Below, piece after piece: positions 1 to 64,000 of a stretch of DNA of 64,000 nucleotides (position 1 is the stretch's first letter; the number at the start of each line of letters is the position of its first letter). The translations under genes were made by a program, and so were the position numbers. Source of the stretch: Sphaerolaimus hirsutus. Its lineage: Eukaryota; Nematoda; Chromadorea; Monhysterida; Sphaerolaimidae. A model generated the notes under the pieces. That model saw only the letters and a list, made by a program, of their open reading frames with translations. It was not told where the DNA came from and made no database searches. Where the stretch lies: assembly GCA_964036195.1 (NCBI GenBank), contig OZ038450.1:15750701-15814700 (forward strand), read 5' to 3'.

Positions 1-149
1 AAGTAAAATGGCAAACGCAATTGAAGTGAGAAGGAAATTGGCAAAAGTAAACGGAAATTACTTTTTGTTTTTTTTCACTTCTATTTTGCCAATTTTCTTC
101 CCAATTCACTTCGCATTAGCCATTTTACGTCTCAATTTGCGGAACTGGC
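1..149. mobile_element. Right part of GCCAGTTCCGC foldback MITE
   Basis: The sequence runs from mid-element (AAGTAAAATGGCAAACG) through the complementary arm to GCGGAACTGGC at 139-149. It is the same family as 3374-3590. The left end is outside the window. It sits in the AGK intron before exon 215-389. Confidence 0.75.
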
Positions 150-214
150 ACCTGATCGACCGGAAGGCACTGCAACTACGGATCCATCCACGCTACCCCC
201 CCCCCCTTCCGCAG

Positions 215-389
215 CAAGGCTCGTTCTCAATTCGAGTCCGCGGGCGAGCACCTGCTGCACCTGGCCGGCCGCGCTGTGTCCGTGCTCAAGCCCGACTCGG
301 CCGTGCAGCTGCGCGACTACGCCCGGGCCGTGGACAGGGCCGACGCGGACACGCTGGTGGTTGTTGGCGGTGACGGCACTGTAAGCCAG
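215..389 (+). CDS. AGK: AGK exon with catalytic GGDGT loop
   Basis: Acceptor CCTTCCGCAG follows a C-rich tract; donor CCAG|GTGGGT. It reads KARSQFESAGEHLLHLAG and on to VVVGGDGTVSQ, the nucleotide-binding loop of the DAGK catalytic fold. It ends in phase 0, and the next exon starts in phase 0 with VLTALLQSF, reproducing the uninterrupted family helix after GGDGT. An earlier GTAAGC inside the GGDGT codons was rejected as donor because it would remove VSQ. Confidence 0.88.
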
Positions 390-3300
390 GTGGGTTGGAT
401 GGTGGCATTGGTTGTTTGGGTTGTCCATGCGCCTGTGGCCGGATCGCTTGGCCACCGGCTAGTCTCCTTCGTGTTTGACAAAATAAATGTCCAAATTTAT
501 CTCTGTAGGGTTCGAATGGGTCAGTCGGCCGCTGCGCATGGAGACCCGGCGCGCATGTTGCCCACCCCCTACATGCGCGCCGGGTTTACATGCACAGAGG
601 CACATGGACTCTCAAATATCTCCTCAAACAGGTGCTGACCGCCCTACTCCAGTCATTTTCCGGCCAGCCGCCGCCACCAGTGGTGATATATCCTGGGGGC
701 AGAAACTGCCGGTCTGTACGCTCGCTCTGGCAGTGTGCCAACAATGCAAGTGATATCGATTGCGCCAGCATGGAGGCTAGATGCGCCACAGCTGCTTCTG
801 TTTATGCTGATGACGTGGCGAGGAGAAAAGTGAATTTAATGAAAGTTCAGGTGAATATTTTTTTGTTTTTCATTGTTTATTTTTCTGTAGGGTTCGGCAT
901 CTGCGTTTGGTAGGGTGGTACGGTTCGACTGTGTTATATAAATTGTATGTTATATATATGTTATATATGTACTGTTCGAAATTGTCTTGTATATTTTTCA
1001 CAGATTTTTGCATGGATTTTCGGTATGAGAAAAGTGCGAGATATATTGTTTACATTTGTAGTTTACATCGCTTCAATTCTCTAGGTCGACGATGACGAGA
1101 ATGGCATTTATGCGCTGCACTCGGTGCGAATCGGCCCCTTTCAACAGGCGGACGCTTTGCGATCGAAATATTGGTACTGGGGTCCGCTCAAAGGCAAATT
1201 CACGTATCTTTGGAATGGACTCAAAGTTGGTCGCTTCGGTTTGTGTTGACATCGTGTACGGTTAAACGGAGGCAAGTTCCTGTTACGGTCTCGTTGAGCT
1301 GAAATTTTAAGGTCTAGGCTTTTTAGTTTCTGACGTAAATTTTTGTAGCTCACGAACCACAAAAATACAAATGAGTTAGAAACTATGAAACAGTTGTGTG
1401 TTTGTAATTTGTTCTTTTTTAAAATTGTTGTTGTCTGCTATAAACTGGATTAGTGAGCAGTTGAGCTGTGCGCAGCGACACCCATCGAGTATTGACGCGC
1501 TCGTTCGCACGGCGGCCGCCTGCGACGGCTGCGGCAAGTGCCGCGCTGCAGTTCGACAGCACGGCGGCAGCAACGGCGGCGGCGACGCGCAGTTGGGCTG
1601 GGTGGAGTGGCTGCGCCGCGCTTTGTTCCCACCCAGCAGGCGCACTGGCGATAACAGCGATGCGGTGATCGATGAACGGGACGTCTATGGTTTGTTTTTG
1701 GTACTCTGCCAGATCTACCTGCCTAGAAAAGATACAAGTCCACTAGACAGGTTTTAGAGTAGGCTGATAAGTGAAAATACTTGTCACTTCACTATCACTC
1801 GCAACTTGACGTAAAATTACACCTATTGGCCCATATCTCATGGGATAAAACGAACCTAGCGATGGGTTTGGGTAGGTCTACATCAACGTTTGCATAGATA
1901 TTTTCTTCAACACAATGACAGTTCAGAGGCACTGGAAGTACAGGGTGCGGCAATTTAGACCTGCGCTCTAGATTTCGAATAACTTGTCACTGGGTGGTCG
2001 GATTAATGTCATATTTGAGGTTAACATTGACAACCAAATAGGAAAGGATCCCTGAAGATATGGCTGCGATAGCTCCACTCGTTCTCAAGTTATTCATGGA
2101 AACGTGTAATTGTCACGTTTCCACCACCTAGCTTTACGACCAATTACGCAAGCGCCCACCGATTTCCTTATGGGCATAGCGAATTGGTGGCGAGCGTGCA
2201 CGCATTTACGCATGCAGCTGCGAAAAGAAAATCAGAAAAAAACCCTGCAAAAAAAAACAATCCGATCCCGATCCCGGTCCCGAGAAGTCAATCCCGTTTG
2301 AACGATATCACAAGGTGGTGGAAAAGTGACAATTACGCGTTCGCATGAATCACTTGTGAACGAGTGGAGCTATCGCAGCCGTTTTTTCAGGGATCCTTTC
2401 CCATTTAGTTGTTAATGTTGACTTGAAATTTGACATTAATCCGATTACCCAGTGACAAGTTATTCGAAATCTAGAGCGCAGGTCTAAATTGCCGCACCCT
2501 GTATGTTTCAATGGTCGGCTAGCGCTCGCTCACCTTGTCAATATTCTGCAATCCCTCTGCGCAGACGCGGCATCGCGGCAACGCTCGAATCCAAATTGCG
2601 GGGTTTTATCAGATGAGCAACCGTTGCAATCGCCTGACATTTTGATGCTCAACCGGGTTCACGCGGTATGTGATTTTACGAAAAAAAGTGTGAAATAACG
2701 ATGGCAACTTTTACCGGCGTCGATAAGATGATATTTCAACTTGATATATACCTAGATGGTCGGTATTTCTATTATTTGCACACATTCCAGCGTGAGACGG
2801 ATATTGAACTCATGGCAGCGGGCCAAGTCGGTCGCGCCGGTTTCATTTCCGAAGGCTGGCGCCGCTCGGATGAGAACGTCGTGTCGCCCAGCGATGGCTT
2901 CTATGAAGTGAAGCAACATGTATCTGTTGTGCAGCTGGAACGACAGCCTACTATTGATGCCAATGACATCCAGGTAAGTGTTTTTGTGGGAAAAGACACA
3001 CAACTGAAGCCGCTGCTCTCATTGTGAACAGTTGTTGGTGCCGGCATACTGATTGTTAAGCACTTTGATAACATTTTGTAAACATTTATTTTAGTCTGTG
3101 GGTTCGCCTGGCGTGTTTGGCCAAGTTTTCCTATTGCGCCCGATTTTCGCCGTTGAATACATTCATAAATCAGGGTAAAGCCGAAGATTGAGCCTTGATC
3201 AGCCTTGACCTTGGCTTATATCATCTTACTTTATTCGGACCCTACCCAATTGACCCCTTTTACGCCATCCCTGCAATTCAAGGCGCCGCCAGACTCCAAA

Positions 3301-3725
3301 GGCAACGTGTTGGACACCAATGGCGACGCGTCTGATCCAGGCGGCGACAACAGCGAGCCGCCGCCGCCCTGGTGCCAGTTCCGCAAATTGAGAAGTGAGA
3401 AGTAAAATGGCAAATGCGAAGTGAATTGAGAAGAAAGTTGGCAAAAGCGAAGTGAAATGGCAAGTAAATTGGCAAAAGCGAAGTAAAAAAATAAATAAAA
3501 AGTAATTTCCCATTCGCTTTAACCAATTTCCTTCTCATTTCACTTCGCCTTTGCCATTTTACTTCTCACTTCTCAATCTGCGGAACTGGCCCCTGGTTCA
3601 CTTGTTCGGTGGACGGCGAGCCGATTGCAGTCCATCGGCGACTGCGCGTCACCGCAGTTCCTGCCGCCGTTACTGTGCTGCTGCCTAGATTTTTGCATGA
3701 TTATCAAGGCAGTGGTGTTGTGTGA
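215..3725 (+). CDS. AGK: Acylglycerol kinase (AGK), 3' part of the gene, 6 exons visible, last exon interrupted
   Basis: Multi-exon gene for a mitochondrial acylglycerol kinase, which phosphorylates monoacyl- and diacylglycerol to lysophosphatidate and phosphatidate; in animals AGK is also known as a subunit of the TIM22 carrier translocase. Exons by hand: 215-389, 632-850, 1085-1225, 1461 to about 1682 or 1700, 2791-2973, and 3283-3725 (split by an insertion). Recognition rests on the catalytic VVVGGDGTVSQ loop of the DAGK/sphingosine-kinase fold, the following YPGGRN segment (PLGxxN in relatives), KYWYWGPLKGKF, the AGK-typical CDGCGKC cysteine cluster followed by WVEWL, and a C-terminal SVDGEPIAV segment followed by LRVTAVPAAVTVLLP. 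The first exon opens with one base of a split codon, so the N-terminal exons lie left of position 1. A 217-bp miniature transposon in the last exon breaks the frame, so this allele may make a C-terminally altered protein. Family assignment is from memory of motifs; no search was run. Confidence 0.88.
544..585. repeat. 15-bp perfect hairpin in AGK intron
   Basis: ACCCGGCGCGCATGT at 544-558 is followed by a 12-base loop and its exact reverse complement at 571-585. It lies in the AGK intron between exons 215-389 and 632-850. It is much more GC-rich than the surrounding intron. Confidence 0.8.
632..850 (+). CDS. AGK: AGK exon, YPGGRN segment
   Basis: 73 codons, phase 0 at both ends; acceptor TCAAACAG, donor TTCAG|GTGAAT. 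It encodes VLTALLQSFSG, PPPPVVIYPGGRN (equivalent of the substrate loop PLGxTN) and SVYADDVARRKVNLMKVQ, the helix and strand that lead in AGK to the 'DVMEVQ'-like segment. Confidence 0.87.
1085..1225 (+). CDS. AGK: AGK exon, KYWYWGPLKGKF motif
   Basis: 47 codons in phase 0; acceptor TTCTCTAG, donor CTCAAA|GTTGGT. It encodes ENGIYALHSVRIGPFQQ, then RSKYWYWGPLKGKFTYL, closely matching the vertebrate AGK 'SKYWYLGPLK' segment after the 'MTGLRWG' strand. This is one of the most diagnostic exons. Confidence 0.9.
1461..1700 (+). CDS. AGK: AGK exon, CxGCxKC cysteine cluster
   Basis: Acceptor TTAGTGAGCAG, phase 0. It reads LSCAQRHPSSIDALV, then ACDGCGKCRAAV and GWVEWLRRALFPP. The CDGCGKC cluster followed by a WW-like segment is characteristic of AGK and absent from sphingosine kinases. 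The 3' end is uncertain: donors after 1682 (GAC|GTCTAT) and 1700 (TTG|GTACTC) both leave phase 0, as the next exon requires; 1689|GTTTGT has a better look but the wrong phase. Confidence 0.78.
1941..2501. mobile_element. mariner-like MITE (TA target) in AGK intron
   Basis: Terminal inverted repeats CAGGGTGCGGCAATTTAG are followed by a long imperfect inverted repeat (GACCTGCGCTCTAGATTTC and onward). TA dinucleotides flank it at 1939-1940 and 2502-2503. It carries a fragment of the GATCCC-word element (about 2262-2306), so an older insertion was captured. No transposase ORF. It lies between AGK exons 1461-1700 and 2791-2973. Confidence 0.85.
2791..2973 (+). CDS. AGK: AGK exon, C-terminal domain
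   Basis: 61 codons, phase 0; acceptor CACATTCCAG, donor ATCCAG|GTAAGT. It encodes RETDIELMAAGQVGRAGF, then ISEGWRRSDENVV and FYEVKQHVSVVQLERQ. This fits the region of AGK with a 'DFI..G..R' segment before the C-terminal strands. Identity is weaker than in the upstream exons and rests partly on position and phase. Confidence 0.7.
3283..3725 (+). CDS. AGK: AGK terminal exon, interrupted by a MITE
   Basis: Acceptor CAATTCAAG. The left part, 3283-3372, encodes APPDSKGNVLDTNGD and EPPPPW. The right part, from 3597 to the stop at 3723-3725, encodes FTCSVDGEPIAVHRRLRV and AVPAAVTVLLPRFLHDYQ. These two parts become one continuous AGK C-terminus if 3374-3590 plus one copy of the 7-bp duplication is discounted. 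Read through, the frame hits TAA at 3403-3405 inside the insertion, losing about 43 C-terminal residues. Either this allele is truncated or RNA processing bypasses the insert. Confidence 0.8.
3374..3590. mobile_element. 217-bp foldback MITE inserted in AGK coding exon
   Basis: Ends GCCAGTTCCGC and GCGGAACTGGC are exact inverted repeats. The 7-bp target duplication CCCTGGT is at 3367-3373 and 3591-3597. The interior is GAGAAGTGAGAAGTAAAATG-type words on the left arm and their complement on the right. Relatives lie at 1-149 (right end only) and 38507-38750; diverged ones are near 41760-42010 and 36790-37040. Confidence 0.88.
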
Positions 3726-3940
3726 AATTGGGTTCGGTTACGGTAGGATGAAAAGTATTTACGCGTGTTGTGAATGAACGAGTGTGTAACGCTCGTTTTT
3801 AGGTAGGCACATTTAATTTATAGCCTAATTTATTACGTTTGTGTAAATCGCTTTGTCTCAAAGTGGTTCGAAACATCACCCATGGAACTATGGCTGGTTA
3901 TCATCGTGGGATGTACGACGTACAGCCGTTGTTGTTCATT

Positions 3941-4330
3941 TACCGTATTACCTCAGAATACCCACATGTGGGTTTTTTATTTCGCCAGCAAAACTTGAGG
4001 GGGGTTTATTCGAGTGGGAGGGGGTTATTATTTCGTCAGAAATTCTCGTAAGGATCGTAGTAGATAGTAGGCATTTGCGTACCCAAAACAGGTAATAAAT
4101 GTGTCCAAACGGGGTATATTTGGACATAAAAACGTAGATATCTACAAACTAACTAGTCTGTGTGTAGCCTGCAATGCAAATTAGCAGTAACATACATCAT
4201 GTACATTACATACATGACGTATTTATTACGTACATGACGTACATCATTCCGAAGGGGGGGGGGGTATTTTGAGGGGGGGTATAATTTTCCCAGCCCATTT
4301 TGAGGGGGGTTAGTTCGAGGTAATACGGTA
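3941..4330. mobile_element. TACCGTATT palindromic element, 'TACCTCG' subfamily
   Basis: Starts TACCGTATTACCTC and ends GAGGTAATACGGTA. Interior words are the G-rich 'GGGGGGTTTATTCGAGG' type, and the core carries CATCATGTACATTACATAC. The same core is in the copies at 22430-22765 and 24710-25136. Apart from this element, 3726-4813 holds no convincing gene. Confidence 0.8.
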
Positions 4331-4813
4331 TATCGTTTTTTTTATGTCAAAATTCGACATGAAGTGTCTGAAAAGTTATTTTTGTTATACTCATGCTTTT
4401 TATAAATTGAAAAACGTCAACCCCAACTCGATTTCGCTTGAACAAGTGATAGACATTTTTTCTTAGATAATGTCTTTGGTGAATTTTTTATAATTTACCA
4501 ATATGTTGAGTGTTAAGCTCAAATTACCTATTGTTGCTGATTAAAAAATTTCAAGTGAAACCGTTTGCTTCCATTGAAAATCTGGTTGACAAATCTGAAT
4601 CACATAACCACTGTGAATACTGAATTCACTTATTTGCACGCACCATCGGGCAGGACAAAAGCATAATGTCAATTAACGCAGACGATACCGATCGATACAT
4701 GATTCATCGAAATACTTAAACACGGGAATATGTCATGGCAGCGCATTATCAGGTTAGGACATGGAAAATTGCCAAAATGCTGGCTCTGTTAATTCCAAAG
4801 TAGCGTGCGATGT

Positions 4814-5120
4814 CGACCGTATATCCTCGAATAAGACCCCAGGGAGTCATTTTTTCGTCAAAGTATTTCAGGGGAAGGATTTATTTTTTCCTCATGATTA
4901 CATTTTGTATCAGTTTGCGCTGCAATATGCTAATATTTTTGTATTTTTCTTTTGACACTGCGCAGTATTTGCAGCCCGGGCGTCGCTTTATTTTGTCTGC
5001 ACAACTTCATTGTCTTTTTTAAGTGACCCAACTTCTTTTCCACCTATCACCGGGGAGTTATTCAAGGGGTAGTGATTTTTTCCTCACTGCCAACGGGGCA
5101 TTATTCAAGAATATACGGTA
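4814..5120. mobile_element. TACCGTATT-type element immediately 5' of NCBP2AS2-like exon
   Basis: Begins GACCGTATATCCTCGAATAA and ends TTCAAGAATATACGGTA, with 'GGGGAGTTATTCAAGGGG' words inside. It ends only 19 bases before the acceptor of the exon at 5140, so the element abuts the pyrimidine tract used for splicing. Confidence 0.65.
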
Positions 5121-5139
5121 TTTACTTTCTTCTTTGCAG

Positions 5140-5246
5140 CCGTCTTTTGAACGACCCGGCGACGATCCAGCGGATGGCCGACTCGCGGCCCATGCGCGGC
5201 TTGGCCAGGCTCATGATTGCCACGTATTTCAGGGCCAAGGACCGCG
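5140..5246 (+). CDS. NCBP2AS2: NCBP2AS2-like exon, SRPMRGLARL motif
   Basis: 107 bases, opening with the third base of a split codon and ending in phase 1. It contains the family signature of a short leader, an acidic-Ser segment and SRPMRGLARLMIATYF. The exon is GC-rich against an AT-rich intron. Confidence 0.75.
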
Positions 5247-6304
5247 GTAAGTACTTCGTCGGGATTTTGAGTTGTAAAACGTTTAAAATGAAGTGTTGAA
5301 ATGATTCCGTTTTGCTGTCTTATTGGGAGTAATGTCGTTTTTTTTCGTGATATGCGACGTCGAGCCCTCAACTTCAAAATTAGTGTCAACTAGGGTTCAA
5401 ACGGGATCCCGATCCCGATCCCGGATCCCGTGAAATTCCGGGATTTACCAGTCCCGATCCCGAAACCCCGATCCCGATCCCGAAATCCAAAAATACCAAT
5501 CCCGATCCCGAAAATTTTCAAATCCCGATCCCGAGAAACTCCTAAGTCCGGGATCCCGATCCCGGAAAAATTAGTGGAAATTATAAAAAGTGAAATAATG
5601 ACGTTTTTGCATGCAAAAATGTGCACGCAAACCCCCAGCGTTGCTTTTATGCCACTTTTCTGGCATCCAACAGTGTTTTGAGACCTTTATGAACAACTGT
5701 GAATGCCAGAAAAATGGCCAAAATCTCTATCCCTAGACCCCAATCCCGATCCCGAAAAAATGCCAATCCCGATCCCGATCCCGATCCCGTGACCCCAATC
5801 CCGGCCAATCCCGATCCCGATCCCGATCCTGAAATCTCAAAAAAACAATCCCGATCCCGATCCCGAAACCCCAATCCCGATCCCGATCCCGAAATCTCAA
5901 AAAGTGAATCCCGATCCCGATCCCGAAAAGTCAATCCCGTTTGAACCCTAGTGTCAACCAAATTTTGGGTTATTATGTGATTTCTTCAACTTTCCGTTGT
6001 GATGTGCATTATTAATTTTATATCGTGACACTTGATTTTCATTGTTTCTGTTGTGTTAAATGTGATGCTTAAAAAAATTGTTTTATTTAGTTGACATTTA
6101 TTTGCGATGTCAATTGTGTGTGGGCATGTTGAGCCAAATCAGGGCATTTCTCTGTGAAGTTTTAAAAAATCGTGCGCATTTGCAGCGCGCGCGCTCGGCA
6201 TGGACGTGACCCAGATGGATCGGAATCGCTTTTTGAAAACATTTTGGGATGAATACAGAAAGGGTATTGAGCAGCAGAAGCGGCCACCCCTTGGAAAACG
6301 GTAG
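5140..6304 (+). CDS. NCBP2AS2: NCBP2AS2-like small protein, two 3' exons
   Basis: Exon 5140-5246 (acceptor TTCTTTGCAG, donor CCGCG|GTAAGT) and exon 6186-6304 (acceptor GCATTTGCAG, stop TAG) join in phase 1. The joined protein reads RLLNDPATIQRMADSRPM, RGLARLMIATYFRAKDR, ARALGMDVTQMDRNRFLK and TFWDEYRKGIEQQ. This resembles the human NCBP2-AS2 small protein as I remember it (VERLSESRPIRRAAQL at the start, RFRDAFTQELRRG at the end), a conserved metazoan family of about 100 residues of poorly known, mitochondria-linked function. The start exon should add only 5-20 residues ending with two bases of an Arg-type codon; I could not place it. A possible poly(A) signal AATAAA lies near 6540. Confidence 0.72.
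5391..5950. mobile_element. hAT-type MITE with (GATCCC)n interior, copy 1
   Basis: Terminal inverted repeats TAGGGTTCAAACGGGAT and ATTGACTT..: the right end reads AATCCCGTTTGAACCCTA. The 8-bp target duplication GTGTCAAC is at 5383-5390 and 5951-5958. TAGGG fits the hAT terminal rule YARNG. Both arms are imperfect GATCCC hexamer runs around a unique core (about 5570-5735). It lies in the intron of the NCBP2AS2-like gene. Open frames here encode only D/P/R/S low-complexity peptides and are not genes. Confidence 0.93.
6186..6304 (+). CDS. NCBP2AS2: NCBP2AS2-like terminal exon
   Basis: Opens with two bases completing a GCG alanine codon, then RALGMDVTQMDRNRFL, KTFWDEYRKGIEQQKR, PPLGKR and TAG. 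The terminal amphipathic helix with FWDEYRKGI matches the family's C-terminal RFRDAFTQEL helix in position and pattern. Confidence 0.75.
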
Positions 6305-7668
6305 TGATATTCACCTTGATGACAGCATGTATTTATAAAATTACATGGCTGTTCCCACTAGTCAGATCCTTTTACATAATTTATGTAAATATTTCTGTGT
6401 ATAAAATATTTATCTAGACGATTTATGCAAAAATTTGTGATTTCTGCACCGCTCAATCGCTCATATTCCGTGGATAATTACCTAATTAAGTTAAGTGTTG
6501 GCTGGTTACCACATGTATGCTGTGATGCTGCTAAATAATGAATAAATTTACTGTGTAAATTGTGTTCCTAAAAACATTTACCTACATATTTGTGACTAAT
6601 TATATTTTTATTTCAATTTACCTCCACATTTTTGTTTTATTATATTATTTGTCACTCTAACTAAAAAATGCAAAATACACCCATCATTCGCTGCTTACGC
6701 AGCTGCACCTTTTGACCTGTGGCACGAAACTGGCACGGCTAATCACATTCTAACAGGTGCTCGCCGGTGAATATTGGACTTTCGCCAGCTTGCATGTAAA
6801 TTTCAAATAAATTTACCGTATTTCCTCTAAATACCCCCCGCTTTGAAGAACCCCCCTCGCAATACCCCGGGTATGGGCCAGCTGAGGAAAGAATACTCCC
6901 ATAAAATTGTACAATGTGCATGATGTATATTTATTGCGGTCAATTTGCATTTTAGACTAGTTTGTGTAGCATTGTACGTTGATACCTATATCGTGTTTGG
7001 TCGCAGTTACTATACTCTGCGGACCGCAAAGTATGCGCCCAAAATTACTTACCGTATTTCCTCGAAATACCCCCCTCAAAATGGGCACTATGAATTTGTG
7101 GTCCGGGAAATGTATAACAGACATTCAAAACACTTACCTACTGTGTTACGTTAGAACATCGTTTATACCATCTACATCCTTATATAAGGCTGTAAAAACT
7201 TATAACTGGTGGTTATTGTTGCATTTTTCACGTTTTTCTCTCAAAATTTTCACTCTGAAAAAAAAAACCCGGGGGGTAATTCCAGGAAATACGGTATGTC
7301 TTAGTTGACAACTGGCGAGCAGGACACTTATGCACGCGCTTTCACAAAAAAAGGAAAAAAATTTCAAAAAAAGGCGGAGCCGAGTGAAACCAATTTGAGT
7401 GAACTCATGTTTTTTGAAGAATTTTTATTTTATGATCGATGATATCATGATGGAGTGTTTCATTAGCAAAAATGCATAGCGTGCAGTTCCTTCAAGTATA
7501 CCAGTTTTGCGTACGCAAAAAGCTTGTTTACTGCCCCTTGCACTCTGAAAAAATACTCCACCTGGGGGTATTTCGAGGTATTAAAAAATAGTAAGTATTA
7601 GTTTTAAATTGCAAATCGTGGAACTATTAGTTATTAAAATTGCAATTCGAATCTACCCGAAGTTGAAC
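6305..7668. repeat. Intergenic 3' region with element remnants
   Basis: 6305-6800 is AT-rich 3' flank with an AATAAA near 6540. The left end of a TACCGTATTT element is at 6813. A remnant of the 'CATGATGTA' core subfamily is at 6920-7000. A TACTCTGCGGACCGC end is near 7013, and a compact TACCGTATTT element spans 7050-7295. 7296-7668 shows no feature. Confidence 0.6.
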
Positions 7669-7788
7669 ATGCCGCGATCGAACGGCGACAATCGGTCGCG
7701 CCGCAGCTCCAGCGGCAGCGATGTGGACCGGGCGGCGAGCCGCGACGGCGCCAGGACTGCGCAGCAGCAGGCCCTTGGTCACAAATGA
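7669..7788 (+). CDS. Candidate first exon, Ser/Arg-rich N-terminus
   Basis: ATG at 7669 opens MPRSNGDNRSRRSSSGSD, then VDRAASRDGARTAQQQ, in a GC-rich island inside AT-rich DNA. The frame closes at 7786-7788, or could leave at donor CTTG|GTCACA (7778). Composition is exon-like; linkage to the exon at 8389 is unproven. Confidence 0.4.
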   Translation: MPRSNGDNRSRRSSSGSDVDRAASRDGARTAQQQALGHK

Positions 7789-9823
7789 GGGCGATTTTGT
7801 CGCGCGTCATCTGTACTCGCTGCTCATTTGGTAGTTATTTTTGTAGCGGCGAAGTTTATTTGCGCTGTTTGGTTTCGTTGGGTTTAGAAGATACTTTAGC
7901 CTTGGTGGTTACAGCCGAGCACCTTGTATCCAGTGTAGTATTTGATTGAATTACTACAATATTAATATATTAGCTGGGGGCGGCCGCCCCCCCCCCCTTC
8001 TGCCGAAAACTGCCAGAAATGGCACTTTCAGAAGACTATTTCGTCACAGGTTGAAAAAATTTCTTCACGCAACATATATTTTTGGCTTATCATTCTCCGC
8101 AACCTCTAAGGCAGTGAAAAATGCTCAATTCCTGTCCATATCGCTGTATATATCCCTCTAAGATAGACGTATACATCGGTTTTGGCGCCAACGTCGGTGG
8201 CGCCATGGCGTGGCGCTTACGAATGGCGCCATTTCCTTACTACAGGGGCAAAATTTTAGGGGGGTGCCGGGTTCCGTATACAATTCCCTCCCCCGCTCAA
8301 AAATCCTGGCTACGTCCCCGGTCCCTGCTTTATCTGTTTATATTTTATGCGCTGGGTTTTTTTATTCAAAATTTGTTTTTGGGTGCAGTATTCTTAAAAA
8401 GCGCCCCCCCCCCATTTGTGACCATCTCCTGGGCGGGGTGGACATGCTAGGGGCCATGAGTGTCCTGTGGAAGGCGGAGGGCACCTTGGAATCGCTGCTA
8501 GATATACTTGCTGATGAGGCTAATGGTTTGTGTTTTTGAGTGCTTTAGTGTCATTAAATAGCTGCCTGATGAGGTGCATTGCGTGACGCAGAAGCGATGG
8601 CAGGTTGCCAATTGTTGGTGGATGCGACTGCGGTAAAGGGGGCCGATGAGATTGGATGCGTTATCGATCTGGCTAAGGTTGGTTGATGTGTGTTTTAAGG
8701 CACCGAACCGATCTCGGTGAAGTTTTTTGGGCGCACAGTTGTAGGCACAGCATTTACTCGAAGGATCCCCTACTCTTGAATAATTCCCGCCTGTTAGACT
8801 AGTGAGGAAAAAAAAATCCCCTCCCTCTCGAATTATTCCCCCCTTAGAAATATGATAAATTTATTGTGTATAATCCAGGGGTCTCCAAGATTTTGGCCCT
8901 CGCGGGGGCTGGATAGATAGCAAATCGCTCCTCCGGAGGGATAGATAGCTGAAAAATTTTGGGGGGGGGCCCGCGGGGGCAAAATATATAGGCTTTTTCA
9001 GTGCATAGAAGGCCGAAAGGGGAAAAAAATCGCTAATAATCGGTTAAAAGTGGCCAAAAGTAGGTTTAAAATAGCTCAAAACAGGCATATAACCATGCAT
9101 ATAGCCGGAGAGCACGATTTTGAGACCCCCCAGCCCCCCCCCTAGGAGACCCCTGTTATAATCTGAACAAAAATAGCATGTTATGTTATTGATAGAGACA
9201 TGCTTGCAAATTTTGATGAAATAATCATTCCCCATAAAATACCCCCCGAAAAGTCCCCTCCTCGAAAAAGTCTGACGAAAAATAATTCCCCAGGGAATTA
9301 TTCGAGTAAATGCGGTATATTATTTTCTTTGCCCACTTTTTCCTCTCTTATTTATTCCCCTTAAGTGATGTGCTGTAATACCCGCCTGCCGATGCCAAGG
9401 AAAAACTTATTGCACCCTAGGGCATCTGTGATAATTTCATCAGCATGTGACGTTTTCACAAACAGTGGTAAGCTAAAAGATAAGATACTTTGTAATATAA
9501 ATAATTTACAATCCAGTTGTCAACAAAACTCCTGGTTGCTTGCGGCAGAAAGTTTCGTGTCTGTCTATTATTCCAAAACGTTGACACTTCAAGATTTTGA
9601 CAGGCGTGCGAAACATGGAAATATTTAGGGCAACAAAATTCCGTTTAAAGACCAAAAACACAATTTAGGTACATTCTCCTAAAACACGTTCCTGAGTTTC
9701 TACAAGCAATTCTTATGTATTGCTCAGGATTTGGAAACGAATCTTGCAAAAGTACAGCAGGATTTGCATCAACTCAAAATGTCGCGTGATGACGCTGAAA
9801 GCAAGTTTTTCAAACAGGATTGA
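7669..9823 (+). CDS. Unrecognised helical/coiled-coil protein, exons joined by phase
   Basis: Three exons join without frame conflict: 8389-8525 (acceptor GGGTGCAG, donor TAATG|GTTTGT), 8592-8677 (acceptor GTGACGCAG, donor CTAAG|GTTGGT) and 9728-9823 (acceptor TTGCTCAG, stop TGA). The product contains PPPICDHLLGGVDMLGAM, LWKAEGTLESLLDILADE, EAMAGCQLLVDATAVKGA, DEIGCVIDLAK and a heptad-like DLETNLAKVQQDLHQLK, ending SKFFKQD. It is helix-rich with a C-terminal coiled coil. A separate open segment starting at ATG 7669 (MPRSNGDNRSRRSSSGSD, stop at 7786-7788 or donor at 7778) may be its first exon, but its phase does not match 8389 directly. I do not recognise the family and assign no function. 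Confidence 0.55.
8389..8677 (+). CDS. Two phase-matched exons of the unrecognised helical protein
   Basis: 8389-8525 ends in phase 1 after GCTAATG; 8592-8677 opens with AA, restoring GAA. The join reads LLDILADEANEAMAGCQL. Both are GC-richer than the 66-base intron between them. A C10 run at 8403-8412 is in frame as PPP. Confidence 0.58.
8876..9155. mobile_element. hAT-type MITE, CAGGGGTCTCC ends
   Basis: Inverted ends CAGGGGTCTCC and GGAGACCCCTG. Flanks GTATAATC (8868-8875) and TTATAATC (9156-9163) match at 7 of 8 positions. It is inserted inside an older TACCGTATTT-type element (about 8765-9317) that still ends TTATTCGAGTAAATGCGGTA. The left arm holds GATAGATAG words. Confidence 0.75.
9728..9823 (+). 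CDS. Coiled-coil terminal exon of the unrecognised protein
   Basis: Acceptor GTATTGCTCAG, phase 0. It encodes DLETNLAKVQQDLHQLKM, SRDDAESKFFKQD and TGA. The heptad pattern and charge suggest coiled coil. It joins in phase to 8677. A skipped exon between them (around 9427-9470, VIISSACDVFTN) was considered, but its phase does not fit. Confidence 0.55.
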   Translation, partial: DLETNLAKVQQDLHQLKMSRDDAESKFFKQD

Positions 9824-11457
9824 GTTTCTTATCATTCACCTTAGAACATCATTTTCTGTGGTTATCTTCATGTTATCTTCTGAAATTCTTTCAAAGTGTT
9901 TCTTTTTTATGATCTCTTTCTTGCCGTGTGTATTTTCGACCGTTTTTGTTTGTTATTTGCGCTTTTTTACTTTTTCAAATTGGTCCCCAATTAGTGCCAA
10001 TCCTGCACACTGTCAAGTTACGTGTCATATTTATATCAGAACTCCGGTTAAAACTTGACCCAAAATTTTTCAGTCACTTTACGGCATTTTGCGGATTGAT
10101 TAAAAACAGATGTGAATTCATCAGAGGCCAGTGCCAGTTCAGAGTACCTAAATACCAATAAAATCACCAATAAATAAAATGACATAAAATCCCAATAAAA
10201 CTACCTATTATACCAAAATGTTTAAATGTCTCACGTATTTATGGGGTCAATGGGGGGGGGGGAGTACTTTTTTGTCAGTCAGCTTAAATGTAGGAGCAGT
10301 TTTCTATGGGGGACTTAATTGAGGATATACGGTATTTTAGCGGCTGCGTTCATTAAAATCGTTTGTGTCATGCTGAATATCCGTGAGCTTATTAACGTTG
10401 CTGTTTATCTTAAAAACCTTCTTCAAATAAAAACGTGTAAAGTTTTGGTGCTTATTTTGATAAGAGTGCTGATTAGGTAGATTGCAGAAGTTTGGGCAAC
10501 GTTTAGGTAGTTGAACCTTTGTGACTTCAAGTGAAGTTCGACATGGAATAGTGCTCGAATAAAGCAAAACTGTAGAAGTATGTTGGAGCACATTGGCTGG
10601 ATACATGGTGCGCTTACTTGCATGCAAAATACCTGGTGCATAAGTACTAAAAAAATTCGCTTAGTTTTCTAAAAAAAAGTTTTGATGCTTGCATTTGAAA
10701 AAAAACCTTGAAAAACACCGGCCATCCCTAGTCAGAGGTATTTTTTTACATTTTTCACATGACCGTCTTATCGTGAAACTTCCTGTAGAGAAGATGACAC
10801 ATTCCCTGTGCCAGTCCTGTCCACTTCACAAAATATACCGCCACTTCGGAAATATTCCACACTCATCTACCGTATTTTCTTGAATAATTCACCCGTGGAA
10901 CAATTCCCCTGTTAGACGAGTGAGGAAACAAAATTGCCCCTTGAATAATCATCCCTTAAGGCACATCAAGTGCGTTTGTCTAATTTTAACAAAAATGGTA
11001 ATATTATTTTGTTGAATAAAGCATACTTCGTGAAATGATTTGATAGAAATATTCTTGTTAAAATTTTACGATATAATAATTCCTCCGCTTGAATACCCCC
11101 CACGAATAGTTCCCTCTCAAAAAGTCTGACGAAATAATAATTCCCCATGGGAATTATTCGAGCAAATACGGTATATATTTTATGACACGTAGCTCTTATT
11201 GTTGGTTTTTATTGGAGGAAAGAAGGTTTCAAGTGGGCGCATTTCAGAACATTATTCAATTGATTCTGGTCGGAACCCAAGTGGGGAAACACCTATTCAT
11301 TGGGTTCAGAAATGTAAGGTGACATTAATCTTGAAAACGTTGATCAGCTTCAGTTTATGTTTTGTACGACACCATCCTCATTAAGCTGTTTCTTCGTATT
11401 TAAATAGAAAATTCTGAAAAATGTCTGACTGCCCCCAACATTATTTTTACCTGTAAG
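9824..11457. repeat. Intergenic, two TACCGTATTT-type elements
   Basis: Mostly AT-rich without coding signal. The right end of one element is at 10330 (GAGGATATACGGTA). A complete 'TTGAATAATTC' word subfamily element spans 10868-11173 (ACCGTATTTTCTTGAATAAT to ATTATTCGAGCAAATACGGTA). Open frames at 11217-11311 (ISEHYSIDSGRNPSGETP before a GTAAGG) look exon-like, but no partner was found. Confidence 0.5.
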
Positions 11458-12290
11458 CAACGATAGAGAAAAACACAGAAACTCATTGAGTTTCTGTGTT
11501 TTTGTTTTATACAGAAACACGGAAACTCAATAATTTTGAAAAACTCAATACTCAAATGAGTTTTTATAGGAGAACACAGAAACACGGAAAAACAGAAAAG
11601 TTTTTTTAGTTTTTTCTTTGCATTTGAGGAGTACTGTGCTGTCTTTGACTGGACAAAATAAGGAATGTGCATTTGATCAGGAGTCACGCTCCAGTAATTT
11701 GGTCTCGATAGATAGCAATATTAATAAACAGTGATAGATAAAAATATTGCTGGCCGATTTGGGGGGTTACACCCAGCCCCCCCCCCCCACTGAAGACTCT
11801 GCATTCGTTTTTATTGACCATGTGGGCAGTTGTTGATTCTTGTGCTTTTTCCTACATTTGAATGATAGGCTGGTTAGTAAAGTTATGTTTATATGGTATC
11901 AATCACAGTTCCTGTAAAATTTCATGTGAAGTGTAAACAGTAGAGTAAAATGTCATCAAAAATCTCAAATGCCCAGTTAAAAAGTTAAATTTTACATTTT
12001 ACATGACTGTTTACATTTTTGAGCACATAATAGAGGGTCTTCAAGTGCCCCCTGAACATGCACAACATAATTTATAATGAGAAAATCACAGTTTTTGCAT
12101 TGAAACACTGCATATAGGTAAAAACCTGCATTTTCTTATAAACTCACGTTTTCAGCAAAAAAACACAGAAGAAAAAAAACAGTTACTCAAGTTTTTTTTG
12201 CAGAAAAAACTCAAAACACAGGTATCCAATTTTGAAAAACTAAAAACACAGAAAGTGTTTTTTTAAAGAAAACTTACTTGACCATCGTTG
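11458..12290. mobile_element. hAT-type MITE, CAACGAT ends, ACACAGAAACTC words, copy 1
   Basis: Begins CAACGATAGAGAAAAACACA and ends CTTACTTGACCATCGTTG. The 8-bp duplication CCTGTAAG is at 11450-11457 and 12291-12298. The arms are runs of AAACACAGAAACTC-like words in opposite orientation. The CAACG terminus fits the hAT YARNG rule. Confidence 0.92.
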
Positions 12291-13956
12291 CCTGTAAGTG
12301 CATAAATTAAACATGTGTAAATATTTAGGTATACTTAAAAGTAGTAGTGGTGCTCCAGTACCCATTACAGTCAGCAAAGTCACGATAGATTGTTAGCTCA
12401 ATGGTTCATATCATATTCATACATTTCATTCATTTCAGTTATCAATTAACAGACACAAAAACCGAAAAGACCCGTTAATAATATTTATGTAAACATGTCG
12501 GTAGCAGTGAACCCTGTTGTTTGCAATCACCATAGATTCTCGCTCCACTCACTATTTTACTTATGAAATTTTGATTATTTCGTAAACTCTTAAATCAGCC
12601 TACAGCCACTCTCCGTCAACTGTAGTTGACGTAAACATAATTCCAGTAAACTCTAGTGCTGTTTAGAGTTGATTTATGAGTTAACGAAATTGTAAACTAC
12701 CTAAAATATTTGACCCGAACTCCCTGGCCAACACTTCGGGACGGGTTACCCCCCCCCCCCCACGTGCAGAAAAAAGCAACCAAAAATACCCCACCAAAAG
12801 ATTGCTTTTGGCATTCCTTAAATCCAACGAACCACACGTCACCTCCGTGTATACAGTCAATAAATTGACAAAAATGGCAGGAGAACATAAAAAAACTCAC
12901 TTGGGACAGCCTCGCCGCCCGTTTCTCGGCGCTGGTAAGCCGCCGTGTACGTAAATAATACGTAGTAGGTCTTTACGTGTTTACTGGAGCGGCGCCATGT
13001 GTTCCCCCGAATGCCCTACAGCGGTGTAATAATAATGAAATAGATGAATACCTAATAATAAGTTAGCGCCGCTGCCGCCGGCTGTAAATATGCCCGCCGG
13101 CCGGTGGGTAGTGCTCTGAAGTGAAGCCGCCTTGCCAGTTCTGCGGGACTGGAACACAGCAAAAAATGGGTGTGTGTGGTCTTCACACCGACACTTCCCG
13201 ACGCTTCACCACGCATGCGGGCGTTTTCACACACATCACGAAAATCTGTGTGAAGGCACTTCACGCCAAGTTGTGAAAGTGTATTTACACTTACCCGAAA
13301 TACCTGGGTAAATGGGTATTTATATTTACACTTACACCTTTATAAAATACCTGTACACTTTTTTACTCTTGTGGAAGACACTTCACCGAGATTTTCGTGA
13401 TGTTGGTGGGAGCGTGTGGAAGCGCGCCGCATCCAGCCCGCTTCGCTTCCACACTCTTCACGGATCCATTTTTTTCTGTGGAAGCGCTCAGCGTTTTGTA
13501 ATGCTCAGTGTTGCAGGGGGAAAAGTCTATCAAAATTGCCCTGTCGGGAAGCCGGGTTCCGGTTCTGCAAACCTCTTTCGGAGGTTACCAACGGTTCCGA
13601 ATTCCAGCCCTATTTAACCGCTTAAGGCGCTATGTTGTTTGTGAGTTCGCTATTATATCGCGCCGCTCTTTTGTGTTTCCAACCCACACACTCCACTGTA
13701 TTCAAGTATTTTCCATTTGTATTCATATTTATTAATATTTAATGTAAATACGAATTTATTTGTGTTTTCCTCGCCGCTTTTGCTTATCTACTTTACGTTG
13801 CTTAAGACTTTTGAATTTGTTTTGTTTGTAACCCAGGTGAGAAGCGCGCTCCCAGTTTGCATCAGAGTCTCTACTCTTGGCAGTGTTATGCATCATCTGG
13901 CTGTTTCCTGCTGTCGGCGCACGCTTAGACCCATGTGTTGGGTTTTTCGTTTGGGT
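12291..13956. other. Region with foldbacks and weak exon-like segments
   Basis: A palindromic GTCAACTGTAGTTGAC lies at 12615-12630, as found at the centre of the ACTAGT elements. A C-run is at 12746-12761. A short GC-rich segment 12903-12941 ends at CTG|GTAAGC. A foldback of CTTCACAC words spans 13130-13480, with GTAAGTGTAAATAC words between its arms. 13838-13930 after ACCCAG reads EKRAPSLHQSLYSWQC and is exon-like, but I could not connect it to a gene. Confidence 0.4.
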
Positions 13957-14168
13957 ATATTCGACTGACATCACACTTAGTATGGATACGTAACCCATCT
14001 GAAAAAAATCACTACCGTAACCCATCTGAAAAATAAACCAAAAATTATACAGTTTTTTCATCACGATATCTCGTTTTTACTATGAAATAATTGATTACTA
14101 AATTTATCACAGGATTTTATTCATTTAAGTATGACAGAATTCTGCGCATACCTTGCGGTCTGCCGAGC
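13957..14168. mobile_element. TACTCGGCGGAC-type element
   Basis: Begins TATATTCGACTGACATCACA and ends TTGCGGTCTGCCGAGCATA. Inside, AACCCATCTGAAAAATAAACC and the 'ACGAAATATTATGATG'-type segment match the copies at 14371-14818, 31261-31457 and 59233-60253. Confidence 0.7.
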
Positions 14169-14370
14169 ATATGAATTGTATTTCCATTGCTCAATTATGC
14201 TTTACCTTCGCCATTGTTTTTGGGTTCAATCAGCAATTTCAGCTGTTTAGTGTAAGGTATTTATTTGGTATTTTACAAACAAATTTCTTAGAAGTGTTGT
14301 ACCCTTTTTTGAATGGCATTACCTGCAATAGACAAGCATGCTCTAAAGTTTCAAATAACTTTGCAAATTT

Positions 14371-14818
14371 GTATACTTGGCGGACCGCAAAGTATGCGCA
14401 GAATTCTACCATAATTTAATGAATAAAATCTTGTAAAAATTTTTTCGTAATTAATGTGCCTACACACACTAGTTTTCACCGTGACTTCGTGTGAAAACTG
14501 AAATTTTTTCAAATGCAAATTAATGAACACGGTTGAATGATTTTTTAAAATTTTAACTGGAATTTTAATTAATGAAAGTTAAAATTTGAAATTTTTAAAA
14601 CTAAAACACATATAGCATACAAAAAGAGTAGGCTGGATGTCGCCATGTCGCCATTTCAGTTTTCACATCGGTCACAGTGAAAACTAGTGTGTGTAGGGCC
14701 ATTACTTTCATTGTAAAAACGAAATATTATGATGAATAAACTGTATTGTTTTTGGTTCATTATTCAAATGGGTTATTGTAGGTTTACATACTAGGTAAGT
14801 GTGATGTCCGCCGAGTAT
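14371..14818. mobile_element. TACTCGGCGGAC-type element with nested ACTAGT foldback
   Basis: Left end TATACTTGGCGGACCGCAAA, right end GTGATGTCCGCCGAGTATA. A second element (14458-14700), CTACACACACTAGTTTTCAC with its inverted copy GTGAAAACTAGTGTGTGTAG, is inserted inside. Confidence 0.75.
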
Positions 14819-14993
14819 ATTTTTAAATATGTTAATGTTTTGCCTTGCTAATCCGATTTACGCGTGCAAATGTACGTCTAAAAGTGCTAAAATAATTTGC
14901 ATGACTACCGCTACACATGACGCCAGAGCTTTGCCAGAGCCCAGAGAAACATTTTTCTCGGTTATTAGCGTGAACGGTTCTTATGCTGCGATT

Positions 14994-15426
14994 ACAGCTC
15001 GACGTAAAATTCGACCCTGCGTAAAATTGATTTTTGGCGTAAAATTAATTACAGGTGAATGGATAAAGATACGACATTGTAATTTGAGTTAAAGAAAGCA
15101 CATATGCAGATGTTTATAATGTCGAAAGCTCATCAGTTTATTTGTATTGTACCAGAAGTTATGAATTTTGGCACAAATTTTTTCAATTATGCGCTGTAAG
15201 TTGCGTAAAATTAGGGCGTAAAATTAAAAAAAATTGTGCTAAAATTCATAACTCCCAGTACGATTAAAATCAACTCATGAGCTTTGGACACAAGAAACGT
15301 CTGCATCTAAGCTTTCTTTGACTGAAATAACAATGTCGCATGTTTATCCATTCATCTGTAATTAATTTTACGCCCGAAATCATTTTTACGCCCGGTCAAT
15401 TTTACGCCCGAGTTGTAATCGCAGCA
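14994..15426. mobile_element. MITE with TGCTGCGATTACAGCTCG ends, copy 1
   Basis: Terminal inverted repeats TGCTGCGATTACAGCTCG, flanked by TTA at 14991-14993 and 15427-15429. The interior reiterates CGTAAAATT words on both arms (TTTTACGCCC and GGCGTAAAATTAA). A 3-bp duplication is suggestive of the Harbinger group. The second copy is 39367-39810. Confidence 0.8.
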
Positions 15427-15803
15427 TTAGCGGGGAACAGAAATAAATACATAAAATAATGCTATTCAACTGGCCATGCCACCCATCAGTTTGATTGACC
15501 GATTCCAACCGGACAGGCGGAAATTGTGACTTCCCCCATTGACATGTCTGCGCGCTAAACGTTTATGGGCTACATATCTTTAGATAGCTCTTTTATTTAT
15601 GTTACTGAAATATCGCTTCTATTTTGCGCTAGTTCAAGTCTTCGCGATGCTCGTGTCAGAAAGCTGTTTTTATGCACGCGCAGCAAAGTTATTTAAGATT
15701 CATTCTGAACGCTTTTTGAATGCCACCATTTAAATAAATATGTCATTGCGTCAGCCACCGTGTAAGCATAAACTTATCGCCGCGTACAAACAGTTGTAAA
15801 ATG

Positions 15804-16158
15804 CAGAGTTGTTAAAATATTGTTATTTGAAAAGCGTAAGCGTAAATACACTTTCCAAATTTTGAATATTAATACTAGAGTGTAAGGTATGCTCAAAATA
15901 CTGAAGAAAGCGTAAAAAGGTTATACTAGGGGGAGAAAACATGGTATGTCGCCATGTTCAGTGCATCTGCATGTGTGCAGTTATTTTTAGTATTTACATA
16001 ACCCTGTTTTATACTCTCTCACAGTACCTTGTGCAAAAAATACACTTCCCAGTACCTGGATATTTCGGCTAGGAAAGCGTAACAAAGTGTAAGGGTATTT
16101 TAAAATACCCACATACCTGGGTATTTTGGGTAAGCATAAATACACTTTCAAAACTCTT
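15804..16158. mobile_element. hAT-type MITE, CAGAGTTG ends, GTAAGTGTAAATAC words, copy 1
   Basis: Left end CAGAGTTGTTAAAAT, right end TTCAAAACTCTT. The duplication GTAAAATG is at 15796-15803 and 16159-16166. The interior is runs of GCGTAAGCGTAAATACACTT and AAAGTGTAAGGGTATTTTAA. Confidence 0.78.
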
Positions 16159-17050
16159 GTAAAATGTAAGCATCTTGTATGGCAGTGATTCTCATTGAGT
16201 ACTGTGTCGTGTCCACTTGGCCAGCATGGGATTGGTGAAAGCATATCGCAAGGGGGCGGGGCATCCATCTGTATTAATGCTAGCACTTAAAGGTATGTCA
16301 AATTTAAGATAGGGGTTTATAGTGGGGTTTAGGGGGTTACCCCCAATGCAAACACTCCAGGCTGGAGTCTCCACCTATCTATCTATCCCAGGCACTTTTA
16401 TTTCTCAAGTTTTGTAGGCTTCCTTGAACAGGGGGTGTAACCAAAATTCGCTTTAGCCCCTTCTAATGTGCTGTGCTGTTGCTAGTGGCCTACACACCTG
16501 CCCAGAACACCAATTGTGCTTGAGCGATCCACATCAGTGATTATCCCTCACTGTGCAGTGCCTCATTGCACCTTTTCAGGGTTGTTCTGGTTGGTGGGAG
16601 CATAGTGGATGGCTGTGAAATGGGGTGGCTTTGTAAACTCAGTTTACAAAAACAACGACTGTAAACAACAGAAAAATAACTGTAAACACACTGCTGCATA
16701 AGTGGATAGAAGTCTATGCAAATCTGATTTTTTCGAAACGATTGGCCTCTGGCAGTATGCCAGAACTGCATTCTGTCTTCAAGGTCGAAATCCGATTTTG
16801 AAAGACAGATTAAACGTAGTTTTAAGGGATGTTACATTTGCTGATTTTTTGATGTCTGCAAAAGATCCTCGAACTACCCAAAAAGGACCTTAGAAACAGA
16901 TTGAATCGAATGTAAATGTAAAGACCCAAATGTAACATCTCTTAAAATACATGGTGCAGCGCATGCGATCGAACCCTGGGACTTGTTGCATGAAAAGCGA
17001 ACGAGCAAAATATCAAAATGTTGCGAGTGGACTTCATTTTGGGTTTAGTG
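16159..17050. other. No gene seen
   Basis: AT-rich intergenic DNA with a GATAGATAG-type tract near 16370-16390 and a GGGGGTTACCCCC palindrome near 16330. No convincing exon or element end was found. Confidence 0.4.
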
Positions 17051-17057
17051 TATTTAT

Positions 17058-17427
17058 GTGATTTACTTAGTTAGTGTCTGGGCACTTTCGTTTGAATGTT
17101 CCACAAGTCGGTTTGCCAAACGCGTGCAGATTAGCATGCGTACGGGTGAGCGGCGTCCAGCGGCTTCTGCGTGCGTCACCCCAGCCGCGGCTGCGGCGGC
17201 AGCGGCACCCGTCGCGCACATAATTAGTGCCGTTACGTCGCTTCAGAGTCGCGCGGGGGCGCGCGCGTCGCAGATTGAGGCGATTCGCAGCTGCAGTTGC
17301 ATGCTGCACCGCCCGCCGCCCGCTCAGGTGTTGCCGCTGCACTTGCATGTGATCAAATGCTCGCTGTTTAGACGCTTCGCGAAGTTTCGGTCGGGCGCAT
17401 GCGGAGGCGCCTTCAAAAGCGCTGCAC
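17058..17427 (+). CDS. GC-rich open exon candidate, unrecognised
   Basis: A CpG-dense island (about 17135-17420) carries an open frame from 17058, with an ATG at 17136, to a donor-like CACAG|GTACTC after 17427 in phase 0. It reads AAAAAAAAPVAHIISAV, SQIEAIRSCSCMLHRPP and KCSLFRRFAKFRSGACGG. It has no known domain. Composition matches that of the real exons here and not the flanks. It could be a first exon; its phase suits the alternative DGK acceptor at 33503, but that link is pure inference over 16 kb. The antisense frame is also open, so coding is unproven. Confidence 0.3.
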
Positions 17428-17639
17428 AGGTACTCTCCAAGGGCCCACTTCTTTGGTTGATTATTTATTTATCCCATCAATCTAATGACTGTGGCGGTCA
17501 CAGAAAAGCGCTGGGCGTGAAAATACTAGCCTTCGTTCCGGGTAGTGTCCATTTTACAATTACACCCTTGGGTTACATTTGCAACAAATCATTGACAAGA
17601 TAGATATCAAGAAATGACGAAATCACAAATTTCTTGTGA

Positions 17640-18170
17640 TATTTTGACGAATAAACCTGATTTAAACTCTTGAAATTTCTTGTTACTTGACGGGTAACTC
17701 ATTTCAATTAGCATTTAAGAAATGGGTAGGTAATTTGAGAAAAACTAATAATCTCAGATAATCTCGCAAAAAACGACAACATTTATCCTCGAATAAGTAC
17801 TTCAACCCGAATAAATACCCCCTGTAAGTCGAGTAGGAAAAAAGCTCCTCCCCTCAAATAACTCCTCCACACTAATGGGCAGGAAAAATGTACCCCACTA
17901 GTATTGATTTTATTGCTTCTATTTATTATGAAATTCGCATTGCAACTTTTGGTTTATGAAACAAATTTGAATCAATTTACACAGTAACTTGATCAGGCAT
18001 TTTATGCAAAATTCTGATAGCAAAATAAATTCTACTCTCAAAATACTCTCCAGTGTAAAATGTCTGACGAAAATATACCTAACTCCCCTGGGGTCATGTT
18101 CGATGATATGTGGTAATTAAACCTCATTAAGAAAAGCCTGAAAAATATATAAATAGACATTAATTAATTA
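17640..18170. other. AT-rich intergenic with TACCGTATTT-type remnant
   Basis: 17780-18110 contains ATCCTCGAATAAGTACTTC, CCCCCTGTAAGTCGAGTAGG and a right side ending GTTCGATGATATGTGG, a decayed element of the same word class. Nothing else was seen. Confidence 0.45.
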
Positions 18171-18723
18171 ATCCAAGTGTGGATAATCCAATCAGGCACA
18201 ATTCAAGCACAAAATGGGGCAAAATCCAAGCAAATGTGCTGCAAAATCCCAACAGAGTGCTGCTAAATCCAAGCACACATTTCTACCCAAAATCTGGCAT
18301 AATCAGAACAAAAATTGTGCAAACTCCAAACAAAAGTGCTGCATAATCCAAGCACCTTTCATCTAGCCCACATCATGTGTTCTGTTTCTTAATACTTTGC
18401 AATGTTGCTTTCCTCAATTGGGCTAGTAAGTAATAGTTCATGATGGCACAATCTATGGGATAATCCTTGCCAATTGTAGATGCATGTGACCATATTGCAT
18501 CCCAGGTGCATAACAGATAAAGTTTTGAAATTGGCAATTGTAAGCTTTGAAGCTGCCATCTGTATTACCTAATATTCCCCTTGTCACTGACCCACACATA
18601 ACAAAAATATAAGTGCTTGGATTATGCTGGTTCAAGAAGTGACTGTATTCTGTATCTGAAGTACATGCATTATGCACAAAGACTGCTTGGATTATGACTC
18701 ATTAGATTATGCACACTTGGATT
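18171..18723. mobile_element. Foldback element with AATCCAAGCAC words
   Basis: Left end AATCCAAGTGTGGATAATCC; the right end is the complement of AATCCAAGTGTGCATAATCT. At least seven AATCCAAGCA-like words lie on the left arm and three inverted ones on the right. No clear target duplication was found. Confidence 0.7.
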
Positions 18724-19059
18724 TGGGTTTTCCTCCTGAATATATGCTCGTCTGTTTTATAAAAACATCAGTGTTTTAGATGATGCTTATGAACGCGACC
18801 ACTTCAGATTATACTTGAGATTGTACATTATTACTAGCCTACAGAATATAGTTCATGGAAGCCGTTCTAGTAGATTTATGCTATGATTGACAATGAATGC
18901 AGTGTTGGGAAGTTATGGATGCAAGCGCTCATGTTCACACACAATATAATAAGCGAAACGTTTTATGGATAAGTGGAATGTGTGGAAATAGGCACTGTAG
19001 ATAAGTGTGACTTTCGAACACTGTCCGATATCTGTAGCCTGGCGTTTCGTGCATTTGAA

Positions 19060-19790
19060 ATTCGTTGTTTTTTTTTCACCCAAGCTGCCGATAAATCACA
19101 GATATCAGCACAGGTTTTACTCTTTCCGTTTTCCATTTTCCGTCAGCTGACAATTTTCCTCTTTTCCAGTCCTCTAGCTCATTTTCAAATTTCCAGCTGG
19201 ATTTTTTTTTCCGAGTTTTTCTTATATTTCTCCGTACTTCATCTATTTCTAAATACGTTTCTCAACAAATGTTCTTTTTGGTGACGTGAAATGTTTTTAG
19301 AAATGCAGTAGAAGGTAGATGATATTTACAGATCAGAAAAATATAAGAAAATAGCAGGAAATCGGAAAATTGGTTGGATAAATGGAAATGGCAAGAGTAA
19401 CAATTTTCCGCTGTCCTAAAATGGAAATGATAAATACAATTTTGCCTTCAAAAAATAGAAATGGAAAGCTGAAAGTTTATCCTACCCTGGGCATCCAGTC
19501 CCGCAAGTTGACAAGATCTTCACTCTTAGTCTTGACTACTTAACTCTTAACTTTTCTTATGACTTTTAACCTTACTCTTAACTTTGCCACCTGCGGAATC
19601 AGCACCAGGGAGCTGTCCTCAAGTTAAACAGAAGATTTGGATACACGAACATAAGATTTGGATACGCAATTGACAACTTCGGGACTGCCCCTGGTGCTGG
19701 TTCCACAAGTGGCAAAGTTAAGAGTTAAGTTCAAAGTCAAGTGCAAAGTACTATCAACTTGCGGGACTGGCCCTTGGTGTAACGCGCAAG
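19060..19790. repeat. Word-array repeats: TTTCCATTTTCC and AACTCTTAACTT types
   Basis: 19100-19480 alternates TTTTCCATTTTCCGTC words and their complement (AAATGGAAATGGC). From 19495 an element with CCAGTCCCGCAAGTTGAC and inverted TCAACTTGCGGGACTGG (ending about 19776) holds AACTCTTAACTT and AAGTTAAGAGTT words. It resembles GCCAGTTCCGC elements such as 3374-3590, but with another word. Confidence 0.6.
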
Positions 19791-20099
19791 TATTTATGAC
19801 GTCTTCCATGGCCAATCGCAATACGTGTTTACGTCGGTGGTATTTAACAGTCCAATCTAGGTGTACAAAATTATGTTTCTTGTCATGTTAACGCCTTGTT
19901 GATGCTGATGGCATTTCAAGAACAAAACAATGTTTGAGGGAAAACAATCTCTGACGCATCGGCTTTGACTTACTGATCTAACAACAACTGTAATTCATTT
20001 TTCTGGTTGATCTAAAAAAGAGAATCTTGAATACATTCCTTTCAATAAAAAGAAAGCCTGCAAAAATGGACGTCATCCAATTTATCAGTCATTGTCCTA

Positions 20100-20570
20100 C
20101 TTTATAAACCCGGAGTTACAGCACAACGACAAATAGGAGCTGAAGCGACAAATTCAACGTCGACAAATACAAATACTCAAGAACGCTTAAGCATACCCAT
20201 CCCAAAATTGACATGTTGAAAGCACTAACCCATACCTACATCGTGTTCAAAAAATTTTCCATAAAGCTCTTGTAGTTTTCGAAATATAAATTTAAATTAA
20301 AAAAATTCTCTATTTGTCGGCAATTCCAACGAGAAATGTTGCCAACAAATAGCAAATTTTTTAATATTGATTTATATCTTACTAACCACTGGAGCTTTTT
20401 GTATAATTTTTGGACACAATGTAAATAGTTATGGGTTAGTGGTATCAACATGTCAATTTGGGGATGGATATCCTCAAGCGTTCTTGAGTATTCATAATTT
20501 GTCGACACTGAATTTGTCGCTTCAGCTCCTATTTGTCGTTGTGCTGTAACTCCGGCTTTAACCAGTTAGC
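20100..20570. mobile_element. Palindromic element with CGACAAATAGGAGCTGAAGC arms
   Basis: AAACCCGGAGTTACAGCACA, then CGACAAATAGGAGCTGAAGC near 20105-20150, is mirrored by GCTTCAGCTCCTATTTGTCG near 20518-20537, then TGTGCTGTAACTCCGGCTTT. The inner arms AGAACGCTTAAGCATACCCA and TATCCTCAAGCGTTCTTGAG are also inverted. Confidence 0.7.
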
Positions 20571-20792
20571 GATCGCAACCCCCGTTAGCAGGAAGGTGTA
20601 AAGACACGCCTGCTCATCTCTATCGTAAAAAGCTTGACACTATAAATAGAACGCAATGTCGCCAAACCCCACGCCGGCAGCTTTTGCCCCCAGCGCTGCA
20701 CTGTGCCGTGTGTGAAATTAAATTAGACTGACAGCCAGGCTTAATCATCCCGATTAGTCGATAGCAAACCCTGCGAAAGACATTTTTTCGTA

Positions 20793-21256
20793 TACCGTAT
20801 TTCCTCGAAATACCCCCCCCCCCTTGAAATACCCCCCCCCCCCTCGTTTGACCCCCCCCCCCTCTCGAGACCACTATGAAACAATCACCCCCCCCCCTCG
20901 AAATACCCCCCCCCCAAATTGAGTGTAAAGGGAACGTACATGACAATAACTGTAGTTTGTGTTCTGTGTACTGCAGAACACACGTTAAAACAATGTCGGT
21001 GTCACGTTAGAACAGTGTACATACCATCTACATACTAATATTAGTCTACAGAACCTTATAAATGGCGGTTTTTGTTGCATTTTTCGACGTCTGCGTGCGT
21101 TTCAGACGACAATTTCGTACTTGGTTTTCAAAAATTTTCTTGTGAAATAATAACCCCCCCCCCCTCGAAATACCCCCCCCCTCTCGTTTGACCCCCCCCT
21201 CTCGGGACCACTATGAAACAATCACCCCCCGGGGGGGTATTTCGAGGAAATACGGT
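20793..21256. mobile_element. TACCGTATTT palindromic element (CGAAATACCCCCC words)
   Basis: Ends TACCGTATTTCCTCGAAATA and its complement. The arms are made of TCGAAATACCCCCC and CTCGTTTGACCCCCC words, followed by CACTATGAAACAATCA. The core (about 20935-21115) is nearly identical to that of 31760-32209 and to 37958-38419 (opposite orientation), implying recent copies. Confidence 0.88.
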
Positions 21257-21413
21257 AAATATAACGTGCTATGCTTATTGGCAAATTTTTGTTCTGTGTG
21301 ATTTTAGTATGCAGTTTGGATGGGGTTACCCACTAAATCCTCCTGCTTTCTATCTAGATATTTACCTACACATCTAGGTATCTGACCCATTTTGACCTAG
21401 TTCTTTCTACCTG

Positions 21414-21849
21414 CCGTATTTCCTCGAAATACCCCCCCCCTCGAAATACCCCCCTCAAAATAGACACCATGAGTTGATAACCCCCCTCGAAATACCCCCC
21501 CCCCTAAATGTAGTGTGTGGAGAACGTAAATGTCAAAAGCTACGGTTTGTGTACCGGTAAACGCAGAACACACGTTAAAAACAATGACTGTGTCATGTTA
21601 GAACAGGGTTTTTACCGTCTACGAACTTATATAAGTCTATAGAGTCTTATACATACATGGCGGTTTTTGTTGCATTTTTCGACGTCTGTGCACGTTACAA
21701 ACTACAATTTAGTACTGGGATTTCAAAAAATTTCTGGCGAAATAATAACCCCCTTGAACTATCCCCCTCGTTTAACCCCCCCCCCCTCAAAATTCTGAAA
21801 TTCTCACTCTGAAAAAAACCCTCTGGGGGTATTTCGAGGAAATACGGTA
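21414..21849. mobile_element. TACCGTATTT palindromic element, second copy in tandem
   Basis: CCGTATTTCCTCGAAATACC to GAGGAAATACGGTA. It is about 160 bp downstream of 20793-21256, with a diverged version of the same core (AACAATGACTGTGTCATG, GGCGGTTTTTGTTGCATT). Confidence 0.8.
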
Positions 21850-21975
21850 TTCTTCTCCCCGTTTTTCATTCTACACCTTGAAAACCCATATTTATATGGA
21901 ACCCCTTCCAGCTGACCTAACTAGGAGGAGTGAGCCCTCCGGAGGACTGATTTACTTGCTATCTGAACCCACGCA

Positions 21976-23131
21976 CAACGATGGGTAAGTTCTCCAAAAA
22001 AAAACACTTTCTGTGTTTTGAGTTTTTCAAAAATGAATACCTGGGTTTTGAGTTTTTTTCTTGAAAAAAACTTGAGTAACTCTGTTTTTATTTCTGTGTT
22101 TTTTTGTAAAAACTCGAGTTTTTTGAGTTTTTTCTAGAGTTTTTTCCAAAAAATTTGAGTTTCCCCCCAAAAAATTTTGATTTACAGCATTTCGATCTGG
22201 AAACAGTGGTTTTCTTATAAAATATTGGTTTTGACCATGTTTTAACCACACATAACATTTGCGTATTCAAGTGTCAAAAAAGTCCTTAAAAATGTCCACA
22301 ATGAGGACATCAACATCACAACACCAGCAAAAAAATGCCCAGAAATGACAATTTACGCAGTACTCCAAAATTCTTCAATGGATGTGCACTGTATGGAAGA
22401 CTACGGAATTGATTTGAACTACAACCATCATATTACCTCGAAATACCCCCATGAGCGTTATTATTTCGTCAGAAAGTTTTGTTATGATCATAGAAAATAG
22501 TAGGCATTTATGTATCCAAAACAAGTTATAAATGCATACAAACAGGATATATTTGAAATAAACATGTAGTCAGCTACACAACCTAGTACAGTCTATGTGT
22601 AGCTGCGATGCAAATTAGCAGTGATAAATACATCATGTACATTGGATACGTGATGTACATCATCCCGGAGGGGGGTATTTCAAGGGTGGTAGGGCTTCTT
22701 ATTTCACCAGTCCATTTTGAGGGGAGTTAATTCAAAGGGGGGTTTATTCAAGGTAATAAGGTATACTTAAATGTCGAAACTTAAATTGTCAAATCCACCA
22801 TGAGATGTACATGCCATCTTTAATTTCTTTTTTGTACCATTATAAAATATGAATACATTATGTACATATTTACATATTTACTATAGATGCTTATCTTAAC
22901 TTGTTTAGTTTAACTGAATTAATGTGCATTCGACCACTTCGCTGAAAAAACACAAAAACTCAAAAAACTTTTCTGTGTTTCCGTGTTTCTGTGTTTCTGT
23001 GTTCTCCAAAAAAAAACTCATTTGAGTTTTGAGTTTTTCAAAATTTATGAGTTTCCGTGTTTCTGTGTAAAACAAAAACACAGAAACTCAATGAGTTTCT
23101 GTGTTCAATTTCTGTGTTTTTCCCATCGTTG
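21976..23131. mobile_element. hAT-type MITE, CAACGATGGG ends, copy 2, carrying a nested element
   Basis: CAACGATGGGTAAGTTCTCC to TTTTTCCCATCGTTG. The 8-bp duplication CCCACGCA is at 21968-21975 and 23132-23139. AAACACAGAAACTC words occur on both arms. A TACCTCG-subfamily palindrome (about 22430-22765) is nested in its core. Confidence 0.92.
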
Positions 23132-23150
23132 CCCACGCAGGGGTCTAAAG

Positions 23151-23888
23151 TAGTGATGGAATGGCCATTGGCGCTTGGCGCCCTTTTCTCTGGCGGCAAC
23201 TGGCGCCTGGCGCCATTATTTCAAATTGCGCCATGGCGCCCTTGGCGCTTGGCGCCATTTTTCGCTGGCGCCATTGTTTTGGATGGCGCCAGAAGAAGCG
23301 CCAACATGTGGTAAAAGTACCACATTTGTTATGCCCAAACTGCAAAATGTTACCTATTTTAACATGAGTATTTACAAAATATTCAATGAAAGGTGTTTTT
23401 CAAATTGGGTAATTTCACTCATGGTGTTATAGGCTTCAATACATAGGTTTTTTCAAGGTGAAAAGGGTAGAAAAATTGGAAAATCGCACAACCAATTAAC
23501 CTCCAGTGTAGGTAGATAGATAAATAGCTGAGCGGCCTCCAGGATAGATAGATATGTAATTAGGTAGCTGGGCGATTTGGGGGAGGCGTATCTTCAAAGA
23601 CGGAAGATGGGTTTTAGAAGATTCTTATTTTTGCATGAAAAGTTCATCTCACAAACTATTTAAGAGGCAGATCAAGCAACTTTGTTAGTCTCGATGGACT
23701 TTGGCGACTAGGAAAATGTAACAACACTGTGTGCTGTTCTATAAATGTTTCTGTTACGATATACACACTGAAAAAATGACTTTTATTTTTGGCGCCCGGC
23801 GCCATTTTCTCTGGCGCCCTTTGGCGCCCGGCGCCATTACTTTGAATGGCGCCATGGCGCCATTTTTCCTGGCGCTTTTCGATCACCA
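23151..23888. mobile_element. hAT-type MITE, TAGTGATG ends, TTGGCGCC words, copy 1
   Basis: TAGTGATGGAATGGCCATTG to GCGCTTTTCGATCACCA. The 8-bp duplication GTCTAAAG is at 23143-23150 and 23889-23896. Words ATTGGCGCTTGGCGCC are reiterated on both arms (23160-23295 and 23790-23880). It inserted 11 bp from the right duplication of the preceding element. Confidence 0.92.
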
Positions 23889-24154
23889 GTCTAAAGTTAC
23901 GAGACCGCTAATGTTTCTGACAGGCCTGGGGCTGGGCGCCCGGCCCACACCGTAAATCGTGATCGCACATTGAACCACATAAGGTATACTTCTATAGGTA
24001 TCATGGATCGGGCTGCCTGAACTCCCACCCCCACCCCTCCCCCCATTTGACTAGGGCTATTCAAAATACGGGTCGAGTGATGCAGTCTAATTAACGGCGA
24101 CTACCGCCAGCGATTACACTTTGCCGTCATTCCTAGCGAATGTGATCCACCGTT

Positions 24155-24345
24155 GCCACACTAGTACGCCATAGACATTCGGGAAACTCATAAATCTGTT
24201 TTGAACACATTTGAATTGGCCAGAATGAATGATATTGATCACCGTCAACAGTAGTTGACAGGCCTCTCATTCTGGTAATCTCAAATTTGTTCAAAACAGA
24301 GTTATGAGTTTCCAAAATGTCGGTGGTGTACTAGTGTGCGCAGCA
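24155..24345. mobile_element. ACTAGT foldback element
   Basis: CACACTAGTACGCCATAGAC with AACTCATAAATCTGTTTTGA is mirrored by TCAAAACAGAGTTATGAG and TGTACTAGTGTGCGCAGC. The centre contains GTCAACAGTAGTTGAC, the same central palindrome type as at 12615 and 47530. Confidence 0.68.
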
Positions 24346-24709
24346 CCGTGAACTGCACTGATTGCAACTTTTATTCGTGTAGTGATTAGGTGAGGTTACG
24401 TTACCCGTCCCTCTATTGGCTATAAATACCTTCCGGTTTTGCACCACTCAGACACATTTGGGACGCAAATCTGCAAGTGGACACGTTGCAATAACAGGGT
24501 GAGTAATAAGTTGAAGGTGGCAAATGAAGTGATTGCAAGCACATTTCTGAATGAAAAAAAAACTTGTCAAACTGTGATGATACTCGATTGTCGCACTCCT
24601 CATTCCCAACACCCGCGATTTTAAATTCTCAACACCCAGTGCAATCGAATACATAAATATCAACCACCTAAATATTCACACCGAAAATTTTGATCAGAAA
24701 TATGTAAAT

Positions 24710-25136
24710 TACCGTATTACCTCGAAATACCCCCATGGGGGTTTATTATTTCGCCAGGATCGTTTGAGGGTGGGTTAATTCAAGGGGGGCTTATTCGAGG
24801 GGGGTTTATTATTTCGTCAGAAATTTTCGTAAGGATCGTAGTAAATAGTAGGCATTTGCGTACCCAAAACAGGTAAAATAAGTGTGTCCAAACGGGGTAT
24901 ATTTGGACATCAAAACGTAGATAGCTACACAAACTAGTCTATGTGTAGCTGCAATGCAAATTAGTGTATTAAATACATCATGTACATTGCATACATTACA
25001 TGATGTACCACATTCCGGAGGGGGGTATTTCGAGGGCGGGGGGGGGGGGGGTATTTATTTCCCCAGCCCATTTTGAAGGGGGTTAATTCTAGGGGGGGGG
25101 GGGGTATTCAAGGGGGATAATTCGAGGTAATACGGT
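24710..25136. mobile_element. TACCGTATTACCTCG palindromic element
   Basis: TACCGTATTACCTCGAAATA to TCGAGGTAATACGGTA, with GGGGGGTTTATTCGAGG words. The core GTAGATAGCTACACAAACTA and CATCATGTACATTGCATAC is shared with 3941-4330 and 22430-22765. Confidence 0.85.
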
Positions 25137-25248
25137 ACATTAGTTGTCACTCGACACTTTTGTCACGAAAATTCAATTTAAGATTTAATAATCATTGCCA
25201 TGCTTCCAATGTGAGACCTAAATGACTGTGAATACAATGTGTCATGTC

Positions 25249-26538
25249 TAGTGATGTGAAAGCGCCATGGCGCTAGCGCCAAAGCAAAAAGCGCCATGGC
25301 GCTTTTGGCGCTTGGCGCTAAAATGCTGTGGCGCCATTGGCGCTTGGCGCCGTGTTTCCGAAAGCGCCATGGCGCTTTTGGCGCTTGGCGCTACTTTCCA
25401 GTGGCGCCATTGGCGCTTGGCGCTACCATTTTTTAAAGCGCCAAAAAAGCGCCAGAGAGTGATAATCGCGCCGCGGTGTTCATGTGCCTTATTGCCTATT
25501 TTCAGCAATTTTTGGCCATGTATGTACTTATTTTACATACTGTATTTCATCGAATTACCCCCCGGGGGTTTATTTTTTCGAGTAGAAATTTTGAGGGGGG
25601 GTTAAACGAGGAAGGGTTTATTATGTCGCCAGAAATTTTTTGAAATTCCAGTACTAAATCGCTGTTTGTAACGTACACAGACGATGAAAAATGCAAAAAA
25701 AACGCCATTTATAAGACTATATAGACTTATATAAGTACATAGACAGTATAAACCCTGTTCTAACATAACATAGTCACTGTTTTAACGTGTGTTCTGCGTT
25801 TCCCGGATCACAGAACGCAGCTTTTGTCATCTACGTTCTGTATACACTGAATTTGGGGGGGTATTTCGAAGGGGGGGGGTAATAACTTCATAGTTCCCAT
25901 TTGAAGGGGTGTATTTCGAGAGGGGGGTATTTCGAGGGGGGGTATTTCGAAGGGGGGGGGTAATAACTTCATAGTTCCCATTTGAAGGGGTGTATTTCGA
26001 GAGGGGGGTATTTCGAGGGGAGGTATTTCGAGGAATTATGATAGGCATTTTACTCAGATATGTAATTTAACTATTTTTACCCTGTTATCCCACAGTTTGC
26101 ACTTTTAATCTTGAAATATCCAATAGATTGATACTCTGCAACCCCCAACCCCCACACAATCTTTCAGCTTATACCACTTCAGAGAGGTAATTTGCTATCT
26201 ATTTGAACCAGTCTTAGTTACCCTTGTGTGTTGAGCAAGAAAACTTATTGATTTCCATTATTTGACCATTTTTGTGTTTTTGGAGGCAATACAAGTTATT
26301 GAAAGTCAAGAAAATAGTACTTTGTCTCACCTGTATCATTAAAGGCAATATCATTTTGGCGCTGGCGCCATTGGCGCTTGGCGGCCCTCTGGCGCCTTTG
26401 GCGCTTGGCGCTAAGGTCCAAAAAAGCGCCATGGCGCTTTTGGCGCTTGGCGCCATTGGCGCCTGGCGCTAGTTCTGGAAAAGCGCCATGGCGCTTTTGG
26501 CGCTTGGCGCCAAAAGTCTGGCGCTTTTTACATCACTA
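25249..26538. mobile_element. hAT-type MITE, TAGTGATG ends, TTGGCGCC words, copy 2, with nested element
   Basis: TAGTGATGTGAAAGCGCC to GGCGCTTTTTACATCACTA. The 8-bp duplication GTCATGTC is at 25241-25248 and 26539-26546. Word-rich arms are 25255-25460 and 26355-26530. A diverged TACCGTATTT-type palindrome (about 25536-26040), including a duplicated 26-base GGGGGG-rich block, is nested between them. Confidence 0.92.
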
Positions 26539-26546
26539 GTCATGTC

Positions 26547-28520
26547 ATTGGGGTGTATACACATGGATGCCCTTTCTTCATTGGTAGTGCACATTCCATT
26601 GCATCTTCGAACACGGGATGTGCTGCGTTTGCATTCGATGAATCAAACCAGACACGCTCTTTTGTTTGGTTGACATCTGTCGTTTTACAGATTGTGCATT
26701 ATTCTTCTATCAGTGGGAGGGGGGGATTATTCATGTGGGGATTTTTTTCCCACTCGTCTAACAGGAAGATTATTCAAGTGCGGGAATTATTCGAGTGAAT
26801 ATGGTATATGCATCAATCTGCAATTAAAATTAATTAGGTATATGTTCCCAAAATTACTAATTTTTCCAATGCCAGTTATGGGCGACGTTGTGTGTGCATT
26901 CACCGGTTACAGAACTTTTCGGTATGCTATTTATGCTACCTATGTATGGCTATTTTACGTAAAATTGCATGGGTGGTCTGCATTCCAAAATGTGCGGGAG
27001 ATTTATATTTTTTAATGTAAAAAAATACTAAAAATATTATACCATACTTCCTCGAAATGCCCCCTAAAAATGGGCACTATGAATTAATAACCCCCTACCC
27101 CTCGAAATACCCCCCCCCCCTCCAAAAGATTGAGTGTAAAGAGAATGTAAATGACAAAGGCTGCATTTTTATTCGGATAAAGTAGAACAGACGTTAAAAA
27201 CAATGACTGTGTTACGTTAGAGCAGAATTTATATTTACCGCGGGGGTATTTCGAGAAAATACGGTATTTTTTATATTTTATCCTGTTTTTCCGGAGAGAC
27301 TTTTTGTATATCATTACAAGAAAATACAAAAATCTTATTTATATTTTCTCTGCGTTTTCACAGTTTTTTTTGTTTTCTGAAATTATATCTATTTATATTT
27401 TCTAAAACAAACATTTCGGAACGCTAGATGCAATTTCTATTCAGTGTTTTTCTTCAATAATCCACTTCAAATGCAGGCGGTTCTGATCCGTTATACCGTT
27501 CTATTTCTCGTGTCTGTAACCCCCCCCCCCGGTAAATTTAAGCGATCTAAATTCTAAATCTAAATCGAATATGTACATAAATAAAACTTGGCGTTATGTT
27601 ACAACAAGTCAGCTTAACATAAGTGACAGCTTGGGTGCATGAGCAGTTCTAAACAATGCGACTGATATTTACAATAGCGACATTAACGTCGCGCCTACAC
27701 CCATTGATTCAGATGCAAGTTAGATGCCTTCCAAGTCGTTCTGAAAGTCTTAAAGTCGTCGGAAATTGCCGCCGCGGTCACATTTCCATTTCCATGCTAA
27801 ATAGCCGCCAAAACGGCGATTCCACGAGTCTTATCAGTTGTCGCCCTCGAGATGTTAAACATTTTTGGTCTGACTTCAGTTTCTGTGTTTTGGTTGTATT
27901 TTTACTGCATTCTGTGATTTTTACAGTAATAGTGTTTCTGTTTATGTAAAAAATGCGCTTTTTACACCACAATTGTGTTGCTTTTCCCAAAAGAAACAAC
28001 AGTTCAACCCATTCTTTTAATGTTTATCAACACGAGCTGAGTTGAACATAAGCATGCGTTTCAACATTACGACATGCATGCTCTATGGCTCTTTCCAGCC
28101 TCCAGTTACTGCCAAAGTTGACATTTTCACTTGTTTTTATACGTATTTTCCCACTGAAAATCCAGTTTAGAGCAACTGTCAGTTTCTGTTATGTGGTAAC
28201 ATCATACATGCATTTTGTGACCAACAATTTTCTGAAAACACTGAATTGAATTTCCTATTTCTCGTGTTTTTTGTCAAAAATGGATTGTGAAGTGTTTTTC
28301 TGACTGAGAAAAATTCAAATTTCAGTTTGTCATGCTTATACACACGACAAGAAACATGCCTTTATCCCGCCCAATCAAATATTGTACTAGCCAAGGAATT
28401 CTTAGAACTTTTTTCTATTTTGCGGATTATAAATCATCAAGTTTCTCTATTTTTGCGTATACGGAAACACAGATTTCCTCCGTTTGGAACGTATGTTCTT
28501 GGCATTAGGTATATTTTTTT
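26547..28520. other. Intergenic, few element remnants
   Basis: 26690-26805 holds a TTATTCAAGTGCGGGAATTATTC-type remnant. 27040-27266 is a TACCATACTTCCTCG palindrome ending GAGAAAATACGGTA. 27270-28520 is AT-rich with no exon that I can support. Confidence 0.45.
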
Positions 28521-28529
28521 AGGTAGGTT

Positions 28530-29850
28530 GGCATGCGGCTTTGTTATGACGCCGACGCGCGGCGTTTTGTTCGTAAACTTTGCCGCTTGGTGCCGTTGCG
28601 TCAATCCGCGCTGCCGCGACGTGACGTAGGCACGTACAGCCTTACGCCCACCAGCGCCGCTCCGAGAGGCACCTGGAGTTTATGCCGCAACGCATGTGGC
28701 TCGCCGCCGGGCTGGCTAATTTCCTATTTGAGAAAAAATGTGATTTCTCGTTGTGACCGCGAATCGAATTAGCTCCTGGCTCGTGACGAAGGACTTTGCA
28801 GTCGTTCCGACCATTTTTCGCCACAAATTTGCAGAATTCAATAATTCGCCCATACGTGCCGATTTCTTGTTCTGAACCGCACGGCGGGCAGTGTGTTGCG
28901 CCGCTGCGAAGCACTCAACAAGCGGTAGCTTTTTGGTTCTCATGCAAATTTGAGTAGCCGCGCTGCCGCCGCCGCCGCCACCATAATGGATACAGCACAT
29001 TATTTCACTTGGTCGCCATCATGCTCACTTCTCAATCAGCAATGGAAATGCCGCCGCGGGGCGGCGCGTGCGACGCGTGGCTTTTAGTGGCCGCGGCGGC
29101 CGACTGCATGCATTACAGTTGAAGCCGCGGCGGCGCGGCACCCGTTTCCCGTCTGACCGATGCATCATGATGACTTTGGGCAGCCAGATGGGGTGCAATG
29201 GCACGCGGCTGCAGTTCGGGACCGCCCACGCGCACCCGCCGCTCGCCCCGGGCGACGCGCCGCCGCGCCACGGCTGCACTGCGCTGCGCCGCCGCCGCCC
29301 GCGATGGGGCCGCATCACCGTGTCACTGGGCCGCTCGCATGCCCCGCCATGGGGCACTGATTGAGTACATTTTGCGCCCTCTGTGTTTTTGTGTCGCGCC
29401 GCCATCCGCATTTTGTATAAGTAGTAGACCCCATGACTGTACGTGAGGGGCTGCCGCGGCGCCGGGTGCTGTCTCTGCTGGGCGGCGCGGCGGCGCGTGC
29501 ATCGCGGCCGGCTTCTGGCCGGCTACCCACGTGCGCCGCCGTAGTAGTTCCAGTTTAGTATACTGCTTTGCTCGGCCGACATGCCGCCGCGGCCACGTGG
29601 CGTGTCATAGTGCGGCAGTGACTCGCCGCCGCCGCGTCGACTTACGAGCACGTTCGTCTGACTGCCGCCGCGGCCGCTGATGTCGTGGTGTGTCGTCGTT
29701 CCGCATCTAACTAGCGGCTGGCGGCCGCGCGTGTGCTCATTGCAAGCGCCGCGGCGGCTGTGCAGTGCTTGCAATTCGCCGGCGCACGCTAGAAACACAA
29801 TGGTCCGGCCGCAGCTCGACGCCCGCACCATTTCACTTTAGCGTGGGCGC
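28530..29850. promoter_or_regulatory. GC-rich CpG-dense island, promoter/first-exon candidate
   Basis: 28530-28700 and especially 28960-29840 are strongly GC-rich with dense CpG and many GCCGCCGCC and GCGGCGGC runs, unlike anything within 10 kb on either side. Long open frames on both strands (for example 29068-29364 plus, 29025-29411 minus) are expected from this composition alone. The location 4 kb upstream of the first DGK exon makes a promoter or untranslated first exon of that gene plausible; orientation cannot be decided here. Confidence 0.45.
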
Positions 29851-31260
29851 AAAAACTTGCCAAGCCGCGTTCGAACGTAAATACATAATCGTTGAATACA
29901 ATCCCCTGCAGCGGTTTTAGACGCCGTCGTTTCAAAACATGTGAGGTACATAAATATTTATGCATTAATTAAGTTATGGCTTGAAATTCAATTAGCTCGA
30001 AACATTTTTTCGCGCAGACCTGTTTCAATCAGGATACTTAGATGGATTTATGCACTGTCTGATACACCAGGGTACTTTTTGATAAATATCGCATGGCTAG
30101 TTATCAGAACTGATCGGATAGTGTAGTTTGTAGTGTACCGATACCATCGATACTGCCACACATATTGGACTGCTGCCAAAACATATCTGGCTAATAAAAT
30201 GTCGTTTGTGATTTTCACACAGCCCTCCAGCATAACTACCTATACTCGGCGGACTTTGTGCTCCGCACTCCCATTGATATGTCTCGCATAGGCAGCGTTC
30301 CAATGATAATTTAAGCAGTCATTTTTGTAAACCGATAAAAAATTCATTGTTGTGAATTGGTCCCAACAATGATATTTACAACTTTTTGTGGAAATAACAT
30401 GCATTAATTATCGTTGGCACGCTTCCAGCGTGAACCGTGCGTGCAAGGTGTAAAGTCGCTGGGGTATATACAGTAATGCGCCGAATCTAAATTCTCAGCA
30501 ACATTTTCATCTATTTACATTGATTCGGCTTTCAAAGGAATACAGATGGAAAAACAATTGCCAGTTGTAACTACATATTGTCCGTGTCTAATATCAATCC
30601 AAGAACTGCGCTGCTGTGCCTTGGCACACCGTCAAATTTTTAGAGTTTATTCTCACTTTAAATTTATAAAAAGTTGAAAAAAAATTTACATTAAAATTTC
30701 AAAAACTGCATCAAAAATTAAGTGCGGATTGGGGAACTTTTATCCCCGCGCTGGAACAAAGTATATTTTAGGGACTGGCTATCCAAACCTTTCAAATGTG
30801 ACCCAGCCAAACCTGCTTATTCATGCGAATGTTTTTCCGTTCAGTTTACACACATTTGAAATGCTAATATTTTTGTAAGCTAGGTATCATTTCCTTTTAA
30901 TCGAATATATTTCCACATTCGTTGTGTTTTGCTATTTACAATCGGTCTCACGTTCCACGCTTGATTATTTTGTTTCATGCTTTTTGGACATAATGGGGCC
31001 CCCCACACGGAATTTCGAAAACTCACTATCAGCTTAGAACGCGTTTGAGTTTTCGACACTGACAAAAATGACTCATTGTGGAAAACTCAAACACATTTAA
31101 AGCTCATTTATGTGTTTTCGTTATTTTGTGTGAAAACTAGTGTGCGCAGGGCCATGATGTGCTGTGGAAGGATAATGTTGCCGTGCCTACACATTAATAG
31201 TTTACCATTATGAAATGTCGAGCGTTTTTGCAAACTGTTTTAGTACAAAACTAGATGGTG
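29851..31260. other. AT-rich intergenic, no gene seen
   Basis: No element with two ends and no exon. A decayed ACTAGT foldback (GAAAACTCACTATCAGCT to GTGAAAACTAGTGTGCGCAG) occupies about 31010-31155. Confidence 0.45.
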
Positions 31261-31457
31261 GTATACTCGGCGGACATCACACTTAGTATGGAAACCTACC
31301 ATATTTAGCTCGTCTGAATAATGAACAAAAAATTATACATTTTTTTCATCATAATATTTCGTTTTTGCTATGGAATAATTAATTACGAAATTTATCACAA
31401 GATTTTATTCATTAAATTATGGTGGAATTCTGCACATACTTTGCGGTCCGCCGAGTA
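31261..31457. mobile_element. TACTCGGCGGAC-type element, compact copy
   Basis: GTATACTCGGCGGACATCAC to TTTGCGGTCCGCCGAGTA. It is the cleanest short copy of the family also at 13957, 14371, 57793 and 59233. Confidence 0.8.
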
Positions 31458-31759
31458 GATGTACTTTGGTATAACTAGGTATGATGGTATAACCATGATT
31501 TTATAGGTAACTGATATCATACTCCTCAAGTCAAGCATGTTGTGTCATAGTTGTTAAAACGTATTTACTTTTACTCGATAAATACGTATAGTATACTCAA
31601 GTACAGAGTAAATACGTTTGCGTTTCCTCTGAAAGAGTTAATTTACTCGCTATTACGTATACTTTTTGGAAGTACACGAGTACAGAAAATATATTTCTGA
31701 CAGGTGTTTATATACGTTTTTCAGGGCATGAAGGTGAGAAAGGGTGAAAAAACCCTAAT

Positions 31760-32209
31760 TACCGTATTTCCTCGAAATACCCCCCCTTGAAATACCCCCC
31801 CCTCGTTTGACCCCCCCCCTCTCGAGACCACTATGAAACAATCACCCCCCCCCCTCGAAATACCCCCCCCCCAAATTGAGTGTAAAGGGAACGTACATGA
31901 CAATAACTGTAGTTTGTGTTCAGTGTACTGCCGAACACACGTTAAAACAATGTCGGTGTCACGTTAGAACAGTGTACATACCATCTACATACTAATATTA
32001 GTCTACAGAACCTTATAAATGGCGGTTTTTGTTGCATTTTTCGACGTCTGCGTACGTTTCAGACGACAATTTCGTACTTGGTTTTCAAAAATTTTCTTGT
32101 GAAATAATAACCCCCCCTCGAAATACCCCCCCTCGTTTAACCCCCCCCCCCTCTCGGGACCACTATGAAACAATCACCCCCCGGGGGGTATTTCGAGGAA
32201 ATACGGTAT
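31760..32209. mobile_element. TACCGTATTT palindromic element, near-identical to 20793 copy
   Basis: TACCGTATTTCCTCGAAATA to its complement. The core from GAGTGTAAAGGGAACGTACA through GGCGGTTTTTGTTGCATT matches 20793-21256 almost base for base. It lies within a decayed GTAAATACG-word element (31552-32505). Confidence 0.88.
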
Positions 32210-33024
32210 AGAGGAAAATAGGCAAAAATGTGTATATAAGATCATATATAGACAAAAGATCTGAAAATGAATTTGAAAGCGAATTTAAAGATGAAAATGG
32301 ACAAAAAATGTGAATATAAGTGATTTTGAATGAAAATGGGACACAATTTGCCAATACTCATTTTTACGTTTTCCGGGGAAGAAGTATTTTATTCACGTTT
32401 ACTCATGAGTAAAAGTAAAAAAATTAATATGTTTTCTGTACTATGGGTACTTTTCATTTACGTATACTTTGAAAAATTTAGGTACTTTTCACAACTCTGG
32501 TCTCTCATCAGTGAAAACTTTTTCATCATTGCCCATATTTATGTGTATTACGTACTTTGTATTTTTGATACAGCTTACACTAGTATGTAGGTAAGTATTT
32601 TAGTTTATGTGCCTATGTATTTCATATGCATTTTTTAATCATGCATTCAATACTGCATGGCTGCGTAGGACCTCGATTTAAAAATACATATTCATTTTAC
32701 CCGAGAGATCCTCCTGTACCCTGTCCCGTGCATAGGAAACATATGCAAATGTGTGTATTTATGTACTCATGCGCAATCTTCCCACATCCCCCGGCTCGCG
32801 TGATAAATGTGCCACCTCTGAATATTCATGCAGCTTTTTGCGGCTAGAGGCCCGACCGCCATCCTTCAAGTTTCAACCCTACTCGAGCGGCATTTTCAAA
32901 ATAAATCCAGCCCATCAAACGGGGCCGCAGCGATCTTTTGTGTCACACCGTCACCAATCCAATGCGCTCGCTGCGACGGCAGCGACGACAGTGAGCCCGG
33001 CGGCGCAGGTGCGGCAGCGCGGCC

Positions 33025-33119
33025 ATGTTCAAATCGATGGGCCGCCGCTGGGCCGGCCACCGCGCCGCCCAGTCCGACTTCGACCAGGTGGGCGACGACG
33101 CGGCCGCCGGCGGCAGCAG
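33025..33119 (+). CDS. DGK: Candidate DGK first coding exon
   Basis: ATG 33025 opens [25 protein letters not shown] and a Gly/Ala run; donor GCAG|GTGCGT in phase 2. It joins in frame to acceptor GAAGAG at 33506-33507. N-termini before the RVH domain are not conserved, so this rests on composition, donor and phase. The 5' flank (32930-33020) is GC-rich too. Confidence 0.55.
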
Positions 33120-36100
33120 GTGCGTGTTTTAATGGACTCATATTTTTCGGGCATCCAGATTCGTTTGACCTCGATTTATTGGCGATTTTGCCAATTCCGA
33201 AAGTCCAATGCGTCGATACGCACTTATCGGCCATACGTCAGCTGAACCTATCGGTTTGCAGGAGAGGTCCGCTTTTCAGTTCATACAGAATTATATTTTG
33301 TAAACTGACATGTCCCGTGAACTAAAGTGCGTTTGAAACGATTTTCCGATCGACTGGTAGCTTCAGTTGCCGCACCGTCAACTAGCGTGCGTCGCGTCAT
33401 CGCTTTTTCGTTTGGGGTAAAGCCAAACAGTTAATTCGGGTCGCCCGAAAGAGAATTTGTCGGGCAAAAAAGCATTCACCCAGGCGGCGATCGCAACAAC
33501 AGAAGAGCCTTTGTTGGCAAACGCTGTCGCCAGCGGAGTTCAAGCAGCTACAGGAATACGCCTCGTGTAAGTTCTTTTTCACGTTTTACAATTCTTTTCC
33601 TTGGCATTCAGGCTATCTTTATTTGCGCTTTCAGACACAACGCGCACGATCAAAGAAACGGTGGACGAATTCGACACGAATGGCCAGTTTCCGGGCGGCT
33701 TCAGTGAGACCAACGTTGGTGTCTTCTCTGCTGCCGGGTTTCACTTCATTACAGAAATAGCACTTCTGGTGCCAGTCCCAGACCCTGTAAAATGTCAAAT
33801 GTCATGCAAAGTGCCAAAAGTCATGTAAAATGCCATGCAAAGTGCCAAAGGTCATGTAAAATGCAATGCAAAGTGGCAATAATAACCAACGATGGAAAAA
33901 ACACAGAAATTGAACACAGAAACTCATTGAGTTTCTGTGTTTTTGTTTTACACAGAAACACAGAAACTCACAAATTTTGAAAAACTCAAAACTCAAATGA
34001 GTTTTATTTTGGAGAACACAGAAACACAGAAACACGGAAACACAGAAAAGTTTTTTGAGTTTTTGAGTTTTTTTCAGCGAAGTGGTTGAACGCATTTTCA
34101 AAACGCACATGAATTCAGTTAAACTAAACAAGATAAGATATGCATGTATAGCATGTAAATATGTACATAATGTATTCAAATTTTATGATGGAACAAAAAA
34201 TAATTTAAGGATGGCATGCACATCTCCTGGTGGACATGTTTAAATATAGTTGTAGTTCAAATCAATTCTGTAGTCTTCCATACAGTGCACATCCATTGAA
34301 TAATTTTGGAGTACTGCGTAAATTGTCCTTTATGAGCATTTTGTTGATGCTGGTGTTGCGATGTGGGTGGATGTCCTCATTGAGGACATTTTTATGGACT
34401 TTTTTGACACTTGAATGAATACACTTATGTTATGTGGGGTTTAAAACATGTGCAAAACCAATATTTTATATGAAAACTGCTGTTTCCACATCAAAATGCT
34501 GTAAATCAGATTTTTTGGGGGGGGAAAACTCGAGTTTTTTAGACAAAAACTCGAATTTTATAGAAAAAAACTCAAAAAACTCAAGTTTTAACAAAAACAC
34601 AGAAATTAAAAACAGAGTTACTCAAGTTTTTTTTGATAAAAAACTCAAAACACAGGTATTCATTTTTGAAAAAAAAAACTCAAAACACAGAAAGTGTTTT
34701 TTTTTTGGAGAACTTACCCATCGTTGATAATAACTCAGTTACCGTATTTCTTCTAATAGAAGGGCGCCCTTCTATTTTTTTCGTCAAATTTTTTACCCGC
34801 CCCTCTATTGGAGACGCCCTTCTATTGGAGACCGCCCTTCTATTTTTTCGTCAACATTTCAGTCAATCTTTTCGAGTTCTGCCAAGGTTTTTCAAGGTGT
34901 TACGTAACAGACAGTGCATAGAATGACGATGCATGGAGTTCATTCTACATTTGATGTTAAAAAAGCATAAAATCAATGGACCAAAGCCATTCAATCACAG
35001 CGTCCTATGATATTTTTTTATGCATTTGGCACAATTCCAGCACTTTGTGTACCTTCTATTGGAGACCGCTCTCGTATTTATTTCGTGGCCCAAATTTAGT
35101 CGAAAAAGTGTACATTCTATTGGAGACGCCCTTCTATTGGAGACCCGCCCTTCTATTAGAAGAAATACGGTAATAATAATTACCGTATTTCCTCGAAATA
35201 CCCCCCGGCGGGTGATCGTTTCATAGTGGTCCCGAGAGGTGGGGGGGGGGTTAAAGGAGGGGGGAGGGTATTTCGAGGGGGGGGGTATTATTTCGCCAGA
35301 AATTTTTTCTAATCCTCGTACAAAATCGTCGTTTGTGATGTACACTGGGGTAGAAAAATGAATCAATAACTGACATGTATAGACTCCTGTAGACTAATAG
35401 TAGGACGTAGATGGTATAAACACTGTTCTAACGTGATTACGACATCGTTTTAACGTGTGTTCTGCACTACGCAGAACACAAACTGCAGTATTTGTCATGT
35501 ACGTTCTCTTTACACTCAATCTGGGCGGGGGGGGGGGGTATTTCGAGGGGGGGGGGGGTGATTGTTTCATAGTGGTCTCGAGAGGGGGGGGGGGGGTCAA
35601 ACCGAGGGGGGTATTTCGAGGGGGGGTATTTCGAGGAAATACGGTAATTAATATTAAAAAGCTTACTTGTTGGCTGTTTACCAACTGAATATCTTGATGT
35701 GGAAAAAGTTTTTCATGCAAATATGCGCATTTTCCGCGCAGATGGTGTGCTACGAGGACTTTTGTCTTTTCCTGCGGCACTACCTGGAAGCGGACGTGCC
35801 CGACGAGCTGTGCGAGCACCTTTTCATGTCGTTCGTCAAGCGCAAGCCCAGCGTCGCGCCGCTGCACATGGAGGCGGCCGCCGCGGCTGCCGCTAAACAG
35901 ATCAAAGGTAAAATATGCACTCGGCCCTATCGATTGACATGATAGGCGACATGAGTTGTGGCGGTGTGAGGTTTTTTTTGAGCATTGTCATTGGATAGTT
36001 TATCGATTGAACGATTGAGTTTGAATGTGTAGACTCCATCCTAGCATGAATAGCTTAGATACGCAGTCTTTTACCATATTCTAAAATTTATATAAATGCG

Positions 36101-39100
36101 GTGATTTCTGCAAGCGGGGGGGGGGGGGAGTGATGCGCGAAATTCAAAAAATTTCTGGCAAAATAATGAAATGAATCCCCCTCGAACAACCCCCTCGAAC
36201 AACCCCACTCGAACAACCCCCTCAAACAACCCCCCCTCCCTCCTCAAAATGTTCACTCTGAAAAAATAACCCCCCAGGGGGATAATTCGAGGAAATACAG
36301 AGCTACAGATCTCCAAGCCACCACAACTCGTGTCGCGCCTGTATTCAAACGGCGGCGTCAGGCGCTACGTTGCTTTTGAGCGCGCCCGTATTGGCTGGTA
36401 AAAATTTTTGCTTGGGAAACTTTTACCGTTTACTTGAAGCCCATTCGCTGGATATGTTTGATATGCTCGCACTGTAGGCTGAATCCCCTTTTTTGTGCTT
36501 ATTTTATTCGGTGTTCATGAGTCCCGGGTTGACATAATCACAATACAGCCACAAGAGACCAGAGTTGCGAAAACGTATTTACGTTTACCCGAAATACCCG
36601 GTTATTCGGGTATTTATACTTACGTTTACGTTTACGCTTTCCAAAAATACCGTTACGCTTTGTTACGTTTTCCTGGCACAATTACCCGGGTACCAGAGAA
36701 AACGTAAAAAATATGCTACATGGAACCGTATTGTTTGACAAATGTAGTGTATTATGATAAGTTCAACATGTTCTAATATTGAGGAGTTCTAATTCCGCAA
36801 TTGGAGAACTCAAACACCAATTTGTAAGTGAAAAGTAAAAAGTTGAAGGAAATTATTTTTGTGAGGGAGAACTGAAATGCAAATAAAAAGTAATTTTGAG
36901 TGTTTTTTCATGACTGGCCATTTGTCTTTTAACTTGCCATTTCACTTACAAATTTACTTTTCTTTCAATTTTTACTTGCTTTTCCACCTGCCATTACTTC
37001 TCACTCATACATTTTTTTTAGTTCTCCTGTTACGGAATTAACACCTTAAGGCCCTACACCCACTAGTTGACAACGACGAAAAATGTCAACTCCAATCCCC
37101 ATTCAATATCCCGATCCCATCTTTCTAAATATATATATATATATATAAAATACAGGTAAGCAGAAAATGTCGATGGAGATCATATGAACATCCATAATGT
37201 TGTAAAAAAAACATTGTGGTTTTTTTGTATTCTCTGATAGCGGAAGCACTTAATATAATTTTTACGTTTACGTTTTATTTTACGTTTTCCCCGGTATTTT
37301 AAAAATACCTTACGTTTTAGTATTTATACTTTTGATTTGAAAAAGGTATTTACATTTACGTTTACGTTTTCCAAAAATACCAGTATTTGTACAACTCTGC
37401 AAGAGACACGATTACTTTATGCAATGTGCTAATGGCGCTAGGCGCACTGAATTTTGGGTTATGCGTCCGAACGTTTTTTAAGTGCAGAAAAAAGAAATCC
37501 AGTGAACAGAAAACTGTTTAATGATAAAAGTCAGACGTACATGCGAATTGCTGATAGGACTAGAGTAGCAATCCCTCAAACGTTTCTGTTGGGCTTGTCG
37601 TACTTAGAAAAAAATGAAATTTGCAAGAATATCAGTTCTGCAACCGTTGTTCAAAAAGTTGGGACGCATAAGCCAAAATTTAGTGTGCTTAGCGTGTATC
37701 ATGGGATTTAAAACGCACCGAATGTTGTAAGCACAGAATATACCTACCTAATTAGTATTTAGCACACCTGCAACTGCATAAATATGTAGGGTCGCGATCA
37801 CTGAATGATTTATTCGGCGACGATGGCTCATGTGAGTTTGGTTATAGTGAAAACGAAACTTGGCACGTGCTCGCATGCTTTTGAATAACGGCTTGCTGTT
37901 TGATGTCGATTTAACCATTCTTTGTGTGAATTTGGGGGGTTATAGCAGTTTTCCAATTACCGTATTTCCTCGAAATACCCCCCGGGGGGTGATTGTTTCA
38001 TAGTGGTCCCGAGAGGGGGGGGGGGGTTAAACGAGGGGGGGGGGTATTTCGAGGGGGGGGGGGTTATTGTTTCACAAGAAAATTTTTGAAAACCAAGTAC
38101 GAAATTGTCGTCTGAAACGTACGCAGACGTCGAAAAATGCAACAAAAACCGCCATTTATAAGGTTCTGTAGACTAATATTAGTATGTAGATGGTATGTAC
38201 ACTGTTCTAACGTGACACCGACATTGTTTTAACGTGTGTTCTGCAGTACACTGAACACAAACTACAGTTATTGTCATGTACGTTCCCTTTACACTCAATT
38301 TGGGGGGGGGGTATTTCGAGGGGGGGGGTGATTGTTTCATAGTGGTCTCGAGAGGGGGGGGTCAAACGAGGGGGGGGGGGTATTTCAAGGGGGGGGGGGT
38401 ATTTCGAGGAAATACGGTATTGCTGCGCCGACACCACCGATTTCATTGTTCTCTTAACCACAATTCTGAGACGGGAGCTTAGACAATTTGGTTACACATA
38501 TCCGGTGCCAGTTCCGCAAATTGAGAAGTGCGAAGTAAAATGGCAAATGCGAAGTGAAATGAGAAGTGAGAAGTGAGAAGTGAATTGAGAGGAATATTGG
38601 CAAAAGCGAAGTGAAATGGCAAGTAAATTGGCAAAAGCGAAGTGAAAAACATAAAAATTAAGTTCGCTTTGCCAATTTCCTTCTCACTTCACTTCTCATT
38701 TCACTTAGCATTTGCTATTTTACATCTCACTTCTCAATTTGCGGAACTGGTCCCACCCTAGGTTGCATTTAAAAACGTTCAAAACGTTTCTTCAACCCCG
38801 CATTCACCCAAAAGGTCCACCCTATCAGCCAACTCTGTTAGCTGGAAAACAATTTACCCCTCCCTTCAATACCCCCTGTTAGACGAGGACATTTCTAAAC
38901 AGCAAAACCTGTGCATCTAAAAGATGACTGCTAATTTAGATGTGAATATTATTTTGATGTGAACAGGTGGTATTTTGAAAAACGGGCTTCAGCACCAGGG
39001 TGGCACCTCTGAAAACCGCAAAGGCACCGTACCGGCACCGGTGGCGGTGCGGTGCCCAGCACTTTCAAGAATGGACATTGGGCGCGTGTGCATGGATTGA

Positions 39101-42100
39101 AGTGCAAGGTACCGCAACTTTCACCGTCTGTCAATTGACGATAGTTAAATATGAATTTGGTACATTACCTGCATCGTCCACATTTCCCACGCTGCATTTC
39201 GTCTAACAATCTTTTCCTACCGCTTGTGTGACATCTTTTGCGACATCATATTTTTACATCAAATGTTTTTCTACCTTTCCTTTCCAAATGTAAAATGTCC
39301 TATCTGCGAACACTTCGCGGTGTGCCGCCTGGTCATACCGAAATATTTACTGAATATTTCACCGTACTGCTGCGATTACAGCTCGAAGCAAAATTCGACT
39401 CAGCGTAAAATTGATTTTTGGGCGTAAAATTAATTACAGGTGAATGGATAAATAAATATACGACGTTGTAATTTCAGTCAAAGAAAGCGCATATGCAGAT
39501 GTTTCGAAAACTTATCAGTTTATTTAAATTTGTACCAGAAGTTATGAATTTTGGCACAAATTTTTTTAATTTTGCGCCATAAGTAGCGTAAAATTACAGT
39601 GTAAAATTAAAAAAATTTGCGCCTTAATTCATGACTTCTAGTACAATTAAAATGAACTGATGAGCTTTCGACACAAGAAACATCTGCATATGCGCTTTCT
39701 TTGACTAAAATTACAACGTCGTATGTTTATCCTTTCACCTGTAATCAATTTTACGCCCAAAAATCAATTTTACGCTGGGTCGAATTTTACGTCGAGCTGT
39801 AATCGCAGCATACACACGGACTGAAAAAGACACTTGTATCCTGGTGCAAACAAGGCCGCGCCGGTAAAAAAATGAAATGACCACACAAATTGACAAAAGC
39901 AAAAGACACCACCAAAACCATTCCCCCGTGCACACACGCACAAACAGGTGTGATCACAACGTCAGAAAAACTGCAGGCTATTCGGACGCGTCGCGGTCGC
40001 CGTCCTCGCTGGAGCAGTCGGCGCGCAGCAGCGGCAGCGGGCTGGCCGGCCGCTTGGGCGACAAGATGGCCGTGCTGTCGAACAGACTCCAGCAGTCAGT
40101 CGCAAAGTCCAGTTGGTTCGGATTGATTCAGTGTGACGATTTTGTGCGCAGTTGTGATTTACTTGTGGCTGTTAAAATACTTGTAGTGTAGTTGTGCACT
40201 ACCGACGATCCCCTGGCAAGCTGATCGTCACCATTTTCAGCATTCACCAAATATTATGAAATATTTAAAGATTCCTCGACGACTAGTAAATAATATGAAA
40301 ATGTCTACACAGAAACAAAAGTTCATAGTTTGCAATCATCAGTTGGCCCCGCCATTCGGCCACGCTTTCACCCGAACGCAGACAGCTACCACAACGTGTT
40401 CCTGTCGCACGCGTCCTCGTGCAGCCAGAACGCCGGCGTGTCGGACGCGTGTCGCAGCGCCAGACTCGCCTTGCCCTCGCACGGTATCGTTAGCTTTCGC
40501 CACTGCGCCTTGTGCCACATTATATGCCCGACAATTGAGCTCTACGGCATTCAATCAGAAAGCGCTTTAATATATTATAACAATTAATCGGGCTGCCCAA
40601 CAGAATCGGGCTAATTCAACTTGCAAAATATTGGGCAAATTTAACTTGACGCCTGGAGCTTTTCAAGTTCATTGTCAATCAACGCTCTTTTGCCGCCTCC
40701 AAGGTCAACAGCGCGCCGCCAGCCAAATCAGCATAGTGCGACAGTCGCCCTCGCCGCCGCCCGGCCTGCAAAAAAATGCGGCGAGAGGCCGCGTCGACAG
40801 CAACGACAGCGACGAACTCCGGCTGCGGCAGTCGGTGGGCATCGAGCCGAGCGCGGTCAATCTGAATTCGGTGCGCGTGCAGCTCAAAGAGGTCATCTGC
40901 TACCTGTCGCTATTGGAGGGCGGGCGGCCGGAGGATAAATTAGAGTGTAGGTTTGCCATTGTCGGGTTTTCACGTTGAAAAATATTCATGAGGTTCCCAT
41001 AGTTTTAGCAAACGAGAAAAGCGATCAAATCCAACTATACACAGTAAAGATCATATTTAGTAGCAATAAGTCCATAACGACATTCTGTTAGGTTACTGTA
41101 AGTAGAGTAGGTAAATAGGTTGTAATATGTATCATTATTGCCTTTGACTCATACAGTCTGCTGCAATAACGATGTGATTTGATTAGGTGATACACATTCA
41201 CTTCGAGATTATTCACATCACAACAGAAAAACGTATTTACATGAGTTTTGTATTTATTTACTAGGCTAGTGTCTAAATGAGAGTTTGTAACATTGGTAAT
41301 TCATATAGGTAAATTCTATGTACCTACCTAGATAGATCCATATGCATTTGTTGGTTGTATAGGTAACCTACCTATATTTAAAAAAACAAGGCAATAAAAA
41401 ATGAATCTCAGGATTCAGGGTCAACCTTCCAAAACAACCGAAATATTTCGCCCCCTTATCCATACCAAAAGCATTGCCCCGCCTCCACACTTGCAGTCGT
41501 GTTCCACCTGTACGACCAGGACGGGAACGGGGTGCTGGACGCGTGCGAAACCGAACAAATCGTGGAACAAATGCTCAACGTTGCTCGCTACCTCGAATGG
41601 GACACCATTGAGTTGGAGCCGGTCTGCTTTTTGGGAACGGACATTTATCGACGCTGTGCTTAGTTATGCTGACGTGTGGCCGTGAAAGCCATTTTTCGAC
41701 CCTTTTTCAATACTTATTGTGACTTTTTATACTTGTGACGAGGCCATGCGTAGTATACCTGCGTATCTACCTAATAGCAAGGGCTAATTTCGCAATTGGA
41801 ATCGTAAAAAGAACATTTTAGGAGTGAGAAGTGAAATGAGAAGTAAACCTTTTACTCATCTTCTACCTAACTTTTTACTTCTCGTTTCACTTCACACTTC
41901 TCATTTTAATTTGTTTTCACTTCTCACCTCTCATTTTATTTACTTCTCATTTCTCATTTTACTTTTCACTTCTAAAATGGTTTTTTATTCCTTCACTTGC
42001 GGTATTGGCACTTCCAATTTATTGAATAAAATATTACCATTCATGCAGTCAGCAATTTTTCAGATAGTATCGATGTCGACAATACGAACAAGTAAATATT

Positions 42101-45100
42101 TTACCTTGACGTCGAATATGCTAAAAGTGACCAATTTTTCACGTATATTCATCCAAATATGGTAGCATTCATTGTATAGCATTCTGTCCGTCCAGTATAC
42201 CGTATTTCCTCTAAATACACCCAGGGGGTTTATTTTGTGAGAATTTTGAGGGGGGGGGGAGTATTTCGAGGGGGGGGGCGTTTATTAATGCATAGTGCCC
42301 ATTTTGAGGGGGGTATTTCGAGGAAATACGGTACTCACATTTAAAATCACTCCACACATGGATGTATGGTCCATCCAATGTGCACATTCAGATCGTGCGC
42401 GACATGATGCGCGAGATCGACTACGACGACGACGGCACCGTCACACTGGACGAGTGGAAGCGCGGCGGCTTGACCACGATCCCGCTGCTCGTGCTGCTCG
42501 GCTTCGACCAGGTTGGCACCGCGCTCGTTTTTAGAGCTTGTTTTCAAGTGTTTTGAAAAGGTTCGAGAGTGTATTCTTTGGTTGCGACTGAGTTGAATTG
42601 ACTCGATAGGTTTTTTAAGGGCAGCTCTGTTATTTTGTTGTATAAGTACAGGGTGGCCCACGTCAGGCGCACGGTTTCAATTTGCTCCCAACACGTCAAT
42701 TTTTAATGAAAATTGCTAAAATTTGGTATGGCAGTAGATAAATGTACCGCATTTGTTGTGTTAAGTGCACGGTGTTACATTGCAAGATTTCATGTCAGAA
42801 TTTGAAGCATTGGACATGTTGAACATGAACAATTTCCTATGTGTTTGAATGCAGTGCATGTCAGGTGCACGGTTTTAATTCTCTACCAAAGCTTCAAAAC
42901 TTCGTAAAAATAGTCGAAATTTGGCATGGTAGTAGAAAAATGTACCCCATTTAAATAGTATGTTAAGCGCACACATTGATATCGCTAAATTTTCACATTG
43001 ATCACACAATCGGACACATTCAAACACGTATTAAACTGTGCTCATGTTCCGACATGAAATTTTCGATATAAACTGTGCACTTAACACAACAAATGGGGTA
43101 CATTTATCTACCCCATTACCAATTTTAACAGTTTTCATAAAAAATTGACTTGTTGGGAGCAGATTGAAACCACGCGCCTGTCGTGGGCCACCCTGTATAA
43201 TCTAAAATTACAATATCCGATAAATTTCCTGCTAAACTTTCCGATAGTGAAACCAATGTTTCTACCTAATTATCTTTTTGAAAGAATTTATACTTTTCGG
43301 TTCATTGTTAAGATTTTTAATAGATTTCAATGCAAAGTGCTCGGTCGATAGACCATTGCTTCGGATGCAACGAATCGAGCTGCCTTAAAAAACTTATGGG
43401 GCTAATAAAATGACACAGTGGGAGGCTAGCATCTATTTTGCGGTATTTTCGTGGGTATTCAATTTGCTTATTCGGAATTTTCAAATTGCGTGGCACCCTG
43501 ACATGTGACATGTGAGAAATAGGATTAAATGGAGTGTGCTACATTGCACATACAAGCACATATCACAGTTTGTCTCCCTGCACATGCCGCAGTGCTCATA
43601 TCACAGTTTGTAACCCTGCACATGCCCGAGGGCTCAGATCACATGTCGCTGTGCTCATTGCACATACGCGGGGCGGTGTTGTGGAATTGCGTGTGCGCAC
43701 ATTGCGTATGTGTATTTATCATGATACTCAATTTGAAAACACATGTGACATGCATGCCAATAATTAGAATAAGTACTCTAATGAATAAGAATAAGAATAA
43801 TTAATAATAGATAAGTACCATGTTAAGGAAGGTGCAAATGCGCGGCTGGCAGCATGAACGATTAGAAGTGGTGACATTGATTGTGTGTTAAATTACTTTT
43901 GGCGTCAGTTGATTGACTTCAATTGGCATAAATTTATTTTCTTGTGTTTTAATAAGTTGAAAAATGTATCAGTTTAATGGCATGTGACACATTTACAAAT
44001 GTACAGCACATCGACAGTATACAGCCATTTACAAATATCAAAAAATGAAATCAATAGATTATCTGTGAAATAAATTGCAGAGACATGTTAGACTGTTACA
44101 TAATAGTAGAATTATCTATAATGTTATCTTGAATAACTCCCCATTTTGAATATACCCCAGTGTATACCAGTAACGAGCTGAAAATTAGAATGAAAAAATG
44201 CACCCAAGGGAGTTTTTCATGGTAACAAGTTAGTAAATATGTAGTTTATCTGCTGACAAAAATTGATATTATGTAGGTTAACAAATTGACCACAAAATAA
44301 AATGTTTAATTTAAGTAAAAATGGTAGCACATTCTCAACAAAAATGACATAAAATTTGAAATGGTATAAAATGAAAAAATTGTAACCACCAAAATCTGCA
44401 GAAAACTTTGACAGAAATTCTAACAAAATCAACAGAACACATTTGGAAATAAAATGGAGAAAAAAAATACCACATTTCCTCAAAATACGCCCCTTGAAGG
44501 ACCCCTCCCCACTTGAAAAACCCCAGGTCTGAACGGGCAGGAAAAATTACCTACCCCCACAAAATATGTCCATCTGAACATGATACATCTGGAAATATTT
44601 GCTGCCGATTTCCATCACAGCTGTGTATCTATGTTGATGTGTCAAAACATTCCCATATTTGAAAATGTTTATTACTGGTTTTGGGTATGTAAAAGTCTAT
44701 TATTTACTATGATTTTCAAATGAATAATGATTGACAAAATAATACCCCCTCAAATGAACTCCTCTCAAAATTTGCTGATGAAGTAATAAAACCCTGGGGT
44801 ATTTTGAGGAAATACGGTCAGCACCAGGAAAAAAATATGTTAAATGTGATCTACCCCATTTCCACAACACCGCCCCGCGTATGTGCAATGAGCACAGCGA
44901 CATGTGATCTGAGCCCTCGGGCATGTGCAGGGTTACAAACTGTGATATGAGCACTGCGGCATGTGCAGGGAGACAAACTGTGATATGTGCTTGTATGTTA
45001 AATGTGATCTACCCGATTAAATGTTTCATCAGACTTAGTTTGCACCTGCAAGTTTTCTTGCGCCGACGTCACGCTGTTATTACATCATTCACGCAAGAGT

Positions 45101-48100
45101 TTTAGCAGAATAATCATTGAATAATCTAAAAAATCATTGAAAATGCTCGTCTGTGTCTGCAAAAAGAAATTGGATTAAACTGAGAAGATTGTATGTTAGG
45201 TAGCAGCATAGATTGCGGTACCTACAGTGCGTTCCACGTTAAATCAGAAGATCAATTTTAAAAAAAAAATTTTAAACCAGTATGTATAATACAATAATTA
45301 TAATTAATGATGTATGTATCAATATATCAACGTAATTAAAAAATGCATAAGTCCTATTTTCATGCATGCAAATCCTACCTATTTTCACATTCTTCTAAAA
45401 CATATACCCTAAATCCTCGAACTTCATTGTATAGATGCAGTCTGTCAACTCATTTAATTCAGTATTTAACTGTCCAACAAATACAAAAAGATGAGTATGC
45501 ACTGCGTAAACATCATGTATTTGCTGTCGCTGCCGTAGGCTAATTTTATTTTGTATTTTTGTATTGTATCCTTTCATCCAGATGGGCGGAGTTATTCAAG
45601 AGGGGGTGTTATTCAACGAGGCAGTTTTTTCTTCACCTCGCCAACAGGGGGAAGTTATTCAAGGGGCAGTTATTTTTTCTTCACCTCGTCAACAGGGGGG
45701 AGTTATTCAAGGGGGAGTTATTCGAGGAGGGTTTCATTCTAGTATTTGTCGTAGGTAGGAAGCCGCGAAACTTAGTGCGCCGTCTTGACAGCGAAATTTC
45801 ATAATTATCGCCTGCACGGATGCTCTTGGCTTTTCCCCTTCGATTTAGCAGCGTTTGTCAATGTAACAGTAATTTGTCAATGTGGGCATCGTTCTTTCTA
45901 ATTACTCTTCTGTAACTACCTTATTTCATATTGCTTGTTACATTTAATCGCACAAATCGCTTACCAAACATTTTCATTCAAAAACGTTTCGAACAAATCT
46001 CGACAAATTCCCCAAATATCACGGAACATTCACTCACACTATATTTTCAACTCTAAAGTATTTTTTCAAGGAAATATAGTATTCAGGGTTCATTCATTCA
46101 TTTATTCGTCACGTGCGTTCATCTATCTACGGTGATATTTTTATAGTGACGTGGGTGTTTGTAAATCGTCAAATTACGTCCATTCGAAAACCACGTGTTT
46201 GTGAGGTCAGCAATACTGAAATATAAATGGATATTTAGTTTCTGCGTCTTCTAATTGCAACTGGACGTCACATTTTTTAGTTCGCTCACAGATGGACTTT
46301 ATTGGCTTCATTTCAATTTTTTGTTCAGATTTCGATATTTAAATATAAAAGAATCCCTTCCCACGCGCTTTCTGTTGTTGTTGTTGACGATCTCATGCAG
46401 CGAATATAATTACTTTTTTTGGCCCAACGGATGTTCACGATGTGTTATAGTAGTTTTTACATATACCGCATAATCTTGAATACCAGCAATTTTGATTAAA
46501 CGTGGATGTAGCGCCACGCATGGGTTTTTGAATGGACAATACCTGCCCTTGTTTCGGCTATTTTTGGGTAGGTGTGCTATTGATTCTTTTTGTAATTCTC
46601 TCATCCCGCTGATTTTAGTGGGGTAACTTTGGCATCGGACAAAATGTTCACTAAAATAATTTCCAAATTTGCTTCACCACAATTTGCTTGCCGCATTGCA
46701 GTGCAGTGCTTTTTTGATCTGATCCATTTTAACTGTGTTAATCTGCTCATTGTTTATCCTTCTTCTAATTAAAATGCACGCTAAGAGAGCTAACCACACA
46801 GCTAAAACGTGTTAACGTTCACTGGAAAAATACATGTACTCAATTGCTGAGCAGATACACATTTACGTTTCCTTCCAAAAAGTACTTAGGTATACTTGCC
46901 TTTACGTATACTTTTTGTAAGTATCTCAGTACATAAAACGTTTTGAATGCTGATTGCTGATATTTTTGGGGAAAATTGGGGAATTTTTTTTTAACTTTAG
47001 CAACTTCGGTTAGAGGAACCTTAACCTGTGAAGGCATGGCATGCCTCATGTACAATTGTGTGCAAATAGTCTTAATTATGTTCATAGTATTTTTGTTGTT
47101 AATAACAGTAACATGGTGCTAAACAAGTTCAGCCACTGTAGTTCAGCCTACTACAATGGTTCATGCAAATACAATACTTGTAGTTTGTTTTATACTTGTG
47201 AGTTGTTTATCTCATCCAGTCATGAGTTCAATTCCCAATTGCAGCGAACAACAACATTTGTATTACCTCAGTTGTCCCTTTGTGCTGTTTACTGCGAGGC
47301 TTCGTGTCGGGTTAATTCATGCATAAACTTTTTTCATGGCTACCTTTTTGTTCTATGTTTAGCTTGTAACTTCATTGTAAACACCCCACTTGTGTGTAAA
47401 TATGGAACACATCTATAGGTAGTGTCAATGGTGCTAATGGCGCTGCACACACTAGTTTACTAACGGTAAACTAGGAATTTGGTAAACTCATTTTTCAGCT
47501 TCTGAGTGCATCTGAGTTTACCGAAATGAGCTGTTCGTCAACTACAGTTGACGGAGATTAAAAATAACCCGTTCCGGTAAACTCAGATGCGCGCAGAAGC
47601 TAAAAAATGAGTTTACCAAATTCTTACTTTTCCGTTAGTAAACTAGTGTGTGCAGCGGCAATATGGTGCTGCACACACTAGTTTACTAACGGTAAATTAA
47701 GGATTTGGTAAACTCATTTTTCAGTTTCTGAGCGCATCTGAGTTTACTGGACTGAGCTATTCGTCAACTACAGTTGACGGAGATTAAAAATTACACATTC
47801 CGGTAAACTCAGATGCGATCAGAAGCTATAAAATAAGTTTAACAAATTCTTAGTTTACCGTTAGTAAACTATTTTGTGTGTGCAGCGCCAATAGAAAAGC
47901 TTGAGAAAAAGCCATTTCCCAATTAAGGCCGAATAGCTCAGAAAAAGTTTTGTATTGATCATCGACCTCAATCGAAATCGAACTCAATCGGCACACGAAT
48001 ATTAAATTTTTCAAACACATTTTAGGGCATAGGTATTTACGGTCCGAAAATAATGCTGAGGTGTTCGGTACCCATCCGTGGAACAAAGAACCATTTTGGA

Positions 48101-51100
48101 ATATTTTGGAACATTTTCCATTCATCACTATTTAACTGTGTGTGCACGTAAAAACATGTGCGTGTGCGCTTGTGAACGACTGCATGCATGAAACATTGAG
48201 TGTGCTACACGAAACATGTAAGCGCACGAAACATTTTGTATCATTACACACGCACACGCGTCCACGAAACACTTTGTATCATTACACATGCCCATGCGCC
48301 CACGAAACACGCCGGTTTGCCCATGAAACACGCGCGTGCGGTGTCATAGCAATGTATGTGCGCGCGTCACATTTAATTATTTTTTTTAAAGTATAATCAA
48401 CCATTTTCAGCGCTCTATTTTACCTATTTACATGCGTGCCAAATTGCGTTTGATGCCTCTGATAGTTAAACGTGCACAGTAAACATTGTTAGATGTGTTA
48501 ATTGTGTCAAAATAAGCAATTAATTCATTGGAGTGATTCAATCAACTGTAACACAGCAAATCTCCAACCAAAAATGTTAACAATAGATAATCTGTGTAAA
48601 AAATGTTTAGACGTTGTTTGACCAATTAGTAATATTCAAATTATTCATTGTTACCACAAATAATTTCCCGCTTTTTAATAATTACCATTGAAAAGCAAGA
48701 AAAAAGTTGATAATTGAGGCATCTAATTCTAAAATACAGAATACAATGTTGAATAATCGTTAAAATGTTAAATGACAGTGAAATGACAGCACATTTTCAA
48801 CAAAAATGACATAAAAATATAAATTAAAACAAAAAAATCATTGGAAATGAACATAGTTGTTAAAACATATTTACTTTTACTCGATGAATACGTATACTCG
48901 AAATCCGAGTAAATACGTTTATGTTTCCTCTGAAAAAAGTTCTAAAAAAGTACAGCTAGAAAAATCCCAAATCGACAGAATAGAACCAACGATGGGAAAA
49001 ACACAGAAATTGAACACAGAAAAATATTGAGTTTCTGTGTTTTTGTTTTACACAGAAACACGGAAACTCAATATTTTTGAAAAACTCAAAACTCAAATGA
49101 GTTTTTTATTGGAGAACACAGAAACACAGAAACACGGAAACACAGAAAAGTTTTTTGAGTTTTTCATTGGATTTGAGGAATTGAACCATGTTTAATTGTA
49201 CAAAGTAAGGAATGTTCACAAGTACATAAACAACAGATTCATACAAAGGGTCCAAATTGATTAACAAGTAACAAAATACAATTGGCATCTGTATTATCTG
49301 TATATCCCACTGTATTTGGGTAAAAACTTGAGTTTTTATGAAAAAAAACTTTCACCGTAAAAAAAAGGTTTTCACCAAAAACACAGAAATAAAAACTGAG
49401 TTACTCAAGTTTTTTTGTGAAAACAACTCAAAACACAGGTATTCATTTTTGAAAAACTCAAAACACAGAAAGTGTTTTTTTCTGGAGAACTTACCCATCG
49501 TTGAATAGAACATCCACAACACAATACAACACAATACAAAAGAGCAGCGCAAAAATTTGCAAACAAAATGAAGCATCTACTTCCATAAGTTGATATCAAA
49601 CAATGACAGAAAAAATGAATGACTATCAAAAAATGCTGATTTTTGAGTGCAAATTTCCAAAAGCTCCAATAGTTACAATATATGACACTTGAAAAAGTTT
49701 TGATGGAATTTTTTGGAACAATTGGAAATGTGTGAAAACAATTTCAGATGCTGTTTCTGTGCTTAATAAAATTTTTGAAATTTAGGAGTTATCAACTTTT
49801 AGAAGTGGATGTCTCACACGCAGATCCATTACGCAAGAAAAATGAATTTATGAGACTTTTTCAACTGACGTATGAACAGATTTACACTATGCTCACTGTA
49901 ATCAATATTGGGCACATTCAAATTATCCATGCTGCCAGCCGCGCATTCACGCCTTGCCAATCAGAGTAATTATCGACACTCTACTTAACAAACTATCAGT
50001 ACACAGATTGCGCACTCACGCATTGCTATGACACCGCACGTGCGTGTTTCATGGGCAAACCGGCATGTTTCATGGGCGCATGGGCGTGTGTAATGATACA
50101 AAGTGTTTCGTGGGCGCGTGTGCGTGTGTAATGATACAAAATGTTTCGTGCGCTTACATGTTTCATTGGATCCTCCCTGAAACATTCATTCATGAATTTC
50201 AACTCGTGTTTCTGCAGTAGTATCACGCCCACGTAAATACATAAATATCTAAACACATGTAGTGTAGTTATGCGTCCCATGACTACAGGTCAAAACTGGT
50301 GCCAAAACACTCGACTCGACCCGACTCAAGTCTCGAAAATAGTTGTGAAACTTCAAAAAATGGAATCATTGTTTATGATTAATTAGTCTGAATTGAAGAT
50401 GATGTGAAAGCGAAGATCAGAAAACGACACTGTGTGTCTAATGTAAAGTTTTTTCTCCCTCAACGCATTTCCAACGATAGCAATGTAAAGTAAATATCAA
50501 GAATTATTTTTATTCTAAATATTTATGTGAAAGTGCGTTCATAATTATCTGCTCGCGCCTTATCGACTAATTTTGGGAGCATACTTTCCGTTCCGTCAAG
50601 TATACATTGGATATCTTTCCCACCCATCACTGAGAGGGGTGGTTATTGAAGGGGGTATTTTTCGCCCACTCTACCAACAGGGAGATTTATTCAAAGAGTT
50701 AGGTACTGTAGGTATAATTCATGTACAGAATCCTTACGCAAGGAGTCTTCTTTCAAATTACCGTATTTCTCCGTGTAAAGCACCCGGGTGCAATACAAAA
50801 TCGAGACCCTTTCCAGCAACCTTTTTTTAACACTTGTATAACACCCGGGTGTTAGGTCAGGGGGTGTTATACATGGAAACACCTCCAATCTCAGCGGATA
50901 GTACGTCTAGGTGATCGCGCTGTGTTGATATTTAGGCCGCCCTACATTTTTAGGCTTTTTTTGGTTCCCAGCGTGCACTCCGTGCAGCAACTCACTGGAA
51001 AAAAATGCGTGCCGTGGAATTACAATGAGTGGCGCGCACCACGCACAATACTTAAGCGATTCAAATCAGGTGATTTTTTGAAACCTAGCATAGCACCCCC

Positions 51101-54100
51101 GGGGTGCTATGCAGCTGTATAACACCCCGGGTGTTGTGCACGGGGGGGTCCTTTACACGGAGAAATACGGTACTACTGCCTGTTCATTCGTGTCCATACG
51201 ATAGTATTGTACAAAGTGCGTAGCTACACGCAGAATATTTATTTATGTATCCGTATATCGTTATATTTCCGGACTAACCGCCATAAATCACCCATTTCTG
51301 TGCCTGAACCCATATAAGCTAGCCCCCACAAAATAACATGCCTAGCCAGCTAAATATTGCAGATGCATTGATCTTCAGCCATTTTTCAAGCAAATCTGCC
51401 CAGCAAAATGTGCGAATATCACTGCATCTCTGTGCATCATAGTTGTTGAAACGTATTTACTTTTACTCGATAAATACGTATACTCGAGTACAGAGTAAAT
51501 ACGTTTACGTTTCCTCCGAAAAAAGTTCCGGTACTCGCTTTTACGTATACTTTTTGAAAGTATTCGAGTACAGAAAACGTATTTTGGATCATCCTTTATA
51601 TAGACTTTTAAAGGCATAGAATGAAAAAAGGGAGACAATATGCTAATAATATGGGAAACTAGTCGAAAATGGGTGTAAAACAGGCAAAAAGTTATGAAAA
51701 TCAGTGATTTTGAGTGAAAATTTTGGCGGAATTTCTCAAAAGTACTCACGTTTACGTTTTCTGAGGGAAAAAGTACGTTTACTCACGTTTACTCATGAGT
51801 AAAAGTAAAAAAATTCACTTTACGTTTTATGTACTCAGGGGGTGAGTAGAAAATAAATACTTTACGTTTACGTATACTTTGAAAAAAGTTCGGTACTTTT
51901 AACAACTCTGCTGTGCATCTGATGCTGGATAGTTTCCCCTGGCGAATAGGCTTAGGTAAGTATGTGGCATTTTTGAACACCGAAAAAACATTGCTCTATG
52001 TGTTTTAGAAGTTAAACTCCAGCCTACTGTGAATGAAGTTACCAAAGCCTTTTGCGTACCGATTTTTCACCCTTTCTGAGTACGATTTCTTCTTGTGTAT
52101 AGCGTCGCATTAGTGATTATGCTAATGGTCACAATCAGCGCTAGTGCAAATCGGTGTGCTCAAGAAATTGCAACTGAAACACTAAATCAAGCTACTACTG
52201 TACGCGGTGTTTTCACTTCTTAATTTGCATTTTACCGGAAGCAATTTTGCTCCCTATCTGAGGTTGCAATCGTTTTTTTGGATGCAAAATACAACAATTT
52301 GGTGGCCCTTGAGCACCACCATGTTTCATTTTTGCATGCCCGATGAGCTTATGCGCTACCGTATATCGTTCTGCAGAAATCGTTCCATCTTTTGTGGTCT
52401 ATATGAGGTTGCGCATATTTACGCCGCTCAATTTTTGACAAAACACTCAAGTGTCATTTTTAACCAAAACAATCTCCTCTGTGTGAAAGGGAATTTGGGA
52501 ATTAAAAAATTTGACGTTTGTCGAGATACAATTTCTTGCATTCCTGAATCTGTCTCGAATGTCCGAAATTCAAAATAACAGCTCTCAATTTTTCTACACA
52601 ATTTCTACACAACGTCTGGGTGCATTCTCACCAAAACAACATACTAGCGCTGGGACTTTTCATTATTTTACTTGTGGCGATCTTGGACCCACACACACTA
52701 GCTAACATCGCAAATTAATGTCAACTGAATGTCAACTAAAAAAATTAAAAGCATCACAATTTGAATTTGAATTTAACATTTTACAATGAAAAATGAGTGT
52801 CACGATATTAAATATGCTAGGATCTATCACCACATAGGACAATTGAAATCATAAAATTACCGTATTTCCTCGAAATACCCCCCCCCCCCTCGAAATACCC
52901 CCCATCGTTCTACCCCCCCCCTCTCGAGACCACTATGAAACAATCACCCCCCGGGGGGTATTTCGAGGAAATACGGTAATCAAAATTTAGCTGAATTTAG
53001 TTGACACGAATTTTGATGTCAACTAGTGTGTGTGGGCCCAATGGCGCTTGGCGCCATGGCCTTTCGGCGCTTTTTATATCACTATTTAGTCACCAGGTCT
53101 CCTTAAGAAGATTTTCCTTTTTATCTCAATACTTCCGCCTGTCAGAAACGGAATTTTGTGAAATGCCTTGTCTTCACGTGTTGTTTCCGCATGTCGTGAT
53201 GCTTTTTTCGTGAAGCTTCCAAGACATTTACTTCCTTCAATTTTGTTCACAGCTGATGCAATTAATACAAAGGTATGCGGTAACTGTCGGCGATATTTGC
53301 ACGTATTTTAAGCGGAAATCTCAAAAATGAAATACCTAGATCGATTTTCGCGTAAACATTTGAGCTAGACAACACAAACAACTGCTTATTTTTAACTGGT
53401 TTGCAACCAGTTTACAGATGTATTCATGTGTACACATGTTTTATTTCTGCGTTTTGTTTGTATTTTACCCACAAAGATGTGAACAGTAATCGCTAGAAGT
53501 GATTCAGTGTAGCTCACTGAATATTTACCTTTCATTGTAATCTGTTTGTTTTTTATCAAGCGGAGAAATTTTTTTTCTCCATTTTATTCTTTTCATTCGC
53601 ACGTTTTCGTAATTGAATTGGCTGGTTTCGTCATTTTCCCATACATAGGTAAAATGTGAACAATTCTAGTGTCGATGCATTTACCTAATCGCAAAGCATC
53701 AATTTTGCTCGTAGCTAAGACCCTGCAAATGACATCAATTAATAATGCGAACTGTTTTTATTGCCAAACGTGATGCAATGGGCGCACTGTATTTATAATG
53801 GCCATCATCATCTAAAATTCTCGTTTTCATCCAACCACATGTGCTTTTGGTTGGCATGTGAATGGCCTTTGTGCCGGTCGGTTTTGGCTCCTGGGTTGGA
53901 TACCTGACGCTACCTAATCAAAATTAAACATTTCAATTTGAAAGCTAAATAAAATGTGTATTCCCATGAAGCAGAGTAAATGTTTGTTTGGAAAGAATTT
54001 CTTCACTGGAAACGTGTTTTCAATATCTGAAATGTATTCAAGTGCTTTCAAACCAAATATGTTTTCTTTGTGATATCTGACAGCGTGCGTGATGCCGATG

Positions 54101-57100
54101 CAATGGAAAAACATCCATGAAAACGTTTTTGCGAATCTGATTTTTCTCGTTTGTGTCTCATTATTATGCTAGCATTTAAAAAACATTTGTGTGACTTATA
54201 GGCTTTTACTTATTTACATACACGATTAAAAATTTCGGCCTAAAACCTGCTCCCTTCTCCACTTGTCATGTTTGCGCATAAGTGCCTGGTGAAAACCGCT
54301 GCACTGCCAGCTGTGTGTTTAGGCTTCCATGAACTGGTCTCGAATATCCCGAAATGGTGCGGCCTCCTCGCTGATTTTTGACCCATATTTGTTTTTAAGT
54401 TTGATTCAAAATTTTCGAAAATTACTTTGTAACGTTAGCCAGTCTTCTTTTACTAATTTAAAGCGACTGATTTGGTCAAATTTGGGTTATATGAATGATT
54501 TTTTATAACCGTTCGTAAAATTGGTTATCGAGGCTTGTTCGTTCTATCGTTTTTCCTCGAAATACCTCAGCTTGAATTAACCCCCCCCCTTGAACTTGAA
54601 TACCGTCAGGTCTAAACGAGCTGAGGAAAAAATCACGCCCCTCGAAATACCCCCCGTCTTGAATGAGGTTAATACATCATGTATGCAATGCACACCAGAG
54701 TTGTGCAAATACTGGTATTTTTGGAAAACGTAAACGTAAACGTAAATACCTTTTCCAAATCAAAAGTATAAATACAGAAACGTAAGGTATTTTTAAATTA
54801 CCAAGGAATACGTAAAAAAAACATAAATGTAAAAAAAAATTTACACACAGTATTTGCCATTGTGCTTTGGAAAATACCATTATTTTCACACGTCACAACT
54901 GGCGTCAGTCCCAGACCCTATAAAATGCCATGTAAAATGTCAAATGTAATGCAAAGTGTCTAAACAGGCATGCAAAATGCTCAGGCAGGTGGCAAATCTT
55001 TGCCATTTTGCTTGGCATTTTACATGAGTTTTACAGGGCACCCTACACAGAGTCTGGGATTGGCTGGCACCAGAGGTTGCACTCACCCTGCCAGTTTCAA
55101 AATGTGTGCTACTCACAGTTGTTGCAACTGGCGTTGTCGGAATTCATCACAAAAAATTATTAATGCAAGGCTCCACAAACAAACAAAAAGGTTTCTGTGT
55201 TCAGCATTTGAACACATTTATGAATATGTACCCAGTATTCCATGTGTAAGTGCAAGCGTGCAGTCACATTTTCATATACCGCTTTTTTGTTTGTATGTAT
55301 ACATGTTACATTTATGCAAAAACATAATAATATTGTTGGCTGCAGGTGGTGCAGCCCATTTGAACATGTGCACATGTGAACGATCACAAGTTTTTTTTAC
55401 GTTTTTCCTAGGACCCGGGTATTTTGGCTAGGAAAACGTAACAAAATGTAATGGTATTTTTGGAAAACGTAAACGTAAATGTAAGTATAAATACCCGAAT
55501 AACCGGGTATTTCGGGTAAACGTAAATACATTTTTCCAACTCTGATGCACACGATGTATTTATTTGGGCCAATTCGCATCGCAGCTACAGATAGAGTAGC
55601 TTGTATAGCTATCTACGTTTGTATGTTCTAATACGTCCCGTTTTGTGACATTTATAACAAGTTTTGGGTATGTATAAGCCTATTCTTAACTACGATCTTC
55701 ACGAAAATTTCTAGTGAAAAATACCCCCTCTAAATACCCCCCTCAACATTTTCACTCTGACAAAATAAACCCCTGTGTGTATTTCGAAGAAATAGTTGGG
55801 TAGTTTAGGTATATTTAGGTAGTTGGGTATATTTAGGCAGTTGTTCTGTTGAGAATATCGTGCCCCTTCATGCATGTATGCACAGCAGTTGAATAAAAGC
55901 ACTGTCTGGAATATAAATTTTGAAATTTTATATCATTCACTTTCGCTGTCTGTCGCATAAAGTGGGTCATTAATTCAAGTTCTAACCAAGCTGTCAACCA
56001 AGTACCTAGTCAGTCTACGAATACTGGTTATTATAAATATCTACCTATCCATATATAGTGACTAGTGTGGAAAAGCGCCAGGAAAAATGGCGCCATAGCG
56101 CTATCTGAAAAAATGGCGCCGGGCGCCAAAGGGCGCCAGAAACAATGGCGCCAACCTTAAAAAACCACTATATCAGCCTGTATATCACCACGGGTGCATT
56201 TATAGAAGAGAAATGTCTTATGCCATCTTTCTGATGTCGAAAAGCCACAAAACTCATCTTATCATAGAATAAAAAATACCATATTTCCTGTAAATACCCC
56301 AAGGGAGTTTATTTTTTTCAACAAATTTTAATGGGAGTTAATTCGAGGCGGCTTATTCGAGTGGGGTCTATTATTTCGCCAGAACCAAGCTCTGCGATGC
56401 AGTGTGTCATGAAGTTCCATCGTTCCATGCACGTTTTCTGGCATAATAATTTTATGAAAAACATTTATTGGGTATAATATCAAAAATATTTGTGTTTTTT
56501 TAAATCTAATTTTAAATCTTCACTTTAAATTACGTTACCAATTTTTGGCGTCAACACAAATTTGTAGGATTCTTACGTGGTGAATTCTTCATTTCAAATT
56601 CCGATGCTAAGGTAGTTATTTTGAGACTCGCTTTTGCTGAATTTTGCGCTGTCTAACCTACGTAAATAAATAGCAAAGTTTGCTTTCTTCAAACAGAATC
56701 AGTATTGATTTTGTTTACTAATTCTTTTTTATTTGTCCTTTGCATTTGTTTCACTTTCCAAAAGCAATAACGCAAATGCGGCCAACGGTGGGACTATTTT
56801 GCAAGTTTCCTTTTAAAAGTAAAAATAGGCGACTAGAACAGTCCCAGATAGAAGGCGGTGCCGCCATTCTAATATACCTGTAAACTTCATCAAAACCACT
56901 GATAAGTTGTCAATTCCGGAACTGGAGAAGTAAAAAGATAACTTTTAGATAATTAGTACTTCGTGAAGTGCAAAGTGAAGTAACCATGCAATTCAAGTCA
57001 AGCAAGTGAAGAGTGTAACAAAAAAGTCAATTTTTAAGCGACAAATGACGAGATAAATCAGGAAATTTATGTCCAATTATTACTTTTACCTATAACCGGT

Positions 57101-60100
57101 TACCGTATTTCTTCGATTTTATTGACTGTTCATTTACATTGCCTTGCTCGTTTACATTGTCGGGCCTGCGGGGCATCCGAAAAATACATTGCCATGTTCA
57201 AATACATTGGCGTATGAAAATATAGATGTTGCGTTATCATATTCATCACTGAATGTTTGCCGCTCTAAGGTGTCTAACAACTCTACTACTGGAAAATTTA
57301 CTCAATTTATGATGAACGCAAAGTGTAGTTTTCATTATATTTATTCCACATTCATCTCTAATTAAGAAATGCACATGGAAAAAATTATGTGGGATATACA
57401 TTGCCATGTTCATTCACTTTGCCGTGCTCGTTTACATTGCCCCCCAAAACGGCTTATGAAACAATACATTGGCGGTCAATAAAATCGAAGAAATACGGTA
57501 AGTTTAACTGCAGTTGCCTACTCAACCTTTAAATTACCATATAAAATGAAAATTTTAAATGAAAAAATTTAAATAGGTACGTGTTTTTATTCGCGAAAAC
57601 ACTCCGTCAAAGCTGGAAGCAACTGAAAAACCATTTAACGTCAGTTGAGCCATACCAATACCTTAGTTTGTTGACATAAATAGTTGGTTATGAAAATGTC
57701 ACACCACTCTATCCACCTGAATCAGCACTCACTCAGCTGGTGTAAAGGATTGTATAGTTTCTGATTCATATTTTTCGACAAAATATAAATAGGTATACTC
57801 GACGGACCGCATGCTATGCTTTTTCTGCAGGAAACACTCCATCATGACGTCATCTTAAAAAAATAATTCCAGCAAAGAAAAAAGAAAAAAACATGACGGG
57901 AAAAACATTCCTCGTTGGTACGCGGCTCTGCCTTTTTCTTTTTTTAATATTCTTGTTTTGGTGAAAGTGCATACATAAGTATCCAGCACGCGCGTTATCG
58001 GCCAAGACATAAATAATTTTAGGCGCATACTTCGCGGTCCGCCGTGTATCATATTTTGTGTACCTTAGAAATAATATTGAGGCCGGCACTAGATTTTTTG
58101 ATGCGAGTATCGTTTTTTTCCATCTGTTTTATTTCTCGACAGATGTAATCAGACAATAATGATACGCACGCTGAATCACACCCACTTTCTTGTCAAGTTG
58201 AGTTTCTGATTCATGAATTGATCGAGAAATTTTTTTCTGCTGTGTGACTGGACAGTCTTCCCGTCAATTGTATATTATTATACCCGTTAATTGCTGGATT
58301 TGACGCCTTAAAATGTACAGTGTGTGAAAATGCGCTGACAACAGAGAGTTTTCATTGCTCCGCTCTTATTTCTTCTGTGACTTTTCTGTTTTGTGATATT
58401 TGCTGCCATATTTGTTTTGATCGAACAGAATACTTCTAATTGATGCGCGCCTTCACTAGAAAATCCACTTTTCGACTTTTTTGCAGTCACGAAATAAAAG
58501 GAACGTACCCAATAGAAGAGAATGTAAAAAAGAAGTGCGCTTTAAAGATTAAATATTTTCAGCGTGAACCTATGGTATGGTTATGGCTATGTATTCAGCT
58601 TAAAACAAACAATTCACACGGAGAGAAATTTCATGTTTCCCCCATCAATTGAAACCCAATCGACAATCAAAACTTTCTAGGCCAATTACTAAAGTATGAT
58701 AACTAAATTAATCCCCACATTTGTAAACATTGAACACAGGTGCGCGTGCGTGTCACGGTGCCGTACCGTGTTCAGAGTAAGTACTGCACTGAACAGATGA
58801 ATAGTGCATACACTCCAGCCAGTATTTTACCTGTGCGTAGGCACTAGTACATTGGTAGTATTCAGCCAAGGCCGTGCAGATGACCACAGTGGTCAGAAAG
58901 TGCATGGACACGAATGTTTTTCTTTTCCGGACAACTTTTCAAAGTGGTTAAACATAAATTACCCAACTGAAAAAAGGATTAAATCAAAATTCAAAAAAAA
59001 ATAGAAAAATTTCACATTTTACTATTATAAACATTACATTTTACTTTTACATCGTTTTCCAAAATAACTTGACTGGTTAAGTTATTTTGGAAAACAATTT
59101 AAAAGTATTGAAATGTGGCCACACCATTAGTTTTTACTGAAATTTCCAAAACTGATAAATTTGTTTTATATACACTTGAGTTTGATGGACTCCAAATTCT
59201 GGCAAACTCAATGCACCCAAATAAATTAGGTATACTCGGCGGACAGCACACCTACCGTAGTATGGAAACCTACCATACTTTGATGAATAAAATCGTGTGA
59301 TAAATTTCGTACTTTATTATTCATTGGTAAAAACGAAATATTATGATGTAAAAGGTGTATAATTTTTGGTTCATTATTCAGGTGGGTGATGGTTAACGAT
59401 GGCAAACCTCCCAGAAAAAAGTATTTAAATTTTTAAGTGTTTTTTCTAAAATGAATTTTCGAATTTTTTCCCATATTAATTTTCGAATTTCGAATTTAAT
59501 TTTCGAATTTTTGAATTTTCGAATCTTTTTTGGCAGTTTTCGAATTTTTTTAGAAAAGTATTGAATTTGAAGCTTCAAACACAGTATTTGGACTGTTTTC
59601 ATGTTTGGAGCCCCTTTTAACCTTAATTTCACTGTAAATGAAGCATGACATGACAGTTTCACTTCACTTTAACATGACAAATGGTAGAAACAATTACCAT
59701 ATTTCCTCGAATTACCCACCGGGGAGTATATTTTTTCAGAGTGGAAATTTTGAGGGGGTTAAACGAGGGGTGGTATTTCGTGGGGGGGGGGTTAATAAAT
59801 TCATAGTGCCCATTTTGAGGGGGGGTATTTCGAGGAAATACGGTATGTGGATCAGTTTGCACCATTTGGGGCTGAATGCCTTCCAAAAACGTTTGTGTGA
59901 AAGCCCCTCGGAAGACCCGCGAGCGATTTTTTTGATGAACCGGCATCTGTATCCTTTTTCAGACCCACCGCATATCAATTGTCGCTTTATTCAGTACACT
60001 GAACTTAAGACTGCGTTTTGTAGCCTTCAATTACCTGAAAAATTCGAAAACTATTTTTGAATTTTTGAATTTTCGAATTTTAGAATTTTTTAAAAAATAA

Positions 60101-62787
60101 ATCGATTTTTAAGTGTTTTTTCCAGGGGTGAAATAAAAATTCGAAAATTATGAAAAAATTCGAAAATTCGAAAATATTTTCGAATTTTCGAATCTTTTTT
60201 TGCCATCGTTAGTGATGGTTGGTTTTCATACTAAGTGTGATGTCTGCCGAGTACAACAACACAGTGCTAGACAATGCTGATAAACATGCTTCAAAAAGCA
60301 TGTTTTTGCATTTTTAGTAACATTTATTTGAATAAACTGGATTGGGAAAAATAAAGCCTACCAATTGTCTAGTAGTTGAACTTACTACAAGCAATACAAC
60401 AAGTGCCTATACTTTTTTTTACCACTTAAATACCATATTTCTTGTCAACAGTAACTTACGGAATTCGCCTCTAGTCATTGTTCTTAGGGCATGCATAAAT
60501 CACCTCACCATTCATCCTATCGATTATTCCATATTTACAATTTACACGGCTGGCGCTGACCCATTACTTCTGTGTCAATACTTTTACTTCCCCGCCCAGT
60601 TTCTCATGCCGGTTTTGTACTCGGTACTGTTTGCATTATTCAAATGTGTTCGATTGACTTGTGATGTCCAAGCAGCGCGGTCTGATGCAGTTCCTAGTAT
60701 TTTACACACACACATGCGAATAGGCAATTTCACGAAATTGTTCAAAAAACATGTGTGCGTTTGTGACTCACCTAAAGTGGTGGCGTGGCGATGTCGACAT
60801 GGCTCTAGTGTCACTAGCGAACTAGCGAGATGAATGCGTCTTTCGTGCCACTTGCATATTCAGGCCGTGCCTTTGCACTGTCGCCCTTCACTTTTGCGTG
60901 ACACGACAGCGCGAAATTCGCCGCCTTCTTCTTGTCTCGCTGCACGTTTTTTGCTCTTTCGCATGCATTTTAATCGTAAAACGGCCTGTGTACATAAAGT
61001 GTATGCATTTATCGTCACATTTGCCATTTTATACAAATTGCGACCTTCAGGACATTCTAAATACGATACTCTGGACTCGTTGCCACGTATCGCGCACTTA
61101 ATCAGGACCGCATTCGAACGCGGTGCACCGCAACCTGAACACCGAATGAAGTGGTGCGGCTGCGTGCCGTGCGGTCGGCGGCGGCGGCGCGGCAGCCGTC
61201 GCAGCAGCGGTCGTCGGTTGCCGGCCGTGCCGTCGCCGTGTCTAGGCGGCAGCGAGCCCGAAGAGTCCTCGTCGTCGTTCGGCTCGTCCTGGCTGGGCTC
61301 CTACGGCGACCTGTGCGAGCAGGCCGACAGCGCGCTGCCAGAGTACGAGCGCGGCGCCGAAGCGGCTGCTGATGCGGCTACGTGCGCCGCGGCCGCCATT
61401 GTGTCCTTCCCGGCCGGCGAACACGTCGACCATGGCGGCCAGGCCACACTCAAGTACAACGACCAACATGTGCGATTGTGCGAAAATGATAGCCAGAATA
61501 ATAATTTGCCGGCGCTACCGCATTCGACTGCGGATGGCGTAGACAGTGTGCGTTTTCTGCGTTGTTTTCTGTTTGTGTATTGAAATGCTGACAAAACTTT
61601 CCATCCGCTATTTCTGTCACAAAACGACATATCCAGTCACGGGTGCCACGCAAACAGAAATTTCAAAATACTTCAGAGAACCTAAATTTCCACCAAGTAT
61701 TTGTGTATGTGTCTATTTGAGTTGAGCCGTGTAGTGATTTGGCAATTGGTACGGCTCACACGAATTTGACGCCTGTCGTTGCAATTCAAAAGTTCTCATT
61801 TATAAAAATAGATCTAAAAATAGATCTAAGAATTTGAATCGACCAACTTAAGTGCGATACTTAAGTTTTGTGTAAAAACTAAAGGACGACATGAGCATTC
61901 AATCCAACAAATCCTTCAAAAGTGTGCTAGTGTTGGTTGACCGATTGCCTTATCTTGTCGCAAATGCGGCTCGTGTCTGAACTGGAGAAATCGCAATCGT
62001 AGTTCTCGATCGAACCGCCAACGTTTGGTTACGTGCGGTTTGGACACCCGGGTCATGCAGGTTGTGAACTTTGTTGTTTGGGCTCATGGGGGCGGCCATG
62101 CCCTATCTACCGGATCTGAGCTTCATGTAAATGCTAATTAAGAATACATTCTTTTATATGAATTTCCGAACCGAACCAACTGCAGAGTTATTGCTCAAGT
62201 ACACTCATTAATATTTACAGGTGATGAAAGACGATGGGACGCACTTGTGGAAGTTGCGTCGCTTCAAACGTGCCGCCATGTGCAACGTGTGCCTGCAGGC
62301 GCTGGTCGCCTGGGGCGGTAAACAGGGATTGTCCTGCACATGTGCGTTTGTGACGGGGGAAGTGTTTTGGGTCGGGGGAGGCTTGGTGTCTTCAAACGTT
62401 GTTAAAATGGTGTCATGCGTTTTCCCCGGCCCTCCACACTATTACTTTCAGAACCACTGACGCCCCAACTCGGGCACAAACTTCGCAGTGTGCAAGTACA
62501 CGGTGCACGAGCGGTGCGTGCCGCGCGCGCCGCACAACTGCATCAGCACGTACGTGAAGAGTCGGCGCGCCGGCGGCGCCATGTCGCACCACTGGGTCGA
62601 GGGCAACTGCAACGAGCGGTGCGCAAAGTGTGCAAAGTGGGTGCGCACCTTCGACGCGGGCAGGCGGTGCAGATGGTGCCAGACCACGCTGCACGCCAAG
62701 TGCGCCGCTCAGTGGAAGGCCGACTGCGATTTGGGCCCGCTCGCCTATCACATTCTGCCGCCCACGGCTATTTGTCCGGCCGTTTTG
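33025..62787 (+). CDS. DGK: Class I diacylglycerol kinase, N-terminal two thirds; catalytic domain beyond window
   Basis: Phosphorylates diacylglycerol to phosphatidate at membranes, terminating DAG/PKC signalling. Exons by hand: 33025-33119, 33508-33566, 33635-33714, 35742-35907, 39977-40111, 40343-40483, 40704-40946, 41497-41621, 42392-42511, 62221-62341 and 62489-62787; all joins from 33508 onward agree in phase. Domains in order: recoverin-homology region ([29 protein letters not shown], a long Ser/Ala-rich linker, then [16 protein letters not shown]); EF hand 1 [14 protein letters not shown] hand 2 [12 protein letters not shown] with LLVLLG after it; two C1 zinc fingers with all Cys/His ligands; and the family ILPPTAICP segment that leads to the kinase domain. 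This order is specific to the EF-hand (alpha/beta/gamma-like) class. The 19.7-kb intron 42512-62220 is packed with transposons. Confidence 0.95.
33503..33566 (+). CDS. DGK: DGK exon, start of recoverin-homology region
   Basis: Encodes [17 protein letters not shown], the conserved start of class I DGKs (LSPxxFxQLQxY). Donor TCGT|GTAAGT in phase 1. Two acceptors are possible: ACAACAG before 33503 (phase 0) or GAAGAG before 33508 (third codon base, which suits exon 33025-33119). Two acceptors with different phases fit the idea of alternative first exons. Confidence 0.88.
33635..33714 (+). CDS. DGK: DGK exon, recoverin-homology region
   Basis: Acceptor GCGCTTTCAG, donor CCAAC|GTTGGT. Two leading bases complete TAC, giving [18 protein letters not shown] across the junction, as in DGK 'YSTKKxxDVLEEF'. 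It ends [12 protein letters not shown] in phase 0. Confidence 0.85.
33887..34726. mobile_element. hAT-type MITE, CAACGATGG ends, copy 3
   Basis: CAACGATGGAAAAAACACAG to CTTACCCATCGTTG. The 8-bp duplication ATAATAAC is at 33879-33886 and 34727-34734. It lies in the DGK intron 33715-35741 and interrupts an AAATGCCATG-word array (33765-33880) that starts CAGTCCCAGACCCTGTAAAA. Confidence 0.92.
34740..35172. mobile_element. TACCGTATTT element with CCTTCTATTGGAGAC words
   Basis: TACCGTATTTCTTCTAATAG to CTATTAGAAGAAATACGGTA. The arms reiterate GCCCTTCTATTGGAGACG. The outer ten bases are those of the CGAAATACCCCCC family, but all the rest is different. Confidence 0.85.
35181..35646. mobile_element. 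TACCGTATTT palindromic element, inverted orientation copy
   Basis: TACCGTATTTCCTCGAAATA to its complement, adjacent to the preceding element (9 bp apart). Core in reverse orientation to 20793. It ends 95 bp before DGK exon 35742-35907. Confidence 0.85.
35742..35907 (+). CDS. DGK: DGK exon, recoverin-homology region, poly-Ala linker
   Basis: Acceptor TTCCGCGCAG, donor TCAAAG|GTAAAA, phases 0 and 1. It encodes [36 protein letters not shown] and an Ala7 run. This matches the class I DGK pattern 'YEGFxxFLxxYLE...LxxxLFxSF'. Confidence 0.93.
36560..37399. mobile_element. hAT-type MITE, CAGAGTTG ends, CGTAAATACC words, copy 2
   Basis: CAGAGTTGCGAAAACGTATT to CAGTATTTGTACAACTCTG. The 8-bp duplication CAAGAGAC is at 36552-36559 and 37400-37407. 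The arms are ACGTTTACGTTT and GTATTT words. A decayed GCCAGTTCCGC-type foldback (36790-37040) is nested inside. Confidence 0.92.
37400..37957. other. DGK intron, no feature seen
   Basis: AT-rich DNA between the element ending at 37399 and the one starting at 37958. An open frame at 37454-37711 has no exon-type composition and no recognisable motif. Confidence 0.4.
37958..38419. mobile_element. TACCGTATTT palindromic element, near-identical inverted copy
   Basis: TACCGTATTTCCTCGAAATA to its complement. The core is the reverse complement of those at 20793-21256 and 31760-32209 (CGCCATTTATAAGGTTCTGT, TGTACACTGTTCTAACGTGA). Confidence 0.88.
38507..38750. mobile_element. GCCAGTTCCGC foldback MITE, intronic copy
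   Basis: GCCAGTTCCGCAAATTGAGA to TTCTCAATTTGCGGAACTGG, with GAGAAGTGAGAAG and complementary words. It is the same family as the copy in the AGK exon. No clear target duplication. Confidence 0.8.
39367..39810. mobile_element. MITE with TGCTGCGATTACAGCTCG ends, copy 2
   Basis: TGCTGCGATTACAGCTCGAA to GAGCTGTAATCGCAGCA, flanked by TAC at 39364-39366 and 39811-39813. It shares the CGTAAAATT words and the TACCAGAAGTTATGAATTTT core with 14994-15426. Confidence 0.82.
39977..40111 (+). CDS. DGK: DGK exon, Ser-rich linker of RVH region
   Basis: Acceptor AAACTGCAG; two leading bases complete GGC. It encodes [36 protein letters not shown] and LQQSVAKS. The donor TCCA|GTTGGT (after 40111) leaves phase 1, as the next exon needs; other GT sites nearby give the wrong phase. 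Low-complexity, probably disordered and lineage-specific. Confidence 0.8.
40343..40483 (+). CDS. DGK: DGK exon, linker
   Basis: Acceptor AATCATCAG, donor TCGCACG|GTATCG. It encodes [36 protein letters not shown] and [10 protein letters not shown], a variable linker. Phases 1/1 fit both neighbours. Confidence 0.8.
40704..40946 (+). CDS. DGK: DGK exon, end of RVH region, [13 protein letters not shown]
   Basis: Acceptor CCGCCTCCAAG, donor TTAGAGT|GTAGGT. A Ser/Pro-rich stretch ([27 protein letters not shown]) leads into [20 protein letters not shown] and RPEDKLE. The last segment is one of the strongest signatures of class I DGKs. Confidence 0.96.
40947..41496. other. DGK intron with TACCTACCTA-type tracts
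   Basis: Short AGGTAGGT and TACCTACC tracts (about 41280-41370) and AT-rich DNA. No element ends seen. Confidence 0.5.
41497..41621 (+). CDS. DGK: DGK exon, EF hand 1
   Basis: Acceptor CCACACTTGCAG, donor GAGCCG|GTCTGC. Encodes [34 protein letters not shown] and TIELEP. The 12-residue Ca2+ loop [12 protein letters not shown] has D1, D3, N5, V7 main chain, D9 and E12, so it is predicted to be functional. Confidence 0.97.
42198..42333. mobile_element. Short TACCGTATTT palindrome just 5' of DGK EF2 exon
   Basis: TACCGTATTTCCTCTAAATA to TTTCGAGGAAATACGGTA, 136 bp, all words and no core. It ends 58 bp before exon 42392. Confidence 0.8.
42392..42511 (+). CDS. DGK: DGK exon, EF hand 2
   Basis: 40 codons; acceptor GTGCACATTCAG, donor GACCAG|GTTGGC, phases 0/0. 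Encodes [33 protein letters not shown] and VLLGFDQ. The loop [12 protein letters not shown] is canonical, and the following [10 protein letters not shown] is invariant in the class. Confidence 0.97.
42649..43195. mobile_element. mariner-like MITE, CAGGGTGGCCCACG ends
   Basis: CAGGGTGGCCCACGTCAGGC to GTCGTGGGCCACCCTG, flanked by TA (42647-42648, 43196-43197). GGCAGTAGATAAATGTACC and TCAGGTGCACGGTTTTAAT blocks recur two or three times in the interior. It is the first of many elements in the 19.7-kb DGK intron. Confidence 0.87.
43531..45014. mobile_element. Large foldback element with 130-bp inverted arms
   Basis: The 8-bp duplication GATTAAAT is at 43523-43530 and 45015-45022. The arms 43555-43690 and 44860-44995 are near-perfect inverted repeats containing CATATCACAGTTTGT and CCCTGCACATGCC blocks. 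The outer tips are only loosely inverted (GGAGTGTGCTACATT versus GGGTAGATCACATTT). A decayed TACCGTATTT-type element (about 44468-44819) is inside. No long ORF. Confidence 0.85.
45023..47430. other. DGK intron, no gene; small remnants
   Basis: 45585-45735 holds TTATTCAAGGGGGAGTTATT words from a decayed element. 46855-46945 holds a GTATACTTTTTGTAAGTAT word cluster. The rest is AT-rich without exon signal. Confidence 0.45.
47437..47890. mobile_element. Two tandem ACTAGT foldback elements
   Basis: 47437-47662 and 47668-47890 each run GCTGCACACACTAGTTTACT to its complement, with GTCAACTACAGTTGACGG at the centre. The second copy has GTAAACTATTTTGTGTGTGC at its end, a small change from the first. 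Their similarity implies duplication or repeated insertion in one place. Confidence 0.82.
48987..49503. mobile_element. hAT-type MITE, CAACGATGGG ends, copy 4
   Basis: CAACGATGGGAAAAACACAG to TTACCCATCGTTG. The 8-bp duplication AATAGAAC is at 48979-48986 and 49504-49511. Confidence 0.93.
49796..49900 (+). other. Open, exon-like segment in DGK intron
   Basis: After AACTTTTAG the frame reads [18 protein letters not shown] and [13 protein letters not shown] before ACT|GTAATC. It looks protein-like but sits between foldback arms and has no phase partner. It may be a relic of a transposon gene or chance. Confidence 0.25.
50173..50758. other. DGK intron, no feature except word remnant
   Basis: AT-rich; 50620-50700 carries GGGGTGGTTATTGAAGGGGG and AACAGGGAGATTTATTCAAA words from a decayed element. 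Confidence 0.4.
50759..51172. mobile_element. TACCGTATTT element with CACCCGGGTG words
   Basis: TACCGTATTTCTCCGTGTAA to TTTACACGGAGAAATACGGTA. The arms reiterate AACACCCGGGTGTTA and GCACCCGGGTGC. Only the outer TACCGTATTT links it to the other subfamilies. Confidence 0.85.
51438..51910. mobile_element. hAT-type MITE, (C)A..AGTTG ends, copy 3
   Basis: CATAGTTGTTGAAACGTATT to GGTACTTTTAACAACTCTG. The 8-bp duplication CTGTGCAT is at 51430-51437 and 51911-51918. Words ACTTTTACTCG, GTATACTCGAGTAC and TTTACGTATAC. Confidence 0.87.
51919..52687. other. DGK intron, no feature seen
   Basis: AT-rich; an open frame at 52207-52578 has no exon-like borders or motif and is treated as chance. Confidence 0.4.
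52688..53038. mobile_element. ACTAGT foldback element with nested TACCGTATTT palindrome
   Basis: CCCACACACACTAGCTAACA to TGTCAACTAGTGTGTGTGGG. A 121-bp all-word palindrome (52858-52978, TACCGTATTTCCTCGAAATA to its complement) is inserted in it. A GGCGCC-word fragment follows at 53038-53085. Confidence 0.82.
53090..54540. other. DGK intron, no feature seen
   Basis: AT-rich DNA; no element with two ends and no exon-like segment. Confidence 0.45.
54696..55544. mobile_element. hAT-type MITE, CAGAGTTG ends, copy 4, nested in an older palindrome
   Basis: CAGAGTTGTGCAAATACTGG to ATTTTTCCAACTCTG. The 8-bp duplication ATGCACAC is at 54688-54695 and 55545-55552. Words AACGTAAACGTAAATACC. It carries a nested CAGTCCCAGACCCTATAAAA foldback (about 54905-55070), and itself split an older TACCTCG-subfamily element (about 54545-55790). 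Confidence 0.93.
56060..56190. mobile_element. Short GGCGCC-word element
   Basis: TAGTGTGGAAAAGCGCCAGG to CCAACCTTAAAAAACCACTA, with AATGGCGCCGGGCGCCAAAG words: a diverged TAGTGATG-type copy without a recognisable target duplication. Confidence 0.65.
56278..57100. other. DGK intron with element remnants
   Basis: 56278-56395 is a decayed TACCGTATTT-type left end. GTCAATTCCGGAACTGGAGAAG near 56920 is a relic of the GCCAGTTCCGC family. The rest is AT-rich. Confidence 0.4.
57101..57499. mobile_element. TACCGTATTT element with TTCATTTACATTGCC words
   Basis: TACCGTATTTCTTCGATTTT to AAAATCGAAGAAATACGGTA. The interior has at least eight imperfect GTTCATTTACATTGCC or GCTCGTTTACATTGC words. Confidence 0.85.
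57793..58048. mobile_element. TACTCGGCGGAC-type element
   Basis: TATACTCGACGGACCGCATG to TACTTCGCGGTCCGCCGTGTA. Confidence 0.72.
58049..59232. other. DGK intron, no gene seen
   Basis: AT-rich; a short foldback AAATAACTTGACTGGTTAAG with TTATTTTGGAAAAC arms lies near 59050-59095. Confidence 0.4.
59233..60253. mobile_element. Three-level nested transposon set
   Basis: Outer: TACTCGGCGGAC element, left end at 59233 and right end GTGATGTCTGCCGAGTA to 60253. Middle: hAT-type element 59394-60211. Inner: TACCATATTTCCTCG palindrome (about 59694-59845). Each level is bounded by its own inverted ends, which gives the order of insertion. Confidence 0.88.
59394..60211. mobile_element. hAT-type MITE, TAACGATGGC ends, GAATTTTC words
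   Basis: TAACGATGGCAAACCTCCCA to TTTTTTTGCCATCGTTA. The 8-bp duplication GTGATGGT is at 59386-59393 and 60212-60219. Arms of TTCGAATTTTCGAATTTT words. Its ends resemble the CAACGATGGG family, but the words differ entirely. Confidence 0.93.
61146..61547 (+). CDS. DGK: Candidate alternative DGK first exon
   Basis: A GC-rich, CpG-dense segment (about 61140-61460) opens at ATG 61146 and reads [34 protein letters not shown] and [18 protein letters not shown], ending DGVDS at donor ACAGT|GTGCGT in phase 0. The next acceptor, 62220|62221, also needs phase 0 and opens the C1 exon. A transcript starting here would make a DGK without the RVH and EF-hand domains, with a Cys-rich N-terminus that could be palmitoylated. 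The frame is open upstream to 60834, so the start could be earlier. Coding potential and linkage are inferred. Confidence 0.55.
61548..62220. other. Intron between alternative exon and DGK C1 exon
   Basis: AT-rich, with no repeat that I can define. It ends in the acceptor ATATTTACAG. Confidence 0.5.
62221..62341 (+). CDS. DGK: DGK exon, first half of C1 finger 1
   Basis: Encodes [36 protein letters not shown] and LSCT; donor CACAT|GTGCGT in phase 1. It carries the first His and first three Cys ligands of C1a with standard spacing, and the KQGLSC signature. Confidence 0.97.
62489..62787 (+). CDS. DGK: DGK exon, C1 finger 1 end, C1 finger 2
   Basis: Acceptor AACTTCGCAG; two leading bases complete TTG, giving [14 protein letters not shown] across the junction. 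C1a closes with C-X2-C-X4-H-X2-C-X7-C. C1b follows ([28 protein letters not shown], then ADC). The exon ends [16 protein letters not shown] at TTTTG|GTTTGT in phase 0. The catalytic DAGKc domain must start beyond 64000. Confidence 0.97.
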
Positions 62788-62847
62788 GTTTGTTTTTGAG
62801 TGGTTTTTGATGGTGCGCGTTCTGATTTTCACAGACGATCAGACGAG

Positions 62848-63431
62848 TAGGGTTCAAACGGGATCCCGATCCCGATCCCGGATCCCGTGAAATTCCGGGA
62901 TTTACCAGTCCCGATCCCGATCCCGATCCCGAAACCCCAATCCCGATCCCGATCCCGAAATCTCAAAAATACCAATCCCGATCCCGATCCCGATCCCGAA
63001 AGTTTTCAAATCCCGATCCCGATCCCGAGAAACTCCCAAGTCCGGGATCCCGATCCCGGAAAAATTAGTGGAAATTATAAAAAGTGAAATAATGACGTTT
63101 TTGCATGCAAAAAAAGTGGATGCAATCCCCCAGCGTCAATTTTATGCCACTTTTCTGGCATCCAACAGTGTTTTGAGACCTTTATGAACAACTGTGAATG
63201 CCAGAAAAATGGCCAAAATCTCTATCCCTAGAACCCAATCCCGATCCCGGAAAAATGCCTATCCCAATCCCGATCCCGATCCCGTGACCCCAATCCCGGC
63301 CAATCCCGATCCCGATCCCGATCCCGAAATCTCAAAAAACCAATCCCGATCCCGATCCCGATCCCGAAATCTCAAAAAGTGAATCCCGATCCCGATCCCG
63401 ATCCCGAAAAGTCAATCCCGTTTGAACCCTA
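62848..63431. mobile_element. hAT-type MITE with (GATCCC)n interior, copy 2
   Basis: TAGGGTTCAAACGGGATCCC to AATCCCGTTTGAACCCTA. The 8-bp duplication CAGACGAG is at 62840-62847 and 63432-63439. The core is nearly identical to 5391-5950, but the hexamer runs differ in number. It inserted 60 bp after a DGK exon. Confidence 0.94.
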
Positions 63432-63439
63432 CAGACGAG

Positions 63440-64000
63440 TAGATAGCTTAACAATATTAAATGTGTCAAATCCAACCGCATTCACGATAGTTCGTACAGT
63501 CCACCACTAAAAAGGCAACTATGATCGTTGATAAATGATACTTATCTCATGGACAAAAACGTTTTTTTCTCCCGTTTTTTTTTCTATAACGAGTAAATTT
63601 TCTCAAATCTGTGTAGATAAACATACTTGCAAATGTTCATTCAGCACCACAAAGTCGAAAGGGCCGCCACGGAAGTTATGGTGCTTTTATTTTCGACACA
63701 AATTATTCAACCACCCATTTTTTCGCCCTACCTTCAATTTCCCTTTCCTTACCTGCACACCTGGGGGCAGTCCCAAGCCCTATAAAGTGTAAAGTAAAGT
63801 GTGAAATGTAAAATGTAAAGTCAAATGCAAATTCAAATGTCAATTGTCATGCGAAGTGTCAAATGTAAAGTAAAGTGTCAAATGTAAAGTCAAATATAAA
63901 GTAAAGTGACAATTGTGTGTCCAAATATTAATTTTTTGTATCCAAATCTTATGTTTTTATACTCAAATCTTATTTTTTCACATCAGATGTGTATTCACAC
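63440..64000. other. DGK intron; start of AAATGTAAAGT word array
   Basis: From 63770, CAGTCCCAAGCCCTATAAAG opens an array of AAATGTAAAGT words to about 63915, as in the CAGTCCCAGACCC elements at 33765 and 54905. The right end was not identified within the window. Confidence 0.55.

Follow-up and report, generated by a model that had tools for sequence, protein, structure and literature searches.

Family-specific word arrays as putative transposase-binding sites in small transposons of a nematode genome

Introduction

A stretch of 64,000 nucleotides from Sphaerolaimus hirsutus (contig OZ038450.1, positions 15,750,701 to 15,814,700; hereafter the window, analyzed as a whole) holds small elements with inverted ends whose arms are made of imperfect copies of one short word, each family having its own. 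This raises the question of what the words are, how the arrays came about and whether anything comparable is known. The initial annotation took them to be transposase-binding words that had expanded until they filled the element.

Results

All six pairs of tip and word named in the initial annotation are present in the window, bearing out its six families with inverted ends and a family word. The first GATCCC element has its outer border at position 5391 and the last at 63431. Thirteen elements in five families (F1–F5, two F5 variants among them) combine short inverted tips with exact 8-bp duplications (strand given as +, − or, where none is assigned, a dot):

5391..5950, strand., F1a, GATCCC element; tips TAGGGTTCAAACGGGAT, duplication GTGTCAAC
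62848..63431, strand., F1b, GATCCC element; duplication CAGACGAG
23151..23888, strand., F2a, GGCGCC element; tips TAGTGATGG / TGGTGATCG, duplication GTCTAAAG; border set by eye, then checked
25249..26538, strand., F2b, GGCGCC element; duplication GTCATGTC
11458..12290, strand +, F3a, ACACAG/AAACTC element; tips CAACGAT(A/G)G, duplication CCTGTAAG
21976..23131, strand −, F3b, ACACAG/AAACTC family; duplication CCCACGCA
33887..34726, strand +, F3c, ACACAG/AAACTC family; duplication ATAATAAC
48987..49503, strand +, F3d, ACACAG/AAACTC family; duplication AATAGAAC
59394..60211, strand., F4, TTCGAA element; tips TAACGATGGC, duplication GTGATGGT
36560..37399, strand +, F5a, GTAAACG/AAATACC element; tips CAGAGTTG, duplication CAAGAGAC
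54696..55544, strand −, F5b, GTAAACG/AAATACC family; duplication ATGCACAC
51438..51910, strand +, F5c, changed words; tips CATAGTTG/CAGAGTTG, duplication CTGTGCAT; border by eye
15804..16158, strand −, F5d, diverged words; tips CAGAGTTG / AAGAGTTT, duplication GTAAAATG; border by eye

F5c has 75 bp in common with F5a by blastn; F5d gave no blastn match to F5a, its kinship being read from a separate alignment. An element of a further family, S2 (below), lacking its right tip, is nested in F2b at about 25538-26037, F3b carries an S2-like insertion at about 22436-22763 (by eye), and a 46-base near-perfect palindrome lies near the right end of F4. Another family, F7, was missing from the initial list:

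3372..3592, strand., F7, words GAAGTGA and TGGCAAA in inverted arms; tips GTGCCAGTTCCGCAA / GGGCCAGTTCCGCAG
38505..38753, strand., F7, second copy

Families F1–F5 are best assigned to non-autonomous hAT elements. An exact 8-bp target site duplication flanks 13 of 13 elements, a count that is not independent because the duplication also served to set the borders (those of F2a, F5c and F5d by eye), and other superfamilies also make duplications of about 8 bp. Their tips (TAGGGTTC, TAGTGATG, CAACGATGG, TAACGATGG and CAGAGTTG) start with C/T-A, the hAT consensus, excepting one F2a end that begins TG and one F5d end that begins AA, and subterminal repeats are found throughout, weakest in F3a, F5b and F5d. 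Scanning the window for a duplication with an inverted tip returned 133 candidate pairs, compared with 51 and 54 in two versions of the window shuffled in 7-base blocks. The CACTA tip is absent from the tips of F1–F5 and S2. A Pfam scan of 10 of the 45 open reading frames of at least 110 aa found no transposase domain; three matched (diacylglycerol-kinase-type domains and an overlapping NAD-kinase match) and seven had no match.

The S2 family (the TACCGTATTT family, tips TACCGTATTTC) is without an 8-bp duplication and its borders show TA only. An exact 8-bp match was found in 0 of 16 pairs under any of five border choices, and hAT membership was rejected on this test. The left border has T in 15 of the 16 pairs and the right border has A in all 16, which would suit the TA target of a Tc1/mariner/pogo-like element; this TA could also be part of the inverted tip. 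One AT-rich copy gave a 7/8 match in a wider scan, and among 45 tests one border choice reached z of about 2, at lengths of 9 and 10 bp. The S2 tips also occur with at least four other word types:

37958..38419, strand +, S2a, word CTCGAAATACCCCCC; tips TACCGTATTTC; palindrome ACCCCCCGGGGGGT, left end only
31760..32208, strand −, S2a copy; palindrome, right end only
20793..21257, strand −, S2a copy; palindrome, right end only
24710..25137, strand +, S2a variant; palindrome ACCCCCATGGGGGT, left end only
3941..4330, strand +, S2a variant; palindrome ACCCACATGTGGGT, left end only
34740..35172, strand +, S2b, word CTTCTATTGGAGA, S2 tips; palindrome AATAGAAGGGCGCCCTTCTATT centred 26.5, left end only
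50759..51172, strand +, S2c, word AACACCCGGGTG, S2 tips; left-end palindrome GCACCCGGGTGC centred 27.5, right-end one centred 45
57101..57500, strand., S2d, word TACATTGCC, S2 tips; neither end with a palindrome that reaches score 4 within the interval examined
10868..11173, strand −, S2e, word CTCGAATAATTCCC, S2 tips; palindrome AATAATTCCCATGGGGAATTATT, right end only

Looking for relatives elsewhere, we rejected four viral contigs with GATCCC arrays (L001-L004), which had no matching tips by eye in the roughly 700 bases around each match, and 23 bacterial or archaeal contigs (L005-L027) that carry an S2-like tip, with no S2-like element in the sequence inspected. L025 and L026 have a second tip-like string nearby, followed by sequence unlike S2. 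Two viral scans returned no S2 tips.

The words are enriched in, and largely confined to, the elements. In 10 of the 13 F1–F5 elements the most frequent 7-mer reaches a count above that of every one of 200 dinucleotide shuffles, and in the other three (F3a, F5b and F5d) it equals the highest shuffle. Set against 216 other 800-base intervals (mean 5.1, 95th percentile 9.25, maximum 15; 84 of 300 removed for overlap with listed elements, S2 and F7 kept in), four of 13 (F3a, F5b, F5c and F5d) do not exceed the 95th percentile. The leading 7-mer of F5a is ATATATA, counted 13 times; the word AAACGTA occurs 12 times. Counted with hand-chosen patterns, exact word copies lie inside elements in 45/47 cases for F1, 32/36 and 15/15 for F3, 12/13 for F4, 8/8 for F5, 33/37 for S2, 5/5 for S2b, 3/4 for S2c, 7/7 for S2d and 11/12 for F7. 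Arrays occurring equally often without transposon ends had been named at the outset as grounds for abandoning the binding-word proposal; in this window few copies lie outside, F2 excepted, with 57/83 matches inside the two delimited elements and 26/83 outside.

Sequence adjoining the tip on its inner side finds its best match in its own interior in F1–F5 and in S2a, b, c and e (50 matches for F1, 24 for F2, 21 for F3, 15 for F4, 14 for F5 and 10 for F5c, against 0–6 to other families' interiors, F5 with F5c excepted). For these families the claim that the outer words are continuous with the terminal repeat holds; S2d and S2f fail this word-swap test, their tip-adjacent sequence not being best matched by their own interior. 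That the words fill the whole element was an overstatement: they fill the arms, which span about 140–230 bp where measured, and 7-mers occurring at least three times cover 23–69% of the element (21 of 33 elements measured).

The initial annotation also placed the words in opposite orientation in the two arms. We found instead that the main words run along one strand through both arms in F1, F2, F3, F5 and S2, with only the tips inverted. Strand counts are 71 to 6 for ATCCCG in F1, 23 to 4 for TTGGCGC in F2, 25 to 4 for AACACAGAAA in F3 and, with reversed copies turned first, 21 to 2 for TTTACG in F5a-c. Other words are mixed (F3 AAACTC 29 to 15, F5 AAATACC 11 to 7, F4 TTTTCGAA 8 to 4), and arms are mainly inverted in F7a, F7b, P15 and L43524. 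When left and right halves were compared, the direct match exceeded the inverted one in 12 of 13 hAT elements, the exception being F5a (F2b, F3a and F4 are near even), and was the only match in 10 of 12 S2 elements. Strand counts and half-against-half matching together rule out opposite orientation as a general rule.

F5a matches F5b over bp 1-152 (89%) and bp 700-840 (91%), the arms being about 90% identical and the cores without a match; F3a and F3c likewise have arms in common and no core match. Between the two F1 copies, indels of 18, 13, 6, 20 and 6 bp fall in the arms and one of 1 bp in the core (63 indel bp vs 1), with similar substitution in arms (13/379) and core (7/161). This comparison supports a change in word number between copies.

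The S2 elements have a further, asymmetric feature. At a cut-off score of 4, which like the interval was chosen after viewing the elements, 14 of 16 complete elements have a palindrome at exactly one end and none at both, centred 25-28 bp from the tip and with letters that differ between word types. The 16 pairs come from 18 hand-drawn off the tip list (25539-26036 and 44475-44818 were left out for a lost or diverged end; other lone tips were left unpaired). Four of the 14 palindromes just attain the cut-off, a score seen in 11% of shuffled ends. Raising the cut-off to 6 leaves ten pairs with a palindrome at one end, none with one at both and six without any, and then "never both" is expected in 13% of random pairings. 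By permutation, the mean difference between ends has P of 0.0004-0.001, or 0.02 without five similar S2a copies; the one-end signal is weaker at stricter cut-offs and once similar copies are removed. The copies are related, and the palindromes scoring at least 6 amount to about seven distinct sequences. Certain other ends carry palindromes at other positions, as at 51171 (centre 45). Among hAT families, palindromes surpass shuffled sequence in three of the four F3 copies, in F4 and at the right ends of F2, and in no others; the better end has P of 0.18-0.19 in F1 and 0.13-0.59 in F5, and the idea that every hAT family follows such a rule was dropped.

Discussion

The arms are probably arrays of putative transposase-binding sites, grown by tandem duplication in non-autonomous cut-and-paste transposons, which are of the hAT kind in F1–F5 and of an unassigned, TA-bordered type in S2. 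We liken the words to binding sites because they lie in the arms, are family-specific and sit in arms that are kept where cores differ. Of the original proposal of expanded binding words, two parts are supported, the resemblance of the words to binding sites and the change in their number between copies; opposite orientation in most families and filling of the whole element are not. Several observations count against the binding-array reading: the lack of a transposase domain in the 10 reading frames scanned, the mixed words F3 AAACTC, F5 AAATACC and that of F4, the excess of inverted over direct matching in F5a and the near-even balance in F2b, F3a and F4, the inverted arms of F7 and P15, the word-swap failures of S2d and S2f, the dependence of the S2 palindrome on its cut-off and on similar copies, and the restriction of hAT-family palindromes to F3, F4 and the right ends of F2. 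The domesticated hAT enzyme Kat1, whose repeat polarity is said in the excerpted source to differ between ends (PMC4763223), may also tell against it.

Other origins for the arrays can be weighed against the same data. We consider it unlikely that the words are microsatellites grown neutrally in MITEs, slippage products beside the tip that have no binding role, a single array having later been divided by insertion of a core. Such growth would leave both arms direct, as the left-to-right matches are, and it fits the 6-bp steps among the F1 indels (18, 6 and 6) and the want of a core match in F5a/F5b and F3a/F3c, but it gives no reason to expect arms that stay about 90% identical while cores are replaced, words found almost exclusively within elements, or differing palindromes at a near-fixed distance from one tip (a weaker point without the similar copies). 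That genomic tandem repeats were already present and then became enclosed by transposon ends is very improbable. Although a CACTA element is on record as having captured a satellite (excerpt of PMC8978399), and the F2 matches outside delimited elements (26/83) include a cluster at 8184-8230 with no tip visible by eye, two other F2 clusters (53043 and 56079) resemble, by eye, remnants with a TAGTGA-like end, the exact word copies of other families are nearly all inside elements, and the word continues the inverted tip. Finally, we give scarcely any credence to arms that act by folding, through hairpins or small RNAs, rather than by binding protein: the mainly inverted arms of F7a, F7b, P15 and L43524 and the long palindromes near one end in F3 and F4 would suit it, yet the arms of F1, S2 and most F3 and F5 copies match mainly in direct orientation, which does not favor long arm-to-arm hairpins.

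If the arms are binding arrays, each end would comprise a short tip cut by the transposase and then a word array, whose words would be read by the DNA-binding domain of the family's own transposase, supplied in trans. Tandem duplication or slippage may lengthen the arrays, as additional sites would be harmless or would help to capture the shared enzyme, and word and enzyme may evolve in step, so that families come to differ in their words yet resemble each other in their tips. A one-sided palindrome could make one end high-affinity, so that a left end pairs with a right, as proposed for Hermes. More doubtfully, unrelated cut-and-paste transposons might share an end code: an invariant cutting tip, a changing address word, and a mirrored word marking the left end at a near-fixed distance, the word replaceable and the mirrored layout kept. 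Were the arms address arrays, transposase DNA-binding specificity could be read from MITE sequence where transposases are unknown, and orphan MITEs could be matched to enzymes. The one-sided palindrome would make a Hermes-type left/right asymmetry countable in any genome and testable in elements that fail the hAT duplication test.

The view that nothing like these arrays had been described does not hold: according to excerpts of the published reports, repeated subterminal words are known in hAT elements and changing words in CACTA (PMC4890040, PMC3260210, PMC8978399). What our searches of open-licence papers did not turn up is arrays this close to contiguous, arms with words on one strand and a one-sided palindrome in TA-bordered MITEs; a literature search with six element sequences gave, among the matches listed, only ones unrelated by title. 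The comparisons below draw on excerpts of the cited papers. One report calls subterminal repeats a defining character of the hAT group, Tgf2 having 17 and 18 STRs (PMC4890040), and Ac carries AAACGG hexamers (PMC3260210). The Herves transposase binds a short motif, CG/AATTCAT, repeated at both ends, of which four direct copies are enough, and bound regions differ between hAT elements (PMC3143072). Proteins derived from hAT DNA-binding domains recognize a variety of motifs, and for four hAT proteins the motif agrees with their own subterminal regions (PMC8097297).

The elements described here resemble the hAT systems of Hermes, Ac, Herves and Tgf2 in having short, element-specific words inside short inverted tips and, in F1–F5, 8-bp duplications, and the left end of Herves is itself a hAT end with tandem repeats (PMC3143072). 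They differ in that the words form nearly contiguous arrays in small elements, whereas those of Hermes are interspersed and those of hAT ends generally haphazard. Ds2 of maize likewise retains ends some 200 bp long that bear subterminal repeats and flank filler of unrelated sequence (PMC3260210); its ends match a known Ac, a point of difference from our elements. In the CACTA element Jozin, a 12-bp motif whose sequence differs from species to species is present in 19-23 copies divided between the two ends, one CACTA tip going with three motif versions in four species (PMC8978399); its units are direct and inverted, and our elements lack the CACTA tip. In Hermes, STR1 and STR2 form a quasi-palindrome at the left end, with STR2-7 antisense there and STR1-5 sense at the right (PMC10368747), which we read as one direction on one strand. 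Such one-way words occupy both arms in F1, F2, F3 and F5 (main words) and in 10 of 12 S2 elements, and not in F4, F7 or P15 or for F3 AAACTC and F5 AAATACC. The one-sided S2 palindrome, the newest point of this analysis, resembles the palindromic left end of Hermes.

Word families and their elements

A scan for 8-bp duplications (exact or with one mismatch) adjoining inverted tips returned 133 candidates in the window; the two block-shuffled controls (7-base blocks) yielded 51 and 54. A Pfam scan placed diacylglycerol-kinase-type exons (DAG_kinase_N, C1, DAGK_cat) amid dense small transposons. Ten of the 13 elements of the word families F1–F5 came from the scan, and the borders of F2a, F5c and F5d were set by eye and then checked. 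All 13 carry exact 8-bp duplications, which had helped set the borders, and by duplication and tips F1–F5 fit best as hAT elements. For S2, none of 16 pairs has an exact 8-bp duplication; T precedes the tip in 15/16 and A follows it in 16/16.

Word families of the window
F1: word GATCCC; two elements
F2: word GGCGCC; two elements
F3: words ACACAG/AAACTC; four elements
F4: word TTCGAA; one element
F5: words GTAAACG/AAATACC; two elements, plus variants F5c and F5d
S2: tips TACCGTATTTC; the sixth family of the initial annotation

The commonest 7-mer occurs 27 and 31 times in the F1 copies versus at most 7 in 200 shuffles; it exceeds every shuffle in 10/13 elements and ties the highest in three (F3a, F5b, F5d). 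Across 216 control intervals of 800 bases, which themselves contain S2 and F7 elements, its count averaged 5.1 (95th percentile 9.25, maximum 15); four of the 13 elements stay at or below that percentile. Exact word copies lie almost wholly within elements, except for F2 (57 of 83 inside).

Sequence immediately inward of the tip has 50 (F1), 24 (F2), 21 (F3), 15 (F4), 14 (F5) and 10 (F5c) matches within its own interior, versus 0 to 6 in the interiors of other families; the exception is the pair F5 and F5c, where cross-matches are roughly as numerous as own ones. For S2 word types the own-interior counts were 8 (S2a), 10 (b), 4 (c), 0 (d), 5 (e), 2 (f) and 6 (a2), S2d thus showing no match and that of S2f not being specific; S2 is therefore one tip carrying several words.

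One-strand and inverted arms

The initial annotation had the words in opposite orientation in the two arms. Strand counts, made after turning reversed copies, instead revealed a one-strand excess for the main words of F1 (71 to 6), F2 (TTGGCGC, 23 to 4), F3 (AACACAGAAA, 25 to 4) and F5a–c (TTTACG, 21 to 2), with mixed strands for F3 AAACTC (29 to 15), F5 AAATACC (11 to 7) and F4 TTTTCGAA (8 to 4). Comparing left and right halves, direct matches exceed inverted ones in 12 of the 13 hAT elements, slightly in F2b, F3a and F4, the reverse holding for F5a. S2 halves match only directly in 10 of 12 elements (direct to inverted, S2c 19 to 13, S2e 0 to 15). Halves are mainly inverted in F7a, F7b, P15 and L43524, 119 to 166 in L48211, and near even in F7c and S5. 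These counts distinguish two layouts: in the first, the words of both arms run along one strand and only the tips are inverted; in the second, the arms themselves are inverted.

Other repeat-bearing elements
14980–15430 and 39368–39810: P15 (two copies), about 450 bp, an almost full-length inverted repeat; tips CTGCGATTACAGCTCGA-like, word GGGCGTAAAATT-like
43524–45022 (L43524) and 48211–50164 (L48211): inverted arms of about 180 bp built of 38-bp words; the latter encloses F3d
2256–2303: F1 right-end fragment (by eye) within an inverted element, 1939–2503
14463, 14693, 24340, 31146, 37057, 47446, 47652, 47672, 52692, 53032: tip CACACACTAGTT (one mismatch allowed), another common tip with changing inner words (e.g. 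TTTTCAC, TTTAC, TTGACA)
19492–19773, 33769, 54896, 63766 (last two by eye): GTGCCAGTCCC-like tips, possibly additional F7 relatives; their words (AACTCTTAA, AAAATGCC, AAAGTG) are unlike those of F7
Viral contigs L001–L004: CCCGATCCCGATCCCG arrays adjoining alternating TGTATGTGTATA-like stretches

Arms and cores of related copies

The outermost 152 bp (89%) and 141 bp (91%) are common to F5a and F5b, with no match between their cores. Similarly, F3a has its arms but not its core in common with F3c; in F3b and F3c the likeness extends to the core, and in F3a and F3d it goes a little beyond the left arm. By blastn, F5c has 75 bp in common with F5a and F5d has no match to it, so the kinship of these variants rests on tips and alignment; by eye, CCCGGG-like words of F5a seem to correspond to CTCGAG-like ones at several places in F5c. 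Between the F1 copies substitutions are alike in arms (13/379) and core (7/161), whereas indels amount to 63 bp in the arms (18, 13, 6, 20, 6) versus 1 bp in the core; word number thus varies between copies.

A palindrome at one end

In 14 of 16 S2 pairs, exactly one end carries a palindrome scoring at least 4 (centres 25–28 bp from the tip); none has it at both ends and two at neither, with the searched interval (25–29 bp) and the cut-off picked post hoc. Shuffled ends reach this score in 11% of cases (observed 14/32) and a score of at least 6 in 1.4% (observed 10/32). When the 32 end scores were dealt randomly to pairs, the absence of pairs with both ends had P = 0.003 at cut-off 4 and 0.13 at cut-off 6, and the mean difference between ends P = 0.0004–0.001; without five similar S2a copies (11 pairs), the values were 0.05, 0.25 and 0.02. 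The palindromes differ in letters (ACCCCCCGGGGGGT, ACCCCCATGGGGGT, ACCCACATGTGGGT, AATAGAAGGGCGCCCTTCTATT, GCACCCGGGTGC, AATAATTCCCATGGGGAATTATT, AAATACACCCAGGGGGTTTATTT), so the layout seems retained while the sequence shifts. Elsewhere, certain ends carry a palindrome at a different distance from the tip. Among the hAT families, the palindrome is above shuffles in F3 (3/4 copies), F4 and F2 right ends, and not in F1 and F5. S2 is an interesting case because it lacks the hAT duplication yet has the clearest one-end palindrome.

Comparison with known systems

The initial annotation knew of no named description of word replacement on this scale, but repeated subterminal words are given as a defining hAT feature (PMC4890040). 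In the portions of the open-licence literature available to us, we met no description of near-contiguous word arrays, of one-strand arms occurring together in several families, or of a one-end palindrome of changing sequence.

Several parallels have been described. In Herves, the transposase-bound sequence is a short motif repeated in both ends, of which four direct copies are enough (PMC3143072); the motifs bound by proteins of hAT DNA-binding-domain origin are diverse, and those of four hAT proteins match their own subterminal regions (PMC8097297). CACTA subterminal motifs vary between species (PMC8978399). The Hermes left end has a quasi-palindromic repeat pair, with subterminal repeats STR2–7 antisense and right-end STR1–5 sense, and a left/left element is inactive (PMC10368747); we read this orientation as one direction along one strand. 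The words described here are most likely bound by transposase, and an element end would comprise a tip followed by an address array of putatively bound words, with one end additionally labelled by the palindrome in S2. Kat1 is a counter-example for repeat polarity (PMC4763223). Arms kept around exchanged cores, as in F5a/F5b and F3a/F3c, resemble maize Ds2, whose ends are kept around swapped cores (PMC3260210), and the layout of tip, address array and one labelled S2 end fits the binding picture from Herves, Hermes and hAT proteins.
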